A stretch of 64,000 bases of DNA from a bacterium (lineage in GTDB: Bacteria > NPL-UPA2 > JAUVJM01). Location of the stretch: NCBI GenBank assembly GCA_030606215.1, contig JAUWGW010000005.1, positions 15,913 through 79,912 of the forward strand, given 5' to 3'. Every line of letters begins with the position of its first letter. Within the stretch, counting starts at the first letter, position 1. Shown here in pieces: positions 1-64,000 of this stretch. The position numbers were made by a program, and so were the translations under genes. Under the pieces are notes generated by a model. The model ran no database searches. It was not told the origin of the DNA and saw only the letters and a program-made list of their open reading frames with translations.

Positions 1-96
1 GACATTTTTTTGTTTTTGACTCTACCTCGGCTCCCAGATTTCTGGCCGCCTTTTTTTCTATTCAGTTTAATTACAGAAATTATGTTTAAGGAGACA

Positions 97-236
97 ATGA
101 CTCCAGAGAACGCTGGCTTGCTGTGCTTAACCGTGAAAAGCCTGACCATGTTCTTGCCCCATGCCATAATATTCAGCCGGTCAGTCCTCCGGAAAATATT
201 GTAGCTATGTATGAGACGGGATATAAGAATGGATAA
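97..236 (+). pseudogene. Relic of a URO-D family gene, N-terminus joined to C-terminus
   Basis: An AAGGAG ribosome site (89-94) precedes ATG 97 (M-T-P). One base is missing after 104; from 105 the frame reads RERWLAVLNREKPDHV, a typical uroporphyrinogen-decarboxylase (URO-D) family start. It then runs straight into HNIQPVSPPENIVAMYE, a typical C-terminus of the same family, and stops at TAA 234-236. The several hundred central codons are missing, so this is an internally deleted and frameshifted gene, seen directly from the reading frames. Family members include URO-D itself and corrinoid methyltransferases; which one this was cannot be told. Bases 1-96 hold nothing else I recognise. Confidence 0.72.
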
Positions 237-251
237 GATTTTGGTATTTCC

Positions 252-280
252 TTGACAAGTGGTATGAAGATGGTTATACT
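252..280 (+). promoter_or_regulatory. Sigma-70-type promoter of the mazEF-like pair
   Basis: TTGACA (252-257), a 17-base spacer and TATACT (275-280). The predicted start point lies near 287, just after the first in-frame ATG (286), so translation from ATG 301, behind GGGGGTGG (288-295), is more likely. Confidence 0.75.
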
Positions 281-300
281 TTAGTATGGGGGTGGTTCTA

Positions 301-561
301 ATGCAGAATGTGCGTAAAATCGCCATCAGCTTACCGAAAGACGATTTTAAAGAGATAGAAAAGGTGTGCGCAAGGATGGGCATTGGACGTAGCGCTGTTA
401 TTGGCCGGGCCATTCGTTTCTGGTTACAGCAGAGGGAAAAGGCACAAATGATCAAGTGCTACGAAGATGGCTACAAACGGAAGCCCGAAAGAGTGTTTGA
501 TTTGGAGAGCTTTGAGAAGGCGGAACTCGAAGTTTTGGATGCTAAAGAGGATTGGTCATGA
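301..561 (+). CDS. Ribbon-helix-helix antitoxin (MazE/CopG-like)
   Basis: An 86-residue protein with an N-terminal ribbon-helix-helix DNA-binding pattern (RKIAISLPKDDFKEIEK, then a helix with GIGRSAVIGRAIRFWL) and an acidic C-terminal tail (ESFEKAELEVLDAKEDW) of the kind that wraps a toxin. It should neutralise the MazF-like protein encoded next and repress their shared promoter. The start at 301 is preferred over 286 because the promoter start point falls at about 287 and a purine-rich ribosome site lies at 288-295. Its stop overlaps the toxin ATG by three bases (ATGA), indicating translational coupling. The family assignment is from sequence pattern and context. Confidence 0.8.
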   Translation: MQNVRKIAISLPKDDFKEIEKVCARMGIGRSAVIGRAIRFWLQQREKAQMIKCYEDGYKRKPERVFDLESFEKAELEVLDAKEDWS

Positions 562-872
562 AGAGGGGAGAGGTCTGGTGGGCAGATATACCCAAACCGA
601 TTGGCCGACGGCCGGTTGTCTTGCTTTCTCGAGATGAAGCTTACCGAGTTCGTGATGCTGTTACCGTAGCAGAAGTAACTCAGACTATGCGTAACATTCC
701 TGTAGAGGTGCCGCTTACGAAAGAAGATGGCTTGATGAAAAAGTGTGTTGCTAATTTAGATATGATTATTACTATACGAAAATCACTCCTTGTAGAACGT
801 ATATGCCTGTTAAAACAGGAAAAGATAAGCTCCGTAGGCAAAGCCATAAAATTTGCCTTAGCGTTGGATTAG
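558..872 (+). CDS. mazF: MazF/PemK-type mRNA endoribonuclease toxin
   Basis: A 104-residue protein beginning KRGEVWWADIPKPIGRRPVVLLSRDEAYR, split here only for reading: the RGEVWWAD opening and the RRPVVLLSRD strand mark the MazF/PemK fold, and VANLDMIITIRKS is the usual central strand with its conserved Thr-Ile/Arg region. Such toxins cut mRNA when the antitoxin is lost. ATG 558 overlaps the antitoxin stop; a TTG at 552 is possible but lacks a better ribosome site. The pair sits between a decayed URO-D gene and the rplU promoter, a typical TA insertion site beside housekeeping genes. Activity is inferred. Confidence 0.87.
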   Translation: MKRGEVWWADIPKPIGRRPVVLLSRDEAYRVRDAVTVAEVTQTMRNIPVEVPLTKEDGLMKKCVANLDMIITIRKSLLVERICLLKQEKISSVGKAIKFALALD

Positions 873-932
873 ATAAGATCCAGCCTACCTGATTTTTCCA
901 CGAAGTCTCCGAGCCGGAGGCGATGGTGACTC

Positions 933-961
933 TTGACATAAGGGATGTCGTATGCTATAGT
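933..961 (+). promoter_or_regulatory. Promoter of the rplU-rpmA-obgE operon
   Basis: TTGACA (933-938), 17-base spacer and TATAGT (956-961). The transcript would start near 968, about 20 bases before the rplU ATG at 989, leaving no room for a long L21 leader. Confidence 0.75.
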
Positions 962-988
962 TATGCCGTTATTAATGGAGGGGAAACG

Positions 989-1309
989 ATGTATGCTGTG
1001 GTTGCAACTGGAGGAAAACAGTACAAGGTTTCAGCTGGTGATAGAATCAAAGTGGAAAAACTTAATGAGCAAACCGGGGAATCCATTGAACTCAGTGAGG
1101 TTCTCTTAGTTGTTGATGGCGAGAAGGTAAAAGTGGGACAACCAAAAGTAAAAAATGCAAAAGTGGTAGCTCAGGTAATAGGGCATGGACGTGGGAGGAA
1201 GAAAATTATTTTCAAGAAGAAGAAAAGGGAGAAATACCGCCGTAAGGCTGGACATCGTCAGGAATATACAGAACTGGAAATAAAGGAAATTGGTTGTGGA
1301 GGTGAGTAG
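989..1309 (+). CDS. rplU: 50S ribosomal protein L21
   Basis: A 106-residue protein starting [14 protein letters not shown] and carrying the conserved basic stretch [21 protein letters not shown] and the RQEYTELEI end, diagnostic of L21. It binds 23S rRNA in the large subunit. The open frame extends upstream to 923, but ATG 989 has a strong GGAGGGG ribosome site (977-983) and matches the family N-terminus. L27 follows after two bases, the usual L21-L27-Obg order; the small protease gene found between L21 and L27 in Firmicutes is absent. Confidence 0.97.
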
Positions 1310-1311
1310 CA

Positions 1312-1560
1312 ATGGCGCATAAGAAGGGAATGGGAAGTTCCCGGAATGGTCGTGAAAGCAGGTCACAGAGGTTAGGTGTAAAACGGTTTGGCGGGCAGCT
1401 TGTCAGGGCAGGCAATATACTTATAAGGCAGCGTGGCACAAAGTTCGCACCTGGCAGAAATGTTGGCATTGGCAGTGATGATACCCTATTTGCGAAGGCT
1501 GATGGGGTTGTTAAATTTGAGAGTAAGAATGGAAGACCTCGTATTGTGAGTGTTCTCTGA
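1312..1560 (+). CDS. rpmA: 50S ribosomal protein L27
   Basis: An 82-residue protein starting [16 protein letters not shown], with [26 protein letters not shown]-type core (here split by family motifs RQRGT and [15 protein letters not shown]). L27 lies near the peptidyl-transferase centre. The start follows GGAGGTGAG (1298-1306). There is no cleavable N-terminal extension of the Firmicutes type. The last codons fall in a 10-base direct repeat that flanks the palindromic element downstream, so the exact C-terminus may have been shaped by that insertion. Confidence 0.97.
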
Positions 1561-1681
1561 TTCAGACAGCAGAGGTTAGCATGGGAGACATCCTACGTAG
1601 TAATTTTCCAAAGCCCTCCGCAGGATGTCTCCCATACTAAGGCACATGACAGCCCAGTGTCTGAATCGCAGTGTGAGTGTT
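1545..1681. repeat. Palindromic MITE-like element with a flanking direct repeat
   Basis: TGTGAGTGTT occurs at 1545-1554 and again at 1672-1681. Between them are nested inverted repeats: GATTCAGACA (1559-1568) with TGTCTGAATC (1658-1667), and a 17-base arm (1581-1597) with its near-perfect complement (1619-1635, one mismatch). The arrangement looks like a small non-autonomous insertion with a 10-base target duplication. The inner hairpin could also act as an attenuator between rpmA and obgE. The outer end (1655-1667, reverse) shares ATTCAGACACTGG with 60659-60671. Confidence 0.6.
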
Positions 1682-1682
1682 G

Positions 1683-2663
1683 ATGTTTGTTGACAGAGCG
1701 AAAATCTGTGTAAAAGCTGGAGATGGCGGAGATGGTTGTGTAAGTTTCCGTCGTGAGAAGTTTGTCCCGAGAGGTGGACCGGATGGAGGGAACGGAGGCA
1801 GCGGTGGTGATGTGGTATTGGAAACGGATAGTAAGCTGCAGACCCTGGCTGATTTTCGCTATTTAACCCATTTCACATCTCAATCCGGCGCATATGGAAG
1901 TGGTAAGAGTAAGAAGGGTAAAGATGGGGAGACGCTGGTAATCAGGATTCCGCCTGGGACTGTGGTATCTGATGCGGCGACAGGAGAGGTTTTAGTTGAC
2001 CTGGTTGAGGGTGGAAGTAGAGTAATAGTTGCAAAAGGTGGAGATGGAGGGCGCGGAAATGTTAGTATGAAGAGTTCCACCAATAGAGCTCCACGCATCC
2101 GGGAGAGAGGACATGCAGGCGGGGAAAGAAGTCTCAATCTGGAACTGAGAATAATTGCGGATGTTGGAGTAATTGGGTGTCCAAATGCAGGGAAGTCAAC
2201 CTTAATAGCCTACCTTTCAAACGCGAGACCGAAAATTGCAGATTATCCTTTCACTACGCTCAAACCTACTCTCGGGATAGTTGAATATGAACCTTTCAAG
2301 AGATTCATCATAGCTGAGATTCCAGGATTGGTGAAGGGCGCCCATCATGGGAAAGGGCTTGGTGATGAGTTCTTGCGTCATGTTAAACGGACGAGACTGC
2401 TCATTCATCTGGTTGATTTGAGCAAAAACCCTTACGAAGATTATATGACGGTGAATGAGGAGTTAAAACTGTATGATTCTGAGTTGATTAAAAAATCGCG
2501 GATTGTTGCGGCAAATAAGATAGATTTGCCAGAGGCTGAAGAAAATTTCAGGGAGTTAGTTCACAAGTTGGGAAGGGATTCAGTGCTTGCAGTTTCTGCC
2601 TTAAAGGGGACAGGGCTAAGTGAACTTGTGAACACTGTTGGAGATTTACTCACACAGGTGTAA
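1683..2663 (+). CDS. obgE: Obg-family GTPase (ribosome assembly)
   Basis: A 326-residue protein with the glycine-rich Obg fold (FVDRAKICVKAGDGGDGCVSF, then GGPDGGNGG and GKSKKGKDGE) followed by a GTPase domain: G1 GCPNAGKST (165-173), switch DYPFTTLKP, G4 NKID, G5 SALKG. Obg proteins act in large-subunit maturation and nutrient signalling. Two oddities: the usual G3 box DIPG reads EIPG, and there is no C-terminal OCT domain, so it is a short form. ATG 1683 is preferred to the GTG 1677 and TTG 1680 just upstream. Its TAA shares a base with the proB ATG. Confidence 0.95.
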   Translation: MFVDRAKICVKAGDGGDGCVSFRREKFVPRGGPDGGNGGSGGDVVLETDSKLQTLADFRYLTHFTSQSGAYGSGKSKKGKDGETLVIRIPPGTVVSDAATGEVLVDLVEGGSRVIVAKGGDGGRGNVSMKSSTNRAPRIRERGHAGGERSLNLELRIIADVGVIGCPNAGKSTLIAYLSNARPKIADYPFTTLKPTLGIVEYEPFKRFIIAEIPGLVKGAHHGKGLGDEFLRHVKRTRLLIHLVDLSKNPYEDYMTVNEELKLYDSELIKKSRIVAANKIDLPEAEENFRELVHKLGRDSVLAVSALKGTGLSELVNTVGDLLTQV

Positions 2664-3778
2664 TGGAACGGAAACAATTATTCTCTAATGTCCGGCGTTT
2701 AGTCGTAAAAGTAGGGACAAATGTTCTTACCACGGAAGAAGGGAACCTTGATAGAAAGCAAATTGAGAATTTATCGGCTGATGTTTCAGAGTTTGTGAAG
2801 GCAAAGCTGGAAGTAGTGCTGGTCAGTTCAGGAGCAATTACAGCAGGAAAAGCAAGTCTTGGATTGAAAGCGAGACCTAAGACAATTCCGGAGGAACAGG
2901 CTGCGGCGGCTATCGGACAGACGAGACTCATGCATTTATACAGTGAGTGTTTCGGTAGAAATGGGCTCTGTGTAGGTCAGGTTTTGCTTACGCAGGCTGA
3001 TTTGCGCGACAGAAGACGGTATCTCAATGCACGCAATACCATCCTCACTCTTTTGCGAGCCGGAGTAATTCCTATTGTGAATGAGAACGATACAGTTGCT
3101 GTGGATGAACTCTACTTTGGAGAAAGATTCGGCGATAATGATACGCTGTCTGCCCTTGTGACAAATCTGATTGAGGCTGGATTACTGATTATTCTTACGG
3201 ATGTAGATGGGCTTCTTTCAGATGAAGGATTAATTGAGGAAGTTCGGAAGGTTTCCCCTGCAATTGAATCATACGCGAAGAAGACTAAAGGTGATTTTGG
3301 AAAGGGGGGTATGGCAAGCAAGATTAAAGCGGCAAAAATAGTAACTGAGTCGGGGGAGAAAGTTGTCATTGCAAATGGAGGAGCGCCTCAAGTGCTGCGC
3401 AGAGTTCTGGATGGTGATAATGTTGGGACTCTCTTTCTGCCGGGAAAAGAGAGAATAGGCGGGAAAAAACGCTGGATTGCTTTCACACTGCAGACGCGTG
3501 GAAATCTAACAGTTGATGAAGGAGCAAAGGATGCTTTAAAGGTGGGAAAGAGTCTATTGCCGAGCGGGATAAAGGAGATAGATGGAAAATTCCAGACAGG
3601 AGATGCAGTCAGTATAAGAGATGAAGCGGGAAGAGAGTTTGCGCGTGGGCTTATCAACTATTCATCTGAAGAAGCGGGAAAAATAATTGGGGTGAAATCA
3701 GGAGAAATTGAAGCCATTCTTGGGTATAAATCTTATGATGAAGTTATTCACAGAGATAATCTCGTTATCCTTTCTTAG
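2663..3778 (+). CDS. proB: Glutamate 5-kinase
   Basis: A 371-residue enzyme that phosphorylates glutamate in the first step of proline synthesis. The amino-acid-kinase domain shows VVKVGTNVL (14-22), LVSSGAITAG (about 53-62), the EEQAAAAIGQ loop and NENDTV. A C-terminal PUA domain follows (from about residue 270), giving the long form of the enzyme. Its start overlaps the obgE stop (TAATG), and proA follows nine bases after its stop, so proline synthesis is co-transcribed with obgE. The kinase is normally feedback-inhibited by proline. Confidence 0.96.
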   Translation: MERKQLFSNVRRLVVKVGTNVLTTEEGNLDRKQIENLSADVSEFVKAKLEVVLVSSGAITAGKASLGLKARPKTIPEEQAAAAIGQTRLMHLYSECFGRNGLCVGQVLLTQADLRDRRRYLNARNTILTLLRAGVIPIVNENDTVAVDELYFGERFGDNDTLSALVTNLIEAGLLIILTDVDGLLSDEGLIEEVRKVSPAIESYAKKTKGDFGKGGMASKIKAAKIVTESGEKVVIANGGAPQVLRRVLDGDNVGTLFLPGKERIGGKKRWIAFTLQTRGNLTVDEGAKDALKVGKSLLPSGIKEIDGKFQTGDAVSIRDEAGREFARGLINYSSEEAGKIIGVKSGEIEAILGYKSYDEVIHRDNLVILS

Positions 3779-3787
3779 AGGGGTTTT

Positions 3788-5035
3788 ATGAGAGAAGTGG
3801 AATTGATGGGGAAAAGGGCGAAGGCTGCGAGCAGGAAACTGGCTGCTCTTGGAACAAATGTGAAGAATTCTGCTCTTGAGGCAATGGCGTCTTCACTGAA
3901 AGATTCCCGCGATAGGATTATGGAAGCTAACAAGCGGGATATTGAGAAGTCAAAGAAAAAGGGGCTTTCCCGGGCTTTCATTGACAGACTCACCATAACC
4001 CCTTCCCGTTTTGAGGATATGGTTGACTCTATTTTGCATATTGCTAAGTTGCCTGACCCTGTTGGAGGGGTTATCCGAATGTGGCGGAGACCAAACGGAC
4101 TTGAGATTAGTAAGGTCAGAGTTCCAATAGGAGTAATTGGCATTATTTATGAAGCGCGTCCCAATGTAAGTGTTGATGCAAGTTGTCTCTGTCTTAAATC
4201 CGGCAATAGTGTCCTCCTGCGAGGGGGGACTGATGCAATAAACTCAAATCTGACAATTGTTGATGTGTTGAGTAAAGCCGCAATCTGTGCTGGAATCCCT
4301 GGCGGAAGTTTGCAATTGATTAAAGATACATCTCATAGAGCAGTTGAGGTGCTTCTTCGGCTGGATAAATATGTTGATTTGATTATTCCAAGAGGAGGAG
4401 AGAACCTGATACGGGTAGTGACAGAGAAATCTAAAATACCTGTGATAAAGCATTATAAGGGAGTCTGTCATGTTTATGTAGACAGCGAGGCGGATTTAAA
4501 GATTGCCCAGGAAGTGTGTTTCAATGCAAAGGTTCAACGCCCCGGTGTCTGTAATGCAATGGAGACAATGCTTGTCCATAAGAAATTGGTAAGGAAGTTT
4601 CTTAAACCAATGTTCGGAAGATTTAAGACTGCAGGAGTGGAAATCAGAGGATGTCCTGAGGTAAGGAGGATTGTGCCTGCGGTCAAAAGAGCCACTGAGA
4701 AAGATTGGAGCACCGAATATCTTGACCTCATTCTTTCAGTGAAAGTTGTATCAAGTCTTGAGGAGGCAATGAATCATATCAACACCTATGGCTCAGGGCA
4801 TTCTGATGCAATAATTACAACTAACTTAAACAGTGCGAGGAGATTTCTCGCAGAAGTTGATTCTGCCTGTGTTTATGTAAATGCTTCCACTCGTTTTACG
4901 GATGGCGGCGAATTCGGGATGGGAGCTGAGATAGGAATCAGCACAGACAAGTTTCATGCACGGGGTCCGATGGGGCTTGAAGAGTTGACCACATATAAAT
5001 ATATTGTTTATGGAGACGGGCAGATAAGAGAGTGA
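3788..5035 (+). CDS. proA: Gamma-glutamyl phosphate reductase
   Basis: A 415-residue NADPH-dependent reductase that turns glutamyl-5-phosphate into glutamate semialdehyde, the second proline step. It belongs to the aldehyde-dehydrogenase fold; the catalytic cysteine is Cys255 in RPGVCNAMETML. The C-terminus DGGEFGMGAEIGISTDKFHARGPMG is characteristic (shown here only as the family-specific tail, residues about 370-395). GAGGGG precedes the ATG. The stop overlaps the GTG start of nadD (GTGA). Confidence 0.96.
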   Translation: MREVELMGKRAKAASRKLAALGTNVKNSALEAMASSLKDSRDRIMEANKRDIEKSKKKGLSRAFIDRLTITPSRFEDMVDSILHIAKLPDPVGGVIRMWRRPNGLEISKVRVPIGVIGIIYEARPNVSVDASCLCLKSGNSVLLRGGTDAINSNLTIVDVLSKAAICAGIPGGSLQLIKDTSHRAVEVLLRLDKYVDLIIPRGGENLIRVVTEKSKIPVIKHYKGVCHVYVDSEADLKIAQEVCFNAKVQRPGVCNAMETMLVHKKLVRKFLKPMFGRFKTAGVEIRGCPEVRRIVPAVKRATEKDWSTEYLDLILSVKVVSSLEEAMNHINTYGSGHSDAIITTNLNSARRFLAEVDSACVYVNASTRFTDGGEFGMGAEIGISTDKFHARGPMGLEELTTYKYIVYGDGQIRE

Positions 5036-5604
5036 AAATAGGTATAATTGGCGGGACGTTTAATCCCATTCACTATGGGCATCTTTTTATTGCATCTCAG
5101 GCGAGGGAGTCTTTCAACCTTGATAAAGTAATTTTCGTTCCGTGCAGCCAGCCTCCGCACAAAGGTGAAATGAATCTTGCAGATGCAGAGCGGCGTTTGC
5201 GAATGACCGAACTTGCAATTGAATCCAATCCAGATTTTGTTGTATCTTCAATAGAACTTAAGAGAGGTGGAAAATCATATTCAGTAGAAACAGTGGCAGA
5301 ATTTCAGAAAAAATATGGTGAGGAAACCGAGATATATTTTATTATTGGTATGGATAGTTTCAGGGAACTTTCCACGTGGAAGGATATTGATGAGCTTCTG
5401 AAGAAGTGTCAGTTCATTGTAGCACCAAGACCCGGGTGGGATGGAGAGGAAGGGACGGAGAGCGGCTTTCATTTTATGGAAATTCCCGGATTTGAAATCT
5501 CATCAGCAGACATCAGGGATAGAGTCAGAGGCGGATGCTCTATAAAGTATTTACTGCCGGAGGTGGTGGAAAATTATATCATTGAGCACGGATTGTATAA
5601 GTAA
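5032..5604 (+). CDS. nadD: Nicotinate-nucleotide adenylyltransferase
   Basis: A 190-residue nucleotidyltransferase converting nicotinate mononucleotide to deamido-NAD. The N-terminal GGTFNPIHYGHL (7-18) has the HxGH-type catalytic motif, GMDSFRELSTW is the substrate loop, and ISSADIRDRV carries the ISSTxxR-like motif. GTG start overlaps the proA stop. rsfS follows, as in many bacteria. With nadC at 22.6 kb it gives two steps of de novo NAD synthesis; nadA and nadB are not in the window. Confidence 0.95.
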   Translation: MKIGIIGGTFNPIHYGHLFIASQARESFNLDKVIFVPCSQPPHKGEMNLADAERRLRMTELAIESNPDFVVSSIELKRGGKSYSVETVAEFQKKYGEETEIYFIIGMDSFRELSTWKDIDELLKKCQFIVAPRPGWDGEEGTESGFHFMEIPGFEISSADIRDRVRGGCSIKYLLPEVVENYIIEHGLYK

Positions 5605-5634
5605 ATTGCAAGAGTTTAAATATAAGAGTGACTA

Positions 5635-5985
5635 ATGATTGATGCTAAGGAAAAAGCTCTTCTTGGAACATCGATAGCTTCTCAGAAGAAAGCCAGCGAC
5701 ATAATTTTACTGGATATGAGGAGAGTGGTTAGTTTTACAGATTATTTTTTGATATGCAGCGGTGAGACTGACATTCAGATTCGCGCAATTGCCGACGCTA
5801 TTGTAGGGGAGATGAAAAAAAAGAAGATAAAGGTCTGGCATGTTGAGGGTTATGAAGAAGCAAAGTGGGTGTTACTGGACTATTGGGATGTAGTTATCCA
5901 TATTTTTCATCCGGAGATTCGCAAGTTCTATCAGCTTGAGAAATTATGGGCTGATGCAGAGGTTCTGGAAGGGGAGAAAGAGTGA
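5635..5985 (+). CDS. rsfS: Ribosomal silencing factor RsfS
   Basis: A 116-residue Iojap/YbeB family protein. Family marks: ASDIILLDMRRVVSFTDYFLICSG near residues 20-43, VWHVEGYEEAKWVLLDYWDVVIHIFHPEIR near 65-95, and the YQLEKLW end. It binds L14 and blocks subunit joining when nutrients run low. It lies 30 bases after nadD, a common pairing. Its stop overlaps the GTG start of argS. Confidence 0.95.
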   Translation: MIDAKEKALLGTSIASQKKASDIILLDMRRVVSFTDYFLICSGETDIQIRAIADAIVGEMKKKKIKVWHVEGYEEAKWVLLDYWDVVIHIFHPEIRKFYQLEKLWADAEVLEGEKE

Positions 5986-7643
5986 CAAGAAGTACAAAGC
6001 AAGTTATCGGGCAGTTCCTGACAGAAGCTGTTGAAGAAGCAAGAAAAAAACTGGATATGGATGTAATTCCTCCGATATATTTTGAGCTCCCGAAGGAGAA
6101 AAGTCACGGGGATATCTCCTCAAATATTTCTTTCCTGATTGCAAGCAAGTTGGGAATTCCTTCCACAAAGGTGGCTGATACAATCCTTGAGAATCTCGTC
6201 TCAAAGATTCAACAGAGCCCATTATTTAACAAGGTTGAGGCTGCCGGGGGCGGCTTTATCAATTTTTTTCTGAATCCCGGGGCTTTCTATCCGGTTCTTT
6301 TACAGATTGATGAAGAAGGGGAGAAATATGGTTGTTCAGATGTTGGCGGCGGTAGAAAAGTCCTTGTAGAATTTGTCAGTGCCAATCCTACAGGACCGCT
6401 TCACATAGGGCATGCGCGAAATGCAGCGGTAGGGGATGTGCTCGCTAACATACTGAGAGCTTGTGGATTTGATGTAAATAGGGAATACTATCTGAATGAT
6501 GTTGGAAGTCAGGTTGAGGCTCTGGGTAAATCCCTCAAGTCTCGTTACATGCAGTTATTGGGAGAGCGAGAAGTAGATGTTGAATATAAAGGGGAATATC
6601 TGGTTGAACTCTCAAGGGAATTGTTTGAGAAAGGCGAGAGGCAATATAAAGATCGTGGTGTAGAATTTTTCGCAAATTATGCTGTGAAGAGAATCCGGGA
6701 AGGGATAGAAAAAGACCTTGAAGATTTTGGAGTTTTTTTTGACTGCTGGTTCAGTGAAGAGAATCTGCACAGCTCAGGCAGCATAAGGAAAGCGGTAAGT
6801 CTGCTTGAGGAGAAAGGGCTTGTGGAGTTTAGGGAAGGAGCTAAGTGGCTCAAATCAACTGAGTTTGCAGATGAGAAAGATAGAGTCGTCATCAGAAGTG
6901 ATGGTTCCCCTACATATCTTGCGGCAGATATTGCTTATCACTACCGCAAATTCAATGACGGGTCTGATAGACTCATAAATGTATGGGGTGCTGACCACCA
7001 CGGGTACATCCCGCGTCTCAAAGCAGTTATTGAGGGGCTGGGGTTCTCTCCTGACGCACTTGATATAGTTCTTATACAACTTGTTAAACTCCGTCGTAGC
7101 GGGAAGCCTGTGTCAATGTCTACAAGGGCGGGGGAGTTTGTAACTCTTCGGGAGGTAATTGATGAAGTTGGTAAGGATAGTATGCGGTTTTTTATGCTGA
7201 TGCGGAGGAGTAACGCTCAGCTTGATTTTGACCTTGAATTGGCAAAAAGGCAGTCAATGGAAAACCCGGTATACTATGTTCAGTATGCTCATGCGAGGAT
7301 ATGCAGTCTCCTTTCATTTGCGGATGAAAATGGTCTAAGGTTGAGGAAAGCTAAGGATGTTCAATGTGAGTTATTGAGAGAAAAAGAGGAGCTTGATTTG
7401 ATTAAGGTTTTAAGTTTTTTCCCTGAAGTAGTTGAGGGAAGCGCAAGAAGTCTTGAACCACACAGGTTGACCGGATACTTACAGCGTCTTGCCTCAAGTT
7501 TCCATAACTTTTATGACAGGTTGAGAGTTGTGGGTGAGGAAGAAGAAAAGGCACTTGCACGGTTGGCTCTTGTTAAGGCGGCGCAGATAACTTTACAGAA
7601 TGGTTTGCGCCTCCTGGGGATTTCCGCCCCGGAAAAAATGTAG
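5982..7643 (+). CDS. argS: Arginyl-tRNA synthetase
   Basis: A 553-residue class I synthetase. The HIGH motif is HIGHAR at 141-146 within NPTGPLHIGHARNAAVGD; the KMSKS loop has the ArgRS-type replacement SMSTRAGEF. The DALR anticodon-binding domain is at the C-terminus (YAHARICSLL onward). GTG start in a GTGA overlap with rsfS. lipB follows after 17 bases. Confidence 0.96.
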   Translation: MTRSTKQVIGQFLTEAVEEARKKLDMDVIPPIYFELPKEKSHGDISSNISFLIASKLGIPSTKVADTILENLVSKIQQSPLFNKVEAAGGGFINFFLNPGAFYPVLLQIDEEGEKYGCSDVGGGRKVLVEFVSANPTGPLHIGHARNAAVGDVLANILRACGFDVNREYYLNDVGSQVEALGKSLKSRYMQLLGEREVDVEYKGEYLVELSRELFEKGERQYKDRGVEFFANYAVKRIREGIEKDLEDFGVFFDCWFSEENLHSSGSIRKAVSLLEEKGLVEFREGAKWLKSTEFADEKDRVVIRSDGSPTYLAADIAYHYRKFNDGSDRLINVWGADHHGYIPRLKAVIEGLGFSPDALDIVLIQLVKLRRSGKPVSMSTRAGEFVTLREVIDEVGKDSMRFFMLMRRSNAQLDFDLELAKRQSMENPVYYVQYAHARICSLLSFADENGLRLRKAKDVQCELLREKEELDLIKVLSFFPEVVEGSARSLEPHRLTGYLQRLASSFHNFYDRLRVVGEEEEKALARLALVKAAQITLQNGLRLLGISAPEKM

Positions 7644-7660
7644 AGAAAGAGAGAGGTATC

Positions 7661-8296
7661 TTGCAGGTAATACGACTTGGTCTTGTTGATTATAATACTG
7701 CCTATTCCATGCAGAAGGAACTCGTGGCTAAAAGAATACGAGGGGAGGTTCCTGATACTTTAATTCTTTTGGAGCATGGGCCTGTTTTCACTGTGGGGCG
7801 CAGTGGTAGTTCAGGCAGTATCCTTATCACGGAAGAGAAGTGTTTGAAAGAGAAAATTGCTGTTTTCAAGGTAGACCGCGGAGGTGATGTTACCTACCAT
7901 GGGCCGGGACAGCTTGTAGGTTATCCCATTCTTGATTTGAGTGGATATGGTAAGGATATTCACAAATTTTTGCGCTTGCTTGAAGAGGTCATAATAAGAG
8001 TGCTGGCTGAGTATGGGTTGAAAGCTTTGAGACTCTCAGGACTTACTGGAGTCTGGGTTGGGCAGAAGAAGATAGCCTCTATTGGCGTTGGTGTCAGAAA
8101 ATGGGTGAGTTTTCACGGTTTCAGTTTGAACGTAGCACCTTTTATGAGGCATTTTTCATTTATCAATCCCTGTGGATTGGGTGATGGCAGGATGACTTCA
8201 ATGAAGGAACTTTTAGGGTATAATTTGCCTGTTGAAGATGTGCGGGAAAAAGTAGTCAAAAGTTTCAGTGAGGTTTTTGAGGCAGCTGAAGGCTGA
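7661..8296 (+). CDS. lipB: Octanoyl-ACP:protein octanoyltransferase
   Basis: A 211-residue enzyme that moves octanoate from acyl-carrier protein to lipoyl domains. Family signature RGGDVTYHGPGQLVGYP is present, and the catalytic pair is visible as Cys171 in INPCGL and the lysine of QKKIASIGV. TTG start behind AGAGAGAGG (7647-7656). Candidate targets in the window are GcvH and an E2 partner for the E1 genes near 47 kb, which is not present here. A second lipoate-attachment enzyme of the LplA type lies at 36.9 kb; lipA is not in the window. Confidence 0.95.
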   Translation: MQVIRLGLVDYNTAYSMQKELVAKRIRGEVPDTLILLEHGPVFTVGRSGSSGSILITEEKCLKEKIAVFKVDRGGDVTYHGPGQLVGYPILDLSGYGKDIHKFLRLLEEVIIRVLAEYGLKALRLSGLTGVWVGQKKIASIGVGVRKWVSFHGFSLNVAPFMRHFSFINPCGLGDGRMTSMKELLGYNLPVEDVREKVVKSFSEVFEAAEG

Positions 8297-8319
8297 AAGC
8301 ATGCAGTAGGGGGTATAGT

Positions 8320-9498
8320 ATGCGCAAGAAAATTGAATCTGAGAGGATATTGCGTCTTCCACCGTATATGTTTGCAAAGATAAATGATGCAAGACTTAAA
8401 GCAAGGCGAAAAGGGGTGGATGTGATTGACCTCGGGATGGGAAATCCGGACCGCCCTCCTTCACCACACATAATTGAAAAACTCTGTCAGGTAGCGCATG
8501 ACCCAAAAGCGCATAGATACTCTGCTTCCAGGGGGATTCCTCATCTGCGTAAGGCTATTTGCAGATGGTATCAGAAACGATTTGATGTGAAGCTTGACCC
8601 TGAGAAGGAAGCTATAGTTACAATTGGGTCAAAAGAGGGGATATCGCATCTCGCACTCGCCGTTCTTAATAGAGGGGATATAGTTCTTGTTCAGGACCCA
8701 ACATATCCGGCTTATCTTTACAGTGTTGCAATTGCGGGGGGTGATGTTGCAAGTCTTCCCGTAACTGAAGAGAATAATTATATTCCGGATCTGGAAGGAG
8801 TCATTGGAAAGATATATCCAAAACCAAAGATACTAATTCTGAGTTATCCTCATAATCCTACGGCTCAGGTTGTAGATTTAGAATTTTTTGAAAGGGTGGT
8901 TCATTTTGCTAAGAAGGAAGATATTTTAATTGTCCATGACCTTGCCTATTCGGAGATATGTTTTGACGGCTACACCGCTCCAAGTTTTCTTCAGGTGAAA
9001 GGAGCTAAAAGTGTCGGGATTGAATTTTACAGCATGTCAAAAACTTACTCGATGGCTGGATGGAGAGTAGGGTTTGCTGTCGGAAATCGCAATATTATAC
9101 GGGCTCTTGAAAAAATAAAGGGGTATTATGACTACGGGATATTTACACCTATACAGGTAGCTTCAATCATTGCGCTTGACTCATCCCAGGATTGTGTTCG
9201 CGAGACCTGTGATATTTACAGGCGAAGAAGAGATGTTCTTGTAAGAGGGCTGAATAGAATCGGGTGGAAAGTTTCTTCTCCAAGGGCTACAATGTATCTC
9301 TGGGTTCCTATACCGGAGAAGTTTAAGAAAATGAAATCACTGAAGTTTGCATCGTTCCTTCTTGAGAAGGCAGAGGTAGCGGTTGCTCCGGGTATAGGTT
9401 TTGGAGCATATGGGGAAGGTTACCTCAGGTTTGCTCTTGTTGAAAATGAACACAGGCTCAGACAGGCAGTAAGGGGGATAAAGAAAGCGCTGCAATAA
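8320..9498 (+). CDS. Class I PLP aminotransferase (AlaC/DapL-like)
   Basis: A 392-residue fold-type I aminotransferase with GMGNPDRPPSPHI near residue 46, SYPHNPTAQV, and the PLP-lysine Lys241 in SMSKTYSMAGWRVGF. The overall pattern matches the alanine/LL-diaminopimelate aminotransferase group often encoded next to homoserine or threonine genes. It lies directly before thrC with no gap, suggesting a role in aspartate-family or alanine metabolism. Exact substrate cannot be read from sequence. Strong TAGGGGG ribosome site (8307-8313). Confidence 0.88.
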   Translation: MRKKIESERILRLPPYMFAKINDARLKARRKGVDVIDLGMGNPDRPPSPHIIEKLCQVAHDPKAHRYSASRGIPHLRKAICRWYQKRFDVKLDPEKEAIVTIGSKEGISHLALAVLNRGDIVLVQDPTYPAYLYSVAIAGGDVASLPVTEENNYIPDLEGVIGKIYPKPKILILSYPHNPTAQVVDLEFFERVVHFAKKEDILIVHDLAYSEICFDGYTAPSFLQVKGAKSVGIEFYSMSKTYSMAGWRVGFAVGNRNIIRALEKIKGYYDYGIFTPIQVASIIALDSSQDCVRETCDIYRRRRDVLVRGLNRIGWKVSSPRATMYLWVPIPEKFKKMKSLKFASFLLEKAEVAVAPGIGFGAYGEGYLRFALVENEHRLRQAVRGIKKALQ

Positions 9499-10566
9499 GT
9501 GTTTGTTACTACTATGGGTGTAATTGATAAATACAGGGAATATTTACCGGTAAGCGATAAGACTCCTGTTATCACTCTTCAGGAAGGTAACACTCCTCTT
9601 ATAAAGGCGGAGAATTTAGCAGGTGAAATCGGGATAGATTCAGAAATTTTCCTCAAATTTGAGGGGACGAATCCCACGGGTTCATTCAAGGATAGAGGTA
9701 TGACCGTAGCTGTTTCAAAGGCAAAGGAAAAGGGCGCAAAAGCGATAATGTGCGCTTCCACCGGTAATACTTCTGCTTCAGCGGCTGCCTATGCCGCTCG
9801 CGGCGGGCTTGATTGTTTTGTTCTGGTCCCTTCGGGTAATATTGCACTCGGCAAACTGTCTCAGGCTCTTATCTATGGTGCGAAAGTTATTGCAATTGAG
9901 GGAAACTTTGATGATGCTCTTACGCTTGTCAGAGAAATCACTTCTCGCTTCCCGATAGTTCTTGTTAATTCTCTTAATCCGGATAGGATAGAAGGTCAGA
10001 AAACTGGTGCATTTGAGATATGCGACGAGCTCGGTGATGTTCCCGAATACCATTTCATACCTGTGGGTAATGCGGGGAATATAACCGCTTACTGGAAAGG
10101 ATACACGGAATATAAAGCAGCCGGCAAAATAACCAGTCTGCCAAAGATGCTTGGTTTCCAGGCTGAGGGAGCCGCTCCAATTGTGCGCGGCTTTCCGATA
10201 AAAAATCCGGAGACTATTGCTACTGCTATAAGAATTGGGAATCCCGCAAGCTGGAAGAAAGCTGAAGCAGCGGCTCAGGAGTCAGGCGGGTTGATTGATT
10301 ATGTAAGCGATGAGGAGATACTGTCCGCTTACAGGAGCTTAGCTCATTTTGAAGGGATATTTGTAGAACCTGCTTCTGCGGCATCAGTTGCTGGAGTTGT
10401 TAAGTTGAATAAAAAAGGTTACTTTGGAAATGGCAAAAAGCGTATTGTATGCGTCCTCACGGGGCATGGACTAAAAGACCCTGACAGGGCTGTGAAGATA
10501 GTTGGTGAACCTGCTGCAATCCCTGCAACAATGGAAGCAGTCCTTGAAGCAATGGGCATGTCATAA
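9499..10566 (+). CDS. thrC: Threonine synthase
   Basis: A roughly 350-residue PLP enzyme that converts O-phosphohomoserine to threonine. The early motif [10 protein letters not shown] and QEGNTPLI mark the short bacterial/archaeal ThrC class; the PLP-lysine is Lys64 in [11 protein letters not shown], and [17 protein letters not shown] is the phosphate loop. The start is GTG 9499 (directly after the preceding stop) or ATG 9514; neither has a good ribosome site, so coupling is likely. The gene's pathway partners apgM and lysC lie 3.3 kb further on, beyond an accessory island. Confidence 0.94.
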
Positions 10567-10628
10567 AAACAACGGATTTATATTGATATCTCTTCTTATT
10601 AAGACATTTTCAAATTTGTAATAAAGAC

Positions 10629-10664
10629 TTGACATATATATGCTGTTATGTTAGTATTACTAAC
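10629..10664 (+). promoter_or_regulatory. Promoter and palindromic operator of the RHH/PIN pair
   Basis: TTGACA (10629-10634), 17-base spacer and a weak -10 TAGTAT (10652-10657). A perfect 15-base palindrome GTTAGTATTACTAAC (10650-10664) covers the -10 and start point, as expected for autorepression by the RHH antitoxin. Confidence 0.65.
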
Positions 10665-10675
10665 GGTGGATGAAA

Positions 10676-10906
10676 ATGAACGTTAAAACCCAGAATAAAA
10701 GAACGACACTGTACTTAAAAAATATGGAAGTTGGGTACTTAAAGAAGGTGAGCTCAACTGAGGGCAAGTCAATGTCAGAATATATCCGGGAGCTGATAAA
10801 GAAAGATATGGGAAGAAGAGATAAATATACTTTGGGGGATTTAAAGAACCTGGTTTTTGCAAAAGATAAACATCCCGGGAAAGTAGACGAAATAATCTAT
10901 GAGTGA
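10676..10906 (+). CDS. Ribbon-helix-helix antitoxin of a VapBC-like pair
   Basis: A 76-residue protein with RTTLYLKNMEVGYLKKVS followed by SMSEYIRELIKKDM, the strand-helix-helix of MetJ/CopG repressors, and a charged tail for toxin binding. ATG 10676 sits at the right distance from GGTGG (10665-10669); ATG 10670 directly touches that site and is less likely. It should repress its own promoter through the palindrome at 10650-10664. It overlaps the PIN toxin by eight bases. Confidence 0.8.
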   Translation: MNVKTQNKRTTLYLKNMEVGYLKKVSSTEGKSMSEYIRELIKKDMGRRDKYTLGDLKNLVFAKDKHPGKVDEIIYE

Positions 10907-11294
10907 TGCTTTATTTGTAGATACTGATGCTTTTTTAGCATATTTCTCTTCAAAAGATCCTCACCACGAGAAAGCACGAAGTATAATAGACCAGGCAAAG
11001 GGGATCATAATTACCGATTACATTTATGACGAGATATTAACACTTGCCAGGAAAAGGTTAGGGATAAACCCTTCAATAGCAATCATGCGTCATATAAAAC
11101 ACAACAAGGACATTGAGATGATAGTAGTTACAGAAAAAGACAAAACCACGGCAGAGAAGGTCTTTGAAAAGTACGCAGACAAAGATTTCAGTTTTACCGA
11201 TTGCACTACTTTTGCGGTAATACAACGCCTTGGGATTAAAAATATACTCAGTTTTGATAAACATTTTCAGCAATATGGCATAGCTGTTTTATGA
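10899..11294 (+). CDS. PIN-domain ribonuclease toxin (VapC-like)
   Basis: A 131-residue PIN domain with the four acidic metal ligands visible: Asp8 (LFVDTDAF), Glu45 (YDEILT), Asp101 (SFTDCTTFAVI) and Asp120 (LSFDKHF). PIN toxins cleave tRNA, rRNA or mRNA. It overlaps the RHH antitoxin gene, forming a two-gene TA unit. The target cannot be deduced. Confidence 0.88.
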   Translation: MSDALFVDTDAFLAYFSSKDPHHEKARSIIDQAKGIIITDYIYDEILTLARKRLGINPSIAIMRHIKHNKDIEMIVVTEKDKTTAEKVFEKYADKDFSFTDCTTFAVIQRLGIKNILSFDKHFQQYGIAVL

Positions 11295-11339
11295 AAACAC
11301 AAAAACAGTCTTGAACAATAGATAAATGGAGGTTTTAAT

Positions 11340-11672
11340 ATGACAGCCGACGACAGTATCAAAGCACTAATTACAACTCTAGTGGAAAAGATTAAAACTG
11401 CTTATCATCCAGAAAAGATCATTCTCTTTGGTTCTTATGCTTATGGTACACCCAGTGAGGATAGCGATATTGATCTTCTGATCATCAAGGATACTCCTGA
11501 TAGACCTATTGACCGAAGAGTTGTTGTAAGAAAGATTATTTCTGATCCCGGGCGGCGTGTTCCTTTTGAACTTATTGTGCTGACTCCAGAAGAAGTCCAG
11601 AATCGTCTTAAGATTGGCGATCAGTTCCTACAGGAAATAGTTGAAAATGGCGAGGTGCTGTATGCAGTCTGA
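11340..11672 (+). CDS. MNT-type nucleotidyltransferase
   Basis: A 110-residue minimal nucleotidyltransferase with the GSx10DxD motif: Gly31-Ser32 to Asp43-x-Asp45 in ILFGSYAYGTPSEDSDIDLL. In MNT/HEPN pairs this protein is the antitoxin and can inactivate the HEPN ribonuclease by AMP addition. GGAGG precedes the ATG by seven bases. It overlaps the HEPN gene by 11 bases. Confidence 0.87.
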   Translation: MTADDSIKALITTLVEKIKTAYHPEKIILFGSYAYGTPSEDSDIDLLIIKDTPDRPIDRRVVVRKIISDPGRRVPFELIVLTPEEVQNRLKIGDQFLQEIVENGEVLYAV

Positions 11673-12051
11673 AGAATCTCAGTATCCAGAAGACTGGTTT
11701 AGGATAGGGGACAAGGAATTAAAGAGGGCGAAAAACCTATTTGATTTAAATGATCTGGAGGGTGCAGGTTTTAATGTCCAACAGGCGGTTGAAAAATATC
11801 TTAAAGGTTATCTTCTCTCTAAAGGATGGAAGCTCCGGAAGACTCATGATTTGGAACCTCTTCTGAACGAGGCTATTTCCCATGATCCCTCTTTTGGGGA
11901 ATTTAGGTCTACTTGCTTGAAGATGACAGAGTATTATGTGGAAGAGAGATACCCATTAACTGTTGTTTCAAAACTAACAGAAGAAGAACTAAGGGAGTCC
12001 CTGAGTACTGCTGAAGAACTTATTAATAAAATTAGGGAATTAGTTGAATAA
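11662..12051 (+). CDS. HEPN-domain protein partnering the nucleotidyltransferase
   Basis: A 129-residue all-helical HEPN protein: DWFRIGDKELKRAKNLF, then NVQQAVEKYLKGYLL and LRKTHDLEPLL. The His-containing motif here is R-x2-H (RKTH), not the R-x4-6-H of catalytic HEPN toxins, so RNase activity is uncertain; this subgroup resembles HEPN domains fused to kanamycin-type nucleotidyltransferases. ATG 11662 is favoured over the upstream alternative at 11641 because GGCGAGGTG precedes it and homologues start near QYPEDWF. Confidence 0.83.
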   Translation: MQSEESQYPEDWFRIGDKELKRAKNLFDLNDLEGAGFNVQQAVEKYLKGYLLSKGWKLRKTHDLEPLLNEAISHDPSFGEFRSTCLKMTEYYVEERYPLTVVSKLTEEELRESLSTAEELINKIRELVE

Positions 12052-12064
12052 GGGGAGTTTATCA

Positions 12065-12093
12065 ATTTCGCCTCTGGACCACAAAGGCGAAAT
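12065..12093. repeat. Inverted repeat before the HicB-like gene
   Basis: ATTTCGCCT (12065-12073) and AGGCGAAAT (12085-12093) form a perfect 9-bp stem with an 11-base loop. There is no U-tract, so an operator or a processing hairpin is more likely than a terminator. Confidence 0.5.
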
Positions 12094-12111
12094 AGAGGGA
12101 AGATATAAACC

Positions 12112-12339
12112 ATGAGGTTAATAGTGACATTAGAGAGGGATGAGGATGGGATGTTAGTTGCGGAATGTCCTGCCATTCCTGGATGTGTCAGCCAAGGGAA
12201 AACTGAGCAGGAAGCGATAGAGAATATTAGGGATGCAATTGAGCAGTGTCTCGAGGTGCGCGCAGAACATGGGATGCCGCTTACTGTTGCAACGCGAGAA
12301 GTTGAGAACTCTAATTGCACGTGCTGGCTTGACTGTTGA
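12112..12339 (+). CDS. HicB-like antitoxin, probably with a frameshifted end
   Basis: A 75-residue protein with the HicB/UPF0150 half-barrel: LIVTLERDEDGMLVAECPAIPGC, then SQGKTEQEAIENIRDAIEQCLE, seen over residues 3-48. After about residue 60 the family resemblance stops (REVENSNCTCWLDC). The +1 frame continues sensibly as EKLRTLIARAGLTVEEFLNAGKK to TAG 12365-12367, so a one-base indel near 12290-12300 is likely. No HicA toxin follows; the next 150 bases contain a recombinase relic. It may be an orphan or decaying antitoxin. Confidence 0.6.
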   Translation: MRLIVTLERDEDGMLVAECPAIPGCVSQGKTEQEAIENIRDAIEQCLEVRAEHGMPLTVATREVENSNCTCWLDC

Positions 12340-12426
12340 AGAGTTCTTAAATGCAGGGAAGAAGTAGAGACGAAAAGCAAGAATCCAGGGAAGTTAAGTA
12401 TCCCCCAAAAAGGCTTTCTTCTTGAC

Positions 12427-12525
12427 CTTACCAAAATACGGAGGATGCAACAGTTGGTCAAGAAATACGCTAAAATATCCAATTTAGAGGCTTCCCCGCA
12501 CACTTTGAGACATACCTGTAGTTGA
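12427..12525 (+). pseudogene. C-terminal fragment of a tyrosine recombinase (Xer/phage integrase type)
   Basis: One frame reads LTKIRRMQQLVKKYAKISNL and then EASPHTLRHTCS before TGA 12523-12525. PHTLRHT is box II of tyrosine recombinases (H-x2-R-H), and the helix before it matches XerC/D-like proteins. The upstream catalytic Arg region, the rest of the C-terminus and the Tyr nucleophile are absent, so this is a relic. It sits inside the TA island that separates thrC from apgM and may be a trace of how the island arrived. Confidence 0.65.
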
Positions 12526-12559
12526 AAGAGGAATTTTTGAAGTTATATAAAACCATTCA

Positions 12560-13666
12560 CTAATTTTCACATCGTCGATTTTTTAATATCCATTCTTTCC
12601 AAAATGGATCTTCTATTCTAATTTTCTCCCCACTCTTTTTTGCTAATGTTCCCAAGACTATTAATTTGCTTACCACGCTGCCAGAAGTGCTAGCTGACTT
12701 GATCCCGTATTTTCTTATAAATTCTTGTGAAGTGGGATTATAATTACCGGAAGCAATACCTATAATGACTTTTCGTTCGGTATTGGTTAAGCTGTTCCAC
12801 CATCTCGAGTAATCTGCATGATGCTCTGTTGTAATTTGGTCAACAGCCTTATTTATTATCCCCTTTGTTAGAGTCTTCTTCTCGCTCAATATGTAGATTT
12901 CATGACACAATTGCTGGGTGTAATAGGGATGACAATCAGTAAATTTCAGAATGTCTTTTACAATTTCACGAGCATCTATTTTTTGTGAGGAAAATCTTTT
13001 TATGACAAAATCTGAAAATTCAGCATCGGGTATCTTGTGTAAGCTAATATGGCGGCCAAATTTATAGAAAGGATTCTTTTTGTTCTGGAATATTTCCCGG
13101 ATCATGCTTTCTTGACTTCCGATAAAGACATATGTTATGTTTTGGTGGTATTGAAATATCCCGCGCATTTTTCGTTCAAGCATAGGAGATATCCTGCGTA
13201 TCTCTTGAAATTCATCAAAGACAATTACGATTTCTTTTTTAATGTTTTTAGCAATTGTCTCAGGAAGTTGGAAGCTGTCTAAAAGGAGTGTTGAGATGTT
13301 TCTCCTCTCTGTACTAAAAGATACTGAGATTTCATTCGTTTTTGGCTGAATCTGAATATAGGGCTGTATCTTTAGACTCTTTAGGTAATTTTTTATTTTT
13401 TCAAACTTACTTAACGATAAGGCATTTCTAACATAGTAATTAGCCAAATCTACTTCGTCCGCAATCAACTCCATGTTAATCCTGAACCATTTCATCCCGC
13501 TGGCTTTCATTGCTTCATTCACAAGGCTGCTTTTACCGTAGCGGCGTGGACTCATAAGCACTATGTGTTGGCCTGCCTTTACCTCAGAGACTATCTCTTT
13601 TATTTCATTCTCTCGATTAGTGAAGTATTCTCCTGTTACTACATTACCAAATCTAAAGGGATTCAT
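12560..13666 (-). CDS. Archaeal-type AAA+ ATPase (ATPase_2 family)
   Basis: A 368-residue predicted ATPase of the group common in archaea and candidate phyla. Walker A is SPRRYGKSS (about 39-47), Walker B is IVIVFDEFQEI (about 146-156), followed by the sensor-like VFIGSQESMIREIF. A C-terminal winged-helix region (TNTERKVIIGIASGN, then TSGSVVSKLIVLGTL) suggests DNA or partner binding. ATG 13666 is chosen because GGAGG lies seven bases upstream. Encoded against its neighbours in the accessory island. The function of the family is unknown; links to mobile DNA or TA systems are only contextual. Confidence 0.85.
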   Translation of the reverse strand: MNPFRFGNVVTGEYFTNRENEIKEIVSEVKAGQHIVLMSPRRYGKSSLVNEAMKASGMKWFRINMELIADEVDLANYYVRNALSLSKFEKIKNYLKSLKIQPYIQIQPKTNEISVSFSTERRNISTLLLDSFQLPETIAKNIKKEIVIVFDEFQEIRRISPMLERKMRGIFQYHQNITYVFIGSQESMIREIFQNKKNPFYKFGRHISLHKIPDAEFSDFVIKRFSSQKIDAREIVKDILKFTDCHPYYTQQLCHEIYILSEKKTLTKGIINKAVDQITTEHHADYSRWWNSLTNTERKVIIGIASGNYNPTSQEFIRKYGIKSASTSGSVVSKLIVLGTLAKKSGEKIRIEDPFWKEWILKNRRCEN

Positions 13667-13693
13667 CACAAACCTCCAATTTTGTCATTACGG

Positions 13694-13742
13694 TATTTTT
13701 CGTTACGAAAAATATCGTAACATATATTGCCAAGTTTGTCAA
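13694..13742 (-). promoter_or_regulatory. Promoter with overlapping palindromes for the ATPase gene
   Basis: On the minus strand TTGACA (13742-13737), 17-base spacer and TACGAT. A 21-base palindrome with arms TATTTTTCG/CGAAAAATA (13694-13714) and a second pair GTTACGA/TCGTAAC (13702-13708, 13715-13721) cover the start region, pointing to autoregulation through the protein's winged-helix end or another repressor. Confidence 0.55.
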
Positions 13743-13854
13743 TCCGTTTGCCTAAAATAAATTTTTCTTGCCTTGGGAGGGGATTATTGGTAGGATTAAA
13801 CAGTTGTGGTTTAATCGTGTATTTCCTTTCAAGTATTGGTCGGAGTCCAAGGTT

Positions 13855-15069
13855 ATGAAATATGCATTGCTTATTGGTGATGGGATGGCTGATAGACCGC
13901 TGAGTTTGCTTGGCGGCAGAACCCCGCTTCAGGTAGCAAGCACGCCAAATATGGACGAAATTGCATCTCATGGTGTGCTTGGATTAATTAAAACAGTTTC
14001 AAAGAGAACAGGGAAAAGCAGCGATGTAGCAATTCTATCTATACTCGGGTATGCCCCTTCTAAATATTACACAGGACGCGGACCGCTTGAGGCGGCAAGC
14101 ATGGGAATACATCTTAAAGAAGGGCAGGTTGCATTCCGATGTAATCTTGTCACGGTAGATGAAGGGTGTCTGGTTGACTATAGTGCGGGTCATATTTCTA
14201 CAGAGGAAGCAAAGGTCCTGATAAAGTTCCTGAACAAGAAATTGAGGTGGAGCGGAATAAAATTTCATGCAGGGGTGAGTTACAGGCATTTAGCTATTGT
14301 TGACTACTCAGAGGGAAGATTTTCCGGGTTTGATCCCGAATCCTTGAAGTGTAAAGCTCCGCATGATGTCATAAATCAGCCGCTTGAGAAAATTCTGCCG
14401 AGGGGGAGAGGAAGTAATATTTTTAAAGAGTTGGCGTATGAATCAAGGAGATTACTTGATGAACATGAGATTAATGTGGTGAGGAGAGAGCTTGGGGAAA
14501 ATCCGGCGAATATGATATGGTTATGGGGACAGGGCAAAGAGCCTCGGTTACCTGCTTTCAGTATGAGCGGGGCGGTAATTTCGGCGGTAGATGTGGTTAA
14601 AGGTATCGGTCATTCTATCGGGCTCTCGGTGGTGAATGTGCCGGGGGCAACTGGTTATTTTGATACAGACTACAATGCAAAGGCTGAATACGCTATTAAT
14701 GCATTGAAAGAATATGACTTTGTTCTGGTTCATGTTGAGTCACCTGATGAAGCAGGTCATATAGGAGATGTGCGTGCAAAGATTTCGGCTATTGAGAATT
14801 TTGATAGCAAAGTTGTTGGCCCTGTTTTATCATATGTAAAGGGACAGGCGAATTATAGAGCCTGCGTTCTCCCTGACCACGCAACGCCTGTTGAGTTGAG
14901 GACGCATGTGGATGATATGGTTCCTTTTGCTATCTGTGGCAAGGGTATAGTTAGAAGGTCAGGGTTAACATTTGATGAGGTGTCAGCAAAAGAAAGCGGT
15001 ATTAGAATTCCTTCAGGACATAAATTAATGGGACATTTTCTTGAAGGAGATTTTAGCGGATGGCTGTAA
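13855..15069 (+). CDS. apgM: ApgM-type phosphoglycerate mutase homologue, possible homoserine kinase
   Basis: A 404-residue member of the alkaline-phosphatase superfamily, archaeal cofactor-independent phosphoglycerate mutase type: MKYALLIGDGMADRP start, TPNMDEIASHGVLG, GKSSDVAILSILGYAP with the predicted nucleophile serine, HVESPDEAGH and PDHATPVE metal ligands. The open frame reaches back to 13768, but ATG 13855 matches the family start. It overlaps lysC by 10 bases and follows thrC in pathway order once the island is removed. A homologue in this setting has been proposed to act as homoserine kinase in bacteria without ThrB. A true mutase in glycolysis is the alternative. Confidence 0.85.
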   Translation: MKYALLIGDGMADRPLSLLGGRTPLQVASTPNMDEIASHGVLGLIKTVSKRTGKSSDVAILSILGYAPSKYYTGRGPLEAASMGIHLKEGQVAFRCNLVTVDEGCLVDYSAGHISTEEAKVLIKFLNKKLRWSGIKFHAGVSYRHLAIVDYSEGRFSGFDPESLKCKAPHDVINQPLEKILPRGRGSNIFKELAYESRRLLDEHEINVVRRELGENPANMIWLWGQGKEPRLPAFSMSGAVISAVDVVKGIGHSIGLSVVNVPGATGYFDTDYNAKAEYAINALKEYDFVLVHVESPDEAGHIGDVRAKISAIENFDSKVVGPVLSYVKGQANYRACVLPDHATPVELRTHVDDMVPFAICGKGIVRRSGLTFDEVSAKESGIRIPSGHKLMGHFLEGDFSGWL

Positions 15070-16304
15070 TTGTTCAAAAATATGGCGGGAGTTCTGTTAG
15101 CAGCCCCGAAAGAATAAGAACTGTCGCAAGGCGCGTTATTGAGGCAAGGAAAGTGGGTTATGATACTGTCGTTGTGGTATCTGCTATTGGCGGCACTACT
15201 GACGAGCTGGTAAAACTTGCATACCAGGTTACAGATTCTCCTTCAGAGCGTGAGATAGACGTTCTCATCTCTACCGGCGAGCAGGTTTCGGTTGCGCTTC
15301 TTGCAATGGCTGTTCACTCTCTCGGGTATGAGGCAATATCTTTCACAGGGTCACAAACTGGAATTGTTACAGATAGCGCTCATACACGAGCGAGAATTAT
15401 GAAGATAGAGCCGGAAAAGATCAAAAATGAATTATCTCTCGGCAAGATTGTTATTGTTGCGGGATTCCAGGGGACAACACAAGACTCTGAAATCACAACT
15501 CTCGGGAGAGGTGCTTCAGACCTTACAGCAATTGCTCTCGGCGCGGTTCTTAAGGCGGAGGTAGTTGAAATTTACACTGATGTTGATGGAGTCTATACAG
15601 CAGACCCTAAAGTTGCAAAAGATGCTCGTAAACTTCCTGTTATTTCATACGATGAGATGCTTGAGATGGCAAGTCTCGGTGCGCAGGTTATGCAATCGCG
15701 GGCTGTAGAGTTTGCAAAAAAATTTAATGTGCCTGTCCATGTCAGGTCAAGTTTTTCTAAGGATGCGGGGACTCTAATCAGGGAGGAGGCAAAGTCCATG
15801 GAAAAAATTGTAGTGCGGGGAGTGACAGCAAACAAAAGTGAGGCGAAAGTCAGTTTGCTTGGAGTTCCAGACCGTCCGGGTATTGCGGCTCTCATTTTTA
15901 AGCGGTTAGCAGATGATGATATCAATATTGATATGATTGTTCAGAATGTTAGTGAAGTAGGAAAGTCTGATATATCGTTCACTATAGAGGGAAGCGACCT
16001 TAAGAGAACAGTTGCAGTTGCTGAAAAGGTCGCAAAAGATATTGGCGCAAGGGAAGTGAGTTCGGATGAAAACATTGCGAAAGTGTCAATAGTTGGGCTT
16101 GGTATGCGAAGCCACTCTGGAATAGCGGCAAAAATGTTTTCTGCACTTGCTGGTGAAAATATTAATATTGAAATGATAAGCACATCAGAAATCAAGATAT
16201 CCTGTATCATAAGAAAAAAGTTGGCTGATAAAGCTGTAAAGGCACTACATGCCAAGTTTGGATTGGGGAAACAAAGGAAAGCAAGGAGAAAAAAGAAAAA
16301 ATGA
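15060..16304 (+). CDS. lysC: Aspartate kinase
   Basis: A 414-residue enzyme starting the lysine/threonine/methionine pathway. KYGGSSV (7-13) is the catalytic lysine motif, [11 protein letters not shown] and [13 protein letters not shown] are substrate loops, and [11 protein letters not shown] is the nucleotide site. Two ACT domains (about 265-400) give feedback control, e.g. [18 protein letters not shown] and [16 protein letters not shown]. The very basic tail RKARRKKKK is unusual. It overlaps apgM upstream and cimA downstream (ATGA). Confidence 0.96.
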
Positions 16305-17878
16305 AAGCAGTTAGCCGCGATTACGGCGTAAAAATCTATGATACCACTCTTCGTGATGGTTCTCAAGGGGAAGGGATTTCTTTCTCAGCTAAGGAGAAAA
16401 TAGCAATAACGCAGAAACTTGATGAGCTGGGAGTTCATTTTATTGAAGGGGGAAATCCGGGTTCCAACCCAAAGGATATTGAGTATTTTAAAGCTGTGCG
16501 CAAGCTCAAACTTAAGAATGCAAAGGTGTGCGCATTCGGAAGCACAAGAAGAAGTAATAAAACAGCTAAAACTGACCCCGGACTGAAACTTCTTCTCTCT
16601 GGTGGTACAGATGTAGTGACTATTTTTGGGAAGAGCTGGGTGCTTCATGTGCGGGATGTGTTGAAAGTTACACTTAAAAAGAATCTTGATATGATAGCCA
16701 GCACCGTAGAATATATAAAGTCTAAGGGGCGAGAAGTCATATACGATGCAGAACATTTCTTTGACGGGTTTAAGGATAATCCTGAGTATGCAATGAAAAC
16801 TATCAAAGCAGCTGAAGGGGCAGGAGCTAACTGGATAGTCCTCTGCGATACAAATGGTGGAAGCCTGCCTGCCTGGATTGTGGAAGTGGTTGAGAAGGTG
16901 CATCAGGAGATAAAAGTTCCACTCGGGATACATACGCACAATGATTCAGGGATGGCAGTTGCAAATTCAATTGTAGCCGTGATGAGCGGCGCAAAGCAAG
17001 TGCATGGGACAATTAATGGATATGGAGAGAGATGTGGGAACGCAGATCTATGCTGTATCATCCCGATTTTAAAATGGAAAATGAATATTAATTGTATAAC
17101 CGATAAACAGTCAAGAAGACTTGTGGAAGTTTCCCGGTATGTAAGTGAGCTCGCCAATGTAGTTCCGAGGGACGAGCAGCCCTTTGTGGGAAACAGCGCA
17201 TTTGCGCACAAGGGAGGGATGCATGTTGATGCAGTTATGAAAAGTGCGAGAAGTTTTGAACATATAAAGCCGGAGCTTCTTGGAAATGAAAGAAGGATAC
17301 TGGTTTCAGAACTTTCCGGGCGGGCAAATGTTCTTTTAAAAGCGGAAGAATACCGCCTTGGTCTCAGCAAGGATTCACGAGAAACAGGGGAAATTGTTAA
17401 AAAAGTCAAGGAACTTGAACATCAGGGTTACCAGTTTGAAGCTGCTGATGCTTCGCTTCGGCTCCTTATGAAGAAGGTGGTCGGTATTCACAGGAGATTT
17501 TTTGATTTGCAGGGATTCAGGGTTAGTGTTGAGAGAAGAGGAGATGAGATTGTTTCAACTGCGACAATAAAGCTAAAAGTTAAGGGCGTGGAAGAACATA
17601 CAGCGGCAGAAGGTGACGGGCCTGTCAATGCGCTTGATAATGCTTTGAGGAAAGCTCTGGGCCGCTTTTATCCAGATATAAATGAGATGCGTCTGACAGA
17701 TTTTAAAGTGAGGGTGCTGGACGCTGAAGCAGGGACGGCGGCAAAAGTGAGAGTTCTGATAGAATCGCAGGACCACAGGGACACATGGCGGACGATAGGC
17801 GTCTCAGAAAATATAATTGAAGCGAGCTGGCAAGCACTTGTTGACAGCGTTGAATATAAGTTGATGAAGGATGGTTAA
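16301..17878 (+). CDS. cimA: Citramalate synthase
   Basis: A 525-residue LeuA-family enzyme joining acetyl-CoA and pyruvate to citramalate, the threonine-independent route to isoleucine. [18 protein letters not shown] (from about residue 12) and the metal-binding HTHND (211-215) are visible, then [16 protein letters not shown] and a C-terminal LeuA regulatory domain (about 400-520). The GEGISFSA variant and the total length favour CimA over isopropylmalate synthase. It overlaps valS by eight bases, a fitting partner. Confidence 0.92.
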
Positions 17879-20597
17879 TATTTCTCCAAGGTACAGTGCC
17901 GCTGAAGTAGAAGAGAAGCTATACAAGTTCTGGGAGGAAGAAGGATTTTTCCAAGCAAGGCCGCCTGAAAGAGGCAGGACACCTTTCTGTATTGTAATCC
18001 CTCCACCTAACATCACCGGTTCCCTTCATATGGGGCATGCCCTGAACAATACGATTCAGGATTGTTTGACACGCTGGAAGAGGATGCAGGGATTAAATGC
18101 TCTCTGGATACCCGGAGTAGACCATGCCGGGATTGCCACACAAAATGTTGTGGAAAAGGAATTGATGAAGGAGGGGAGAAGGCGCGATGAGCTTGGAAGA
18201 GAGGAGTTTGTCAGAAGAGTCTGGCAATGGAAAGAAGAATATGGTGAAGATATAGTTGAACAGTTGCGTCTTCTTGGGTCATCCTGTGATTGGGAACGAT
18301 TGAGATTCACGATGGATGAGAGATATTCAGCCGCGGTGCTGGAGGAGTTTGTTCATCTCTATGGGGAGGGGTCTATCTACCGTGGGAGTCGTATCATCAA
18401 CTGGTGTCCTGGCTGCAGGACAGCTCTTTCAGATATTGAAGTTGAGCATGAAGAAGTTGACGGGAAATTTTATTACATAAAATATCCTTTGAAAGAAGGG
18501 GAGTATATACCTGTTGCAACAACAAGACCTGAAACAATGCTCGGGGACACTGCTGTAGCTGTTCATCCGGATGATACGCGATACAGAAGCCTAATCGGGA
18601 AACCTGTGCTCCTTCCTCTGTCTGGCAGGGAAATACCTGTTATATCCGACGGGAGAGTTGACCCATCCTTCGGCACTGGAGCTGTAAAAGTTACACCTGC
18701 TCATGATCCGGAAGATTTTGAGATCGGGCTTACGCACAATTTACCCGAGGTGAGAGTGATTGGTGAAGACGGGAGGATGACAGAAAATGCAGGCAAATTC
18801 TCAGGCCAGGACCGTTATAAATGTCGCGAGAATGTTCTGAGAGATTTAAAAAATGGCAGGTATCTCTTCAAAATTGAAAATCATAGACATTCAGTTGGGC
18901 ACTGTTATCGTTGCGGCGCTGCAATTGAACCGCTCATTTCACTTCAGTGGTTTGTCAGGATGAAAGAGTTAAGTCAGCCTGCAATAAAGGTTGTTGAGGA
19001 AGGAAAAATCAAATTTCACCCTGAACGCTGGACAGGAGTGTATCTTGACTGGATGAGAAACATAAAGGACTGGTGTATTTCCAGGCAGATCTGGTGGGGG
19101 CACAGGATTCCTGTCTGGTACTGTGAGGATTGTAAGTTTGAAAATGTGGAGAAAGCTGCTCCTGCGAAATGCAAGAAATGTGGTTCGCATAAACTCAGGC
19201 AGGATGAAGATGTTCTGGATACATGGTTCAGTTCTGCCTTATGGCCGCTCTCAGCACTTGGCTGGCCTGAAGATACAGAGGACCTTAAATACTTTTATCC
19301 AACCTCTGTCCTTGTTACCGGCTATGAGATTATTTGTTTCTGGGTTGCGCGGATGATTATGATGGGATTGAAATTCAAAGGGGATGTTCCGTTCGGGGAT
19401 GTCTATATCCACGGAATTGTGCGCGATGCTAAAGGAAGAAAGATGAGCAAATCTCTTGGGAATGTCATAGACCCGAGGGAAATAATCAAATCCTACGGAA
19501 CTGATGCGTTAAGAATGACACTATTGACTTCGCTTGGCGGACAGGATATCTATCTGGGTGAAGAAAAGCTTGAAGGGATGAGAAATTTTGCGAATAAACT
19601 GTGGAATGCCGGAAGATTCATCCTGATGAATATTCACTCAACTGCGTCATTGCGAGGAGCGATAGCGACGTGGCAATCTGACCATTTGCAGGGAGAATTG
19701 ACACTTGATGACAGGTGGATACTTGCAGAACTTCAGAAACTAATACGAGAAGTTACCAATAGCCTGAATACATACAGGTTCAGTGAAGCAGGGCAGATAC
19801 TTTATGAATTTAGCTGGCATAAGTTCTGTGATTGGTATCTTGAACTTGTTAAACCGAGACTGGCTGACCCTCAGGAGAAGGAAGTGGTTTCGCGTGTCCT
19901 TTTGTTTGTATGGGAAAGACTTCTGAGGCTCCTGCATCCATTTATGCCATTTATTACGGAAGAGCTGTGGCAATGTCTCCCTCCTGAATCCATGATGTGG
20001 GAAACATCTCCTGATGTTGAATCCAAGCGTAGGGGCGAGCTTGCTCGCCCTAAGAATGGAAAGAGCATAATGGTCAGTTCCTGGCCTGAAGTTTCTGATG
20101 AGTTTGTAGACCAGGAAGCTGTAGCGCTGGCGGAGCGCAAGTATGCTGTAATCCGAACAGGGCGTCAGCTCAGGACTGAGGCGGGTGTCCCACCCGGGGA
20201 TAAGAGGAATTTCATCATAGAGCCCGCAGATGAGGATGAGGAAAAGGTTTTTAAAGAACAGTTTTCCGGTATTGGCCTTTTACTCGGGGCAGGTGAGGTT
20301 TTGATTGAAAAAAACGCGCAAGTTCCTAAAACATCTCTTTCGGGGATAAGTGCTTTTGGCACACCCGTGCACATGGTTGCAAGTGAAATAGATATAGAAG
20401 CTGAGAAGAACCGGCTCGCACAGGAACTGAAAAAGATTGAAGCTGTAATACAGCGCAGTGAAAACAAGTTGTCAAACCCTGCATTTCTTGAGAAAGCTCC
20501 AGGTAATATTGTTGAGAAAGAGAAACTAAAAAAGAAAGAACTTGAAGAAAGAAAAGAAAAACTCCTCACCCATCTCACCCAACTTAAGCATAACTGA
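17871..20597 (+). CDS. valS: Valyl-tRNA synthetase with two in-frame repeat insertions
   Basis: A 908-residue class I synthetase. [16 protein letters not shown] holds HMGH (53-56); KMSKS is at 524-528; the editing domain lies between; a C-terminal coiled coil ([16 protein letters not shown] onward) is typical. Two stretches have no counterpart in the family: residues about 588-606 ([16 protein letters not shown]) and about 710-728 ([14 protein letters not shown]). Both are translations of palindromic genomic repeats described separately. The frame is intact, so the enzyme probably tolerates them. It overlaps cimA; uvrB follows after three bases. Confidence 0.96.
19645..19680. repeat. Palindromic repeat inside valS (CGTCATTGCGAG type)
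   Basis: The segment starts CGTCATTGCGAGGAGCGA and ends GCGACGTGGCAATCTG. The outer arms ATTGC and GCAAT and the repeated AGCG units form an imperfect palindrome. This sequence type is familiar as an intergenic repeat in many environmental genomes; here it is read in frame within the synthetase. Confidence 0.65.
20029..20051 (+). repeat. GTAG-type REP hairpin inside valS
   Basis: GTAG (20029-20032) followed by perfect arms GGGCGAGC (20033-20040) and GCTCGCCC (20043-20050) around TT. A 5' GTAG before a hairpin is the hallmark of REP sequences moved by IS200-like (RAYT) transposases. It is translated as RRGELARP within ValS. Confidence 0.65.
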
Positions 20598-20600
20598 AAG

Positions 20601-22580
20601 ATGGCTCAATTCAAGCTGGTTTCTAACTTTAAACCTTGTGGTGACCAGCCTTCTGCAATTGAAAAGTTGACAGGAGGGTTGGGAAAAGGGGTGAAGCACC
20701 AGACTCTTCTCGGGGTGACCGGTTCAGGGAAGACCTTTACCATGGCTAATATAATTGCGAATTTGGGCAGCCCCACACTTGTAATATCTCACAATAAGAC
20801 TCTTGCGGCTCAATTATACGCAGAGTTTAAGAGATTTTTCCCTGAGAATGCTGTTGAGTACTTTGTCAGTTATTACGATTACTACCAGCCTGAAGCTTAT
20901 ATCCCGCAGACTGATACCTATATTGAGAAAGATGCATCCATCAATGATGAGCTGGACAGACTGCGTCTCTCCGCAACAAGCAGTCTCCTTGAGAGGGAAG
21001 ATGTTATCATAGTGGCAAGTGTTTCTGCTATATACGGATTGGGTTCACCTGAGGAGCACAAAGAACTTTTTCTTCTCCTTGAAGAAGGAGAAGATATCCC
21101 ACGGGATGATATATTGAGAAAGCTTGTCAGCATACAGTATGAGAGAAATGATTTTGGTTTTACCAGAGGTAAATTCAGAGTCAGGGGTGACTGTGTAGAT
21201 ATATTCCCTGCGTATTCTGAGAGGGCTTTGAGGATAGAACAGTTTGGTGATAGTATACGAAGGATAGTGCAGATAAACCCTCTAACGGGAGAACAAATTG
21301 GTAGAATGGATAGAACTGCCATATATCCAGCCAAGCATTTTGTTACTTCAACCGACAGGTTGAGCAGGGCAATTAAGTCTATAAAAGAGGAGCTGGGAGA
21401 AAGGCTTGCAGAGTTGAGAGGTGAGGGCAAACTTCTGGAAGCACAGCGTCTTGAAGCAAGAACAAATTATGACATGGAGATGATGCAGGAAATTGGTTAC
21501 TGTCAGGGTATAGAGAACTATTCAAGGCATATCAGCGGGCGTTTGCCGGGTGAACCTCCATATACCCTGATAGATTATTTCTCTGAAACCTTTCTCATGG
21601 TAATTGATGAATCCCACGTGACAATTCCTCAGATAAGAGGGATGTATAATGGTGATAGATCGCGGAAAGAGACTCTTGTTGAGCACGGATTTCGGCTTCC
21701 TTCTGCCTTTGATAACCGTCCTCTCAATTTTGGGGAGTTTGAGGAAAGAGTTTCCCGGGTTATTTATGTCTCAGCTACACTTGGACCATATGAACTTGAG
21801 AAAAGTGGAGGGGTGAGCGCAGAGCAAATCATAAGACCTACTGGCTTGGTCGACCCCCGGATTGCTGTTAAGCGGGTGAAAGGACAGATTGACGATTTAA
21901 TAACGCAGATAAGACTGCGTACTTTTAAGAAACAAAGAGTTCTGGTTACCACACTTACCAAACGGATGGCAGAAGATCTTGCTGATTATTTGCAAGAGAT
22001 AGGACTTCGTGTGCGCTATCTACATTCTGAGATTGATACTCTTGAGAGAATGGAAATCATCAGGGATTTGAGACTTGCTAAATTTGATTGTCTTGTCGGA
22101 ATAAATCTGCTCAGGGAAGGACTGGATTTACCGGAGGTATCCCTTGTTGCAATCCTGGATGCTGACAAGGAGGGTTTTCTCCGTTCACAGACTTCTCTTA
22201 TTCAGGTAGCAGGGAGAGCGGCTCGCAATGTGGATGGGGGAGTCATTATGTACGCTGATACTGTTACTAATTCAATGAAAAGTGCTTTAGCGGAAACTGA
22301 TAGGAGACGCAAGATTCAGATGGAGTATAATAAGAAACATCGTATTACCCCCCGCAGTATCCAGAAATCAGTTGACAGTCTGATTGAATTGAACAGAAGT
22401 GCCGCTGACGTTGTGGAGAACGTAGTGCGCGAACCCAAAGTCGGGTATATTTCAGAAGAGAGTCTGGAGATTTGCGACCTTGAAAAAGAAATGGTGGAGG
22501 CTGCAAAACAGCTTGAGTTTGAAAAAGCGGCTGTGTTGAGGGATGAGATTACAGAAATTAAAAAGAAGGCGGGTAAATGA
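20601..22580 (+). CDS. uvrB: Excinuclease ABC subunit B
   Basis: A 659-residue helicase-like damage verifier of nucleotide excision repair. [14 protein letters not shown], the P-loop GVTGSGKT (38-45), the [12 protein letters not shown] beta-hairpin and the [20 protein letters not shown] motif VI region are all present, with a UVR domain ([23 protein letters not shown]) at the C-terminus that contacts UvrC. It starts three bases after valS and overlaps nadC by an ATGA junction. Confidence 0.97.
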
Positions 22581-23425
22581 ATCTCAATGTTAAAAAAATA
22601 GAATCGCTTGTTGAATCTGCATTAAGAGAGGATATAGGGGGGGGAGATATAACCTCGGATATTCTTATTCCTCCTGAGTGTAAAGCAAAAGGGGTAATTA
22701 TTGCTGAGGAAGATGGGGTGATTGCAGGGATTCCAGTTGCAGAACTGGTTTTCAAAATTCTTGATAACAAACTGAAGTTTACAGCATATATTTCAGATGG
22801 GAAGAAGGTGAAGGAAGGTGAGAGAATAGCAGAAGTTGTTGGAGATGCAAAATCTATCCTTGCAGGTGAGAGGACTGCATTGAATTTTCTGGGACATTTA
22901 TCAGGTATTGCAACGAAAACTAACTGTTTCGTTGAAAAAGTCAACCGTTTCAATGTGGAAATTATGGATACCAGAAAAACAACGCCTAATTTGAGGGCGC
23001 TTGAAAAATATGCTGTCAGGGTTGGGGGCGGGTATAATCATCGTATGGGATTATATGATGCAGTTTTGATAAAGGACAATCATCTGAAACTTAGAAAAAA
23101 GAAAATTGCGGATGTGGTGAAAAAAGCGCGCAGGAGTGTCCCGGCATCAATGAAGGTAGAAGTTGAGGTAAAAGATTTTTTAGAAGTTAAGGATGCTTTA
23201 AGTGGCAAACCTGATATCATAATGCTTGATAATATGAGCGTGAGTGATGTGAAGGAAACTGTAGAGTTTGTGCGTAAATCCGGGTGTAGTGTACTTCTGG
23301 AAGTCTCAGGCGGTATCACACTTGAGAATGTTCTGGAGTACGCAGAAACCGGAGTGGATATTATCTCGGCAGGAGAATTGACACATTCAGTTAAGAGTCT
23401 TGATATCAGTATGGAATTTGAATAG
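22577..23425 (+). CDS. nadC: Quinolinate phosphoribosyltransferase
   Basis: A 282-residue enzyme making nicotinate mononucleotide from quinolinate. Motifs [30 protein letters not shown] and [21 protein letters not shown], as well as [11 protein letters not shown], are typical. ATGA overlap with uvrB; birA begins immediately after its stop, a frequent nadC-birA-coaX order. Confidence 0.96.
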
Positions 23426-24247
23426 ATGGAAGAGATTTCCTCTGCTGAGTTAAAGGCTTCTCTTGGGACGAAGTTTGTTGGAAATGAGATTTTTGTCTTT
23501 CAGAATGTATCTTCTACACAGGATGTTGCAAGAGAACTGCTGCGTCAAGGGGCTTTGGAGGGGACGGTAGTTTTAGCTGAGACTCAAAGCGGTGGGAGAG
23601 GTCGTTTCGGAAGAAATTGGTTTTCTCCTTCAGGAGTTGGTATCTGGGCTTCTGTCATTCTACATCCCAAGTTTCAGAATTCAGCCAACTCTCTGCGCCG
23701 AGGCATTGGGTCGGATAAGCCAATCGGTGCAGGGGCTGGGTTAACTGTAGTCAGTCTCACAAGTAGTGTTGCAATTGCAAATGCTATACGGAGAGTTACA
23801 GGATTAAGAAGTTTTGTGAAGTGGCCAAATGATGTCATGTTGCACCAGAAGAAGGTTGCCGGTATCCTTGTGGAGATGGTTGGGGAATCAATTATTGTCG
23901 GAGTTGGGATAAATGTTAATCAGGAACAATTCCCTGAATTCCTCAGGGACAGTGCCACTTCACTTATGATGGAATCGGGGAATGAAGTATCCAGGATTTC
24001 TCTTATAAGAGAAGCCCTTCATCAACTTGAGTATTATTATATCCTGTTAAAGGAGAAAGGATTCTCCCCGGTAATAGAAAAGATGCGGGATATTTCATCA
24101 GTTCTTGGCAGGCAGGTTATTGCTTCTTTCAATGGGAAAAAAATTATAGGGCAGGCGGTGGATGTGGATATAGATGGTGCCTTGCTTATACGGATTGATA
24201 GTGGTTTCCAGGTGCGAGTTCTGGCGGGGAATGTTTCAATCCTTTAG
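23426..24247 (+). CDS. birA: Biotin--protein ligase, single-function form
   Basis: A 273-residue ligase attaching biotin to carboxylase carrier domains. The catalytic GGRGRFGRNW (56-65) and KWPND (132-136) motifs are present. There is no N-terminal helix-turn-helix, so it is not a repressor. Residues about 83-106 (QNSANSLRRGIGSDKPIGAG) are extra relative to typical ligases, and the underlying DNA (near 23680-23745) is partly palindromic around ATTGG/CCAAT, suggesting another translated repeat. Its TAG is shared with the end of a MITE-like terminal sequence. Confidence 0.93.
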   Translation: MEEISSAELKASLGTKFVGNEIFVFQNVSSTQDVARELLRQGALEGTVVLAETQSGGRGRFGRNWFSPSGVGIWASVILHPKFQNSANSLRRGIGSDKPIGAGAGLTVVSLTSSVAIANAIRRVTGLRSFVKWPNDVMLHQKKVAGILVEMVGESIIVGVGINVNQEQFPEFLRDSATSLMMESGNEVSRISLIREALHQLEYYYILLKEKGFSPVIEKMRDISSVLGRQVIASFNGKKIIGQAVDVDIDGALLIRIDSGFQVRVLAGNVSIL

Positions 24248-24264
24248 CCCGGTTTATTCATGCT
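24246..24264. repeat. Solo end of the 130-bp MITE-like family
   Basis: AGCCCGGTTTATTCAT matches, with one mismatch, the terminal sequence AGCCCGGATTATTCAT of the elements at 31624 and 36853 (reverse). It lies between birA and coaX with no partner end nearby. Confidence 0.5.
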
Positions 24265-24288
24265 GTCCTGGAAATCTCTGGGGGGTGT

Positions 24289-25056
24289 ATGGTGTTGCTA
24301 ACGATAGATATCGGGAATACTCAGATAGCCTGTGGAATTTTTGATGAAACAAAATTGGTGGGTGAATGGCGCTATCCAACAGACGGAAGTATGCAGGTTG
24401 ATACCTGCGAGGCTGAGTTAAGTCGGAAACTTCTTTCAGCCGGAGTAAAGCCGGAGCAGATTACAGGTTGTGTTATTTCATGCGTAGTGCCGTCTCTTTC
24501 TGACATTTTCAAGTATGCTTCTGTCAAGCTACTCACTGTGGAACCGCTATTTGTCAGTATAAAGATGAGAACGGGTATATCTGTGAAATATGAGAAGCCA
24601 GAAGAACTCGGCGCTGACAGGATTGCAAACGCTGCAGCTGTCCACCATCTTTATCCAGGAGACGCAATCATTGTGGATTTTGGGACAGCTACGACTTTTT
24701 GTGTATTGTCCGGCGAAGGAGATTATGTTGGTGGAGTTATTGCTCCTGGTGTTGGCATCTCTAAGGAGGCTTTGACGAAGAGGGCGGCGCTATTGCCAGA
24801 GGTGGAATTGCGCGCGCCAGCTAAGGTAATTGGCAAAAATACTGTTGAGAGCATGCAGATAGGTCTCGTATATGGTTTCACAGAGCTGGTTGATGGAATT
24901 GTGAAAAGGTTAAAAAGGGAGTTTAATCCTGATGCAAGAGTGATAGCTGCAGGCGGGTGGGCAGGTCTCATCAGCCCGCTTTCTCAGACAATCACTATTA
25001 CAGACCCTTCCCTCACCCTAAAGGGACTTCAAATTATCTACCAGATGAATTCTTAG
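24289..25056 (+). CDS. coaX: Type III pantothenate kinase
   Basis: A 255-residue kinase of the ASKHA fold starting CoA synthesis. DIGNT (7-11), GADRIANAAAV and DFGTATTF are the phosphate and pantothenate motifs. The type III enzyme is not inhibited by CoA. GGGGGTG ribosome site (24281-24287). Follows birA, the usual neighbour. Confidence 0.96.
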   Translation: MVLLTIDIGNTQIACGIFDETKLVGEWRYPTDGSMQVDTCEAELSRKLLSAGVKPEQITGCVISCVVPSLSDIFKYASVKLLTVEPLFVSIKMRTGISVKYEKPEELGADRIANAAAVHHLYPGDAIIVDFGTATTFCVLSGEGDYVGGVIAPGVGISKEALTKRAALLPEVELRAPAKVIGKNTVESMQIGLVYGFTELVDGIVKRLKREFNPDARVIAAGGWAGLISPLSQTITITDPSLTLKGLQIIYQMNS

Positions 25057-25086
25057 ATAGAACTGCCTCTTATGGTCTTGCACGTT

Positions 25087-25362
25087 TTAACGGGCAGCCA
25101 GTTCCTTCTCTACTCTTTCTGCCAAAAACTCTTTTAAGAGGGACTGGTAAGGCATACCTCGTTTGTTGGATAAGATCTTTAACTCCTCTATCAGGAATTG
25201 AGGCATCCTGATGGAGATCGCCTTTTCGGAAGGCTTTAGTTCTGGAAACTTTACTCTCCTGGCCTTTGACCAATTGATATAATTGGTAGAGTCATGGCTG
25301 ACCCAGAATTTTCTTTCCTCCTCCTCATTCTTGAAGCGGGGTATCTTTTTCTCTTTTTTCAT
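25087..25362 (-). CDS. brnA: BrnA/CopG-type antitoxin
   Basis: A 91-residue protein with a linker (RKFWVSHDSTNYINW, a BrnA-like mark) and a C-terminal ribbon-helix-helix (ISIRMPQFLIEELKILSNKR, PYQSLLKEFL). It should bind the BrnT toxin and repress the operon. AGGAGAAGAG precedes the ATG. Its start overlaps the 3' end of brnT by 38 bases. Confidence 0.85.
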   Translation of the reverse strand: MKKEKKIPRFKNEEEERKFWVSHDSTNYINWSKARRVKFPELKPSEKAISIRMPQFLIEELKILSNKRGMPYQSLLKEFLAERVEKELAAR

Positions 25363-25630
25363 ATTCTCTCTTCTCCTTTTTATTCATATTCCTTGCCGAA
25401 ATAACCCTTATTTTTTCTCCTCTTAATGTGTATACAATAAAGAGTCTTCGCTTTGCAAAAGTATTTCCTAATGCATAATAGCGAGCCTCCTTTGCTGAAT
25501 GGGCTTTATCATAGTAAACTAACAGCCTGGGGTCAAAAAATACTTCCTCGCATTCTTGATCGGTTACTTTATGTCTTTTCCAGTTCTTTCCTGTGTTGCC
25601 TTCATCCCAGTCGAACCCTTTCACATCCAT
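25325..25630 (-). CDS. brnT: BrnT-type ribonuclease toxin
   Basis: A 101-residue toxin: FDWDEGNTGKNWKRHKVTDQE start, EEVFFDPRLLVYYD, RYYALGNTFAKRRLFIVYT and the IRVISARNMNKKEKREYEK end are all family marks of RelE-like BrnT. The DWDE core begins only five residues in, so ATG 25630 is the only credible start. That ATG is about 3 bases from the predicted transcription start, so the mRNA should be almost leaderless. Confidence 0.9.
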   Translation of the reverse strand: MDVKGFDWDEGNTGKNWKRHKVTDQECEEVFFDPRLLVYYDKAHSAKEARYYALGNTFAKRRLFIVYTLRGEKIRVISARNMNKKEKREYEKREKDTPLQE

Positions 25631-25631
25631 T

Positions 25632-25668
25632 TGTGTATGATTATAATATACACACGCCTATTTGTCAA
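25632..25668 (-). promoter_or_regulatory. Consensus promoter with operator for brnTA
   Basis: On the minus strand TTGACA (25668-25663), 17-base spacer and TATAAT (25645-25640). An inverted repeat TGTGTAT/ATACACA (25632-25638 and 25648-25654) spans the -10 box, a likely BrnA operator. Confidence 0.8.
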
Positions 25669-25829
25669 GAAAAACTTGTTTTCAAAAATTATTGCTATGT
25701 TTTGACCTACGTGGTAACATTCTAAGATACACGCAGACCAGCCAAAACGAGGCTTGTTAAAGATAAAATGGGGAGGGTTGGCGTTGTTGTAATGGGGAGC
25801 GGCTCAGGGGATAAAAGGAGGGTAGAAAA

Positions 25830-26990
25830 GTGGGAATGTGGATTGGTATAGGTAGAAAGGCGAGGAGATCCTACGGGTTTGACGAAATTGCTCTTGTCCC
25901 TGGTTCAGTGACAATAAATCCAAATGAAGTGGATACTAAATGGAAGCTTGGAAATCTTGAGTTTGAAGTACCTATTCTTGCGGCTGCAATGGATGGGGTT
26001 GTGGATGCAAAATTTGCAATAGAGATGGGTAAGCTTGGCGGGCTGGCGGTGCTCAATCTTGAAGGTGTCCAGACCCGGTATGAAAACCCTGAAGAGGTGA
26101 TTGAGAGGATAGTAACAGCTTCCCCTGAGAAAGCAACTGAACTTGTGCAGAGTGTATATCTTGAGCCTATTAAGGAGGAGCTAATTTCAAGACGGATAGA
26201 GGAGATAAAAAAGGGTGGCTGTGTAGCTGTTGTTTCCTCAATTCCACAGCGGGCTGAAAGATTCGGGAAAATTGCTGAGGAGGCTGGCGTTGACATCTTT
26301 GTTGTTCAGGCAACTGTAACAACTAAAAAACATATATCCGTAGAATACAAAAGTCTTGATTTTGAGAAGTTCTGCAAGGAAATATCTATCCCAATTGTTG
26401 TTGGAAATTGTGTCACATATGAGACAGCGCTTGAGTTAATGGAGACAGGGATTGACGCTCTTCTTGTAGGGATTGGTCCTGGAGCGGCGTGCACAACACG
26501 CGGGGTTCTCGGGATTGGAGTGCCTCAGGTTACTGCAACCTGTGATACAGCCGCCGCCAGGGATTTTTATTATAAACAGCATAGACGCTATGTTTCCATT
26601 ATTACAGATGGCGGGATGGTTTCGGGAGGGGATATATGCAAAGCTTTTGCATGTGGGGCTGATGCTGTTATGGTTGGTTCTGCACTCGCAAGGGCAAAGG
26701 AGGCTCCGGGCAAAGGTTACCACTGGGGTATGGCAACCCCTGATGTGAACCTTCCTCGCGGAACAAGGATTCATGTCGGAGCAACCGGCTCCTTGCGTGA
26801 GATTCTCTTTGGTCCTGCAAAGGTTAATGACGGTTCTCAGAATCTGATGGGCGCTCTCAGGACTTCGATGGGAGCACTTGGCGCGAGAAATATCAGGGAG
26901 ATGCAGCTGACGGAGGTTATAATTGCTCCAGCTATTCAGACGGAAGGGAAAGTTTTTCAAACTGTGCAGAAAGTTGGGATGGCAAGGTAA
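25830..26990 (+). CDS. GuaB3-type IMP dehydrogenase/GMP reductase family protein
   Basis: A 386-residue TIM-barrel protein of the IMPDH/GMPR family without CBS domains. The active-site loop GPGAACTTRGVLGIGVPQ places the catalytic cysteine at about 221; DGGMVSGGDICKAFACGADAVMVGSALA is the phosphate-binding region (about 256-284). Length and features fit the GuaB3 group. Its reaction is less certain than GuaB's; either IMP oxidation or GMP reduction is possible. GTG 25830 is chosen: AGGAGGG lies at 25816-25822, too far from ATG 25836. The stop overlaps dnaE. Confidence 0.85.
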   Translation: MGMWIGIGRKARRSYGFDEIALVPGSVTINPNEVDTKWKLGNLEFEVPILAAAMDGVVDAKFAIEMGKLGGLAVLNLEGVQTRYENPEEVIERIVTASPEKATELVQSVYLEPIKEELISRRIEEIKKGGCVAVVSSIPQRAERFGKIAEEAGVDIFVVQATVTTKKHISVEYKSLDFEKFCKEISIPIVVGNCVTYETALELMETGIDALLVGIGPGAACTTRGVLGIGVPQVTATCDTAAARDFYYKQHRRYVSIITDGGMVSGGDICKAFACGADAVMVGSALARAKEAPGKGYHWGMATPDVNLPRGTRIHVGATGSLREILFGPAKVNDGSQNLMGALRTSMGALGARNIREMQLTEVIIAPAIQTEGKVFQTVQKVGMAR

Positions 26991-29900
26991 TGGAACATTC
27001 CAGGTTTGCACATCTTCATGTGCATAGCCAGTATAGTCTTCTTGACGGCGCATGCCGCATATCTAACCTCATAAAGAAAGCGCATGAGTACAGGATGCCT
27101 GCTCTTGCTCTGACAGACCATGGGAATCTGTTCGGAGCGATTGAATTCTATACACAGGCGCTTGAATCGGGAATCAAACCAATAATTGGCTATGAGGCAT
27201 ATATTGCTCCCGGGAGTAGATTTGAGAAAAAAACACAGAGAATAAAAGATGCCTCTTTTCATCTTACACTCCTTGTGAAGGACGAAACAGGTTACAAAAA
27301 TTTAATGAAATTAGCAACACTCGCTTATCTTGAAGGGTTTTATTATAAACCGCGTATTGACAAAGAAATTCTGGCTGAATTGAGGGAAGGTTTAATAGTC
27401 CTGAGCGGTTGTCTGAAAGGTGAAATTCCCTGCCTTATTCAGAGTAATTCGTTCGAGCAGGCGCAGAAAGTGGCGGGGGAATACAGGGATATGATGGGAG
27501 ACGGGAATTTCTATCTTGAGATTCAAGACCACGGCATTGATGACCAGAGGAAAGTAAATGAAGGTTTATTGAAGATAGCAAGGAATCTCAATATACCTCT
27601 GGTTGCAACAAATGACTGTCATTATATTGATAGAGGCGACTCAGTCGCGCATGATGTTCTCTTATGTATTCAGACCGGAGCAACTATAAATGAGCCGGGG
27701 AGGATGAAATTCTCAACAGATAATTTCTATTTTCGCTCACCTGAGGAGATGAAAAGCCTTTTTTCGTCAGTTCCTGAAGCTATATTGAATACAGTTGCTA
27801 TTGCTGAAAAGTGTAACCTCGAATTAAGTTTCGGAAAAACTCTTCTGCCGGTATTTAATGTGCCCGATAGTAAAACACCCGATGAATATCTAAGAGAGTT
27901 GTGTCAGCAAGGATTTAAGGCTCGTTTCGGCGGGGGGAATAAAGAAGCAGTTGGGAGGTTAAAACATGAGCTCTCAGTTATTAAGGAGTTGGGTTATGCA
28001 AGTTATTTCCTCATTGTGTGGGACGTTATCAGATATACAAAGGAGAATGGTCTGACGGTTGGTCCGGGACGTGGTTCAGCGGCAGGAAGTCTCACTGCAT
28101 ATGTCTTAGGAATAACCGAAGTTGACCCTCTGCGATACGGCCTCCTATTTGAACGGTTTTTAAACTCGGAGCGTGCAAAACTTCCGGATATTGATATTGA
28201 CTTCTCTGATGAAGACCGTTCACAGGTAATTGAATATGTGAGAACAAAATATGGAGCAGGAAATGTAGCTCAGATTATTACTTTTGGCACAATGGCCGCA
28301 AGAGGCGTAATCCGTGATGTGGGACGGGCTCTGGATATGCCATATGGTGAGGTTGATAGAATTGCAAAACTTGTTCCGAATGAGCTTGATATAACTCTTG
28401 ATGGGGCAATAAGCAAAGAGCCGGAATTAAAGGAAGTTGCGGAAAGAGATGAGAGAGTAAACAAACTCCTCACTATAGCGAGGTCTCTTGAAGGCTTGGC
28501 CAGGCACGCATCAACTCACGCCGCTGGTATAGTTATTTCAGATAGGGGATTGACTGACTATGTGCCTCTCCTGAAAGGCGGAGAAGGTGAAGTAATCACT
28601 CAATTTCCGATGGAATCCCTGGAAAAAGTTGGACTTCTTAAGATGGATTTCCTGGGTCTCAAAACTTTAAGTGTTATCCAGAAGACACTTGAAAATGTTG
28701 AGAAAACCCATGGCAAAAGGATAAGCATTGAAGAGGGGATGCTTGATGATTTGAAGACTTTTGAACTTTTGAGAGAGGGGAAGACACTGGGCATTTTTCA
28801 ACTTGAGAGCGCGGGGATGAGGGACCTCTTAAGGAAACTTGAACCACAGAGGTTTGAAGATATCATTGCTGTCCTTGGATTATACCGTCCGGGTCCTCTT
28901 GGCAGTGGTATGGTTAATGAGTTCATAAAAAGGAAACATAAACTTACTTCCATTGAGTTTGACCATCCTGCTCTGGAACCAATATTAACTGATACATACG
29001 GAGTTATTCTTTATCAGGAGCAGATTATGAGGATTGTCAGCAAACTTGCCGGGTTTTCGCTGGAACAAGCAGATGTTCTGCAGAAATCTATCAGTAAGAA
29101 AATCCCGGAGGTTATGGAGAGACAACGGGGATTTTTTATGAAAGGTGCGCTTAGCAATGGTGTTGAGGAGCGGGTTGCAAACAAAGTTTTTGACCTTGTT
29201 GCCAACTTTGCAGGCTATGGGTTTAATAAAGCTCACAGCACTGCCTATGCAATGATTGCCTATAGGACAGCATATCTCAAGGCAAACTATTTGAGAGAGT
29301 TCCTCGCCGCACTTCTTTCAAGCGAGATGGATAATACAGATAAACTTGTAACCTATATTAATGAATGTGAAGGTTCTGGAGTGAAAGTTTTGCCGCCCGA
29401 TGTGAATGAAAGTAACGGGAGATTTGAGGTTGCGGAGGGATGTATTCGCTTTGGATTAGTAGCGGTAAAAAATGTTGGTGTTTCTGCTATTGATTCCATT
29501 GTGGATGTCAGGAATGAAAAAGGAAAATTTACATCTCTCCATGATTTCTGTGAGCATGTTGATTTAAGGCTTGTTAATAAGAGGGTAATTGAAAGTCTTA
29601 TTAAATGTGGCGCATTTGATTGTCTTGGGGCAGCACGTTCACAACTCTTCGCTGTGGTTGACGATGCAATTGCAGTTGGGCAGCGATTGCAGAAAGACAG
29701 ACTGTCAGGGCAATTCTCTCTCTTCGGGACTGGAAGCGATTTTCGGGAGTATCCAGACATCCCTGAGTGGCATGAAGGGAAGTTACTTTCATTTGAGAAG
29801 GAGGTTCTCGGGTTTTATATAAGCGGGCATCCACTCGCAAGGTATGAAAAACTCATTAAAGCATACAGCACTGTTAGTACCGGTGGACTTCATGAATTAG

Positions 29901-30409
29901 AGGATGGGGCTGATGCTGGCATAGCTGGAGTAGTCACGCGCATCAGGCGTATCGCTACAAGGAAGGGTAACAGGATGGCTTATGTTCAGTTAGAGGATCT
30001 GGAGGGAAACTGTGAAGTGATTTTCTTTCCGAATTGTCTGGAGGAGTACGCAACACTTCTTAAACAAGATGCGCTGATTTATGTCAGAGGCAGAGTTGAT
30101 TTGCGTCAAGATGTGCCAAAGGTTGTGGCGAAAGTAGTTATCCCTCTCAATGAGGTTGAAAGGCATCTTGCTAAATCGGCTCATATAAAATTGATTACTG
30201 CCGGTTTTGAAGAAGGGACACTTTTATCTTTGAAAGAGGTCTTATTATCATATCCGGGAAATTGCAGCGTGTATTTCCATCTAAAAGGTTCCCTGCCCAG
30301 AGGAATAATTCTTGGTGGGAATTCTGAGCTAACTGTTGAACCGGGACCGGAATTGATGAAGAAAGTGGAGGAGTTGGCAGGAGAAGGGAGTATTTCATTC
30401 AAGCCCTGA
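26990..30409 (+). CDS. dnaE: DNA polymerase III alpha subunit
   Basis: A 1139-residue replicative polymerase. N-terminal PHP domain (FAHLHVHSQYSLLDG), class C polymerase core with GPGRGSAAGSL and the metal-binding PDIDIDFSD (about 397-405), tandem helix-hairpin-helix, and a C-terminal OB fold (VVTRIRRIATRKGNRMAYVQLED). Its ATG shares the last base of the guaB3 stop. Two membrane-protein genes follow in the same direction. Confidence 0.97.
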   Translation: MEHSRFAHLHVHSQYSLLDGACRISNLIKKAHEYRMPALALTDHGNLFGAIEFYTQALESGIKPIIGYEAYIAPGSRFEKKTQRIKDASFHLTLLVKDETGYKNLMKLATLAYLEGFYYKPRIDKEILAELREGLIVLSGCLKGEIPCLIQSNSFEQAQKVAGEYRDMMGDGNFYLEIQDHGIDDQRKVNEGLLKIARNLNIPLVATNDCHYIDRGDSVAHDVLLCIQTGATINEPGRMKFSTDNFYFRSPEEMKSLFSSVPEAILNTVAIAEKCNLELSFGKTLLPVFNVPDSKTPDEYLRELCQQGFKARFGGGNKEAVGRLKHELSVIKELGYASYFLIVWDVIRYTKENGLTVGPGRGSAAGSLTAYVLGITEVDPLRYGLLFERFLNSERAKLPDIDIDFSDEDRSQVIEYVRTKYGAGNVAQIITFGTMAARGVIRDVGRALDMPYGEVDRIAKLVPNELDITLDGAISKEPELKEVAERDERVNKLLTIARSLEGLARHASTHAAGIVISDRGLTDYVPLLKGGEGEVITQFPMESLEKVGLLKMDFLGLKTLSVIQKTLENVEKTHGKRISIEEGMLDDLKTFELLREGKTLGIFQLESAGMRDLLRKLEPQRFEDIIAVLGLYRPGPLGSGMVNEFIKRKHKLTSIEFDHPALEPILTDTYGVILYQEQIMRIVSKLAGFSLEQADVLQKSISKKIPEVMERQRGFFMKGALSNGVEERVANKVFDLVANFAGYGFNKAHSTAYAMIAYRTAYLKANYLREFLAALLSSEMDNTDKLVTYINECEGSGVKVLPPDVNESNGRFEVAEGCIRFGLVAVKNVGVSAIDSIVDVRNEKGKFTSLHDFCEHVDLRLVNKRVIESLIKCGAFDCLGAARSQLFAVVDDAIAVGQRLQKDRLSGQFSLFGTGSDFREYPDIPEWHEGKLLSFEKEVLGFYISGHPLARYEKLIKAYSTVSTGGLHELEDGADAGIAGVVTRIRRIATRKGNRMAYVQLEDLEGNCEVIFFPNCLEEYATLLKQDALIYVRGRVDLRQDVPKVVAKVVIPLNEVERHLAKSAHIKLITAGFEEGTLLSLKEVLLSYPGNCSVYFHLKGSLPRGIILGGNSELTVEPGPELMKKVEELAGEGSISFKP

Positions 30410-30422
30410 TGGAGGATACGGT

Positions 30423-31232
30423 ATGAGAGATAGGACTCTTGAGAGAAGAATGGTTGAGATGCGGGAGTTGATTGATTTATGGGGGCGTTTCCATGAGATG
30501 ATGGTTGCAGTTGTGAAAGGTGCAGGTTTCACAGATGAGCATGACAGGGAATTCCTGAATGTGAAAAGTGCTATTGCGCGTAAGTTTCAGGCAATATCAG
30601 ATAAGTTTGAGAAAAGAATGTTTCCGGAGGAAGAGGTAACAGAAGTCCTTTCCCAGGCGGTTTCTCTTGAGCAAGTAAAGAAGATGAGCAGTTTCACAAC
30701 CGGTCAATTTGAGAATACATGGCACCGTGTCCATATAGCATTTAACAGGGTTCTCGGTCATCTTGAAAGTGAGAGAGATGCACTGGCAAGAGTAAGTACT
30801 TTTGGGTTTGGTATTAAGAAACTGGCGAGGAGTAAGCTTCTTATATTTCTTGTTATCCTTGCTATTATGTTCGGCGGCATTTTTATGGGATACAGATTCT
30901 ACACTCAGAAAGTAAAGCCTGCATTTGAGGTAAGCGAAAAGGGGGAGGAGACAGAAGCACAGGCTGAACTTGAGACGCTTCTTGGGAAAATAGGTGAACT
31001 TGTCGATGTTGTGAAGATGAAAATTGAAGGAGCAGAGCCGGGAGAGGGTGCTGAGGCAAGAAGAGTTAGTTTGCCTGCCAGTGCCAACTGGGGCTCTCTT
31101 ATCTGGGGAATTGTCGGTGCCGTTCTTTGTGGATGGCTGGCAAGTACCAAGGGAAGAAACCCAATCCTGTGGGGAGCTTTTGGTTTATTATGCTGTCCGA
31201 TTGCTTTTATAATTCTCCTGCTTAAGAGCTGA
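30423..31232 (+). CDS. Unrecognised membrane protein
   Basis: A 269-residue protein I cannot assign. Residues 1-130 are charged and predicted helical. A single transmembrane segment lies at about 138-158 (LLIFLVILAIMFGGIFMGY), then an acidic, Glu/Ala-rich linker (170-215), then two hydrophobic helices (about 224-240 and 247-266) around the motif CGWLASTKGRNPILWG. That terminal pair recalls small membrane modules appended to many unrelated proteins. GGAGG precedes the ATG. Coupled by TGATG to the DUF2752 gene and 13 bases after dnaE, so probably co-transcribed with it. Confidence 0.75.
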   Translation: MRDRTLERRMVEMRELIDLWGRFHEMMVAVVKGAGFTDEHDREFLNVKSAIARKFQAISDKFEKRMFPEEEVTEVLSQAVSLEQVKKMSSFTTGQFENTWHRVHIAFNRVLGHLESERDALARVSTFGFGIKKLARSKLLIFLVILAIMFGGIFMGYRFYTQKVKPAFEVSEKGEETEAQAELETLLGKIGELVDVVKMKIEGAEPGEGAEARRVSLPASANWGSLIWGIVGAVLCGWLASTKGRNPILWGAFGLLCCPIAFIILLLKS

Positions 31233-31615
31233 TGAAAGATAGGATGCGGAATTTCTTGGTTTCGCTTTTATGTTTTAGTTTCCCTGTGCTCAGTTGCTTC
31301 CCACATCTCCTGAAATTACCAGGGTGCAGTTTCAGAACATTTACGGGTATTCCCTGCCCATTCTGTGATATGACAAGCTCTTTTTGTGAAGCATCTAATT
31401 TTCATATAAAGGAGGCATTTAACATTCAACCTGTAGGTGCTTTAGTCTATTTTTTATGTGTAATTTCCGGGTTATTCTTTTTGTGCCGGGGGGTGTTAGG
31501 TAAGCCATTTGTTGATTTGAGGAAAGGGAGATATTGGACGCCGGCGTTTAACATTCTATTGGCACTCATCGGGATTGTATGGGCATGTAGAATTGTGCGG
31601 AATGTCTTCATGTGA
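31232..31615 (+). CDS. DUF2752 membrane protein
   Basis: A 127-residue protein with three hydrophobic stretches (about 8-22, 69-87, 106-120) and the DUF2752 signature GIPCPFCDMTSSF (39-51; the family form is G-x-P-C-P-x-C-G-x-T-R-A), with the final Gly-x-Thr-Arg replaced by Asp-Met-Thr-Ser. The downstream NIQPVGALVY matches the family's N-P motif position. Function unknown. Start overlaps the upstream stop. Confidence 0.75.
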   Translation: MKDRMRNFLVSLLCFSFPVLSCFPHLLKLPGCSFRTFTGIPCPFCDMTSSFCEASNFHIKEAFNIQPVGALVYFLCVISGLFFLCRGVLGKPFVDLRKGRYWTPAFNILLALIGIVWACRIVRNVFM

Positions 31616-31623
31616 TGCTTCAT

Positions 31624-31753
31624 TAGCCCGGATTATTCATACTACGATGAAATGGCCAACATACTGTCATTCTGAGCGGAGCGAAGAATCTCTATAGATT
31701 CTTCGTCACTAACGCTCCTCAGAATGACACATGCTGTGTGAATAATGCAGGAT
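31624..31753. repeat. MITE-like palindromic element, copy A
   Basis: A 130-bp element starting TAGCCCGGATTATTCAT and ending AATAATGCAGG. Its core holds TGTCATTCTGAG and the complement CTCAGAATGACA around two GAAGAATC/GATTCTTC arms. The same element, reversed, lies at 36726-36853. The ends are imperfect inverted repeats around ATTATTCA/GAATAAT. No coding capacity; probably mobilised in trans. Confidence 0.8.
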
Positions 31754-31767
31754 AGGGAGGGGAGTGA

Positions 31768-32040
31768 ATGACCAGAAAAGATCTGGCTCGTGAGGTTGCT
31801 AATAGTATCGGGCTCTCTCAGGCTCTTGTCAGAGAGATTACTGATGGTGTTTTAGATGCCATCTGTAATAGTCTCGTCAGGGGAGAAAGGGTGGAATTGA
31901 GAAATTTTGGTGTTTTCACAACCAGGGCAATGAGGGAGAGGGTTGTGCAAAATCCTAAGACAAAGGAGAAAATCCGCATACCCGCAGCAACTGTGGTTCG
32001 GTTTAAACCCGGAAAGGAGTTGAAGCGGAAAGCTGCTTAG
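31768..32040 (+). CDS. HU/IHF-family DNA-binding protein
   Basis: A 90-residue histone-like protein. TRKDLAREVANSIGLS forms the helical base, VELRNFGVFTTRAMRER the beta arm start, and NPKTKEKIRIPAATVVRFKPGKEL the DNA-bending arm with its conserved proline. GGGAGGGG precedes the ATG. It stands alone between the MITE-like element and the glycine riboswitch. HU or IHF cannot be decided from the sequence. Confidence 0.93.
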   Translation: MTRKDLAREVANSIGLSQALVREITDGVLDAICNSLVRGERVELRNFGVFTTRAMRERVVQNPKTKEKIRIPAATVVRFKPGKELKRKAA

Positions 32041-32138
32041 TTTCTTGCACCCCAGAAAAAACTTATAATCCCGCCGGCAATTGCTATCAGAAGGCTAACT
32101 TTAATATGAACCTCTGTGCTTATTTCTGTGCTTATTTC

Positions 32139-32167
32139 TTGACAGCTCCTGTAGAAGATGATACAGT
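32139..32167 (+). promoter_or_regulatory. Promoter of the glycine-cleavage operon
   Basis: TTGACA (32139-32144), 17-base spacer, TACAGT (32162-32167). The transcript would begin about 10 bases before the riboswitch. Just upstream, TCTGTGCTTATT is repeated in tandem (32113-32136). Between the HU stop and this promoter I see no other feature. Confidence 0.7.
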
Positions 32168-32184
32168 AAAAATAGCCGGATGAG

Positions 32185-32350
32185 GGTTAGGAGAGAGACC
32201 TTTGGAGTATATTCAACGGCGCCGAAGGGGTAATCCGCCTCAGGCGGAGAAACTCTCAGGCAAAAGGATCCTGACCTGACGGTCCTCTGGAGAACCCGTT
32301 TGAAATAAAGCGGCACCAAAGGGATAAATCTCTCAGGTAAAAGGACAGGG
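32185..32350 (+). ncRNA. Tandem glycine riboswitch
   Basis: Two glycine aptamers follow each other. Aptamer 1 (about 32185-32280) contains GGAGAGACC-like opening, GCCGAAGGGG, the GCCTCAGGCGGA hairpin, AACTCTCAGGCAAAAGGA and a closing CCTGAC. Aptamer 2 (about 32281-32350) contains CTCTGGAGAACCC, GCACCAAAGGG, ATCTCTCAGGTAAAAGGACAG. These are the conserved blocks of the gcvT element. Lying before gcvT, it should turn the operon on when glycine is plentiful. Confidence 0.95.
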
Positions 32351-32392
32351 GATATAGTATAACTTTGTGGTTTTACTGTATCCCCTGTTTTT
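32345..32392 (+). terminator. Riboswitch expression platform: terminator touching the gcvT start
   Basis: A 15-bp stem pairs 32345-32359 with 32374-32388, followed by TTTTT. The left arm begins inside the last bases of aptamer 2 (ACAGGGG), so ligand binding can compete with the terminator. The U-tract ends three bases before the gcvT ATG (32396), and no ribosome site lies between. Confidence 0.85.
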
Positions 32393-32395
32393 ATT

Positions 32396-33499
32396 ATGAA
32401 CCAGACACCGCTTTACAATCTACATCTGAAGTATAAAGCCCATATGAGAGAATTTAGTGGTTGGCAGATGCCCATTTATTACACAGGTATCATAGCTGAG
32501 CACAAAGCAGTTCGACAAAAAGCCGGTCTTTTTGACATCTCTCATATGGTCAGATTAAAGATAGAGGGGATAGGTGCTTCTGATTTGGTCCAGAGATTGA
32601 CCACCAATGATGTTTCTGTATTAAAAACAGGTGATATCCAGTATTCCCTGGTTTGTAACCAGGAGGGGAATATATTAGATGATATCCTGGTCTTTAGTTT
32701 AGATGACGGTTATCTCCTGGTAGTAAATGCCGGCAACAAGCAGACTGTCTTATCGTGGTTCAAGAAATGGGCCGGGCAAGCGGAGGTTAAAGATATTTCA
32801 AATCAGATGTCTATGGCTGCCATTCAGGGACCTATCTCGCAGATAATTCTTCAGAAATTAATCGACATAAATCTATCTTCAATTAAATATTATCATTTTA
32901 CTCAGGAGAAAATAGCAGGGATAACGGGTTTTATTTCCAGAACCGGTTATACCGGTGAGGATGGGTTTGAGCTCTGCTTTGCTTCAGAAAAGGCAAAAAC
33001 CTTATGGTTAGCGCTATTATCTGCAGGAAAAGATTATGGTCTTCAACCGATTGGCCTGGGAGCCAGGGATACTTTGAGGTTAGAGGCTGCACTGCCATTA
33101 TACGGGCATGAGCTCAGCACACAAATAAACCCTTTTGAGGCGGGCCTGGAAAGATTTGTTAAATTAGACAAAGGCGATTTTCTTGGCAGGCGGTCACTCA
33201 TTGAGGTCAAAAAGGTAGGTATTAATCGTAAATTGGTTGGTTTTGAAATGATTGACAGAGGTATCCCCAGAGCAGGTTATACCGTTTCAAAAGATGGAAA
33301 ACATATTGGTCAGGTAACCAGCGGCTCATTTTCTCCTACTCTTGATAAGAATATCGGCATGGGCTATGTGGGAACAGGATATACTCACGAAGGATGTGAG
33401 TTTGAGATTGAAATCAGAGGTAAATCCACCGGGGCCAGGGTAGTAAAAACACCTTTTTATAAAAAGAGTGGAGAGGGCGGGAAAAAAGAGGAGTATTAA
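32396..33499 (+). CDS. gcvT: Glycine cleavage system T protein (aminomethyltransferase)
   Basis: A 367-residue tetrahydrofolate enzyme that takes the aminomethyl group from the H protein, releasing ammonia. Markers: EFSGWQMPIYYTGIIAEHKAVR, GLFDISHMVR, RTGYTGEDGFELC, GLGARDTLRLEAALPLYG and GQVTSGSFSP. ATG 32396 has no upstream GGAGG; it directly follows the riboswitch terminator. gcvH follows after two bases. Confidence 0.96.
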   Translation: MNQTPLYNLHLKYKAHMREFSGWQMPIYYTGIIAEHKAVRQKAGLFDISHMVRLKIEGIGASDLVQRLTTNDVSVLKTGDIQYSLVCNQEGNILDDILVFSLDDGYLLVVNAGNKQTVLSWFKKWAGQAEVKDISNQMSMAAIQGPISQIILQKLIDINLSSIKYYHFTQEKIAGITGFISRTGYTGEDGFELCFASEKAKTLWLALLSAGKDYGLQPIGLGARDTLRLEAALPLYGHELSTQINPFEAGLERFVKLDKGDFLGRRSLIEVKKVGINRKLVGFEMIDRGIPRAGYTVSKDGKHIGQVTSGSFSPTLDKNIGMGYVGTGYTHEGCEFEIEIRGKSTGARVVKTPFYKKSGEGGKKEEY

Positions 33500-33501
33500 G
33501 G

Positions 33502-33900
33502 ATGTATCCAACAGATTTAAAGTATACTGTTACACATGAATGGGCTGGGATTGAAGAGAAGACAGGTATCGTAACGGTGGGAATCGGTGAGTACGCTGTG
33601 AAACAGCTCAGTGACATTGTTTTTCTTGAACTGCCTGCTGTCGGTGATAAACTGAAGAAAGGAGAACCTTTTGGGGCCATTGAATCAGTCAAGGCAGTAT
33701 TCGATTTAAACTCGCCGGTGACCGGCGAGGTCGTAGAAGTAAACCAGGCCCTTTCTGATAATCTTGACCTGTTACAGACTGACCCTTACGGCCAGTGCTG
33801 GATGGTTAGGATAAAGGCAGAGAATCAAGAAGAAATTCAGGCATTGATGAATGCAGGAGACTACGAAGACTTCATAAAAAAGGGACAGGGTAAGCATTGA
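33502..33900 (+). CDS. gcvH: Glycine cleavage system H protein
   Basis: A 132-residue lipoyl carrier. Lys64 in GAIESVKAVFDL is the lipoylation site; YTVTHEWAGIEE and GEVVEVNQALSDNLDLL flank it. It shuttles the methylamine group between P, T and L proteins. LipB (7.7 kb) or the LplA-type protein (36.9 kb) could supply its cofactor. AAAGAGGAG lies upstream of the ATG. Confidence 0.97.
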   Translation: MYPTDLKYTVTHEWAGIEEKTGIVTVGIGEYAVKQLSDIVFLELPAVGDKLKKGEPFGAIESVKAVFDLNSPVTGEVVEVNQALSDNLDLLQTDPYGQCWMVRIKAENQEEIQALMNAGDYEDFIKKGQGKH

Positions 33901-33933
33901 CATGCTATCGAGGTAGTCGGAAGGTGAAACCTG

Positions 33934-35268
33934 ATGCCGTACGTATCTAATACAGATGAAGACAGAGCAAGAATGCTGGGCGAATTGGGGCTCAAATCAA
34001 TTGAGGAACTCTTCAGTGATATCCCTGCTGATTTGCGACCTTCCTCTTTTAATCTACCGCCAGGCCTATCAGAACTTGAAGTCCGTCGTTTCACCCAGAC
34101 CCTGGCAGATAAGAATGCCACTGATCTTATTTGTTTCCTGGGGGGTGGTTTCTACGACCATTTTATACCCGCTGCTCTGGATACAATAATTTCACGCAGT
34201 GAATTCTATACGGCTTATACTCCTTATCAACCGGAAATATCCCAGGGCACGCTCCAGGCCATATACGAATATCAATCAGCTGTCTGTCATCTGACAGATA
34301 TGGATGCGGCTAATGCCTCTTTGTACGACGGCGGGACCGCCCTTTACGAAGCAATGATGATGGCGGTAAGGATTACCAAGAGGAGAAAGGTTATTGTAGA
34401 TGAAGGTGTTAGCCCTATATACCGAAAGATGCTGCATTGTTATACCGGCAATTTGGCTCTCGAGTTTGTTGAAATACCAGTAGCCCGAAACGGCCGGGCT
34501 GACAGACAGGCAATAGAGACACAACTTGATAAAAATACATCCTGCCTTATCTTACAAAACCCAAACTTCTTTGGCTGTGTAGATGATATTACCGATATGG
34601 CTGAGTCAGCTCAAAAATCAGGCAGTCTGGTCATTCTTTCGACCTATCCCATTTCTCTGGGCATTCTTAAAACCCCGGGTGAAATGCAGGTGGACATTGC
34701 TACCGGCGAAGGTCAGAGTTTAGGGCTCGGACTTTCTTTCGGAGGTCCATACCTTGGTTTTATGGCCGTGCGTTCCCAATATATCCGCCAGATGCCGGGC
34801 CGCATCGTAGGTGAGACAACAGATAAAAATGGCCAGCGCGGCTTTGTGCTAACGCTCCAGACAAGAGAACAGCATATCCGCAGAGAGAAAGCGACCTCTA
34901 ATATATGTTCTAATGAAGCTCTCTGCGCACTTTCTGCCATTGTCTATCTTAGTCTGATAGGCAAGGAAGGGCTGAAGGAGGTAACTGAGCTTTGCAGCGC
35001 TAAAGCCGATTATACCCTCAAACGTCTTTTAGAGATACCGGGCGTAAAGATGAGATTCCCGGTTCCTATATTTAATGAATTTACATTAGAACTTCCCAGA
35101 GATGCCGGTGATATTATCGGGCAGTTAATTGAAAAAGGGATAATGGCCGGATTCCCTCTGGGACGCTACTATAAGAATATGGAGAAGTGCATGCTGATAG
35201 CCGTGACCGAGAAAAGGACAAAGGAGGAGATAGGGATGTTGGCTGAGGCACTGGAGGCAGTCTTGTAA
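33934..35268 (+). CDS. gcvPA: Glycine dehydrogenase (decarboxylating) subunit 1
   Basis: A 444-residue N-terminal half of the P protein in its split form. [20 protein letters not shown] start, [36 protein letters not shown] and [23 protein letters not shown] are family marks. It pairs with GcvPB to decarboxylate glycine using PLP. GGAAGGTGA precedes ATG 33934; gcvPB starts two bases after the stop. Confidence 0.96.
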
Positions 35269-35270
35269 AA

Positions 35271-36725
35271 ATGAAACTTATTTTTGAAAAAAGCGTTGCT
35301 GGGAGAAGAGGGGTAAGGTTACCCAGATGCGATGTTCCTATTGAGCGGGACAAGTTGAAGGGACTTAAACGCAAAGAACTTCCTGATTTGCCGGAGGTTT
35401 CTGAACTGGACACAGTCCGGCATTTTACAGAACTGTCCAGACACAATTTTGGAGTAGACACCGGCTTCTATCCTTTAGGCTCTTGCACCATGAAATACAA
35501 TCCGAAGATAGGGGAAGAGGCAGTTAGATATCAAGGTTTTAGTCGTCTGCACCCGCTCCTGCCCCAGCTTCGCCAGGGCGGGATACTTACGCAGGGTGCC
35601 TTACAGGTAATCTATGAGACAGAACGGTTTCTATCAGAGATTACCGGTATGGCTGAATTTACCATGCAGCCTTTAGCCGGTGCTCATGGAGAACTGACCG
35701 GGATAATGCTTATTGCCGCCTATCACAAGTCAAGAGGCATCAAGAAAACAAAAGTCATTATCCCTGATTCGGCGCATGGAACTAATCCGGCAAGTGCCGC
35801 TATTGCCGGGTATGAGGTTGTATCAGTGCCTTCTGACAAGAACGGCGTCATGGATTTCAGCGAATTTCGAAAGGTCATTGATGAGAAAGTAGCTGCGGTG
35901 ATGCTTACCTGTCCTAATACCTTAGGGTTGTTTAACCCTGATATAAAGAAGATTGCGGACAGGACACACCAGGCAGGTGGATTGATGTATTATGATGGAG
36001 CAAATCTAAATGCTATTTTAGGTAAATGCCGGCCGGGGGATGTCGGGTTTGATGTTGTGCACTTGAATCTACACAAGACCTTTGGCACGCCTCATGGGGG
36101 AGGCGGGCCAGGGGCAGGACCGGTAGGAGTGAAAGAGCATTTAAGAGAATTTCTTCCTATCTCGCTGGTAGTGAAAAGGCCGGATGGCACATATGCCCTT
36201 GAATATAACCGTCCTAAATCCATCGGATATGTAGCCCCATTCTACGGCAATTTTGGGGTTATACTCAAGTGCTATGTCTATATCCTGCTCCTGGGCCGGG
36301 AAGGTTTAATCAGAGCTGCTGAGAATGCTGTGCTTAATGCCAATTACATGATGGAAAAACTAAAATCTTATTACCATCTTCCCTATGACCGCAGATGTAT
36401 GCATGAATTTGTCTTATCAGCTAATAAACAAAAGAAGCACGGGGTAAAGGCACTGGATATTGCCAAGCGCCTGCTGGATTTTAGTTTTCATCCGCCGACC
36501 ATATATTTCCCTCTCATTGTTGAAGAGGCCATGATGATTGAACCTGCGGAGACCGAATCCGGAGAAACGCTGGATAAATTTATTGAGGTTATGATTCAGA
36601 TTGCTAAAGAGGCTGAGCAGGAACCGCAGACTATTAAAGATGCCCCGCATAATTTAGATATATGCAGGTTGGATGAAGTAAAAGCAGCCAGAGAACCTAA
36701 TCTAAAGTATGTTCGTGTTGCATAG
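35271..36725 (+). CDS. gcvPB: Glycine dehydrogenase (decarboxylating) subunit 2
   Basis: A 484-residue PLP-bearing half of the split P protein. Lys269 in [18 protein letters not shown] is the PLP lysine; [15 protein letters not shown] and [12 protein letters not shown] are typical. Its TAG (36723-36725) touches the MITE-like copy B, so the insertion marks the end of the operon. No gcvL (dihydrolipoamide dehydrogenase) is present in the window. Confidence 0.96.
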
Positions 36726-36853
36726 CCTGCATTGTTCACACTACGTTTGTCATTCTGAGGAGCATAAGCGATGAAGAATCTCATCAGATTCTTCGCTACG
36801 CTCAGAATGACAGAGTGTGGGGTATTTAATCGTAGTATGAATAATCCGGGCTA
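36726..36853. repeat. MITE-like palindromic element, copy B (reverse of copy A)
   Basis: Read on the minus strand it starts TAGCCCGGATTATTCATACT, identical to copy A for the first 24 bases, and shares the TGTCATTCTGAG/CTCAGAATGACA core and the AATGCAGG end. The two copies face each other across the HU-gcv segment. Bases 36854-36900 then hold a short GC-rich stretch (CCCTATCCC/GGGGGAGAGG) of no clear function. Confidence 0.8.
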
Positions 36854-36910
36854 GCCCTATCCCGTTGGGGGAGAGGCAGGGGAGATGGAGAGTCTGCAAA
36901 GGTATAAATT

Positions 36911-37792
36911 ATGAAGTGGCGGCTAATTCAATCAGGTCATCTGGACGGCTATACCAATATGGCAATAGATGAGGCTATGTTTGCCTTAAGTGCGGCAAAT
37001 TATGTGCCAGCGACATTGAGGTTATACGGCTGGAGCCCGCCGGCAATCTCCATCGGTTACTTTCAAAATTACCTATCTCCTCCCCTAATCCCCCTACCCC
37101 CTTTACTAAAGGGGGGAAGGGGGGATTTAGGCTTCCCTTTAATAAAGGGGGAAGGGAGGACTAAGGAGAGGGACAAATCGTTGAAATTGCGGCATGACAG
37201 AATAGATATTGTTCGGCGCCTGACCGGAGGCGGGGCCATACTCCATGACCGGGAATTAACCTTTTGTTTAGTCACCGCTTTTAGGGGTTCTATCATACCG
37301 GATGATATTTTTGATTCTTATAATCTTATCTCCGGGGCTGTCATTAAGGGCTTGCAGATTCTGGGAATAGAGGCGCAAATAAGAGGTGATGAAACTGCTC
37401 TAAGTCATGTTGGATCCTCACTATCTAACAGGGGAAGCGACCGGGCAGTATCTAAGCAGCGTGAGTTCTTCTGCTTTGCCAGGCAGTCAGGGTATGATAT
37501 TATATTTGATGGCAAAAAGCTGGTAGGAAGCGCCCAGAGAAGAAAGGATGGTATTCTCCTGCATCACGGCTCAATTCTGCTGGACGGAGAACAAAACCCG
37601 GAAACCAGTATTGGTGTAAATTCTATTTTGGGTAAGCAGGTCGACTTTAAAGAAATCAGTAAAAATATTGTGGAGGGTTTTTGTAGAACATTGTCAATAG
37701 ACCTGATACCCGGCGAGTTGACTGAAGAGGAATTAGAATTATCCCGGCAGTTGGTAATGACTAAATATAACAAGAGAACCATGGATTTATGA
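36911..37792 (+). CDS. Lipoate--protein ligase / octanoyltransferase (LplA/LipM family)
   Basis: A 293-residue member of the biotin/lipoate attachment fold: NMAIDEAMF start, VRRLTGGGAILHDRELTF and DGKKLVGSAQRRKDGILLHHGSI with the catalytic lysine at about 202. It could salvage lipoate or transfer octanoate to GcvH. Residues about 59-85 (IPLPPLLKGGRGDLGFPLIK region) are extra and encoded by a palindromic repeat; residues about 160-185 also look extended. The frame is open, so it may still work. It lies just after the gcv operon and before serA. Confidence 0.88.
   Translation: MKWRLIQSGHLDGYTNMAIDEAMFALSAANYVPATLRLYGWSPPAISIGYFQNYLSPPLIPLPPLLKGGRGDLGFPLIKGEGRTKERDKSLKLRHDRIDIVRRLTGGGAILHDRELTFCLVTAFRGSIIPDDIFDSYNLISGAVIKGLQILGIEAQIRGDETALSHVGSSLSNRGSDRAVSKQREFFCFARQSGYDIIFDGKKLVGSAQRRKDGILLHHGSILLDGEQNPETSIGVNSILGKQVDFKEISKNIVEGFCRTLSIDLIPGELTEEELELSRQLVMTKYNKRTMDL
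37087..37154. repeat. Double palindromic repeat translated inside the lplA-like gene
   Basis: Two adjacent palindromes: 37087-37127 (AATCCCCC ... GGGGGGATT, with CCCCCTTTA/TAAAGGGGGG inside) and 37132-37154 (CTTCCCTTTA ... TAAAGGGGGAAG). The AATCCCCCT/AAAGGGGG type is a common intergenic repeat in environmental bacteria. Here it is read in frame. Confidence 0.75.
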
Positions 37793-37814
37793 ATAGCAAT
37801 GGAGAAAAGATGAG

Positions 37815-39398
37815 ATGATGAAGATACTGATAAGTGATAATCTATCTGAAGAAGCTGTGGAGATTCTAAAGGAAGAGAAGAATATTAACCCTGAAGTAAA
37901 AACTAATCTTTCCCAGGAAGAACTCCTGGCGTGCATTAAAGACTACCAGGCCCTCATTGTCCGAAGCCGAACCAAGGTCACCAAGGAGCTTATAATAGCA
38001 GGAAAAAACTTGAAGGTAATCGGCCGGGCTGGTGTAGGAGTAGATAATATTGATGTAGAAGCGGCTACCAAACAGGGGATTATTGTTATGAATACTCCTG
38101 ATGCCAATACCATTTCCACAGCTGAACTTACCATGGCTATGATACTGGCCCTCTCACGCAATATCTATCAAGCCACCGCATCACTTAAGGATAACAGATG
38201 GTCAAAAGATAAACTTACCGGTGTGGAGCTATATGATAAGGTCTTGGGTATAATGGGTTTAGGTAGAATTGGCTGCCAGGTAGCTAAACGTGCCCTTTCT
38301 TTTGGTATGCACCCGGTTGCTTACGATCCCTTTATATCAACTGAACAGGCCAGGAAACTTAAGGTCAAACTCCTTGGCTTAAAAGAAGTCTTACAACAGG
38401 CTGACTATATCTCTATACATGCGCCATTGAGCGATGAAACTTACCATATGTTAGGTGAGAAAGAGTTTAAGCTTATGAAAGACGGGGTAAGGGTTATTAA
38501 CTGTGCCCGGGGAGGGATAATCGATGAGGTCACTCTCTATAAAGCCATAACTCAGGGCAAAGTAGCCGGCTGTGCCCTTGATGTTTTTGAAAAAGAGCCT
38601 CCTGATAAAAATCCTCTTCTTGGTTTAGAACAGGTGATTGTTACACCCCATATCGGAGCGGTTACCCGTGAGGCGAAGGCAAATGTAGCTATCCAGATTG
38701 CCGGACAGGTGTTGGAGGTTTTGAAAGGTGGTATTGTCCGGAATGCAGTTAATTTCCCCCGCATAGAACCGGAGATACTGGAAGAAATCAAACCCTATAT
38801 CAATTTAGCTGAAAGATTGGGGAAATTTCAATCGCAGCTTCTTACAGATTGTCTCCAAACGGTAAAAATAACTTATATCGGCCAGATGAATAATTACCAG
38901 CTTAAGCCTATTACCGTTGCCCTTCTCAAAGGGCTCTTGGAGCCGATATTTCCGGAAAGGGTCAATTATATCAATGCATCTATCCTGGCTAAAGAGCGTG
39001 GGATAAAGATTATTGAAACAAAAAGCAGCCAGGTTGAGGACTTCGCTAATCTGATTATGGTGGAGACTGAAACACCTGTTTGTAAAAGGTCAGTGGCGGG
39101 GACATTATTCGGAAAAGAGGACCCGCGTATTATCCTGATAGATAACTATCATGTAGATGCTGTGCCTGAAGGTTATCTGCTGGTTTGCTCCAACTATGAT
39201 AGGCCAGGCGCTATCGCCCATATTTCTACGGTCTTGAGTCGAAACGGAATAAACATTGCCGGGATGACAGTAGGCCGTAAGGAAATAGGGGGTAAAGCCA
39301 TAACTGTGCTTAATATAGATAGTTCAATTTCTACTGAGGTGTTAGAAGAAGTAAAAGATCATCCGGTAATTATAGAAGCGAGGTTGGTTAAGTTATAA
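37815..39398 (+). CDS. serA: D-3-phosphoglycerate dehydrogenase
   Basis: A 527-residue long-form enzyme, first step of serine synthesis. Substrate domain (ALIVRSRTKVTKELI), NAD-binding GLGRIGCQVAKRALSFGM, catalytic Arg/Glu/His regions (NCARGGIIDE, VIVTPHIGAVTREA), an ASB domain and a C-terminal ACT domain (LLVCSNYDRPGAIAHISTVL) for serine control. Either ATG 37815 or ATG 37818 may be used. Sits well beside the glycine-cleavage genes. Confidence 0.96.
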   Translation: MMKILISDNLSEEAVEILKEEKNINPEVKTNLSQEELLACIKDYQALIVRSRTKVTKELIIAGKNLKVIGRAGVGVDNIDVEAATKQGIIVMNTPDANTISTAELTMAMILALSRNIYQATASLKDNRWSKDKLTGVELYDKVLGIMGLGRIGCQVAKRALSFGMHPVAYDPFISTEQARKLKVKLLGLKEVLQQADYISIHAPLSDETYHMLGEKEFKLMKDGVRVINCARGGIIDEVTLYKAITQGKVAGCALDVFEKEPPDKNPLLGLEQVIVTPHIGAVTREAKANVAIQIAGQVLEVLKGGIVRNAVNFPRIEPEILEEIKPYINLAERLGKFQSQLLTDCLQTVKITYIGQMNNYQLKPITVALLKGLLEPIFPERVNYINASILAKERGIKIIETKSSQVEDFANLIMVETETPVCKRSVAGTLFGKEDPRIILIDNYHVDAVPEGYLLVCSNYDRPGAIAHISTVLSRNGINIAGMTVGRKEIGGKAITVLNIDSSISTEVLEEVKDHPVIIEARLVKL

Positions 39399-39485
39399 TG
39401 TTTTTTTCTTGACCGATAGGAACTTGCTTCTTTGACAGTCACAAACCACATACCCGCCAAGCCTCATTTCAGACAGCTTTTTCAT
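39393..39485 (-). CDS. Possible 30-residue protein or relic
   Basis: A short minus-strand frame reads MKKLSEMRLGGYVVCDCQRS and then KFLSVKKKTL, ending at the serA stop. The composition (Cys-x-Cys, basic tail) looks protein-like rather than random, but there is no clear ribosome site and I recognise no family. The rest of 39399-39527 holds nothing else I can name. Confidence 0.25.
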   Translation of the reverse strand: MKKLSEMRLGGYVVCDCQRSKFLSVKKKTL

Positions 39486-39527
39486 ATTTTATGTCATTAT
39501 CGCAGATTTTCTGGGAATTCTTTATCT

Positions 39528-39737
39528 TTATGATTTAGCATGTGCTGGTAATTTAACATCTACTTCATCGCCAATTATCTCTGAAGCATCTATTACCTCT
39601 ATTCCCATAATTTTACCACTTTTGTCAAAATCGGCATGGACACCAGGCATAATAGTTTTGGTCTGAGCTACTTTTTTTGTAGGTTCAGCAAAGTAAACAT
39701 AAAGAAGATCTCGCGATGGATCATATTCTATTTTCAT
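39528..39737 (-). CDS. DUF2283 protein, putative antitoxin
   Basis: A 69-residue protein with the DUF2283 pattern: MKIEYDPSRDLLYVYFA, then PGVHADFDKSGKIMGIEVIDAS. DUF2283 genes commonly sit beside DUF4258 genes as here (five bases apart, same strand), an arrangement often read as a TA-like pair, with this partner as antitoxin. Experimental support is thin. It is the second gene of the pair. Confidence 0.75.
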   Translation of the reverse strand: MKIEYDPSRDLLYVYFAEPTKKVAQTKTIMPGVHADFDKSGKIMGIEVIDASEIIGDEVDVKLPAHAKS

Positions 39738-39742
39738 TGATT

Positions 39743-40039
39743 TTACCCTCCCCTTAAAAATACATCACCATATTTGGCCTTCGCCGTTAGTAATACTAAG
39801 TTATCGTTAACATATTTATAATACACTCTCACTTCTTTCTCTTTATAGAATTTTCCTTCCCATTCCTTATTATAAGTAAAGACAAACACTTTTCCACTTG
39901 TTTCTGTTTTAGCATCATCTGCATCCCATCCGTTTTGTAAAGTTTGTTCTACTTCTTCTTCTGTAATTCCTCGTTGAAACATTCTTACTTTTATGTGGAG
40001 GTGAAAATCATCTTTATTGAGTTTTCTTTCAAGCCCCAT
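39743..40039 (-). CDS. DUF4258 protein, putative toxin
   Basis: A 98-residue protein with the DUF4258 pattern: LHIKVRMFQRGITEEEVEQTL (His-x4-5-Arg-Met/Gly-Ile) and a beta-rich C-terminus (VRVYYKYVNDNLVLLTAKAKYG). The fold resembles RelE/BrnT-type toxins. First gene of the pair with DUF2283, behind its own minus-strand promoter. Confidence 0.75.
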   Translation of the reverse strand: MGLERKLNKDDFHLHIKVRMFQRGITEEEVEQTLQNGWDADDAKTETSGKVFVFTYNKEWEGKFYKEKEVRVYYKYVNDNLVLLTAKAKYGDVFLRGG

Positions 40040-40050
40040 AACATAGGTTT

Positions 40051-40080
40051 ATCATATAAAAAAGAAAAAGGCAAGGTCAA
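40051..40080 (-). promoter_or_regulatory. Promoter of the DUF4258-DUF2283 pair
   Basis: Minus strand TTGACC (40080-40075), 18-base spacer, TATGAT (40056-40051). The start point would lie about 5-6 bases before the DUF4258 ATG at 40039. Confidence 0.55.
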
Positions 40081-40190
40081 ACGTAATCTTTTCGACCATC
40101 ACTTAAATATAGGGAAATTTTAATTCTGGATTATGAGGGGATAATAGCGTATAATTCATCTTATTCGTTTATTGTGAATAGTGGTCGAAG

Positions 40191-41321
40191 ATGAGAGATA
40201 AGATTAAAGGCAGGGAAGAGTTGGCGGAACTCTGTGAAGGATTCAGGAAGCAGGGTAAGAAAATAGGGTTTACATCAGGTGTTTTTGACCTGATTCACGC
40301 AGGTCATGTTGATTATCTTGAAAAAGCTAAGAGCATCTGCGATATTCTGATTGTAGGGATAAACTCAGATGCAGGTGTGAGGAAGTTCAAGGGAAACGCC
40401 CGCCCGATTGTGCCCGAAGATGAAAGAGCAAGAATTATTGCCGGGCTTGAAGCGGTTGATTATGTATTTATTTTTGGTGAGAGGAGAAATAAGAAAAATA
40501 TTGAACTTATCAAGCCGCACTATTACATAAAAGCAGGGGACTATTCAAAAGCAGAACTCACTTCAGCAGAAGTTGTTGAGAAGCTTGGCGGGCAGGTGAA
40601 ACTGATTGAGAAAACTTTTGAATCATCAACTACTGATATTATTGAGAAGATTCTTACTTCGCTGCCAACGCCTGCTGGTCGGGCAGGGGCAGACAGGTCT
40701 ACATACGTCTCTGCCGGGAAGGTAGTTGAGAAAGGAAAGGCTGTACATTTTCCCCTCCTGCCGGCGAAGGTTTCTCCGGCAGTTTTTCTTGATAGGGACG
40801 GAACAATAAGTGAAGAAGTGGAATACCTGCATGAACCTGAGAAATTTAAGTTTCTGCCGAATGCTGCTCGCGGTATAAAAAAGATGCAGGATATGGGTTA
40901 TAAAATTGTAATAGTGACAAACCAGGGGGGTATTGGTCTCGGCTATTTTTCAAAGGAAGATTTTTACAGGGTGAACAGAAAGATGCTTAAAGGATTCTCT
41001 TCGGCTGATGTAACTATTTCGAAGATATATTTCTGCCCGCATAGTAAGAGTGAGGGATGTAACTGCAGGAAACCTAACATTGCTTTAATAAATAGAGCCT
41101 GTTCTGATTTGAACCTGGATGTTAGCAGAAGTTTTATGATAGGTGATAAAACCTCAGATATTGAAGCGGGGAAAAGGGCGGGTTGTAAAACGATACTTGT
41201 CAGGACGGGTTTTGGTGGAAGGGATGAGGAATTTGATGTGGAGCCGGACTATATTGCAGACAACCTCCTCGACGCCGCTGATTATATAAGTAAGGCGAAG
41301 CAAAGAACTGCAAAGGTTTAG
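40191..41321 (+). CDS. Fused heptose-1-phosphate nucleotidyltransferase and heptose-bisphosphate phosphatase
   Basis: A 376-residue two-domain protein. Residues 1-155 are the C-terminal (RfaE2) domain of HldE, with GVFDLIHAGHVDYL and SSTTDIIEKI. Residues about 197-370 are GmhB: FLDRDGT (Asp201, Asp203), TNQGGIGLGYF, and the zinc loop CPHSKSEGCNCRKP. Together they dephosphorylate heptose-1,7-bisphosphate and activate it with a nucleotide for LPS core synthesis. The linker (about 156-196) is partly encoded by a palindromic repeat. The HldE kinase domain is absent here. A TATAAT at 40150-40155 may be its -10 box. Confidence 0.92.
   Translation: MRDKIKGREELAELCEGFRKQGKKIGFTSGVFDLIHAGHVDYLEKAKSICDILIVGINSDAGVRKFKGNARPIVPEDERARIIAGLEAVDYVFIFGERRNKKNIELIKPHYYIKAGDYSKAELTSAEVVEKLGGQVKLIEKTFESSTTDIIEKILTSLPTPAGRAGADRSTYVSAGKVVEKGKAVHFPLLPAKVSPAVFLDRDGTISEEVEYLHEPEKFKFLPNAARGIKKMQDMGYKIVIVTNQGGIGLGYFSKEDFYRVNRKMLKGFSSADVTISKIYFCPHSKSEGCNCRKPNIALINRACSDLNLDVSRSFMIGDKTSDIEAGKRAGCKTILVRTGFGGRDEEFDVEPDYIADNLLDAADYISKAKQRTAKV
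40758..40782. repeat. Palindromic repeat in the hldE-gmhB linker
   Basis: CTGCCGG-C-GAA (40758-40768) pairs with TTC-T-CCGGCAG (40772-40782). The preceding linker DNA (40668-40720) is also repeat-like, with CCTGCTGGTCGGGCAGG. It is translated as part of the domain linker. Confidence 0.5.
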
Positions 41322-41419
41322 TCATTCAAATACCTTTCTACTGTATCCGGTCCAGAAGCTATTCTATTAAACCTATCTGCTGATTTTTAAGAATTCCTTG
41401 TGGGTACTCGCGAAAATTC

Positions 41420-41456
41420 TTGACGCAAAAAACTTAATATTGTATACTTTATACAA
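41420..41456 (+). promoter_or_regulatory. Promoter and GntR operator
   Basis: TTGACG (41420-41425), 17-base spacer, TATACT (41443-41448). TTGTATA-CTT-TATACAA (41440-41456) is a perfect inverted repeat of the FadR/GntR type covering the -10 box and start point. The GntR ATG is the very next base (41457). Confidence 0.8.
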
Positions 41457-42128
41457 ATGAAAACAAAAGAAAGAATTACTCGTCCCAACCTGAGTGATGA
41501 GGCATACAATATCTTGGCCAATAGGATCATTAATCGAAAGCTCCCGGCAGGAGTGAAGTTGATTGAGGACCAATTAGCGGAGGATCTTGGTATCAGCCGA
41601 ACCCCCATTCGGGAAGCATTGAACCGTCTGGCTCAGGATGGTCTGATTGAGTTGGTTCCGAGAAAAGGCGCTCAGGTGAGCCGGCTGAAAGCCAAGGATG
41701 TTGAGGAGATATACGAGCTCCGAAAACTACTCGAGGGATTTGCTGCAGAGAAAGCAACTGCCTTGATAAAGAAAGAAGAGCTTAGTGAGATAAAGGAGCT
41801 GGTGGAAAAGAGTGAGAGCTCCTCAGAAAGAAGGTTAGAATATTTCCTCAAGGTAGACCTCAAACTACATAATTTGATTATCAGCCGCTGTGGCAACAGC
41901 CGTTTAATCAAGATACTTAAGAGTCTCCACAATTTTGTTAATAGTTTCCGCATTCTTGATGCCCAGTATGACCGGAGGATCAAGCAGGCCCATAAAGAGC
42001 ATAAGACTATATTAAAAGCCCTTTTAAAGAAGGATGCTAGATTGGCAAGATTACTGATTGAACAGCATATTGAGAATGCCAAGAAGAACATCCTTGCTGA
42101 CTTTGAATTCAAAGATAGGAAGGTTTAG
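41457..42128 (+). CDS. GntR-family regulator with FCD domain
   Basis: A 223-residue regulator. N-terminal winged helix-turn-helix (KLIEDQLAEDLGISRTPIREALNRL, about 35-59) and a C-terminal FCD ligand/metal-binding domain with VDLKLHNLIISRCGN and the EHKTILKALLKKD helix. It probably represses itself and the catabolic genes that follow, releasing when a small acid or sugar acid binds. The SDR gene starts right after its TAG. The promoter places the transcript start 1-3 bases before the ATG, so the mRNA should be leaderless. Confidence 0.92.
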   Translation: MKTKERITRPNLSDEAYNILANRIINRKLPAGVKLIEDQLAEDLGISRTPIREALNRLAQDGLIELVPRKGAQVSRLKAKDVEEIYELRKLLEGFAAEKATALIKKEELSEIKELVEKSESSSERRLEYFLKVDLKLHNLIISRCGNSRLIKILKSLHNFVNSFRILDAQYDRRIKQAHKEHKTILKALLKKDARLARLLIEQHIENAKKNILADFEFKDRKV

Positions 42129-42869
42129 ATGCGAACTCCTGTGAGTATAGTTACCGGCTCGGCGCAGGGCATCGGAAGAGCAATCTCCTTAGCTTTGGCT
42201 AAAGAAGGTGCAAAGCTTGTTCTGGTGGATATTGATGAGAAAAGGTTGGAAAGTGTAGGAAGAGAGGTTAAAAAGATAGGAAGTAAACCGTTGTTAGTTA
42301 AGGCTGACATATCAAGGTTTGAGGATGTAGAAAGAATAGTCAAAACCACTATAGCTGAATTCAAAAGGATAGATATACTGGTTAATAATGCCGGCTTTTG
42401 CTCTCGCCGCCCACTCTCTGAAATCTCCGAGTCAGAATGGGATCGACTGATGAAGGTTAACCTCAAAGGGACATTTTTTCTCTCCCAGAAGGTACTGATC
42501 CTTATGAAGAGGCAGAGAAGGGGCAAGATTATCAATATTGCCTCCCTTGCTGGCAAAATTGGCGGGATAGCAGTAGGAGCAGATTATGCGGCTTCAAAGG
42601 CAGGGGTGATCTGTCTGACTAAATCCTTAGCAAAAGAGGGTGGTTCTTATAGGATAAATGTAAATTGTGTCTGTCCCGGAGTAATCAAGACAAGGATAAC
42701 TTCATCTCTTTCTAAAAAAATGATAGAAGGATATAAAAAGGCTATCCCGTTGGGCAGGATAGGAAGTCCGGAAGATGCAGCTAATGCAGTATTATTCTTA
42801 GCTTCTAAGAAAGCAGATTATATTACCGGTGAGACATTGGATGTGAATGGTGGATTATTCATGGACTGA
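42129..42869 (+). CDS. Short-chain dehydrogenase (SDR)
   Basis: A 246-residue NAD(P)-dependent oxidoreductase. TGSAQGIGRAI (cofactor loop), NNAGFCSRRP, catalytic Ser-Tyr-Lys with YAASKAG, and the GGLFMD end are classical SDR marks. Asp in LVDIDE after the second strand favours NAD. Starts at the base after the GntR stop. Likely oxidises a sugar, polyol or hydroxy acid in the pathway; the substrate is unknown, and FabG-like activity cannot be excluded. Confidence 0.9.
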   Translation: MRTPVSIVTGSAQGIGRAISLALAKEGAKLVLVDIDEKRLESVGREVKKIGSKPLLVKADISRFEDVERIVKTTIAEFKRIDILVNNAGFCSRRPLSEISESEWDRLMKVNLKGTFFLSQKVLILMKRQRRGKIINIASLAGKIGGIAVGADYAASKAGVICLTKSLAKEGGSYRINVNCVCPGVIKTRITSSLSKKMIEGYKKAIPLGRIGSPEDAANAVLFLASKKADYITGETLDVNGGLFMD

Positions 42870-42878
42870 AATGATGTA

Positions 42879-42898
42879 GGAGACATCTTCTGATGTCG
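42879..42898 (+). repeat. GTAG-type hairpin between the SDR and solute-binding genes
   Basis: GTAG followed by GAGACATC-TTCT-GATGTC; arms GACATC and GATGTC are perfect. It has the GTAG-plus-hairpin layout of the units at 20029 and 60567. It may also weaken read-through into the next gene. Confidence 0.5.
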
Positions 42899-42918
42899 AT
42901 GGTTCATCGAAAAAAGGT

Positions 42919-44172
42919 ATGAATGTCGATAAAAAGGGGGGGGCTTTTGTTGTGGACACAGGTAAAAGGCTAAAAGTAGCATTTGTCGGCGGCCCAATGT
43001 ACGATTACCCTTATTCCAAAATCTCAGAGTTCGAATCTGAAACAGGCTATCGGGTTGAAATTGGAGCAAAACTTATCCATCCCGAGCTCAATGAACGCAT
43101 AGCCGATTTATATACTAAGGGGAAAGGTGATTATGATTTGATAACCACCCATTCCAAGTATGCCCCTTCACAGAAACAGTGGCTGAGTCCGCTGGATCAG
43201 GATGTCAATGAGGAGGAATTAGCTGAATACATCCCTTCCACGATAGAGTTAATGAGGATTGACGGCGAACTTATGCAATTACCAAGAAATGTAGATGTGA
43301 AATTAGTCTATTATCGGACAGACCTGTTTGAAAATCCGGAGGAAAAAGAGAATTTCAAAGAAAAGTTTGGATATGAGTTAGAGCCGCCGAAGACATGGCA
43401 ACAATTAAAAGATATAGCTAATTTCTTCACCCGTCCACCGGAGCTTTATGGGTTTGTGTTTCCGGGAAGATATTCCGGGCTCTTCGGACATTTTTTTGAA
43501 CTATTGGCAACGGCAGACGGCACTCTTTTTGATGAGAACCTTAAACCCCAATTTGTCAGCCAGGCAGGAGAGTGGGCATTAGGGTTTTTGCGAGACCTCT
43601 ATTTTGTGGATAAGGTTTGCCCGGAAGATGTGCCCGACTGGCACTATGATGAGGTAGCGCAATTTTTCCGGGATGGAAAAGTGGCAATGACTACGGATTG
43701 GCCTGGTTCTTTTGCCACTTATAAAGACCCAACTATTTCTAAGGTAAAAGATTGCTTTGCTGTGAGTATCTATCCGATTGGTCCAACTGGTGAAAGATGG
43801 GTTTATGCCGGGGGGTTCTCATATGCTATCCCAAAAAGTTGTAAGGATAGAGATGGGGCATTAGCACTAATGCGCTTTCTACTCTCAGAGCAGATGCAGT
43901 ATGAGGAAGCAAAAAGAGGTGCGATTCCAGTGAAGAAGGTTGCTCAGGAGAGGATTCGAAAAGAGGTCAAGCCAGGCTCAATGGAAGAGAAACGTTTGAT
44001 TATGTTAGAGCAAACCGTAAATGAATCCCTTCTCATCCCTCCAAAATTTGCTAAGTATCCTATGGTTGAGGATATTCTGTGGACATCCCTGCAGGATGGG
44101 TTTACAGGTAAACTCAGCGTAAAAGAAGCACTCGGGAGGGCAGTAAATGAGATTGAGCAACTTTTAAAATAA
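42919..44172 (+). CDS. Family 1 extracellular solute-binding protein homologue lacking a signal peptide
   Basis: A 417-residue protein with the sugar-binding-protein fold: KRLKVAFVGGPMYDYPYSKI (from about residue 16), DLITTHSKYAPSQKQWLSPLD, GSFATYKDP and GGFSYAIPKSCKDRDGALALMRFL. Normal members are secreted lipoproteins or periplasmic proteins; this one has no hydrophobic leader, and no in-frame upstream start would add one. No permease or ATPase gene is nearby. A run of eight G (42936-42943) sits in codons 6-9. It may be a cytoplasmic sensor, or the annotation of its N-terminus may hide a frameshift. Confidence 0.82.
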   Translation: MNVDKKGGAFVVDTGKRLKVAFVGGPMYDYPYSKISEFESETGYRVEIGAKLIHPELNERIADLYTKGKGDYDLITTHSKYAPSQKQWLSPLDQDVNEEELAEYIPSTIELMRIDGELMQLPRNVDVKLVYYRTDLFENPEEKENFKEKFGYELEPPKTWQQLKDIANFFTRPPELYGFVFPGRYSGLFGHFFELLATADGTLFDENLKPQFVSQAGEWALGFLRDLYFVDKVCPEDVPDWHYDEVAQFFRDGKVAMTTDWPGSFATYKDPTISKVKDCFAVSIYPIGPTGERWVYAGGFSYAIPKSCKDRDGALALMRFLLSEQMQYEEAKRGAIPVKKVAQERIRKEVKPGSMEEKRLIMLEQTVNESLLIPPKFAKYPMVEDILWTSLQDGFTGKLSVKEALGRAVNEIEQLLK

Positions 44173-44190
44173 ATGTGGAGGGAATGGGTT

Positions 44191-44952
44191 ATGAAACTGA
44201 AGGATAAAGTAGCCATCGTGACTGGCTCAAGCAAAGGTATCGGTGAAGGCATTGCAAGAGTGTTCTCCAGAGAGGGAGCAAAGGTAGTTGTTGTATGCCG
44301 CACAGAAGATGCCGGTAAAAAAATGGCTGAGGAGCTTGGAGCCTCTGAAGGGCGAGCGATCTTTCTGAAAACCGATGTAACAAGCAGCAAGTCCATCCAG
44401 AATATGATTAATGCTGCCATCAAGACATTTGGTAAACTCGATATCCTGGTGAATAATGCCGGGTATCATATATCAAAGAACGTGGAAGAGACTTCAGAGC
44501 AGGAGTGGGAATTTATCATAAATACGAATCTGCGTGGCACGTTTCTTTGCAGCAAGTATGCAATACCGCACCTGCGCAAAACCAAAGGGAACATAATTAA
44601 TATCAGCAGTATGGTAGGGCTTGTCGGCCAGCCAAATGCAGGAGCTTATTCTGCTACCAAGGGCGGTCAGATAGCCATGAGCAAGGGCATGGCAATCGAC
44701 TTTGCACCGGATGGGATTCGTGTAAACGTTATCTGTCCGGGCTGGATCCAAACCCCGTTGGTCGAGGATTGGTTTTCTCAACAGAAAGACCCGGAGGCCG
44801 CGCGCAAATATATCTTTGGTCAGCACCCGCTCGGCCGTATTGGAACGATTGAAGAGTGCGGCAGGGCAGCCCTTTATCTGGCAAGTGATGATGCCGCTTT
44901 TGTAACCGGTATTACACTCAATATTGACGGCGGCGTAACTCTGGGATATTGA
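44191..44952 (+). CDS. Short-chain dehydrogenase (SDR)
   Basis: A 253-residue SDR: VAIVTGSSKGIGEGIA, NNAGYHISKN, catalytic Ser in NISSMVG, YSATKGG, and the CPGWIQTPL loop. Arg in VVVCRTED favours NADP over NAD. ATG 44191 follows GGAGGG (44177-44182); the frame's earlier ATG 44173 is less likely. Shares the operon with a second SDR and an aldehyde dehydrogenase, so probably one oxidation step of an unknown sugar-derived substrate. Confidence 0.9.
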   Translation: MKLKDKVAIVTGSSKGIGEGIARVFSREGAKVVVVCRTEDAGKKMAEELGASEGRAIFLKTDVTSSKSIQNMINAAIKTFGKLDILVNNAGYHISKNVEETSEQEWEFIINTNLRGTFLCSKYAIPHLRKTKGNIINISSMVGLVGQPNAGAYSATKGGQIAMSKGMAIDFAPDGIRVNVICPGWIQTPLVEDWFSQQKDPEAARKYIFGQHPLGRIGTIEECGRAALYLASDDAAFVTGITLNIDGGVTLGY

Positions 44953-44958
44953 TTCGTT

Positions 44959-46416
44959 GTGGATATAACTACCTACAAAAACTATATTGATGGGGAATGG
45001 CGGGATTCAATATCTAAAAAGACATTTTTGGATATCAACCCTGCTAACAAAGAAGAGGTAATTGGTTACTTCCAGCAATCAAGTGTAGCGGATGTGAGAA
45101 AGGCAATTGAATCTGCAGCTCAGGCTTTTAAGGAATGGAGAAGGTATCCACCTGCGAAACGGGCACAAACTCTCTCCCGGGCCCTTGTTCTATTGAAGGA
45201 GAGGAAGAAAAACATAGCCAGAGATTTGACTTTAGAAGAAGGGAAGACTTTAAGAGAGTCCCGGGCTGAGGTTGAATCAGCAATAAAGGAGATGGAATTT
45301 CAGATTGGCGAGGGGCGGCGGATTTTTGGTAAGAGCTCTCCTTCTGAGAAAGAAAAAGTCTTCTCTTATACTGTGAGGCAGCCGCTTGGTGCTGTCTCAA
45401 TCTTAAGTCCCTGGAACTTTCCCGTGAATGTTCCCTGCCGGAAGCTCACACCGGCGTTAGTTGCCGGGAATACTGTTGTCTTTAAGCCAGCTTCTTTTAC
45501 TCCTCTTTCGGGTCTAAGGTTGGTAGAAATGTTTGTTGAGGCTGGGATTCCGAAAGGGGTTTTGAATTTTGTTACCGGTTCTGGCTCTGAAATAGGCGAT
45601 GAGATGGTTACCAATCCTTCCATCAAGGCTGTATCCTTTACCGGGTCAACAGAGATTGGATTAAGGATAAATAGCGTTGCTTCACAGAATATGACCAAAA
45701 TGCAGTTAGAGATGGGAGGGAAAAATCCTGCAGTTGTTTTAGAGGATGCGGATTTAGAGCTTGCTGCAGATGATATATTGCTTGCTGCATATAGCTGCTC
45801 CGGTCAATGGTGCACCTCAACCAGCAGGGCAATTTTAGTTGAGAAAATAGCCAATGAATTTATTGACATTTTAATTGAGAAGGCGAAGAAGATTAAAGTC
45901 GGAGATGGTCTCAATCCGGATATCACGATGGGACCTTTAGCCGGAGAATCACAATTTAAAAAGGTCTTAGATTATATAGAAATAGGCAGAGAAGAGGGGG
46001 CAAAGATTATAGTGGGTGGAAAAAGGATGGAAGGTAGTGGGTATGATAAAGGATTCTTTATTGAACCTACTATTTTTGTTGATGTTAATCCTGAAATGAG
46101 GATTGCACAGGAGGAGATATTTGGTCCGGTACTTTCTATAATAAGGGTTAACTCTTTTGAAGAAGCATTGAAAGTGGCTAATGGGGTTAAGTACGGACTC
46201 TCTTCCTCCATTTACACCAAGGATGTCTCAAAAGCTTTAAGGTTTGTTGAAGATAGTGAAGTGGGACTTACTCACCTTAATTTGCCCACAAGTTATAAGG
46301 AGGTACATCTTCCTTTTGGTGGAATCAAATCCTCTGGATTTGGCCTTCCTGAAGCTGGTGAGACCGGGATTGAATTCTTCACCGAGAATAAATCAGTGTA
46401 TATAAATTATGGATAA
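44959..46416 (+). CDS. NAD(P)-dependent aldehyde dehydrogenase
   Basis: A 485-residue enzyme with the catalytic Cys285 (CSGQWCTSTSRA) and Glu251 (LEMGGKNP), the SPWNFPVNVPCRK and FTGSTEIG motifs and the IFGPVLSI region. The closest pattern is the succinate-semialdehyde / 2-oxoglutarate-semialdehyde group used in sugar-acid degradation. GTG start; overlaps the E1 alpha gene by eight bases. Substrate inferred only from context. Confidence 0.93.
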   Translation: MDITTYKNYIDGEWRDSISKKTFLDINPANKEEVIGYFQQSSVADVRKAIESAAQAFKEWRRYPPAKRAQTLSRALVLLKERKKNIARDLTLEEGKTLRESRAEVESAIKEMEFQIGEGRRIFGKSSPSEKEKVFSYTVRQPLGAVSILSPWNFPVNVPCRKLTPALVAGNTVVFKPASFTPLSGLRLVEMFVEAGIPKGVLNFVTGSGSEIGDEMVTNPSIKAVSFTGSTEIGLRINSVASQNMTKMQLEMGGKNPAVVLEDADLELAADDILLAAYSCSGQWCTSTSRAILVEKIANEFIDILIEKAKKIKVGDGLNPDITMGPLAGESQFKKVLDYIEIGREEGAKIIVGGKRMEGSGYDKGFFIEPTIFVDVNPEMRIAQEEIFGPVLSIIRVNSFEEALKVANGVKYGLSSSIYTKDVSKALRFVEDSEVGLTHLNLPTSYKEVHLPFGGIKSSGFGLPEAGETGIEFFTENKSVYINYG

Positions 46417-47365
46417 TTCTGTATTGATAGATATGCTAAAGAAGATGGTTACCATAAGATACTTTGAGGAATCCATATATGATGTCTACACCCGTGGTTT
46501 GATGCCGGGGCTTGCCCATCTCTATATTGGCGAGGAAGCAATTGCTGTAGGAGTGTGTGAGAATTTAAAGAGAGATGACCTCATTACCAGCACCCATCGC
46601 GGTCATGGACATTTGATAGCTAAAGGCGGTGACCTGAACAAGATGATGGCTGAGGTGATAGGCAAAGAGACAGGCTATTGTAAAGGAAAGGGTGGCTCAA
46701 TGCACATTGCTGACCCTGACTTGGGGATTATTGGAGCTAATGGAATTGTAGCTGGCAGTATCCCTATTGCTGCAGGTTTAGGGCTGGCCTCAAAAATCAA
46801 GAACGATGGAAGGGTGATAGTCTGTTTCTTTGGGGAGGGTGCTTCAAACCAGGGAGCTTTCCATGAAGGCATTAATATGGGCTCTCTGTGGAACCTTCCG
46901 ATAGTTTATGTATGTGAGAATAATCTTTACGGGATCTCGGTTCATCAATCAAGGGCCCAGAAGATAAAAGATGTAGCAGTTCGAGCCAAGTCATATGATA
47001 TTCCGGGAGAAGTAGTTGATGGAAACGATGTTTTAGCCGTCTACGATGCTGCAAAGATTGCTGTAGAGCGGGCAAAAGAAGGTCTCGGCCCTACATTTAT
47101 TGAGTGTAAGACATATCGCTGGGGAGGGCACCATGTAGGAGATCCAGGCACAGCATATCGAGCAAAGGAAGAGGTTGATATGTGGAAGGATAAATGCCCG
47201 ATTAAGAGATTTAAGAGCCTTCTTATTAAAGAGAGGGTATTGAGTGAACCTGAGATAGAGAGGCTTGAGGAAAAGGTAAAGAAGGATGTGGATGTGGCAG
47301 TAACATTTGCTAAAGAGAGTCCTTATCCGCTTCCCGAGGAGGCTTTAGAGGATATCATTATATAG
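46409..47365 (+). CDS. Thiamine-dependent dehydrogenase E1 component, alpha subunit
   Basis: A 318-residue E1 alpha of the pyruvate/acetoin/branched 2-oxo-acid dehydrogenase family. GLAHLYIGEEAIAVGVC, THRGHGHLIAKGGD, GKGGSMHI and the TPP motif GEGASNQGAFHEGINMGSLW to NN are clear; the usual GDG reads GEG. The phosphorylation-loop region is shorter than in mitochondrial enzymes. With the beta subunit it decarboxylates a 2-oxo acid or acetoin. No E2 or E3 gene follows. Confidence 0.92.
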   Translation: MDNSVLIDMLKKMVTIRYFEESIYDVYTRGLMPGLAHLYIGEEAIAVGVCENLKRDDLITSTHRGHGHLIAKGGDLNKMMAEVIGKETGYCKGKGGSMHIADPDLGIIGANGIVAGSIPIAAGLGLASKIKNDGRVIVCFFGEGASNQGAFHEGINMGSLWNLPIVYVCENNLYGISVHQSRAQKIKDVAVRAKSYDIPGEVVDGNDVLAVYDAAKIAVERAKEGLGPTFIECKTYRWGGHHVGDPGTAYRAKEEVDMWKDKCPIKRFKSLLIKERVLSEPEIERLEEKVKKDVDVAVTFAKESPYPLPEEALEDIII

Positions 47366-47375
47366 AGGAAAGAAG

Positions 47376-48350
47376 TTGAGAGAAATTACCTATGCTCAGG
47401 CAATATCTGAAGCTATTGCTGAGGAGATGCGTCTGGATGAAAATGTTATTCTGTTGGGTGAGGATGTAGGAATATTAGGAGGAAATTTCCGGACTACCAC
47501 GGGGTTATATGAAGAATTTGGAGAAGAAAGGGTTTTAGACACCCCTATCTCAGAGGCAGGCATTGTTGGTTGTGCTCTGGGTCTGGCTATAAGGGGTATG
47601 AGACCCATCGCGGAGATTATGTTTGGTGATTTTCTCTGTTTGGCAATGGATCAGATTGTTAATCAGGTGGCTAAGATCAGATACATGTCCGGAGGTAGAA
47701 TAAGGGTCCCTTTAGTCATCAGGACTAATATTGGTGCGGGGAGGTCATCAGCCGCTCAACATTCCCAGAGTCTGCATTCATGGTTCTTACATACACCGGG
47801 TATCGAATCAGTGATGCCTTCCAGTCCCTATGAAGTAAAAGGGCTCCTGAAAAGTGCTATAAGGGATGATAATCCAGTTGTTGTCTTTGAACACAAGATG
47901 CTCTATAACAAAAAAGGCGAAGTCCCCGAAAAAGAATGCCTCATTCCCATTGGAATTTCTGAAGTCAAAAGAGAGGGTGGAGATGTAACCATTGTAGCTA
48001 CTTCCTCCATGGTTGGTGAATCCCTTGAACTTGCTATACAATTAGAGAAGGAAGGTATAAGTATAGAGGTGATAGATCTCCGGAGCCTCGTTCCTATGGA
48101 CGAAGAGACGATAATTAATTCTGTCAGGAAAACTGGCCGGTTGGTCCTTGTTGACGAAGGTGTGACAAGAGGGGGGATAACAGCTGAGATAGCCACTATG
48201 GTTATGGAAAAGGCGTTTGATTGCCTCAACGCACCCATTGAGAGGGTAGGAAATGAAAATACTCCCATCCCCTTCAGCCCTGTCCTGGAGAGATATGTCA
48301 TACCCAATAGAGAAAAGATAGAAAAAGCAGTTAGGAAAGCCATAAAGTAG
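47376..48350 (+). CDS. Thiamine-dependent dehydrogenase E1 component, beta subunit
   Basis: A 324-residue E1 beta: EITYAQAISEAIAEEM, LLGEDVGILGGNF, DTPISEAGIVGCALGLAI, IRTNIGAGRSSAAQHSQSLHSWF and DLRSLVPMD. TTG start ten bases after the alpha gene. The acetoin-type subgroup (AcoB) fits as well as PdhB. The operon ends here, 15 bases before the converging cysK stop. Confidence 0.92.
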   Translation: MREITYAQAISEAIAEEMRLDENVILLGEDVGILGGNFRTTTGLYEEFGEERVLDTPISEAGIVGCALGLAIRGMRPIAEIMFGDFLCLAMDQIVNQVAKIRYMSGGRIRVPLVIRTNIGAGRSSAAQHSQSLHSWFLHTPGIESVMPSSPYEVKGLLKSAIRDDNPVVVFEHKMLYNKKGEVPEKECLIPIGISEVKREGGDVTIVATSSMVGESLELAIQLEKEGISIEVIDLRSLVPMDEETIINSVRKTGRLVLVDEGVTRGGITAEIATMVMEKAFDCLNAPIERVGNENTPIPFSPVLERYVIPNREKIEKAVRKAIK

Positions 48351-48364
48351 AGCGATGTTATATT

Positions 48365-49309
48365 CTAAGAATTGCCAAGACAAAATGTATTTAAATATCT
48401 CTCTCCTGTATCCGGGAAAACCACCACAATAAGTTTACCTTTATTCTCCTTCCTTTTTCCTACTTCCATTCCTGCCCAGGTTGCGGCGCCTGAGGAAATA
48501 CCCGCTAATATTCCTTCTTCTTTCGCCAGCCTCATCATCGTTACTCTTGCGTCCTCACTTTTTACTTTGACTATCTCATCAATCAACTCCATCTTCAATA
48601 CCTCGGGAATGAATCCTGCGCCGATGCCCTGGATTTTATGAGATTTAGCTTCAGCCTGCCCGCCATATTTCTGGCGGGAGAGAATTGGGGATTCTTCCGG
48701 TTCAACTGCAACAACTTTGAATCCGGGTTTCCTTTTCTTTATCACTTCTGCCACACCTGTAATTGTTCCACCTGTCCCAACTCCTGCCACAAGAATATCT
48801 ACCTCTCCATCTGTATCACGCCATATCTCTTCGGCTGTAGTCTCTCTATGTATTTTAGGATTTGCCGGATTTTTAAATTGTTGTGGCATGAAGGAATTTG
48901 GCGTTTGTTTAACCAGTTCCTCGGCTTTCTTAATTGCTCCATTCATTCCTTCTGAGCCCGGCGTCAGGACTAATTTTGCTCCAAGGGCGGTTAAAAGTTT
49001 CCTCCTTTCAACGCTCATTGTATCAGGCATTGTTACAATTAGTTTATAGCCTTTAGCCGCACAGACAAATGCTAAGGCAATGCCGGTATTTCCACTGGTG
49101 GGTTCAATAATTACGGTATCTTTATTAATCGCACCTTTCCTCTCTGCCTCTTCAATCATGGAAACTCCAATCCTGTCCTTTATGCTGGATAAGGGATTGA
49201 AGGATTCAAGTTTTGCTACTAAGTTTGCCTCTAACCCAGAAGCTATTCTATTTAACCTCACCAGAGGAGTAGTCCCAATTAACTTTGTAATATCATCTGC
49301 AATTCTCAT
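48365..49309 (-). CDS. cysK: Cysteine synthase (O-acetylserine sulfhydrylase)
   Basis: A 314-residue PLP enzyme replacing the acetyl group of O-acetylserine with sulfide. PLP-lysine Lys44 in [21 protein letters not shown] phosphate loop, [10 protein letters not shown] and [11 protein letters not shown] are typical. Convergent with the E1 beta gene (15 bases apart) and divergent from hisS. Its promoter puts the start point at the ATG itself, implying a leaderless mRNA. A short reading with CysM cannot be excluded. Confidence 0.95.
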
Positions 49310-49316
49310 ATTATAA

Positions 49317-49345
49317 ATTATATATGATTAAGAGCAGCTTGTTAA
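49317..49345 (-). promoter_or_regulatory. Promoter of cysK
   Basis: Minus strand TTAACA (49345-49340), 17-base spacer, TATAAT (49322-49317). Only seven bases separate the -10 box from the ATG at 49309. Confidence 0.7.
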
Positions 49346-49361
49346 GCGATTTTTGTATTCA

Positions 49362-49390
49362 TTGACAAAATCTCATCGCGGTAATATAAT
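49362..49390 (+). promoter_or_regulatory. Consensus promoter of hisS-aspS
   Basis: TTGACA (49362-49367), 17-base spacer, TATAAT (49385-49390): a perfect consensus, back to back with the cysK promoter. The transcript would start near 49397, next to GAGGTGG (49398-49404). Confidence 0.85.
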
Positions 49391-49411
49391 CTCAGTTGAG
49401 GTGGTAAAGTC

Positions 49412-50656
49412 TTGACCATAAAAGCGCCCAGGGGGACTGAGGATGTTCTCCCTGGTGAAATAGAGAAATGGCAGAGGATAGAGCAGACTGCACGAGAGTT
49501 ATTTCTCCTTTATAATTACAGAGAAATCCGAACTCCGCTCTTTGAGGATACCCGCCTTTTTGAGCGAAGTATCGGGGAAAGCACAGATATTGTTGAGAAG
49601 GAGATGTATACTTTCCTCGATAAGAAGGGCAGGAGTCTCACGCTGCGGCCTGAGGGAACCGCACCTGTAGTTAGAGCTTATCTGGAACATAAACTCTACG
49701 CTAAGGGTGGAGTGAATAAGTTTTTCTATATCGGGTCTTTCTTCCGCTATGAAAGACCACAGGCGGGCAGGAACAGACAATTTTATCAGATTGGAGTGGA
49801 AGCAATTGGTTCGGATAGTCCTGCTCTTGATGCAGAGGTTATAAATCTCTCTTTACACTTCTTAAGTTCTCTCGGACTTAAGACTTTACATATTGCGCTT
49901 AATAGCATAGGATGTTCTGCCTGCCAGCCCCTTTACAGGGAAAAACTTAAACAATTCCTGAACGAGCATATTGACAAACTCTGCGATGATTGCCGCAGGA
50001 GAACTGAATCCAATCCTCTGAGGGTTCTTGACTGTAAAAAGGAGGGGTGTGTCTCTATTTTGAAAAATGCTCCATCTACTTTGGATTTTCTCTGTCCAGC
50101 CTGCAAGGAACATTTTGAATCTGTGAAACATTATCTTAAAATGCTTGGTCTAAATTATCAGATTGCTCCAAATCTTGTGCGTGGACTTGACTATTACACA
50201 AGGACGACTTTTGAAGTTGTGCATTCAGGGCTCGGCGCACAGAATGCAGTTGCGGCCGGAGGCAGGTTTGATGGACTTGTAGAAGAGTTTGGAGGTGAGT
50301 CAACACCTGCAGTTGGGTTTGCGGCAGGGGTTGAGCGTATTGCACTTGCGATGGACGGGGAAGGAGTGAAGGTGTCTGATGGAAAGCAGACTTTTACATT
50401 TATCGCTCTTTTGGGGAAAGAATACCTTGAAGGAGGACTCTTATTGTTAAATGAACTCAGGCGTTCAGGCATTTCAGCCGAGATGGATTATGAAGGAAGA
50501 AGCCTTAAGTCGCAGTTCAGAGTTGCGGATAAACTCGGAGTGAAGTTTACTATCATACTGGGGCAGGAGGGAGCAACTTTAAGGGATATGGTCAAAGGCG
50601 AGCAGGAGGAAGTGAAGAGAGAAGAAGTTGTTTCCATCTTGAAAAGGGAAAAGTAG
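49412..50656 (+). CDS. hisS: Histidyl-tRNA synthetase
   Basis: A 414-residue class II synthetase. [17 protein letters not shown] start, [16 protein letters not shown] (motif 2 region), [12 protein letters not shown] and [17 protein letters not shown] start eight bases after GAGGTGG. aspS begins seven bases after the stop, the usual hisS-aspS pair. Confidence 0.97.
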
Positions 50657-50663
50657 GGAGATT

Positions 50664-52445
50664 ATGGTGGAAAGTATTGAGGGGTTGAATAGAACATATT
50701 TCTGCGGTGAGTTGAAGAAGAAAAACTCTGGTGAGGAAGTTACCCTGATGGGCTGGGTGGACACGAGGCGTGACCACGGAGGGTTGATTTTTATTGATTT
50801 AAGAGACAAAACTGGGGTAACGCAGGTAACTTTTAATTCTGAGGCGAACGAGGAGCTCCATAAGAAGGTAGGGGAACTCAGGAGTGAATATGTAATTGCA
50901 GTGAAGGGGAAGGTTATTGAGAGACCTGCTGGAACAGTAAATAAAGCTATTGCCACAGGTGAAATTGAAATTGAAGCGGCTGAGCTCAGAATTCTGAACC
51001 CCTCTGCCACTCCTCCATTTGAAATCAATAGTGAAGTTCTGCCTGGAGAAGACGTGAGGCTGAAATACAGATATATTGACCTGAGACGGCCAAAGATGCT
51101 TAAAAACCTTATTCTCAGGCACAGAGTCGTAAAATCTGTCAGGGATTTTCTTGATAGGGAGGGATTCATTGAAATTGAGACTCCTTTCCTGACTAAAAGC
51201 ACTCCTGAGGGAGCGCGTGATTACCTTGTGCCGAGCAGAGTTAACCCGGGAGAATTTTATGCGCTGCCACAGTCACCCCAGCTTTTAAAGCAGATGCTTA
51301 TGGTAGCAGGAATTGACAGATATTTTCAGATTGTGAAGTGTTTCAGGGATGAGGACTTGAGAGCTGATAGACAGCCGGAACATACCCAGATAGATGTGGA
51401 GATGTCTTTTGTATCCCCTGAAGATATTTACAGTTTAGTGGAAGGGATGATGAAATACGCGTTCAAAGTGAGTCTTGATATTGAGCTTAAAACTCCTTTT
51501 AAGCGTATAGGTTATAGAGAAGCAATGGATAATTATGGAATTGATAAACCTGACTTAAGGTTCGGTATGGAATTTGAAGATATATCTGATATTGTGGGTG
51601 ATGTGGATTTTAAGGTTTTTTGCGAAGCTGTTAAATCTGGTGGTGTTGTGAAAGGGATAAAAGTCATGGGTGGCGCAGAGGTTTCAAATCGTTCTATAGA
51701 AGATTTTATAGAATTTGTCCGTTCGCAGGGTGCAAGCGGACTTGTATGGTTTAAAGTTGGTAAAAATGATGTTCGTTCTCCTGTTTCTAAATTCTTTAAA
51801 GAAGAGAAACTAATTGAGATTAGAGACCGCATGTCTGCTGAAGCCGGTGACCTGCTTCTTTTTATTGCAGGGGAATCTGGTGTAGTATCATCTTCTCTTG
51901 GGAAACTTCGTCTTGAGCTTGCTAAGAAGCGCGGTCTGGTTGATGAAAAGAAATTCAATTTTGTATGGGTTGTTGGTTTTCCATTGTTTGAATTTAATGA
52001 GGAAGAGAAAAAGCTTGAGTCTGCACATCATCCTTTCTGTATGCCGATTGAAAACGATATTGAGCTTTTGGAAAATGAACCTCAGAGGGTTAGAGCTAAA
52101 GCCTATGACCTGGTCTTGAACGGGGAAGAAATTGCAAGCGGGAGCATTAGAATTCATGTTCCTGATATTCAACGCAGAGTTTTTAGAGCATTAGGTCTGT
52201 CAGATGATGAAGTGGAAACCAAATTCGGCTTTTTCCTGTCTGCGCTTGGTTATGGAGCTCCTCCTCATGGGGGAATTGCATTGGGGCTGGATAGGCTTGT
52301 TATGTTGATGGCAGGGGAGGAGTCAATTCGGGATGTTATCGCTTTCCCTAAGACGCAGAAAGGTTTATGCCTTCTCACAGGCAGCCCATCCCCGGTTGAT
52401 GAGAAACAGTTAAAAGAATTGCATATTAAAGTGGATGGAAAGTGA
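50664..52445 (+). CDS. aspS: Aspartyl-tRNA synthetase, bacterial type
   Basis: A 593-residue class IIb enzyme: OB-fold anticodon domain ([23 protein letters not shown]), motif 2 [20 protein letters not shown], a bacterial GAD insertion domain (about 290-420) and motif 3 [19 protein letters not shown]. The presence or absence of an amidotransferase in the genome would decide whether it also charges tRNA-Asn; none is visible here. Confidence 0.97.
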
Positions 52446-52480
52446 ACCCAGCTGCATCAGTTTGATGAGGTAAATAAGCA

Positions 52481-52993
52481 ATGGAGAAGACGATAAAAAT
52501 TATAAACGAGCTCCAGAAAAAGGGATTAATTAAAGATTATGCTATAGGTGGAGGAATTGCAACGATATTCTATGTCGAACCTATCCTTACCTATGACCTG
52601 GATATTTTCTTTATCTCTTCAGAAGAAGAAAAAGGAATAACAACACTTTCATCAATATACGACTGGTTTAAAAGAAAGGGTTATAAGCCGTACAAGGAAC
52701 ACATCATTATAGAAGGCATACCAGTGCAATTTATACCAGTTTATAATGAGTTGGTAAACGATGCAATTAAAGAGATAGTTGAAGTAAAATATAAGAATGT
52801 AAAAACAAGGGTTTTGAAGCCCGAATATTTAATAGCAATAATGATGGAAACATTTAGACCGAAAGATAAGGAAAGAATAATAAAACTTTTAGATGAGGCA
52901 AAAATAGATATGGATTATCTTTCAAGAATTTTACAAAAGCATGGATTAGACAAAAAATTTGAGCGTTTTATGAGGTTGTATTATGAAAAATAA
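52481..52993 (+). CDS. Nucleotidyltransferase-like protein, putative TA partner
   Basis: A 170-residue protein with KDYAIGGGIATIFYVEPILTYDLDIFF near residue 18: GGG followed by D-x-D is the nucleotidyltransferase site of AbiEii-like/DUF6036-like proteins. The gene is clearly more AT-rich than aspS and phoH around it. It overlaps a 61-residue partner gene. A toxin-like role is likely from context, but it is not shown. Confidence 0.75.
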   Translation: MEKTIKIINELQKKGLIKDYAIGGGIATIFYVEPILTYDLDIFFISSEEEKGITTLSSIYDWFKRKGYKPYKEHIIIEGIPVQFIPVYNELVNDAIKEIVEVKYKNVKTRVLKPEYLIAIMMETFRPKDKERIIKLLDEAKIDMDYLSRILQKHGLDKKFERFMRLYYEK

Positions 52994-53168
52994 AGTTCTT
53001 TACAAGAAAGAAATTGAAGATTTATTCAAAGCAAAAGATTCATTCCATAAAGAACTTGCAGAAATACCGTTTGATGAAAAGATAAAAACACTTATTCACT
53101 TACAAAAAATTGCAAATAGTATACCGACATCTTCAAAGAAAAAGCGAAGAATATGGGAGATTTCCTAA
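52983..53168 (+). CDS. Small partner of the nucleotidyltransferase
   Basis: A 61-residue basic protein: FHKELAEIPFDEKIKTLIHL then QKIANSIP. The pattern P-F-x-E-K-I-x-x-L-x-x-L-Q-K is common in small proteins paired with nucleotidyltransferases of this type. It overlaps the upstream gene by 11 bases and is equally AT-rich, so the pair probably arrived together between aspS and phoH. Confidence 0.7.
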   Translation: MKNKVLYKKEIEDLFKAKDSFHKELAEIPFDEKIKTLIHLQKIANSIPTSSKKKRRIWEIS

Positions 53169-53211
53169 TAAACCTGTTAGCTGGTATTCTTTTGTGGGGT
53201 AGGAGGGGGAG

Positions 53212-54150
53212 TTGGTTAAGAAGATAGAGTTTAAGAATAGCCAGGAGGCGGTTGCGGTTTGCGGTAGGCATGATGAGAATGTCAGACTGATTGATAGAGA
53301 ATTAGGTGTGCGGATAATAAGCAGGGGAAATGAAATCACTATTGAGGGTGAACCTGAGGAAGTTCAAAAATCGTTGCGCTTTTTTGAGACATTACTTTTT
53401 GTTGTGAGGGGAGGGCAGCCAATCAGGCGTCATGAGATAAAGTATACTCTGGAGGCAGTGAGGAGGGGTGAGACAACAGATATTCCGGAAATTTTTCTTG
53501 ATAGGATTGAAGTCTCTTCAAAGCGCCAGTTCGTAACACCCAAGACTCACGGGCAGAAAGAATATGTAGATGCTATCCGCAAGTACGATATTGTATTTGG
53601 TATTGGACCTGCAGGGACCGGCAAGACATATCTTGCAATGGCAATGGCAGTCTCGGCTCTAAAGAAAAGAGAAGTCAACAGGATAATCCTTACAAGACCG
53701 GCAGTTGAGGCAGGGGAAAAACTCGGGTATTTGCCAGGGGACCTGTATGAGAAAATTACACCTTACTTAAGACCGCTCTATGATGCGCTTTATGATATGA
53801 TGGAGATTGAGAATATTCAGAAATGTCTTGACCAGGGTATAATTGAAGTTGCACCTCTTGCATATATGCGCGGAAGGACACTTAACGATGCTTTTATCGT
53901 CCTTGATGAGGCGCAGAATAGCACTTCTGAGCAGATGAAGATGTTCTTGACACGCCTCGGGTTTGATTCAAAAACTGTAATCACCGGGGATATTACACAG
54001 GTTGACTTACAAGAAAAGGCATCGGGTTTGATTGAGGCAAAATCAATTCTAAAGGATATAAAGGGTATAAAATTCATCTATTTCAGCGGCAAGGATGTTG
54101 TGAGACATGAACTTGTTCAGGAAATTATAAAAGCATATGGTAAAGGTTGA
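53212..54150 (+). CDS. phoH: PhoH-like ATPase
   Basis: A 312-residue protein with an N-terminal KH-like region and a RecA-type ATPase: P-loop GPAGTGKT (132-139), RPAVEAGEKLGYLPGD, Walker B FIVLDEAQNST, and VITGDITQVDL. TTG start close behind AGGAGGGGGAG (53201-53211). The phoH-ybeY-corC order is conserved in bacteria and links to RNA and ribosome quality control. Overlaps ybeY by 14 bases. Confidence 0.95.
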   Translation: MVKKIEFKNSQEAVAVCGRHDENVRLIDRELGVRIISRGNEITIEGEPEEVQKSLRFFETLLFVVRGGQPIRRHEIKYTLEAVRRGETTDIPEIFLDRIEVSSKRQFVTPKTHGQKEYVDAIRKYDIVFGIGPAGTGKTYLAMAMAVSALKKREVNRIILTRPAVEAGEKLGYLPGDLYEKITPYLRPLYDALYDMMEIENIQKCLDQGIIEVAPLAYMRGRTLNDAFIVLDEAQNSTSEQMKMFLTRLGFDSKTVITGDITQVDLQEKASGLIEAKSILKDIKGIKFIYFSGKDVVRHELVQEIIKAYGKG

Positions 54151-54553
54151 TATAAAAAATGTGCAGTGCAAAATAAAGGTGGAGCGTAAATTCATTCGCA
54201 GGGTTGTCAGAGAAACGCTTAAAAGAGAAGCTAAGGATGGAGAGGTAAGCATTGTCCTTACAGACAATGAATATATAAGAGAGCTGAACCGCAAATACCG
54301 CTCGGTTGACAGGGCAACTGATGTTCTTGCATTTCCAATGGATGAGGAAATTCTCGGTGATATTGTAATCTCGGTTGAGAAAGCAAAGGAACAAGCGCTA
54401 ATTTACCGGGAGAGTTTTGAAAATGAGCTTGGAAGGCTGGTTATTCATGGTATTCTGCATCTCCTCGGCTATAATGATAGCAATCGGGCAAAAGTGAAAA
54501 AAATGCATGCAAGACAGGAAGAGATCCTGAAGGAGATACTTTCTTGCAAATAG
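54137..54553 (+). CDS. ybeY: YbeY rRNA maturation endonuclease, third His replaced
   Basis: A 138-residue UPF0054 metalloprotein: VLTDNEYIRELNRKYR, TDVLAFPM and the metal site HGILHLLGYND (104-114). The family motif is H-x3-H-x5-H; His104 and His108 are present but position 114 is Asp. Asp can bind metal, so activity may remain. Located between phoH and the CorC-like gene as usual; the next gene's TTG overlaps its end. Confidence 0.92.
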   Translation: MVKVDIKNVQCKIKVERKFIRRVVRETLKREAKDGEVSIVLTDNEYIRELNRKYRSVDRATDVLAFPMDEEILGDIVISVEKAKEQALIYRESFENELGRLVIHGILHLLGYNDSNRAKVKKMHARQEEILKEILSCK

Positions 54554-55824
54554 TTAGTCTTTTAATTTTACTTTTTTTCTCCGCTTTTTTCTCCGCTTCG
54601 GAGACTGCTCTGACCGCGCTTGGAAGGTTAAAAATAAAGACTTTGCTTGAAAAAGAGGGGGAGAGAGCTAAAAGCATTAGTCTCTGGGTGAATGACCCTA
54701 ACCGGTTCCTTGCAACCATTCTTGTTGGGAACAATGTTGTTAATATTGGCGCTTCTGTCCTGGCAACTTTTATTGCAATACGTATTTTCGGGAACGGCTT
54801 GACTTCAAGGGTTGCCTGGGGCGTTACAGGGGCGATGACTTTTATAATTCTTACTTTTGGCGAGCTTGTACCGAAAACATTTGCGAGAGATAATGCTGAG
54901 AAAATAGCTCTTAAAACAATTGGTTTCTTGAGGGGTTTATCTTTCATACTATCTCCACTTATCAAATTGCTTCTTTGTATTTCTAAGGCAACTCTCAGAA
55001 TTTTCGGAAGGAAAGTAGCGGAGCCAGGTCCATTTATGACAGAAGAGGAAATGAAAGCACTTATCGGGCTCGGGGAAGAGGAAGGTGTTCTTGAAGAAGA
55101 AGAGAGGGAAATGATTGAGAGCATCTTTGAATTTGGGGATACAAAGGTTCAGGAAGTTATGATTCCGAGAACAGAAATGGTATGTATTGACGTCGATACA
55201 AAACTTGAAGATATTCTGTCACTTCTTATAAAGGTCGGCTATTCCCGCATACCTGTCTATGAGGGAAAGGTTGACAATATCATCGGGCTTTTGTATGCTA
55301 AGGATTTGCTAAGATTCTGGGGGGAGTATCAGGAAAAGGGATTGGTTCTGAAAGATTTTATACGCCAACCTTATTTTGTTCCCGAGACGAAAAAAGTCAA
55401 TGAGCTTCTTCAGGAATTTCAGCGTAACAGGGTACATATGGCTATTGTGGTTGATGAGTATGGAGGAGTTGCAGGGCTCATTACTCTGGAGGATTTGATT
55501 GAAGAAATTGTGGGTGAAATAGAAGATGAGTATGATAAAGGCGGGGAGAAGATTGAGTATCTTGAAGGCGGGGAGGTTCTCGTGGATGCCAGGATAGACA
55601 TAGGAGAGCTAAATGAGAAACTTGATATTGCGCTTCCTGAGGAGGAAGGGGTTGAAACATTAGCTGGTTTCATCACTTCTCTTTTAGGTCGCGTTCCTCC
55701 TGCTGGAGAGGTCATTGATTATGAAGGGATGAAAATTTGTGTGGTTGAGGCAACAAAGCGGCGTATAGGAAAGGTAAAAATTTGTGGTCTAAGGGGTGGA
55801 GAGGATGGAGAAAATACTGACTGA
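54544..55824 (+). CDS. CNNM/CorC-type membrane protein with CBS pair
   Basis: A 426-residue protein: DUF21 transmembrane domain (first ~180 residues, with ASETALTALGRLK and FGELVPKTFARDNAEKIAL), a CBS pair (VMIPRTEMVCIDVD, RIPVYEGKVDNIIGLLYAKDLL, HMAIVVDEYGGVAGLITLEDLIEEIVGEI) and a C-terminal CorC_HlyC domain. This family moves or senses Mg2+/Co2+. TTG start within the ybeY end. mgtE lies two genes on, so the region has a magnesium theme. Confidence 0.93.
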   Translation: MQIVSLLILLFFSAFFSASETALTALGRLKIKTLLEKEGERAKSISLWVNDPNRFLATILVGNNVVNIGASVLATFIAIRIFGNGLTSRVAWGVTGAMTFIILTFGELVPKTFARDNAEKIALKTIGFLRGLSFILSPLIKLLLCISKATLRIFGRKVAEPGPFMTEEEMKALIGLGEEEGVLEEEEREMIESIFEFGDTKVQEVMIPRTEMVCIDVDTKLEDILSLLIKVGYSRIPVYEGKVDNIIGLLYAKDLLRFWGEYQEKGLVLKDFIRQPYFVPETKKVNELLQEFQRNRVHMAIVVDEYGGVAGLITLEDLIEEIVGEIEDEYDKGGEKIEYLEGGEVLVDARIDIGELNEKLDIALPEEEGVETLAGFITSLLGRVPPAGEVIDYEGMKICVVEATKRRIGKVKICGLRGGEDGENTD

Positions 55825-56470
55825 ACTCAGGAGAAATTTTGTTGCAGGTATGTTGGTAATACTTCCTGCGGCGGTGACTGCATTTGTCCTCTGGTGGATA
55901 TTTGCAAAACTTATCAGCCCTGTTATGAATAAAGTTGTGAGACCGGCTATGCTTCTTCTGGTTCCCGATAGTGTTGAAAAGACGTTTGGATTGGGGACGG
56001 TTTTCCTGTGGAATATTTTTGGAGCATTTGCTCTTATCGTATTCATCCTTTTTCTTGGTCTTATTGCGAGAAATATCGTAGGCAGAAGGCTTATTGCGCT
56101 CGGGGAGAGAATTCTTGCCAGACTTCCCATTATAAGCAAAATTTATACGAGTGCTCAGCAGATAGGTCAGGCTTTTCTCGGTGAGAGGAGAACAAGTTTT
56201 AACAGGGTTGTCCTTTTCGAGTATCCACGACCCGGTTTGTATTCTTTTGGTCTTGTTTCAGGTAAGGCAAGAGGAGAGATTCAGGGTAAGACGGGCGAAA
56301 AAGTTCTGAATGTATTTGTGCCAACCACACCAAATCCAACTTCCGGACTTTTTATTCTGGTTCCGGAGAAGGATGCCATCCCGCTTGATATGACTGTCGC
56401 AGAGGCATTGAAATTATTGATTTCGGGAGGAGCAGTTACGCCGGATTACAAACTGAAGACTGATGACTGA
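55805..56470 (+). CDS. DUF502 membrane protein
   Basis: A 221-residue protein with two transmembrane helices (about 12-32 and 64-85) and a conserved soluble end: PIISKIYTSAQQIGQAFLG, VVLFEYPRPGLYSFGLVSG, VFVPTTPNPTSGLFILVP. These are DUF502 hallmarks. ATG 55805 is preferred to GTG 55796 because GGGGTGGAG ends at 55801. Overlaps the CorC-like gene by 20 bases. Function unknown. Confidence 0.9.
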   Translation: MEKILTELRRNFVAGMLVILPAAVTAFVLWWIFAKLISPVMNKVVRPAMLLLVPDSVEKTFGLGTVFLWNIFGAFALIVFILFLGLIARNIVGRRLIALGERILARLPIISKIYTSAQQIGQAFLGERRTSFNRVVLFEYPRPGLYSFGLVSGKARGEIQGKTGEKVLNVFVPTTPNPTSGLFILVPEKDAIPLDMTVAEALKLLISGGAVTPDYKLKTDD

Positions 56471-56476
56471 TAGCTC

Positions 56477-57811
56477 ATGGACAAAATAACTAAAGTAAAA
56501 CAATATTTGGATAGAGGAGATAAAACGGCTCTGAGAAATTTCCTGCAGAAGTTCCATCCGGCTGATATAGCTTTTATGTTTCAGGGATTGGAGTTTGAAG
56601 AAAAATTGTCGCTCCTGACTCTTCTCAATTTTGAAAAAGCAGGTTCAGTGCTTGATGAACTTGACCCGGGTGAGCGGAGCGAGATCCTCTCTTCACTTAA
56701 ACCAGAGGTTCTTTCCCATATTGTGGGGGCAATTCCTTCTGATGAGGCGGCAGATATCCTCTCTGAAGTTTCGGAGGAGAAGGCAGAAAAAACCCTTGAA
56801 CTTATGGAGGAAGAAGAAGCAGAAGATGTTGAAGAACTGATGAAATATGCTCCCGAGACAGCCGGGGGAATAATGACTCCTGAGTTTTTCTCTCTCAGTG
56901 AGGGAACAACGGTAGATGATGCAATTATTGCTTTGAGAGCCGAAGAAAATGTTGAGATGCTTTCATATTTATATGTTGTTGACGAAGGGGGGAGACTTTG
57001 TGGTGTTGCCTCGCTGAAACGATTGATTACAGTGGAAGGCAGCTGCCGGTTGAAGGAAATCATGAACAGAAATGTAATAAGTGCTGAAACAAGTATTGAC
57101 CAGGAAGAAGTTGCGAGATTAGTCCGCAAATATGATTTGCGTGCTTTACCAATTGTTGATGAGGGAGGTAAACTCGTTGGGAGAGTGACAGTTGATGATG
57201 TGATGGATGTGCTTGAAGAAGAGGCTACTGAAGATATATACAAAATGGTAGGGACAGATGATGAAGAACTTTCCAAAAAATCTATTCTCAATGTTGCAAG
57301 GTTGAGACTCCCCTGGCTTCTTATTTCACTCGTAGGTGGTATAGTATCAGCGAGAATAATGAAGGGGTTCAATATTACTCTTGAAAATGTAATTGCACTT
57401 GCTTTTTTCGTCCCTGTGATAATGGGTATGGGTGGAAATATCGGGATGCAATCGTCTACAATTGTTGTAAGGGGGCTCGCTACCGGCAGGATTGAGCTCG
57501 GGCATGTCTGGGGGGTCCTTTTCAGGGAAATTCGCACAGGCGCTCTCATGGGGTTGATATGCGGAGCGGTTGTAGGTATTGCTGCGCATATTTTTCAGGG
57601 AATGGCTGTACTTGGAGCTGTGGTAGCCTCTTCCATGTTCATTGCAATTACAGTAGCCGCAGCAGTAGGAGCACTCATGCCTCTTTTCCTCAAGAGTTTG
57701 AAAATTGACCCCGCAATTGCCAGCGGACCTTTTGTCACCACAGCCAATGATATAACGGGGCTTCTTATCTACCTCTTCCTCGCCACAAGTTTTGTAAAGT
57801 ATCTTGAATGA
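56477..57811 (+). CDS. mgtE: MgtE magnesium transporter
   Basis: A 444-residue channel: cytoplasmic MgtE_N domain (FLQKFHPADIAFMFQGL, ADILSEVSEEKAEKTLELM), CBS pair (AGGIMTPEFFSLSEG, LRALPIVDEGGKLVGRVTVDDVMDVL), then five hydrophobic helices with MGMGGNIGMQSSTIVVRGLATG and PFVTTANDITGLL. Rising internal Mg2+ closes the CBS gate in this family. Its stop overlaps the recO start (ATGA). Confidence 0.96.
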   Translation: MDKITKVKQYLDRGDKTALRNFLQKFHPADIAFMFQGLEFEEKLSLLTLLNFEKAGSVLDELDPGERSEILSSLKPEVLSHIVGAIPSDEAADILSEVSEEKAEKTLELMEEEEAEDVEELMKYAPETAGGIMTPEFFSLSEGTTVDDAIIALRAEENVEMLSYLYVVDEGGRLCGVASLKRLITVEGSCRLKEIMNRNVISAETSIDQEEVARLVRKYDLRALPIVDEGGKLVGRVTVDDVMDVLEEEATEDIYKMVGTDDEELSKKSILNVARLRLPWLLISLVGGIVSARIMKGFNITLENVIALAFFVPVIMGMGGNIGMQSSTIVVRGLATGRIELGHVWGVLFREIRTGALMGLICGAVVGIAAHIFQGMAVLGAVVASSMFIAITVAAAVGALMPLFLKSLKIDPAIASGPFVTTANDITGLLIYLFLATSFVKYLE

Positions 57812-58614
57812 TGGGGATTGAGAAGACTGAGGCGATTGTTATTAATAGCAGGGACTGGAAGGAAACAAGCAAGATTGTGACCTTTTATACATCCTCCAAT
57901 GGGAAACTTGCGGCAATTGCAAAGGGGGCGAGGAGAAAAAATAACCCGTTCAGAAACTGTCTTCAGCTTTTTGCATACCTCAATCTTGTCTATTATGAGA
58001 AGGAAGGAAGAGAACTTCAGGTTGTCAGTCAGTGCGCTGAGTTAGAATCCTTTCAGGATTTACGTGAAGATCTTGCGAAAACAGCTTATGCAAGTTATTT
58101 CATCCAACTGGTTGACGAGATGGTAAGGGGTGGAGAAGGAAACGAGGAGTTGTTCATGCTCCTGCTCGCCGCTCTTTACTGGTTGAAAGAAGAAGGCAGC
58201 TCTGAAATGCTGGCGCGTTTTTTTGAACTTCATCTTCTGCGGGTTTTAGGGTATAATCCAATGCTGCGAAGTTGCGTAGTATGCCAGAAAGCCGTTAAAT
58301 CGCCTGCAGGGGGACTTAAACTTTCGCCTTCCTCCGGTGGGATAGTATGTGAAAGGTGCCTTAATGGAATCGGGGATTGTAGAACTCTATCGGGTGGAGT
58401 ATATTCTGCGCTTCTGCATTTACAGAGTGTTGATATCGTGAAACTCAAGCGCCTGCGGCTTTCACATGTTTTGAGTGAGGAGTTGAAATCTGCAATGTAT
58501 TACTATCTCGGATATTTTCTTGAGAAGAGGTTAAAATCACAGGATTTCCTTGAACGGGTCATTGCCCCTATGGGGGATGGAGTAGAAACTAGAGAGAGGA
58601 AGAACAGTGGGTAA
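57808..58614 (+). CDS. recO: DNA repair protein RecO
   Basis: A 268-residue recombination mediator: EAIVINSRDWKETSKIVTFYT, GKLAAIAKGARRKNNPF OB-fold and a zinc site Cys156-x2-Cys159 to Cys181-x2-Cys184. It loads RecA with RecF/RecR. Two adjacent ATG codons (57808, 57811) are possible. The glyQS start overlaps its end; recO-glyS is a frequent neighbour pair. Confidence 0.94.
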   Translation: MMGIEKTEAIVINSRDWKETSKIVTFYTSSNGKLAAIAKGARRKNNPFRNCLQLFAYLNLVYYEKEGRELQVVSQCAELESFQDLREDLAKTAYASYFIQLVDEMVRGGEGNEELFMLLLAALYWLKEEGSSEMLARFFELHLLRVLGYNPMLRSCVVCQKAVKSPAGGLKLSPSSGGIVCERCLNGIGDCRTLSGGVYSALLHLQSVDIVKLKRLRLSHVLSEELKSAMYYYLGYFLEKRLKSQDFLERVIAPMGDGVETRERKNSG

Positions 58615-59890
58615 CGATGTGATGGGGAAAATTGTCTCGCTCTGTAAACGCCGTGGTTATGTTTACCCCTCAAGTGAGATATATGGGGGAATTAACAGCT
58701 GCTGGGATTATGGACCGCTTGGTGCGGAACTCAAGAAGAATATCAAGGAATCCTGGTGGGAATCAATGACATATTACAGAGATGATATAGAAGGACTGGA
58801 TGCAAGTATCATCATGCATCCTATGGTGTGGAAGGCATCAGGACACGTTGACGGTTTTACTGATGCAATGGTTGATTGCAAGAAGTGTAAATTGCGGTTT
58901 CGCATGGATGAAACGAGTGGCAAATTGTGTCCTGAATGTGGAGGCGAATTGACGGAAGCAAGGCTATTCAATCTTATGTTTAAAACTCATATTGGAGCTG
59001 TTGAGGAGGAAGCAAGCACTATTTACCTTCGCCCGGAAACTGCGCAGGGAATATATGTAAATTTTCAGAATGTTTTGACCTCGTCCAGAAGAAAAATCCC
59101 GTTCGGCATTGCGCAGATTGGCAAAGCATTCCGCAATGAAATCACTCCCAAAAACTTTATCTTCAGGATGAGGGAGTTTGAACAGATGGAGATGCAGTAT
59201 TTCGTTAAGCCTGAGACTGCTGAGGAATGGTTTGAGACCTGGAGAAAAGAACGAATGCAGTGGTATATTGACCTTGGGATAAAAGAAGACAGTCTCAGGT
59301 TCCACAAGCATACCAAAGACGAATTGCCGCATTATGCAAGCAAGGCTTATGACATACAATATCAATTCCCATTTGGCTGGGAGGAGATTGAAGGAATTCA
59401 TAACAGGACAGATTATGATTTGAAAAATCACAGCAAATTCTCAGGTAAAGAACTTGAATACTTTGATGACTCTACGGGAAAAAGATTTATTCCTCATATT
59501 ATTGAGGTTTCTGCGGGTGTTGACCGTGCACTTCTTACCTGTCTCGTTGACGCTTATGATGAGGAGGAAGATAGAGTTGTTCTGCGGCTGTCGCCGAAAG
59601 TTGCCCCAATCAAAGTTGGTATTTTCCCGCTTGTTAAAAGGGATGGGATGCCTGAGGCTGCAAAGAAGATAGCTAAGGAACTGCGCAGACATATGAAAGT
59701 ATTCTATGATGAGGGTGGTTCTATTGGCCGGCGTTACAGACGGCAGGATGAAGTCGGGACACCTTTTGGAATAACAGTTGATGCTCAGACTATTACGGAT
59801 GATACAGTAACACTGCGCAGTAGAGATGACATGAAACAGGTCCGGTTAAAGATTGCTGAACTCAGCTCTTATCTGGTTTGCAGGCTTTAA
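58607..59890 (+). CDS. glyQS: Glycyl-tRNA synthetase, homodimeric type
   Basis: A 427-residue class II synthetase of the alpha2 type: CKRRGYVYPSSEIYGGINSCWDYGPLG, RPETAQGIYVNF, FRNEITPKNFIFRMREFEQME (motif 2) and the anticodon domain with GRRYRRQDEVGTPFG. CKKC and CPEC near 86-106 suggest bound zinc. GTG 58607 sits six bases after AGAGAGGA; ATG 58622 is an alternative. Its 3' end overlaps the convergent QueG-like gene by 29 bases. Confidence 0.96.
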   Translation: MGNDVMGKIVSLCKRRGYVYPSSEIYGGINSCWDYGPLGAELKKNIKESWWESMTYYRDDIEGLDASIIMHPMVWKASGHVDGFTDAMVDCKKCKLRFRMDETSGKLCPECGGELTEARLFNLMFKTHIGAVEEEASTIYLRPETAQGIYVNFQNVLTSSRRKIPFGIAQIGKAFRNEITPKNFIFRMREFEQMEMQYFVKPETAEEWFETWRKERMQWYIDLGIKEDSLRFHKHTKDELPHYASKAYDIQYQFPFGWEEIEGIHNRTDYDLKNHSKFSGKELEYFDDSTGKRFIPHIIEVSAGVDRALLTCLVDAYDEEEDRVVLRLSPKVAPIKVGIFPLVKRDGMPEAAKKIAKELRRHMKVFYDEGGSIGRRYRRQDEVGTPFGITVDAQTITDDTVTLRSRDDMKQVRLKIAELSSYLVCRL

Positions 59891-60539
59891 TACAGATCCC
59901 GCAGATGTGGTGCCCGATATTGCATGTTCGTCTGAAAATCTCAAGCTGTCTGTAACAGGCTAAATAGTCAAAATCTTCCGGATTTTCTTTGATTGCGTCT
60001 GCAGGACAAACATTCAGACATTTCTCGCATGTCCCGCAATCCAGTGTAAGCGGCTTATCAACTGTTAAAGGTAAATCCGTAAGAATGGTTACAAGTCTAA
60101 CTCTCGCTCCAAATTCCGGGTTAACTACAAGGTTGTTTCTGCCAAGCCACCCGAGGCCTGCCTGAATAGCAACTTTTTTATGTGAAAGGTGCCCAATCTG
60201 TTTTTCCCTGTCTATAACCTGGGAGGCAGGTATCGGAAGTGCCTCATACCCCAACTTCTGAATAAAATCCATTACTTGAAGAGCAAGTCTATCAAGGAGA
60301 TAGTTAACCTGTTTGTAATGGTGAAAATATATCCGGGTTGGTCTATCCACAATCCCTTCAATGATGCTGGTAGACAATCTGAATCCGATTGAGATTCCAT
60401 AGCCGAGTTTCTCCACAACCCCGTTCGGAAGATACGGGAAATCTTCTTTAAGTTTTCTCAAATCAGCAACGCCAAAGAGAGAGGCACCATTTGAGGTTGA
60501 GAAAGATTTCAGACTCTGATAATTTTCTTCCCGGCTCAT
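59862..60539 (-). CDS. QueG-like double 4Fe-4S protein
   Basis: A 225-residue protein related to epoxyqueuosine reductase but shorter than QueG (usually over 300). KKVAIQAGLGWLGRNNL and EFGARVRLVTILTD are family marks; one ferredoxin cluster uses Cys168, 171, 174 and 178, the second Cys206, 213, 216 and 220. The corrinoid-binding N-terminus is reduced and the HEAT-repeat end is missing, so queuosine synthesis is doubtful; a general redox or maturation role is possible. Convergent with glyQS. Confidence 0.85.
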   Translation of the reverse strand: MSREENYQSLKSFSTSNGASLFGVADLRKLKEDFPYLPNGVVEKLGYGISIGFRLSTSIIEGIVDRPTRIYFHHYKQVNYLLDRLALQVMDFIQKLGYEALPIPASQVIDREKQIGHLSHKKVAIQAGLGWLGRNNLVVNPEFGARVRLVTILTDLPLTVDKPLTLDCGTCEKCLNVCPADAIKENPEDFDYLACYRQLEIFRRTCNIGHHICGICIKACKPDKS

Positions 60540-60566
60540 TTCTTGAAGTAAAGTATAAAACCTTCA

Positions 60567-60589
60567 GCTCGATAAATCGAGCAACTACA
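60567..60589 (-). repeat. GTAG-type REP hairpin
   Basis: On the minus strand GTAGTT (60589-60584) is followed by the perfect palindrome GCTCGAT-TT-ATCGAGC (60582-60567). The 5' GTAG plus stem-loop matches REP units. A decayed IS200-type transposase lies 100 bases away. Confidence 0.6.
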
Positions 60590-60686
60590 GCAGGTTGCCT
60601 AAGGTGTAGTTGTCTTATTATAAGCCTCCTCAACAGAAAAACAATATAATTAATTGTAATTCAGACACTGGACACCATTTTCTCGA

Positions 60687-60798
60687 ATGAAGAGCATGTC
60701 TGCGAAAGAGATATTCAGAAGGCATCCGAAGGGCAAAAAAGACTATAGGTAGGAGAATTTTGAAGCAATAGTTATTTTGTGCCTACGGAGGGACTCAA
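60687..60798 (+). pseudogene. Decayed IS200/IS605 TnpA transposase
   Basis: From ATG 60687 the frame reads MKSMSAKEIFRRHPKGKK. At about 60742 the match moves to another frame, where codons from 60743 read L-stop-V-G-E-F-stop-S-N-S-Y-F-V-P-T-E-G. That is the TnpA block K-K-x-L-W-G-G-E-F-W-S-D-G-Y-F-V-R-T-V-G with both Trp codons mutated to stops (TAG 60746, TGA 60761). So a frameshift and two nonsense changes mark a dead copy. ATTCAGACACTGG (60659-60671) just upstream also occurs in the palindromic element near 1.66 kb. Confidence 0.75.
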
Positions 60799-60815
60799 TT
60801 CAGTCTTCTTGATCC

Positions 60816-61634
60816 TTATCTTTTCGGCCTAAAAACTAATATGCCTAATAACCCCGCTCCCAGGAGTAGTAGTGCAGATGGTTCGGGGATCATAGCATTA
60901 TTATAATGGCTCTTTATCACTGTGTCACTTAATGCCTCATTGTAAATCCTGACGTCGTCAATTATGCCGTTGAAACCATAATACGTAATTCCTCCTGATA
61001 CTAGTCTTCCCATGTAAAATTCAGCAGGTGTGTGCAAACTTCCTGCTCCTGCACCTTCACCATCCTGAACTCCATTAATAAATAATTTAGCAGTAGTGCC
61101 ATCAAACACGCCAGCAACGTGATACCAGGTGTCCGTAGCAATAGTTGTACTGCTCTCTGCTGTTGCATCTGTAGTAGTAAGGCAAACTTTCCATTTCAAA
61201 GCACCACTACCTATGATGTCTATAGCTCGTGTGTACGAACCCATTGCACTATTCCTCGACACTATTCTTGCAAGACCGCTACCTGCTTCTCTATAAATCC
61301 AAAGTTCCCAAGTCATGGCTGAAAAATTACCTATATCCCCAACTTCAACATAATCATCTGTGCCGTCAAAAGTCAAAGCGCCGTTCAGGTAAGGAGGATT
61401 ACCACTACCTGCGTGATGGGCTTTGGTGTACTGTCCCGGAGTCCCGGGGTCATACAGTGTTCCGTGGTAGTCATTGCCAGAGAAATCTTCAACTTTTGTA
61501 TCATATGGCTGACCGCTCGCAATGTTGTCATCCATCTTCCACCAACCGACAAGCACTGCATCTGCATTAGAGTTGAATACAAATAGCAGTGTAGCAATAA
61601 CACCTACTATTATAGCTAATTCTTTCTTTATCAT
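60816..61634 (-). CDS. Secreted LamG-domain protein with PEP-CTERM anchor
   Basis: A 272-residue exported protein. Residues 1-25 are a signal peptide (KKELAIIVGVIATLLFVF core). The mature part is one LamG/concanavalin-like domain: WKMDDN, DFSGNDYHGTL, LTFDGTDDYVEVGD, WELWIYREAGSG, WYHVAGVFDGTTAKLFINGV and GIIDDVRIYNEALS. The last 24 residues are a PEP-CTERM tag: Pro-Glu-Pro, a hydrophobic helix and Arg-Pro-Lys-Arg. It would be processed by an exosortase and displayed at the surface. ATG 61634 follows GGAGGG; an earlier ATG at 61661 would lengthen it without a ribosome site. Confidence 0.9.
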   Translation of the reverse strand: MIKKELAIIVGVIATLLFVFNSNADAVLVGWWKMDDNIASGQPYDTKVEDFSGNDYHGTLYDPGTPGQYTKAHHAGSGNPPYLNGALTFDGTDDYVEVGDIGNFSAMTWELWIYREAGSGLARIVSRNSAMGSYTRAIDIIGSGALKWKVCLTTTDATAESSTTIATDTWYHVAGVFDGTTAKLFINGVQDGEGAGAGSLHTPAEFYMGRLVSGGITYYGFNGIIDDVRIYNEALSDTVIKSHYNNAMIPEPSALLLLGAGLLGILVFRPKR

Positions 61635-61677
61635 TTTCCTACCCTCCTTCATCTTAACCATTTATCATCATTGATGA

Positions 61678-61726
61678 ATTATACCACACCCCAAAAGTTT
61701 GTCAAGTAAAAAATTTAAACGGTTAG
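61678..61726 (-). promoter_or_regulatory. LamG gene promoter with upstream LacI-type site
   Basis: Minus strand TTGACA (61705-61700), 16-base spacer, TATAAT (61683-61678). TTAAACGGTTAG (61715-61726), a LacI-type half-symmetric site with central CG, lies just upstream of the -35 box and recurs before lacI. Confidence 0.7.
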
Positions 61727-61837
61727 CATTTTGAGGATTTATGAGCATTTTCAGTAGTTGCTTTATCATCTCCCAATGGCTCTGACGAATGAACTTTCTT
61801 CTCGTTTTTGACACCTCTAATTTCCCTCTGAGAACGG

Positions 61838-61856
61838 CAGTTTCTTCGAGAAACTG
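61838..61856. repeat. Perfect hairpin between the LamG and lacI genes
   Basis: CAGTTTCT (61838-61845), TCG, AGAAACTG (61849-61856). Strong small stem with no U-tract. It lies in the 340-base gap between divergent genes, upstream of the lacI promoter. The rest of 61727-61865 shows nothing else I recognise. Confidence 0.5.
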
Positions 61857-61865
61857 AAAGTTCCC

Positions 61866-61951
61866 TTGACAAAAGCGCAAGGTTGTGGTAAAAAAATAAT
61901 GGTTCTTTCTGAAACAAAGTTTTATAGATTATCAATAAGTTAAGCGGTTAG
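61866..61951 (+). promoter_or_regulatory. lacI promoter and downstream operator
   Basis: TTGACA (61866-61871), 17-base spacer, weak -10 TAAAAA (61889-61894). TTAAGCGGTTAG (61940-61951) lies in the leader about 45 bases after the predicted start and differs from the LamG-side site by one base, suggesting autorepression by road-block. Confidence 0.6.
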
Positions 61952-61974
61952 ATTTTTCTAAGGAGGGAGGACAG

Positions 61975-63021
61975 ATGGGTGTAACTATACACCAGGTAGC
62001 TGAAATAGCAGGAGTTTCCACATGTACAGTCTCCCTGGCATTGAGGAATAGCCCTCGAGTGAAGGAGAGGACAAAAACACGAATTGTTGCGGTGGCTAAA
62101 GAACTCAATTACCGACCTAACGCATTAGGTAGGGCATTATCTTTACAGAAAAGCTCGACAATAGGCGTTACCCTTCCCGACATAAGTAATCCTTTTTACT
62201 CACGAATTACCCAGGGGATTGAAGAAGTTACTTCTAAATTCGGCTACCATGTCATTCTCTGCAATACAAAATATGACCTGGAAAAGGAAGCAAACTCCGT
62301 TCATGCCATGCTGGGAAGAAAAATAGACGGGCTAATCATTTCCCCTGTTGAGAGTGTCAGTTATGACTATCTTAAGGAATTGAAACGGGAAGGAATTCCG
62401 TTTGTATCTCTCCGACGTTTACCAGTGGAGGAGGTTGATTATGTAATGGCTAACGATGAAGAAGCGGCCTATGAGTTGACCAAACACCTGATTAGTTTAG
62501 GATACAAGAGGATAGGATATATAGGAAATACTAAATGTGGTTTTACAGACCATGACAGGTTGTTAGGGTATAGAAGGGCTTTGCAAGATCAGGGCTTAAC
62601 TTACGATGAAACCAGGGTTGTGGAAACAGGCTTTGGGATGAAAGATGGATATAGAGCATCTATGAATTTGCTAACTCGGGATAGTAAGCCAAGAGCCATC
62701 ATTGCCTTTAGCGATATCCTAGCGATGGGGATTTTGCTGGCGGCCAAGGAGTTGGGAATAAAGGTACCTCAAGAATTAGCTGTTGTGGGATTTGATGATA
62801 TAGAATTTTCTCAATCTTGCCTCGTTCCTCTTACCACAATGGCTCTTCCCAAATATGATATTGGGGCACGCGCCGCTGGATTGCTGATAAGAAAAATTGA
62901 ACAAAGACAACAAACCGATGCTGGTGAAATTTCATTGGAAGAAGTTCATCGCATCGTTTTGAAATGCAAATTAATCATTAGGGAATCATGTGGAGCCTAT
63001 TTGAAAATAAAAAAGAGGTAA
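61975..63021 (+). CDS. LacI-family transcriptional regulator
   Basis: A 348-residue repressor: helix-turn-helix TIHQVAEIAGVSTCTVSLALR (residues 4-24 region), hinge helix NALGRALSL, and a periplasmic-binding-protein-like sensor with GVTLPDISNPFYSRI, DGLIISPVES, RIGYIGN, AIIAFSDILAMGIL and VVGFDDIEFS. AAGGAGG precedes the ATG. With the GH130 gene behind it, the ligand is probably a mannoside or related sugar. It has two candidate operators (61715, 61940). Confidence 0.94.
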   Translation: MGVTIHQVAEIAGVSTCTVSLALRNSPRVKERTKTRIVAVAKELNYRPNALGRALSLQKSSTIGVTLPDISNPFYSRITQGIEEVTSKFGYHVILCNTKYDLEKEANSVHAMLGRKIDGLIISPVESVSYDYLKELKREGIPFVSLRRLPVEEVDYVMANDEEAAYELTKHLISLGYKRIGYIGNTKCGFTDHDRLLGYRRALQDQGLTYDETRVVETGFGMKDGYRASMNLLTRDSKPRAIIAFSDILAMGILLAAKELGIKVPQELAVVGFDDIEFSQSCLVPLTTMALPKYDIGARAAGLLIRKIEQRQQTDAGEISLEEVHRIVLKCKLIIRESCGAYLKIKKR

Positions 63022-63040
63022 ACAAAACCTTAGCCGAAAA

Positions 63041-63883
63041 ATGGTGAATATGAAATTAAAAAAGTATATCAATAATCCTATTCTGTCTCCTGTAAAGAAG
63101 AATAAATGGGAGAGTTTATCTGTTCGTAATCCCGGTGTTTGGTATGAGAAAGGAACCTTCTACCTTTTATATACTGCAGCAGGAGAGGATAAGGAACATA
63201 TATCTCGTTTCGGATTAGCTACAAGCCATGATGGATTTCACTTTAAGAGAGTTTCTGCTCAGCCCATTCTCTCACCTTCTTTAGATGGTCCGGATTCAGG
63301 ATGCATTGAAGACCCAAGAATTACGAAATTTGGTGACTATTTCTATATCACTTATGTTTATCGTACTTTCCCTCCAGGTCAATACTGGTTGCATCCAGAA
63401 AATGAACCGTGTATGCCTTTTGAGCCTGAAGAAGCGCCACGATTTATTCGTGAGAACCTTGCTGCTACTGGAGTGCTTATGACAAAAGATTTCAAAAGTT
63501 TTCATCGATTAGGAAGAATAACCAGAGCAACTTCTGATGACCGAGACATAGTTTTCTTCCCTGAGAAAGTGAATGGTAAATATGCAATGCTTCACCGCCC
63601 AAAAGAATGGATTGGGGAGAAATATTCCTGCAGATCTCCCTCCATGTGGATTTCATTCTCTGAAGACTTTCTTACCTGGGAAGAAGATTATCTTCTGGCT
63701 CCAACTATTTTCCCCTGGGAAACTAAAAAACTCGGTGCTGGTCCTCCTCTGATAAAAACAGAAGAGGGTTGGATTGTTTTATATCATGGTGTAGATAAAG
63801 AGGGTGTTTATCGGGTTGGAGTGATGCTTTTAGACTATGATGATCCAAAAAAGGTTGTTGCTAGTGTAGTGTTTCATAATTAA
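63041..63883 (+). CDS. GH130 glycoside phosphorylase, truncated
   Basis: A 280-residue GH130 protein with the five-bladed propeller motifs: NPILSPVKKNKWESLSVRNPG, DGPDSGCIEDPRI with the catalytic Asp91, LAATGVLMTKDFKSFHRLGR, DDRDIVFFPEKVNGKYAMLHRP, SPSMWISFSEDFLTW, GPPLIKTEEGWIVLYHGVD. It resembles beta-1,2-mannoside phosphorylases. Family members continue for about 70 more residues (last blade); here the frame ends five codons after VVAS, exactly where an IS630-type element begins. Start ATG 63041 or 63050; no clear ribosome site. Probably non-functional or altered. Confidence 0.88.
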   Translation: MVNMKLKKYINNPILSPVKKNKWESLSVRNPGVWYEKGTFYLLYTAAGEDKEHISRFGLATSHDGFHFKRVSAQPILSPSLDGPDSGCIEDPRITKFGDYFYITYVYRTFPPGQYWLHPENEPCMPFEPEEAPRFIRENLAATGVLMTKDFKSFHRLGRITRATSDDRDIVFFPEKVNGKYAMLHRPKEWIGEKYSCRSPSMWISFSEDFLTWEEDYLLAPTIFPWETKKLGAGPPLIKTEEGWIVLYHGVDKEGVYRVGVMLLDYDDPKKVVASVVFHN

Positions 63884-64000
63884 TTTACCTTATCCAAGAC
63901 ACGTCTGGCACGGCGAACTTTTGCAAGAATTTCTTCCGCTTTCGCCGTCCATGAAAACGATTTGGGATTTTCATTATGCTCGGCTATGTAATCCGTGATG
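63880..64000 (-). mobile_element. C-terminal end of an IS630-type transposase, cut by the window edge
   Basis: The minus strand entering from the right edge reads ITDYIAEHNENPKSFSWTAK and then AEEILAKVRRARRVLDKVN to a stop at 63882-63880. Y-x-x-x-x-N-x-x-P-K-x-F-x-W followed by a helix and KVN is the usual C-terminus of IS630-family DDE transposases. Its stop overlaps the premature end of the GH130 gene. Only 39 residues are inside the window. Confidence 0.8.

Follow-up and report, generated by a model that had tools for sequence, protein, structure and literature searches.

Palindromic elements and the genes that carry them

The window, by which we mean the whole 64,000-nt stretch of DNA analysed here (G000:C11:15913-79912), belongs to a metagenome bin, G000, with a genome of 1.52 Mb in 34 contigs that is 92.9% complete. 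An initial annotation had placed two palindromes in valS, a double one in an LplA-type gene and one in the linker of a fused hldE-gmhB gene, all in frame. The palindromes were found at these places, and elements B, C, D, and E all lie within open frames and are read through in frame. The features discussed below are as follows.

17871..20597, plus strand: valS, valine--tRNA ligase (NCBIfam NF004349/TIGR00422; open frame of 908 aa), carrying elements B and C
19646..19679, plus strand: element B in valS, GTCATTGCGAGGAGCGATAGCGACGTGGCAATCT, half of a GTCATTGCGAG...GGCAATC repeat, coding for 12 residues
20029..20050, plus strand: element C in valS, GTAGGGGCGAGCTTGCTCGCCC, a GTAG-tagged hairpin coding for RGELARP
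23426..24247, plus strand: birA, biotin--protein ligase, with an 18-aa insertion
23682..23738, plus strand: imperfect palindrome in the birA insertion, single copy (DNA fold z -2.38)
31624..31754, unstranded: family A element, 131 nt, intergenic, an inverted copy (84%) of 36723-36853
36723..36853, unstranded: family A element, 131 nt, intergenic
36911..37792, plus strand: gene of the LplA-type lipoate ligase family, with element D and a further insertion
37072..37171, plus strand: element D, a nested double palindrome around CCCCCTTTACTAAAGGGGG, coding for YLSPPLIPLPPLLKGGRGDLGFPLIKGEGR
37391..37471, plus strand: second extra segment of the LplA-type protein (residues about 161-187), shared with G008 and missing in distant homologues
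40191..41321, plus strand: fused gene for an HldE-type adenylyltransferase and a GmhB-type phosphatase (domains at residues 16-155 and 195-370)
40677..40720, plus strand: element E in the interdomain linker, coding for GRAGADRSTYVSAG

The phylum is sparsely sampled: one relative, G001, belongs to the family of G000, and seven further ones (G002-G008) belong to its phylum. Over 5.1 kb, L001, a record that carries the label Nitrospirota, is identical to G005 of this phylum. The closest ValRS relatives of G000 are not Rickettsiales. Compared with its G001 homolog, valS has a net gain of 5 aa at the B site, in a variable loop (70-71% identity between the proteins), and of 5 or 6 aa at the C site. 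The C region also exceeds that of other relatives by about 20 aa, which implies that this loop expanded in the family before or with the arrival of C. The hld linker that contains E is 9 to 13 aa longer than those of G001, G006, and G008. In the LplA-type protein, the D region comprises about 38 aa missing from distant homologues, and G008 is expanded at the same position, sharing the left arm (CTATCTCCTCCCC) but differing in the rest; this insertion is accordingly older than the separation of the two genes, or else was transferred. The LplA-type proteins of G000 and G008 are 74% identical, more than their ValRS proteins (59%), which hints at gene transfer between lineages. The annotation had itself raised the doubt that the segments might be ancestral in their protein families; most of them are missing in G001.

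The segments had also been proposed to fall at loops or linkers, and they do so in the valS loops and the hld linker. In a structural model of HldE-GmhB, residues 159-191 have pLDDT values below 50, with both domains mostly above 80-90, and in the model of the LplA-type protein the low-confidence stretches coincide with the extra segments at residues 55-95 (pLDDT below 50) and 161-186. Both models give these segments almost no secondary structure. The encoded segments thus appear to be exposed and outside the conserved core, as predicted by modeling for hld and lplA and by alignment for the other cases. Twenty encoded peptides have a mean GRAVY of -0.72 and a Pro, Gly, and Arg content of 39%, and linkers or domain borders account for five of the 20 in-frame cases (hld, activase, Sua5-LMWP, der, and htrA).

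Repeat families in the genome and its relatives

Repeat status was established for B, C, D, and I, and likewise for A, H, J, and K. The absence of further genomic copies, which the initial annotation had named as the outcome contrary to its reading, was looked for, and extra copies were found for B, C, and D. Three of the four palindrome types it had described are therefore repeats, upholding its statement that several families are present at once. Its view of repeats as the source of the segments holds for B, C, and D; E and the birA palindrome are putative repeats. Sequence samples covered 823 kb (54%) of the source genome and 536 kb of G001. Gene names such as carA, nadB, and dapA come from Pfam or PDB matches, and the labels apbE-like and spermidine-synthase-like come from reading the sequence, with no Pfam match.

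Elsewhere in the genome, element B recurs once exactly, once as an 88% copy, and in A/B hybrids. Of 145 genomes, 17 contain its exact 16-mer, one of them as many as 66 times, with no matches for the reversed control, and a literal text search found no published description of the motif. In G003 (L243), motif B appears twice in frame in a single 972-aa open frame resembling a DNA methyltransferase.

Genome-wide searches for C and D, which gave zero or one reversed-control match each, returned five loci apiece. Those of C are valS, nadB, ychF (three mismatches), a site beside the remnant of an SDR gene, and an intergenic site; two of the five lie firmly inside genes, ychF being unsure. Counting ychF as a firm insertion was rejected, as its two candidates, the mismatched C copy and a family F element, give little or no net length gain over the YchF of Haemophilus and E. 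coli. The in-frame copies in valS, nadB, and the rsmH gene of G001 all read GELARP, and one locus holds a head-to-head dimer. A GTAG at the hairpin foot was seen in C at 20029-20050 and at L103, a feature that B, D, and I lack. Four of the five D loci are inside genes (lplA, carA, a PMT_2 membrane protein, and a CxxCxxCC protein), and one is at a gene end. In the carA gene with the D palindrome (L341:11197-12315; G000:C1:51197-52315), ISTGCE replaces the catalytic-cysteine motif and FQGHPE is missing, which suggests from the sequence an inactive glutaminase domain.

No further copies of E were found in the genome-wide search, nor a second copy of the birA palindrome in the own-genome or G001 samples, nor repeat copies of the second LplA-type segment (37391-37471) in the sample. 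The suggestion that birA might also belong here was half borne out: the 18-aa insertion with its imperfect palindrome is present, but lacking a second copy it was not counted as a repeat. For both E and birA, a repeat origin would depend on position and weak palindromy. Hairpin folding stood out in C, D, and birA (z -2.2 to -2.4) and no better than in shuffled sequences for B (DNA fold z -0.6) and E (z -1.0).

Family I, a CCCGCC...GGCGGG palindrome, was found by an unbiased screen for indels between orthologs of G000 and G001 (196 reciprocal pairs; median identity 69%; 58,982 aligned residues). In the 54% own-genome sample to which its count is limited, five of seven loci are inside genes, namely dapA, an apbE-like gene, the linker of a tandem BcrAD_BadFG activase, a spermidine-synthase-like membrane protein, and the CxxCxxCC protein that also carries D. 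The 19 extra aa of dapA and 16 extra aa of the apbE-like protein face clean empty sites in G001, and since G001 is without the extra residues in valS, hld, dapA, and apbE, these residues are insertions. A 25-nt inverted repeat (88%) with GGATGTCTCCCAT arms at window positions 1576-1640, intergenic and following the end of an rpmA-like gene, is related in sequence to the flank of family I.

Family A, TGTCATTCTGAG...CTCAGAATGACA, is 131 nt long in the window, with nested inverted repeats, and is the most abundant family. None of its 26 matches lies in the interior of an identified gene, versus six of 10 for C and D (p 1e-4). The two window copies, inverted relative to each other, bracket the gcvT-gcvH-gcvPA-gcvPB operon and could support its inversion. 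Element cores measure 22-61 nt, and the double D of lplA alone reaches 100 nt. The consensus sequences of C, D, E, F, I, and K each have four or five open frames out of six, the A core has two, and the 131-nt A has none, in agreement with the absence of A from gene interiors. Family J is an exception, having none of 10 copies in gene interiors in the own-genome sample even though its consensus is open in five frames; open frames therefore do not fully explain placement, and other factors, such as target preference, matter.

Similar insertions were observed in relatives. The Sua5-LMWP gene of G001 carries a 22-aa palindrome insertion exactly between the Sua5 and LMWPc Pfam domains; the palindrome has 32 blastn matches in the G001 sample and the partner genome has the empty site. 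The valS gene of G007 has a 38-aa in-frame insertion at another site, missing in G006 and G008, that consists of repeat K, copies of which are present in all three genomes. Several K copies are flanked on both sides by CTAC or CTGC, which suggests a target duplication of 3-4 bp. Other copies are in frame in der, an M20 peptidase gene, htrA, and an RNase E/G gene, names that reflect sequence reading and not a family search, and two are intergenic. The K copy in der of G006 lies, by position, between the two GTPase domains. A valS gene from a Chloroflexi MAG (L060:4353-4440) has a different repeat, CCCTCTCCCAGAGGGAGAGGG, coding for RPHPGPLPEGEGE, in the same loop as B in the window. The candidate idea that ValRS loops are palindrome hot spots across bacteria was rejected, with 5/107 and 4/104 at p 0.05 matching chance, and the Chloroflexi case is for this reason treated as an anecdote.

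Probable origin of the extra segments

The findings are very probably best explained by palindromic repeats that inserted into the genome and whose survivors were filtered by selection. Under this model, at least six unrelated small palindromic families would have inserted blindly, in a transposition-like manner, and purifying selection would then decide where copies survive. For short, G+C-rich elements with four or five open frames out of six (C, D, F, and I, with K in relatives), survival inside a gene would depend on landing in frame at a loop on the protein surface, in a disordered region, or in a linker between domains. Such copies would become translated segments of about 5 to 40 residues in which Pro, Gly, and Arg are abundant, and family A, being longer and containing stops, would be kept to the spaces between genes. 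Alignments place the extra residues of valS, hld, dapA, apbE, sua5-LMWP, and the G007 valS as missing in close relatives. We infer that the proteins are made with the segments and that the segments are tolerated rather than useful. Counting against the model are the single-copy status of E and the birA palindrome, the little or no net gain in ychF, the placement of family J, the chance-level palindrome content of the valS loops across 107 bacteria, and the lack of a PF01797 match in the genome.

That the segments are instead useful, as linkers, as regulatory tails, or as intragenic DNA or RNA hairpins tuning translation or mRNA stability, we consider improbable. The cases at linkers or domain borders (five of 20) and the lplA site occupied in both G000 and G008, in proteins 74% identical, are what this reading would predict, but linkers and loops are already expected from tolerance alone. 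In close relatives the genes are otherwise intact without the segment, the peptides vary by family and frame, and the B and E hairpins are weak.

Less probable still, and quite unlikely overall, is that the segments are ordinary fast-evolving loops whose palindromes arose by chance, slippage, or template switching and not by the spread of repeats. The density of hairpins in coding DNA is indeed no more than about double the Markov expectation, E and the birA palindrome each occur once, and some 90% of indels of at least 4 aa are not repeat derived. A general excess of hairpins in genes was accordingly rejected as an argument, and the case is carried by repeat and insertion status, not by hairpin counts. 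Among the 67 indels of at least 4 aa in the 196 ortholog pairs, hairpin scores reached p 0.05 or better in seven (3.4 expected). Sequence with other genomic copies (E 3e-4 or better) was present in six of the 67, versus three of 335 random coding segments (p 0.001); thresholds in this screen were chosen after looking at the data, and two insertions in an apparently multicopy gene were excluded. The repeat effect is real and accounts for about a tenth of such indels. Against ordinary loops stand the related copies of C, D, and I in unrelated genes and between genes, the exact matches to the B repeat in 17 of 145 genomes, and the copies of the G007 valS repeat K across three genomes, so that this alternative is already disfavored for B, C, D, I, H, and K.

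Misjoining of repeats inside genes during assembly or binning, which a metagenome-type assembly in 34 contigs might invite, is scarcely credible, given that one and the same protein is encoded in frame on the two sides of every element, that the net gain in length is divisible by three, and that the pattern recurs in several independently assembled relatives.

No match to the RAYT transposase (PF01797) was found in G000, 92.9% complete, in a search whose positive controls worked, and RAYT was rejected as the candidate mobilizer on this ground. A broader proposal, that throughout the phylum mobile, stop-poor palindromes moved by a non-RAYT system steadily supply protein segments, especially to the linkers of fused enzymes, may be correct, though we lean slightly against it. 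The initial annotation had likewise suggested a general mechanism for turning small repeats into protein, and other repeats in relatives do behave in the same way, but the repeats supply a minority of indels and family A avoids gene interiors.

Relation to known palindromic elements

Palindromes that code for protein have been described best in Rickettsia, whose lineage is intracellular and reductive, and the present case comes from a small, little-sampled phylum. Empty sites in sister genomes and repeats that are mostly genic make it a second system in which to measure mobile DNA becoming protein, and one in which to ask whether such segments are no more than tolerated and, where RAYT is lacking, what enzyme mobilizes REP-like elements.

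The nearest known kinds appear, from their published descriptions, to be the Rickettsia palindromic elements (RPEs) and the intragenic GTAG/CGTC REPs. RPEs comprise about ten families with nearly half of the copies in genes (PMC10969869, PMC3767692), and like the elements described here, RPEs and Wolbachia palindromic elements form several families, lie in frame in housekeeping genes at solvent-exposed sites, and are also found between genes. In-frame genic copies, as in RPEs, were found for C, D, I, and B in the source genome and for H and K in relatives, and the likeness to RPEs that had been suggested initially stands to this extent; the elements here are shorter and REP-like. RPEs are typically 100-150 bp and belong to Rickettsiales, whereas those described here are about 20-100 bp and come from a distant phylum, a comparison made by description and not by sequence. 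Multiple families, which the same annotation had offered as a distinction from Rickettsia, are no point of difference given its ten or so RPE families (PMC10969869). The biotin ligase genes of Wolbachia and Rickettsia carry palindromic elements (PMC3767692), to which the birA insertion in the window may be a parallel.

REPs have been reported inside genes, including those for tRNA synthetases, with two recB genes carrying REPs at about the same site (PMC3733652). The GTAG-tagged REPs (PMC3733652) resemble C, a short hairpin whose foot bears the GTAG with which the element starts, and K, which ends in CTAC/GTAG. However, GTAG-tagged REPs are mostly intergenic and RAYT associated, whereas D, I, and K are mostly inside genes and G000 has no RAYT match. 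Intragenic MITEs (ERIC, BOX, and others; PMC10969869) are small, nonautonomous inverted-repeat elements able to make in-frame fusions; family A, with 131 nt, nested inverted repeats, and 26 matches, looks MITE-like but differs in that none of its copies occupy gene interiors. The present elements differ from these kinds in their size, in the preference of several families for sites inside genes, in the lack of a RAYT match, and in the lineage in which they occur.

Follow-up and report, generated by a model that had tools for sequence, protein, structure and literature searches.

An in-frame palindromic repeat in a candidate lipM gene next to gcv genes

How does a strongly palindromic stretch of DNA come to lie inside the reading frame of a conserved enzyme, and does the enzyme make use of it? 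The question is raised by the open reading frame at 36911..37792 (+) of the window, that is, of the whole stretch of 64,000 nucleotides analyzed here. A first-pass annotation had read it as a lipoate ligase with a translated double palindrome of about 27 added residues between two conserved motifs, and had suggested that the function of the enzyme could be changed.

The gene and its likely product

The frame is intact and codes for 293 amino acids with the BPL/LplA/LipB fold (PF21948/PF03099). In a Pfam search the product matches PF21948 with an E-value of 8.7e-27, models of the catalytic domain being the only matches, and the catalytic fold is confirmed by a structural Z-score of 28.5 against LplA of T. 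acidophilum. Upstream, at 32396..36725 (+), lie gcvT, gcvH, gcvPA and gcvPB in this order, of which gcvPB was identified by search and the others by reading the translations of the open reading frames. All point in the same direction as the lipM-like gene, which is followed by serA. Lipoylated GcvH is the likely substrate of the enzyme.

The name lipoate ligase fits the protein less well than that of a LipM-type octanoyltransferase. In an alignment with 35 relatives, Cys188 (in a CFA motif; CFD in the aligned Paenibacillus homologs) and Lys203 are at least 90% conserved. LipM octanoyltransferases carry their catalytic cysteine at the alignment position of Cys188 (Cys150 in B. subtilis), besides a conserved lysine. 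The C-terminal accessory domain of LplA-type ligases is absent from the product according to Pfam, and the adjoining genes are gcvPB and serA, with no LplB among them. The same genome contains lipA (lipoyl synthase LipA; C12:11456-12319, score over the cut-off), and co-occurrence with LipA is a criterion that separates LipM from LplA (PMC3904984). The near-invariant Cys188, the missing accessory domain, lipA and the gcv context together make LipM the more likely assignment. The protein further resembles LipM in its single domain and in the conserved RRxTGG and KxxGSAQ motifs; it differs from it by an insert of 30 residues after GYFQN.

Anatomy of the insert and its absence from relatives

The insert is located between GYFQN and VRRLTGGG. 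It comprises 90 nucleotides (37070..37159, +) which correspond to residues 54-83, YLSPPLIPLPPLLKGGRGDLGFPLIKGEGR. In the relatives, drawn from Firmicutes, Planctomycetota, Poribacteria, archaea and other groups, the spacing from GYFQ to RRxTGG is approximately 17-20 residues (a few are shorter) compared to 49 in the window protein, and all 35 aligned relatives, which belong to other phyla, lack the segment; none of its residues is common to unrelated LplA-type proteins. This usual spacing and the absence from the relatives identify the segment as an insertion, as the first-pass annotation had held, with a length of 30 residues instead of the suggested value of about 27.

On the DNA level the insert belongs to a compound palindromic element of about 108 bp (37071..37178), bounded by arms that are repeated elsewhere in the genome. 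The left outer arm, ACCTATCTCCTCCCC (37071..37085), is common to the related gene L007 described below and to intergenic copies; the right outer arm, GGACTAAGGAGAGGGACAAAT (37158..37178), is common to L007 and other copies. By reading, the ends of the element are ACCTATCTCC and GGGACAAAT. Between the arms the hairpin analysis yields a double palindrome (37084-37154), which consists of CCTAATCCCCCTACCCCCTTTACTAAAGGGGGGAAGGGGGGATTTAGG as inner hairpin 1, of the CCCCC-TTTACTAAA-GGGGG family (37084..37131), and CTTCCCTTTAATAAAGGGGGAAG as inner hairpin 2 (37132..37154).

The palindromes of the insert are far above chance. The core pattern has five matches in the window compared to 0.68 expected, and none of 100 shuffles reached five. 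The top hairpin score of the frame is 14; codon shuffles (n = 60) reach 9 at most, and the remainder of the gene reaches 6. Together with the intact frame this bears out the double palindrome of the earlier reading.

As judged from the alignment, the insert forms a loop near the active site, which also agrees with that reading: it starts two residues past the invariant Q52 and ends ahead of the invariant RR..GG (R102/R103). An effect on the activity of the enzyme is possible, since the insert begins so close to Q52.

Copies elsewhere and kinship to coding repeats

Neither the dispersal of the repeat nor the different palindrome of L007 had been noticed in the first-pass annotation. DNA searches found related copies at several sites of the window's own genome, and on the basis of these matches the lipM insert is regarded as a member of a dispersed repeat family. 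A second copy lies in frame within carA (C1:52106), where it adds 14 codons; the carA gene of a genome of the same family (G001; CarA 76% identical) lacks those codons and thus presents the empty site. Two further copies lie inside open reading frames, one coding for a CxxCxxCC protein (L003; C17:83522) and one for a PMT_2 glycosyltransferase-like protein (C32:3211). For the CxxCxxCC protein no homolog was found in the phylum, hence there is no empty site to compare. Other copies in this genome are intergenic, and some of them adjoin genes.

Of 386 genomes, 36 contain the core palindrome CCCCCTTTNNNAAAGGGGG, with up to 105 copies per genome; the backward control pattern is present in 3. In distant genomes most of the inspected copies look intergenic, so that a high coding frequency is not general to the family. 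In the open-access literature, queried without the sequence itself, we found no paper on the CCCCCTTT/AAAGGGGG family, which is a weak negative.

Some copies of the window's genome show other combinations of arms and interior. At L160:895-970 and on the reverse strand of L148 (1453-1530), in intergenic or 5'-end sites, versions of the outer arms enclose a third inner palindrome, CCTGCCTCGCCGGCAGGCGGG, and a similar palindrome lies within the CxxCxxCC frame. Because of these two observations nesting seems to be a habit of these repeats. A copy at L005:1477-1540 lies at the end of one open reading frame and may provide its stop codon; a transaldolase-like gene follows directly.

Palindromic repeats inside genes have precedents in the Rickettsia palindromic elements (RPE) and in intragenic REPs (PMC2229807, PMC3733652, PMC6649704). 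The RPEs (Ogata 2000, 2002; reviewed in PMC2229807) are palindromic repeats of about 100-150 bp which occur between genes and in frame inside conserved genes, are lost or absent in relatives, and are tolerated as translated inserts; the guanylate kinase (Gmk) of Rickettsia that bears an RPE is translated and active with an altered affinity (PMC2229807). The window element shares the several genomic palindromic copies and the in-frame position in conserved genes (lipM, carA) whose homologs lack it. Compared by description, it differs from RPEs in having no CGTC end tag, another host, few observed coding copies, and nested palindromes with C/G runs. The intragenic GTAG/CGTC REPs are similar in that they lie within open reading frames, as dimers or groups encoding 20-30 amino acids (PMC3733652). 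The window element differs in that its ends carry neither GTAG nor CGTC and no RAYT-like Y1 transposase (PF01797) was found in its own genome, which is 93% complete; 5 out of 9 genomes of the phylum possess one. With the end tags absent and no Y1 transposase found, we file the element neither as an RPE nor as a GTAG/CGTC REP. On this comparison it is a coding palindromic repeat of a kind already known from Rickettsia and other bacteria, the case itself being new.

Beyond Rickettsia and the REP families described so far, it thereby offers a clear case of repeat DNA turned protein sequence; the empty site in carA and the same-site insert in lipM serve as comparisons. It also calls for caution: where an annotated protein contains a peptide similar to PPLLKGGRGD, this may stem from a repeat and not from a domain.

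The sister gene and the fate of the insert

The nearest lipM gene, L007, is 74% identical and stems from a genome of the same phylum and another family (G008). In a quick tree it is the sister of the window protein (support 0.999), and the next branch, L008, is un-inserted with a spacing of 18 residues. L007 has an insert at the identical site, 19 residues above the usual spacing. Exact agreement with the outer arms of the window element extends to 13 bases of the left arm (CTATCTCCTCCCC) and 18 bases of the right arm (ACTAAGGAGAGGGACAAA). Between them L007 has another palindrome, TCTCCGAAGGCGACTCGCCGTGGCGAGA, which recurs nearly unchanged in G007 of the same genus.

The simplest reading of these sequences would be one ancestral insertion whose interior was swapped afterwards; independent insertions at the same site in both lineages are a possible alternative. 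Different REPs at about one site of recB have been reported for two Xanthomonas species (PMC3733652). We tentatively raise the idea, doubtful as it still is, of a modular coding palindrome with fixed outer arms and an inner palindrome exchanged between families, so that, in related bacteria, one selfish insertion after another would rewrite the same loop of the protein. If inner modules do swap in place, nature would provide a series that tests how much foreign sequence a loop next to an active site tolerates.

We consider it quite probable that a selfish palindromic repeat inserted in frame into lipM of a common ancestor and has since been translated and tolerated. The repeat would be a non-autonomous, RPE/REP-like and MITE-like element present at several genome sites, which entered the lipM-type gene in the ancestor of the window bacterium and the G008 lineage. 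It would have gone into a surface connector right after the GYFQ motif, where one open frame of the element would be translated into a Pro/Gly/Lys-rich, probably disordered loop of 30-36 residues. As both lineages kept the outer arms and yet have unlike inner palindromes, the interior may since have been replaced or nested into. No transposition was seen, nor a target-site duplication established. Octanoylation of GcvH for LipA presumably continues, and the enzyme would tolerate the insert without using it.

The mature product could also lack the segment through translational bypass, as in a yeast mitochondrion with ribosome-bypassed palindromes (PMC6649704), or the insert could be an artefact of assembly. 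Both are extremely improbable: the inserts of the window lipM, L007 and carA are all in frame and free of stop codons, neither of which bypassing would need, and the independent genome G008 bears an insert at the identical site.

Between the window gene and L007, dN/dS is 0.20 outside the insert and 0.57 inside, the latter from only about 24 aligned codons, with 0.13 for the neighboring gcvPB. These ratios indicate purifying selection on lipM outside the insert and looser constraint within it. In the AlphaFold2 model of the window protein most of the core has a pLDDT above 90, and residues 66-95 fall below 50. In the naturally un-inserted relative L045, folded as a stand-in for the window protein without the segment, the connector at the insert site is ordered. 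The model suggests that the insert is disordered; one must keep in mind that AlphaFold2 confidence is low wherever the alignment lacks depth.

It could be argued that the segment is a functional addition, a loop at the active site that alters the recognition of GcvH or acyl-ACP. Its location between the invariant Q52 and R102/R103, and the retention of an insert at this site by two lineages of different families, would agree with such a role. The inner sequences are nevertheless unrelated between these lineages, constraint in the insert is looser, the segment is modelled as disordered, and the same DNA family occurs in unrelated genes such as carA, which makes a functional loop quite unlikely. 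The changed function proposed earlier finds no support either, as the residues for catalysis and those of the substrate loop are preserved, purifying selection acts on the gene outside the insert, and the core is modelled with high confidence.

The palindrome might instead act on the RNA or DNA level, as a hairpin that adjusts the translation of the gcv-lipM-serA cluster or the stability of its mRNA; the translation of the palindrome itself would then be a by-product. Its predicted fold (-54.4 kcal/mol, z -2.15) and the intergenic copies adjoining genes fit this idea. The insert of L007, however, folds barely better than its shuffles (z -0.91), so the hairpin structure is not conserved, and Rfam returned only miRNA-like matches, all far under the gathering scores and taken as chance. 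A role on the RNA or DNA level is therefore very unlikely, and the tolerated selfish insertion is preferred.

Further repeats lie close to the lipM gene of the window. A second nested palindromic repeat has two copies, both intergenic, at 31621-31752 (-) and 36728-36862 (+), with a mean column identity of 85%; its arms CCTGCATTRTTCACAC and GTATGAATAATCCGGG enclose GTCATTCTGAG...CTCAGAATGAC. At the L007 locus gcvPB and lipM overlap and leave no spacer, so that the copy at 36728-36862 is specific to the window lineage. Just 5' of lipM, at 36853-36885, CCCTATCCCGTTGGGGGAGAGGCAGGGGAG resembles one half of a further G-rich repeat.
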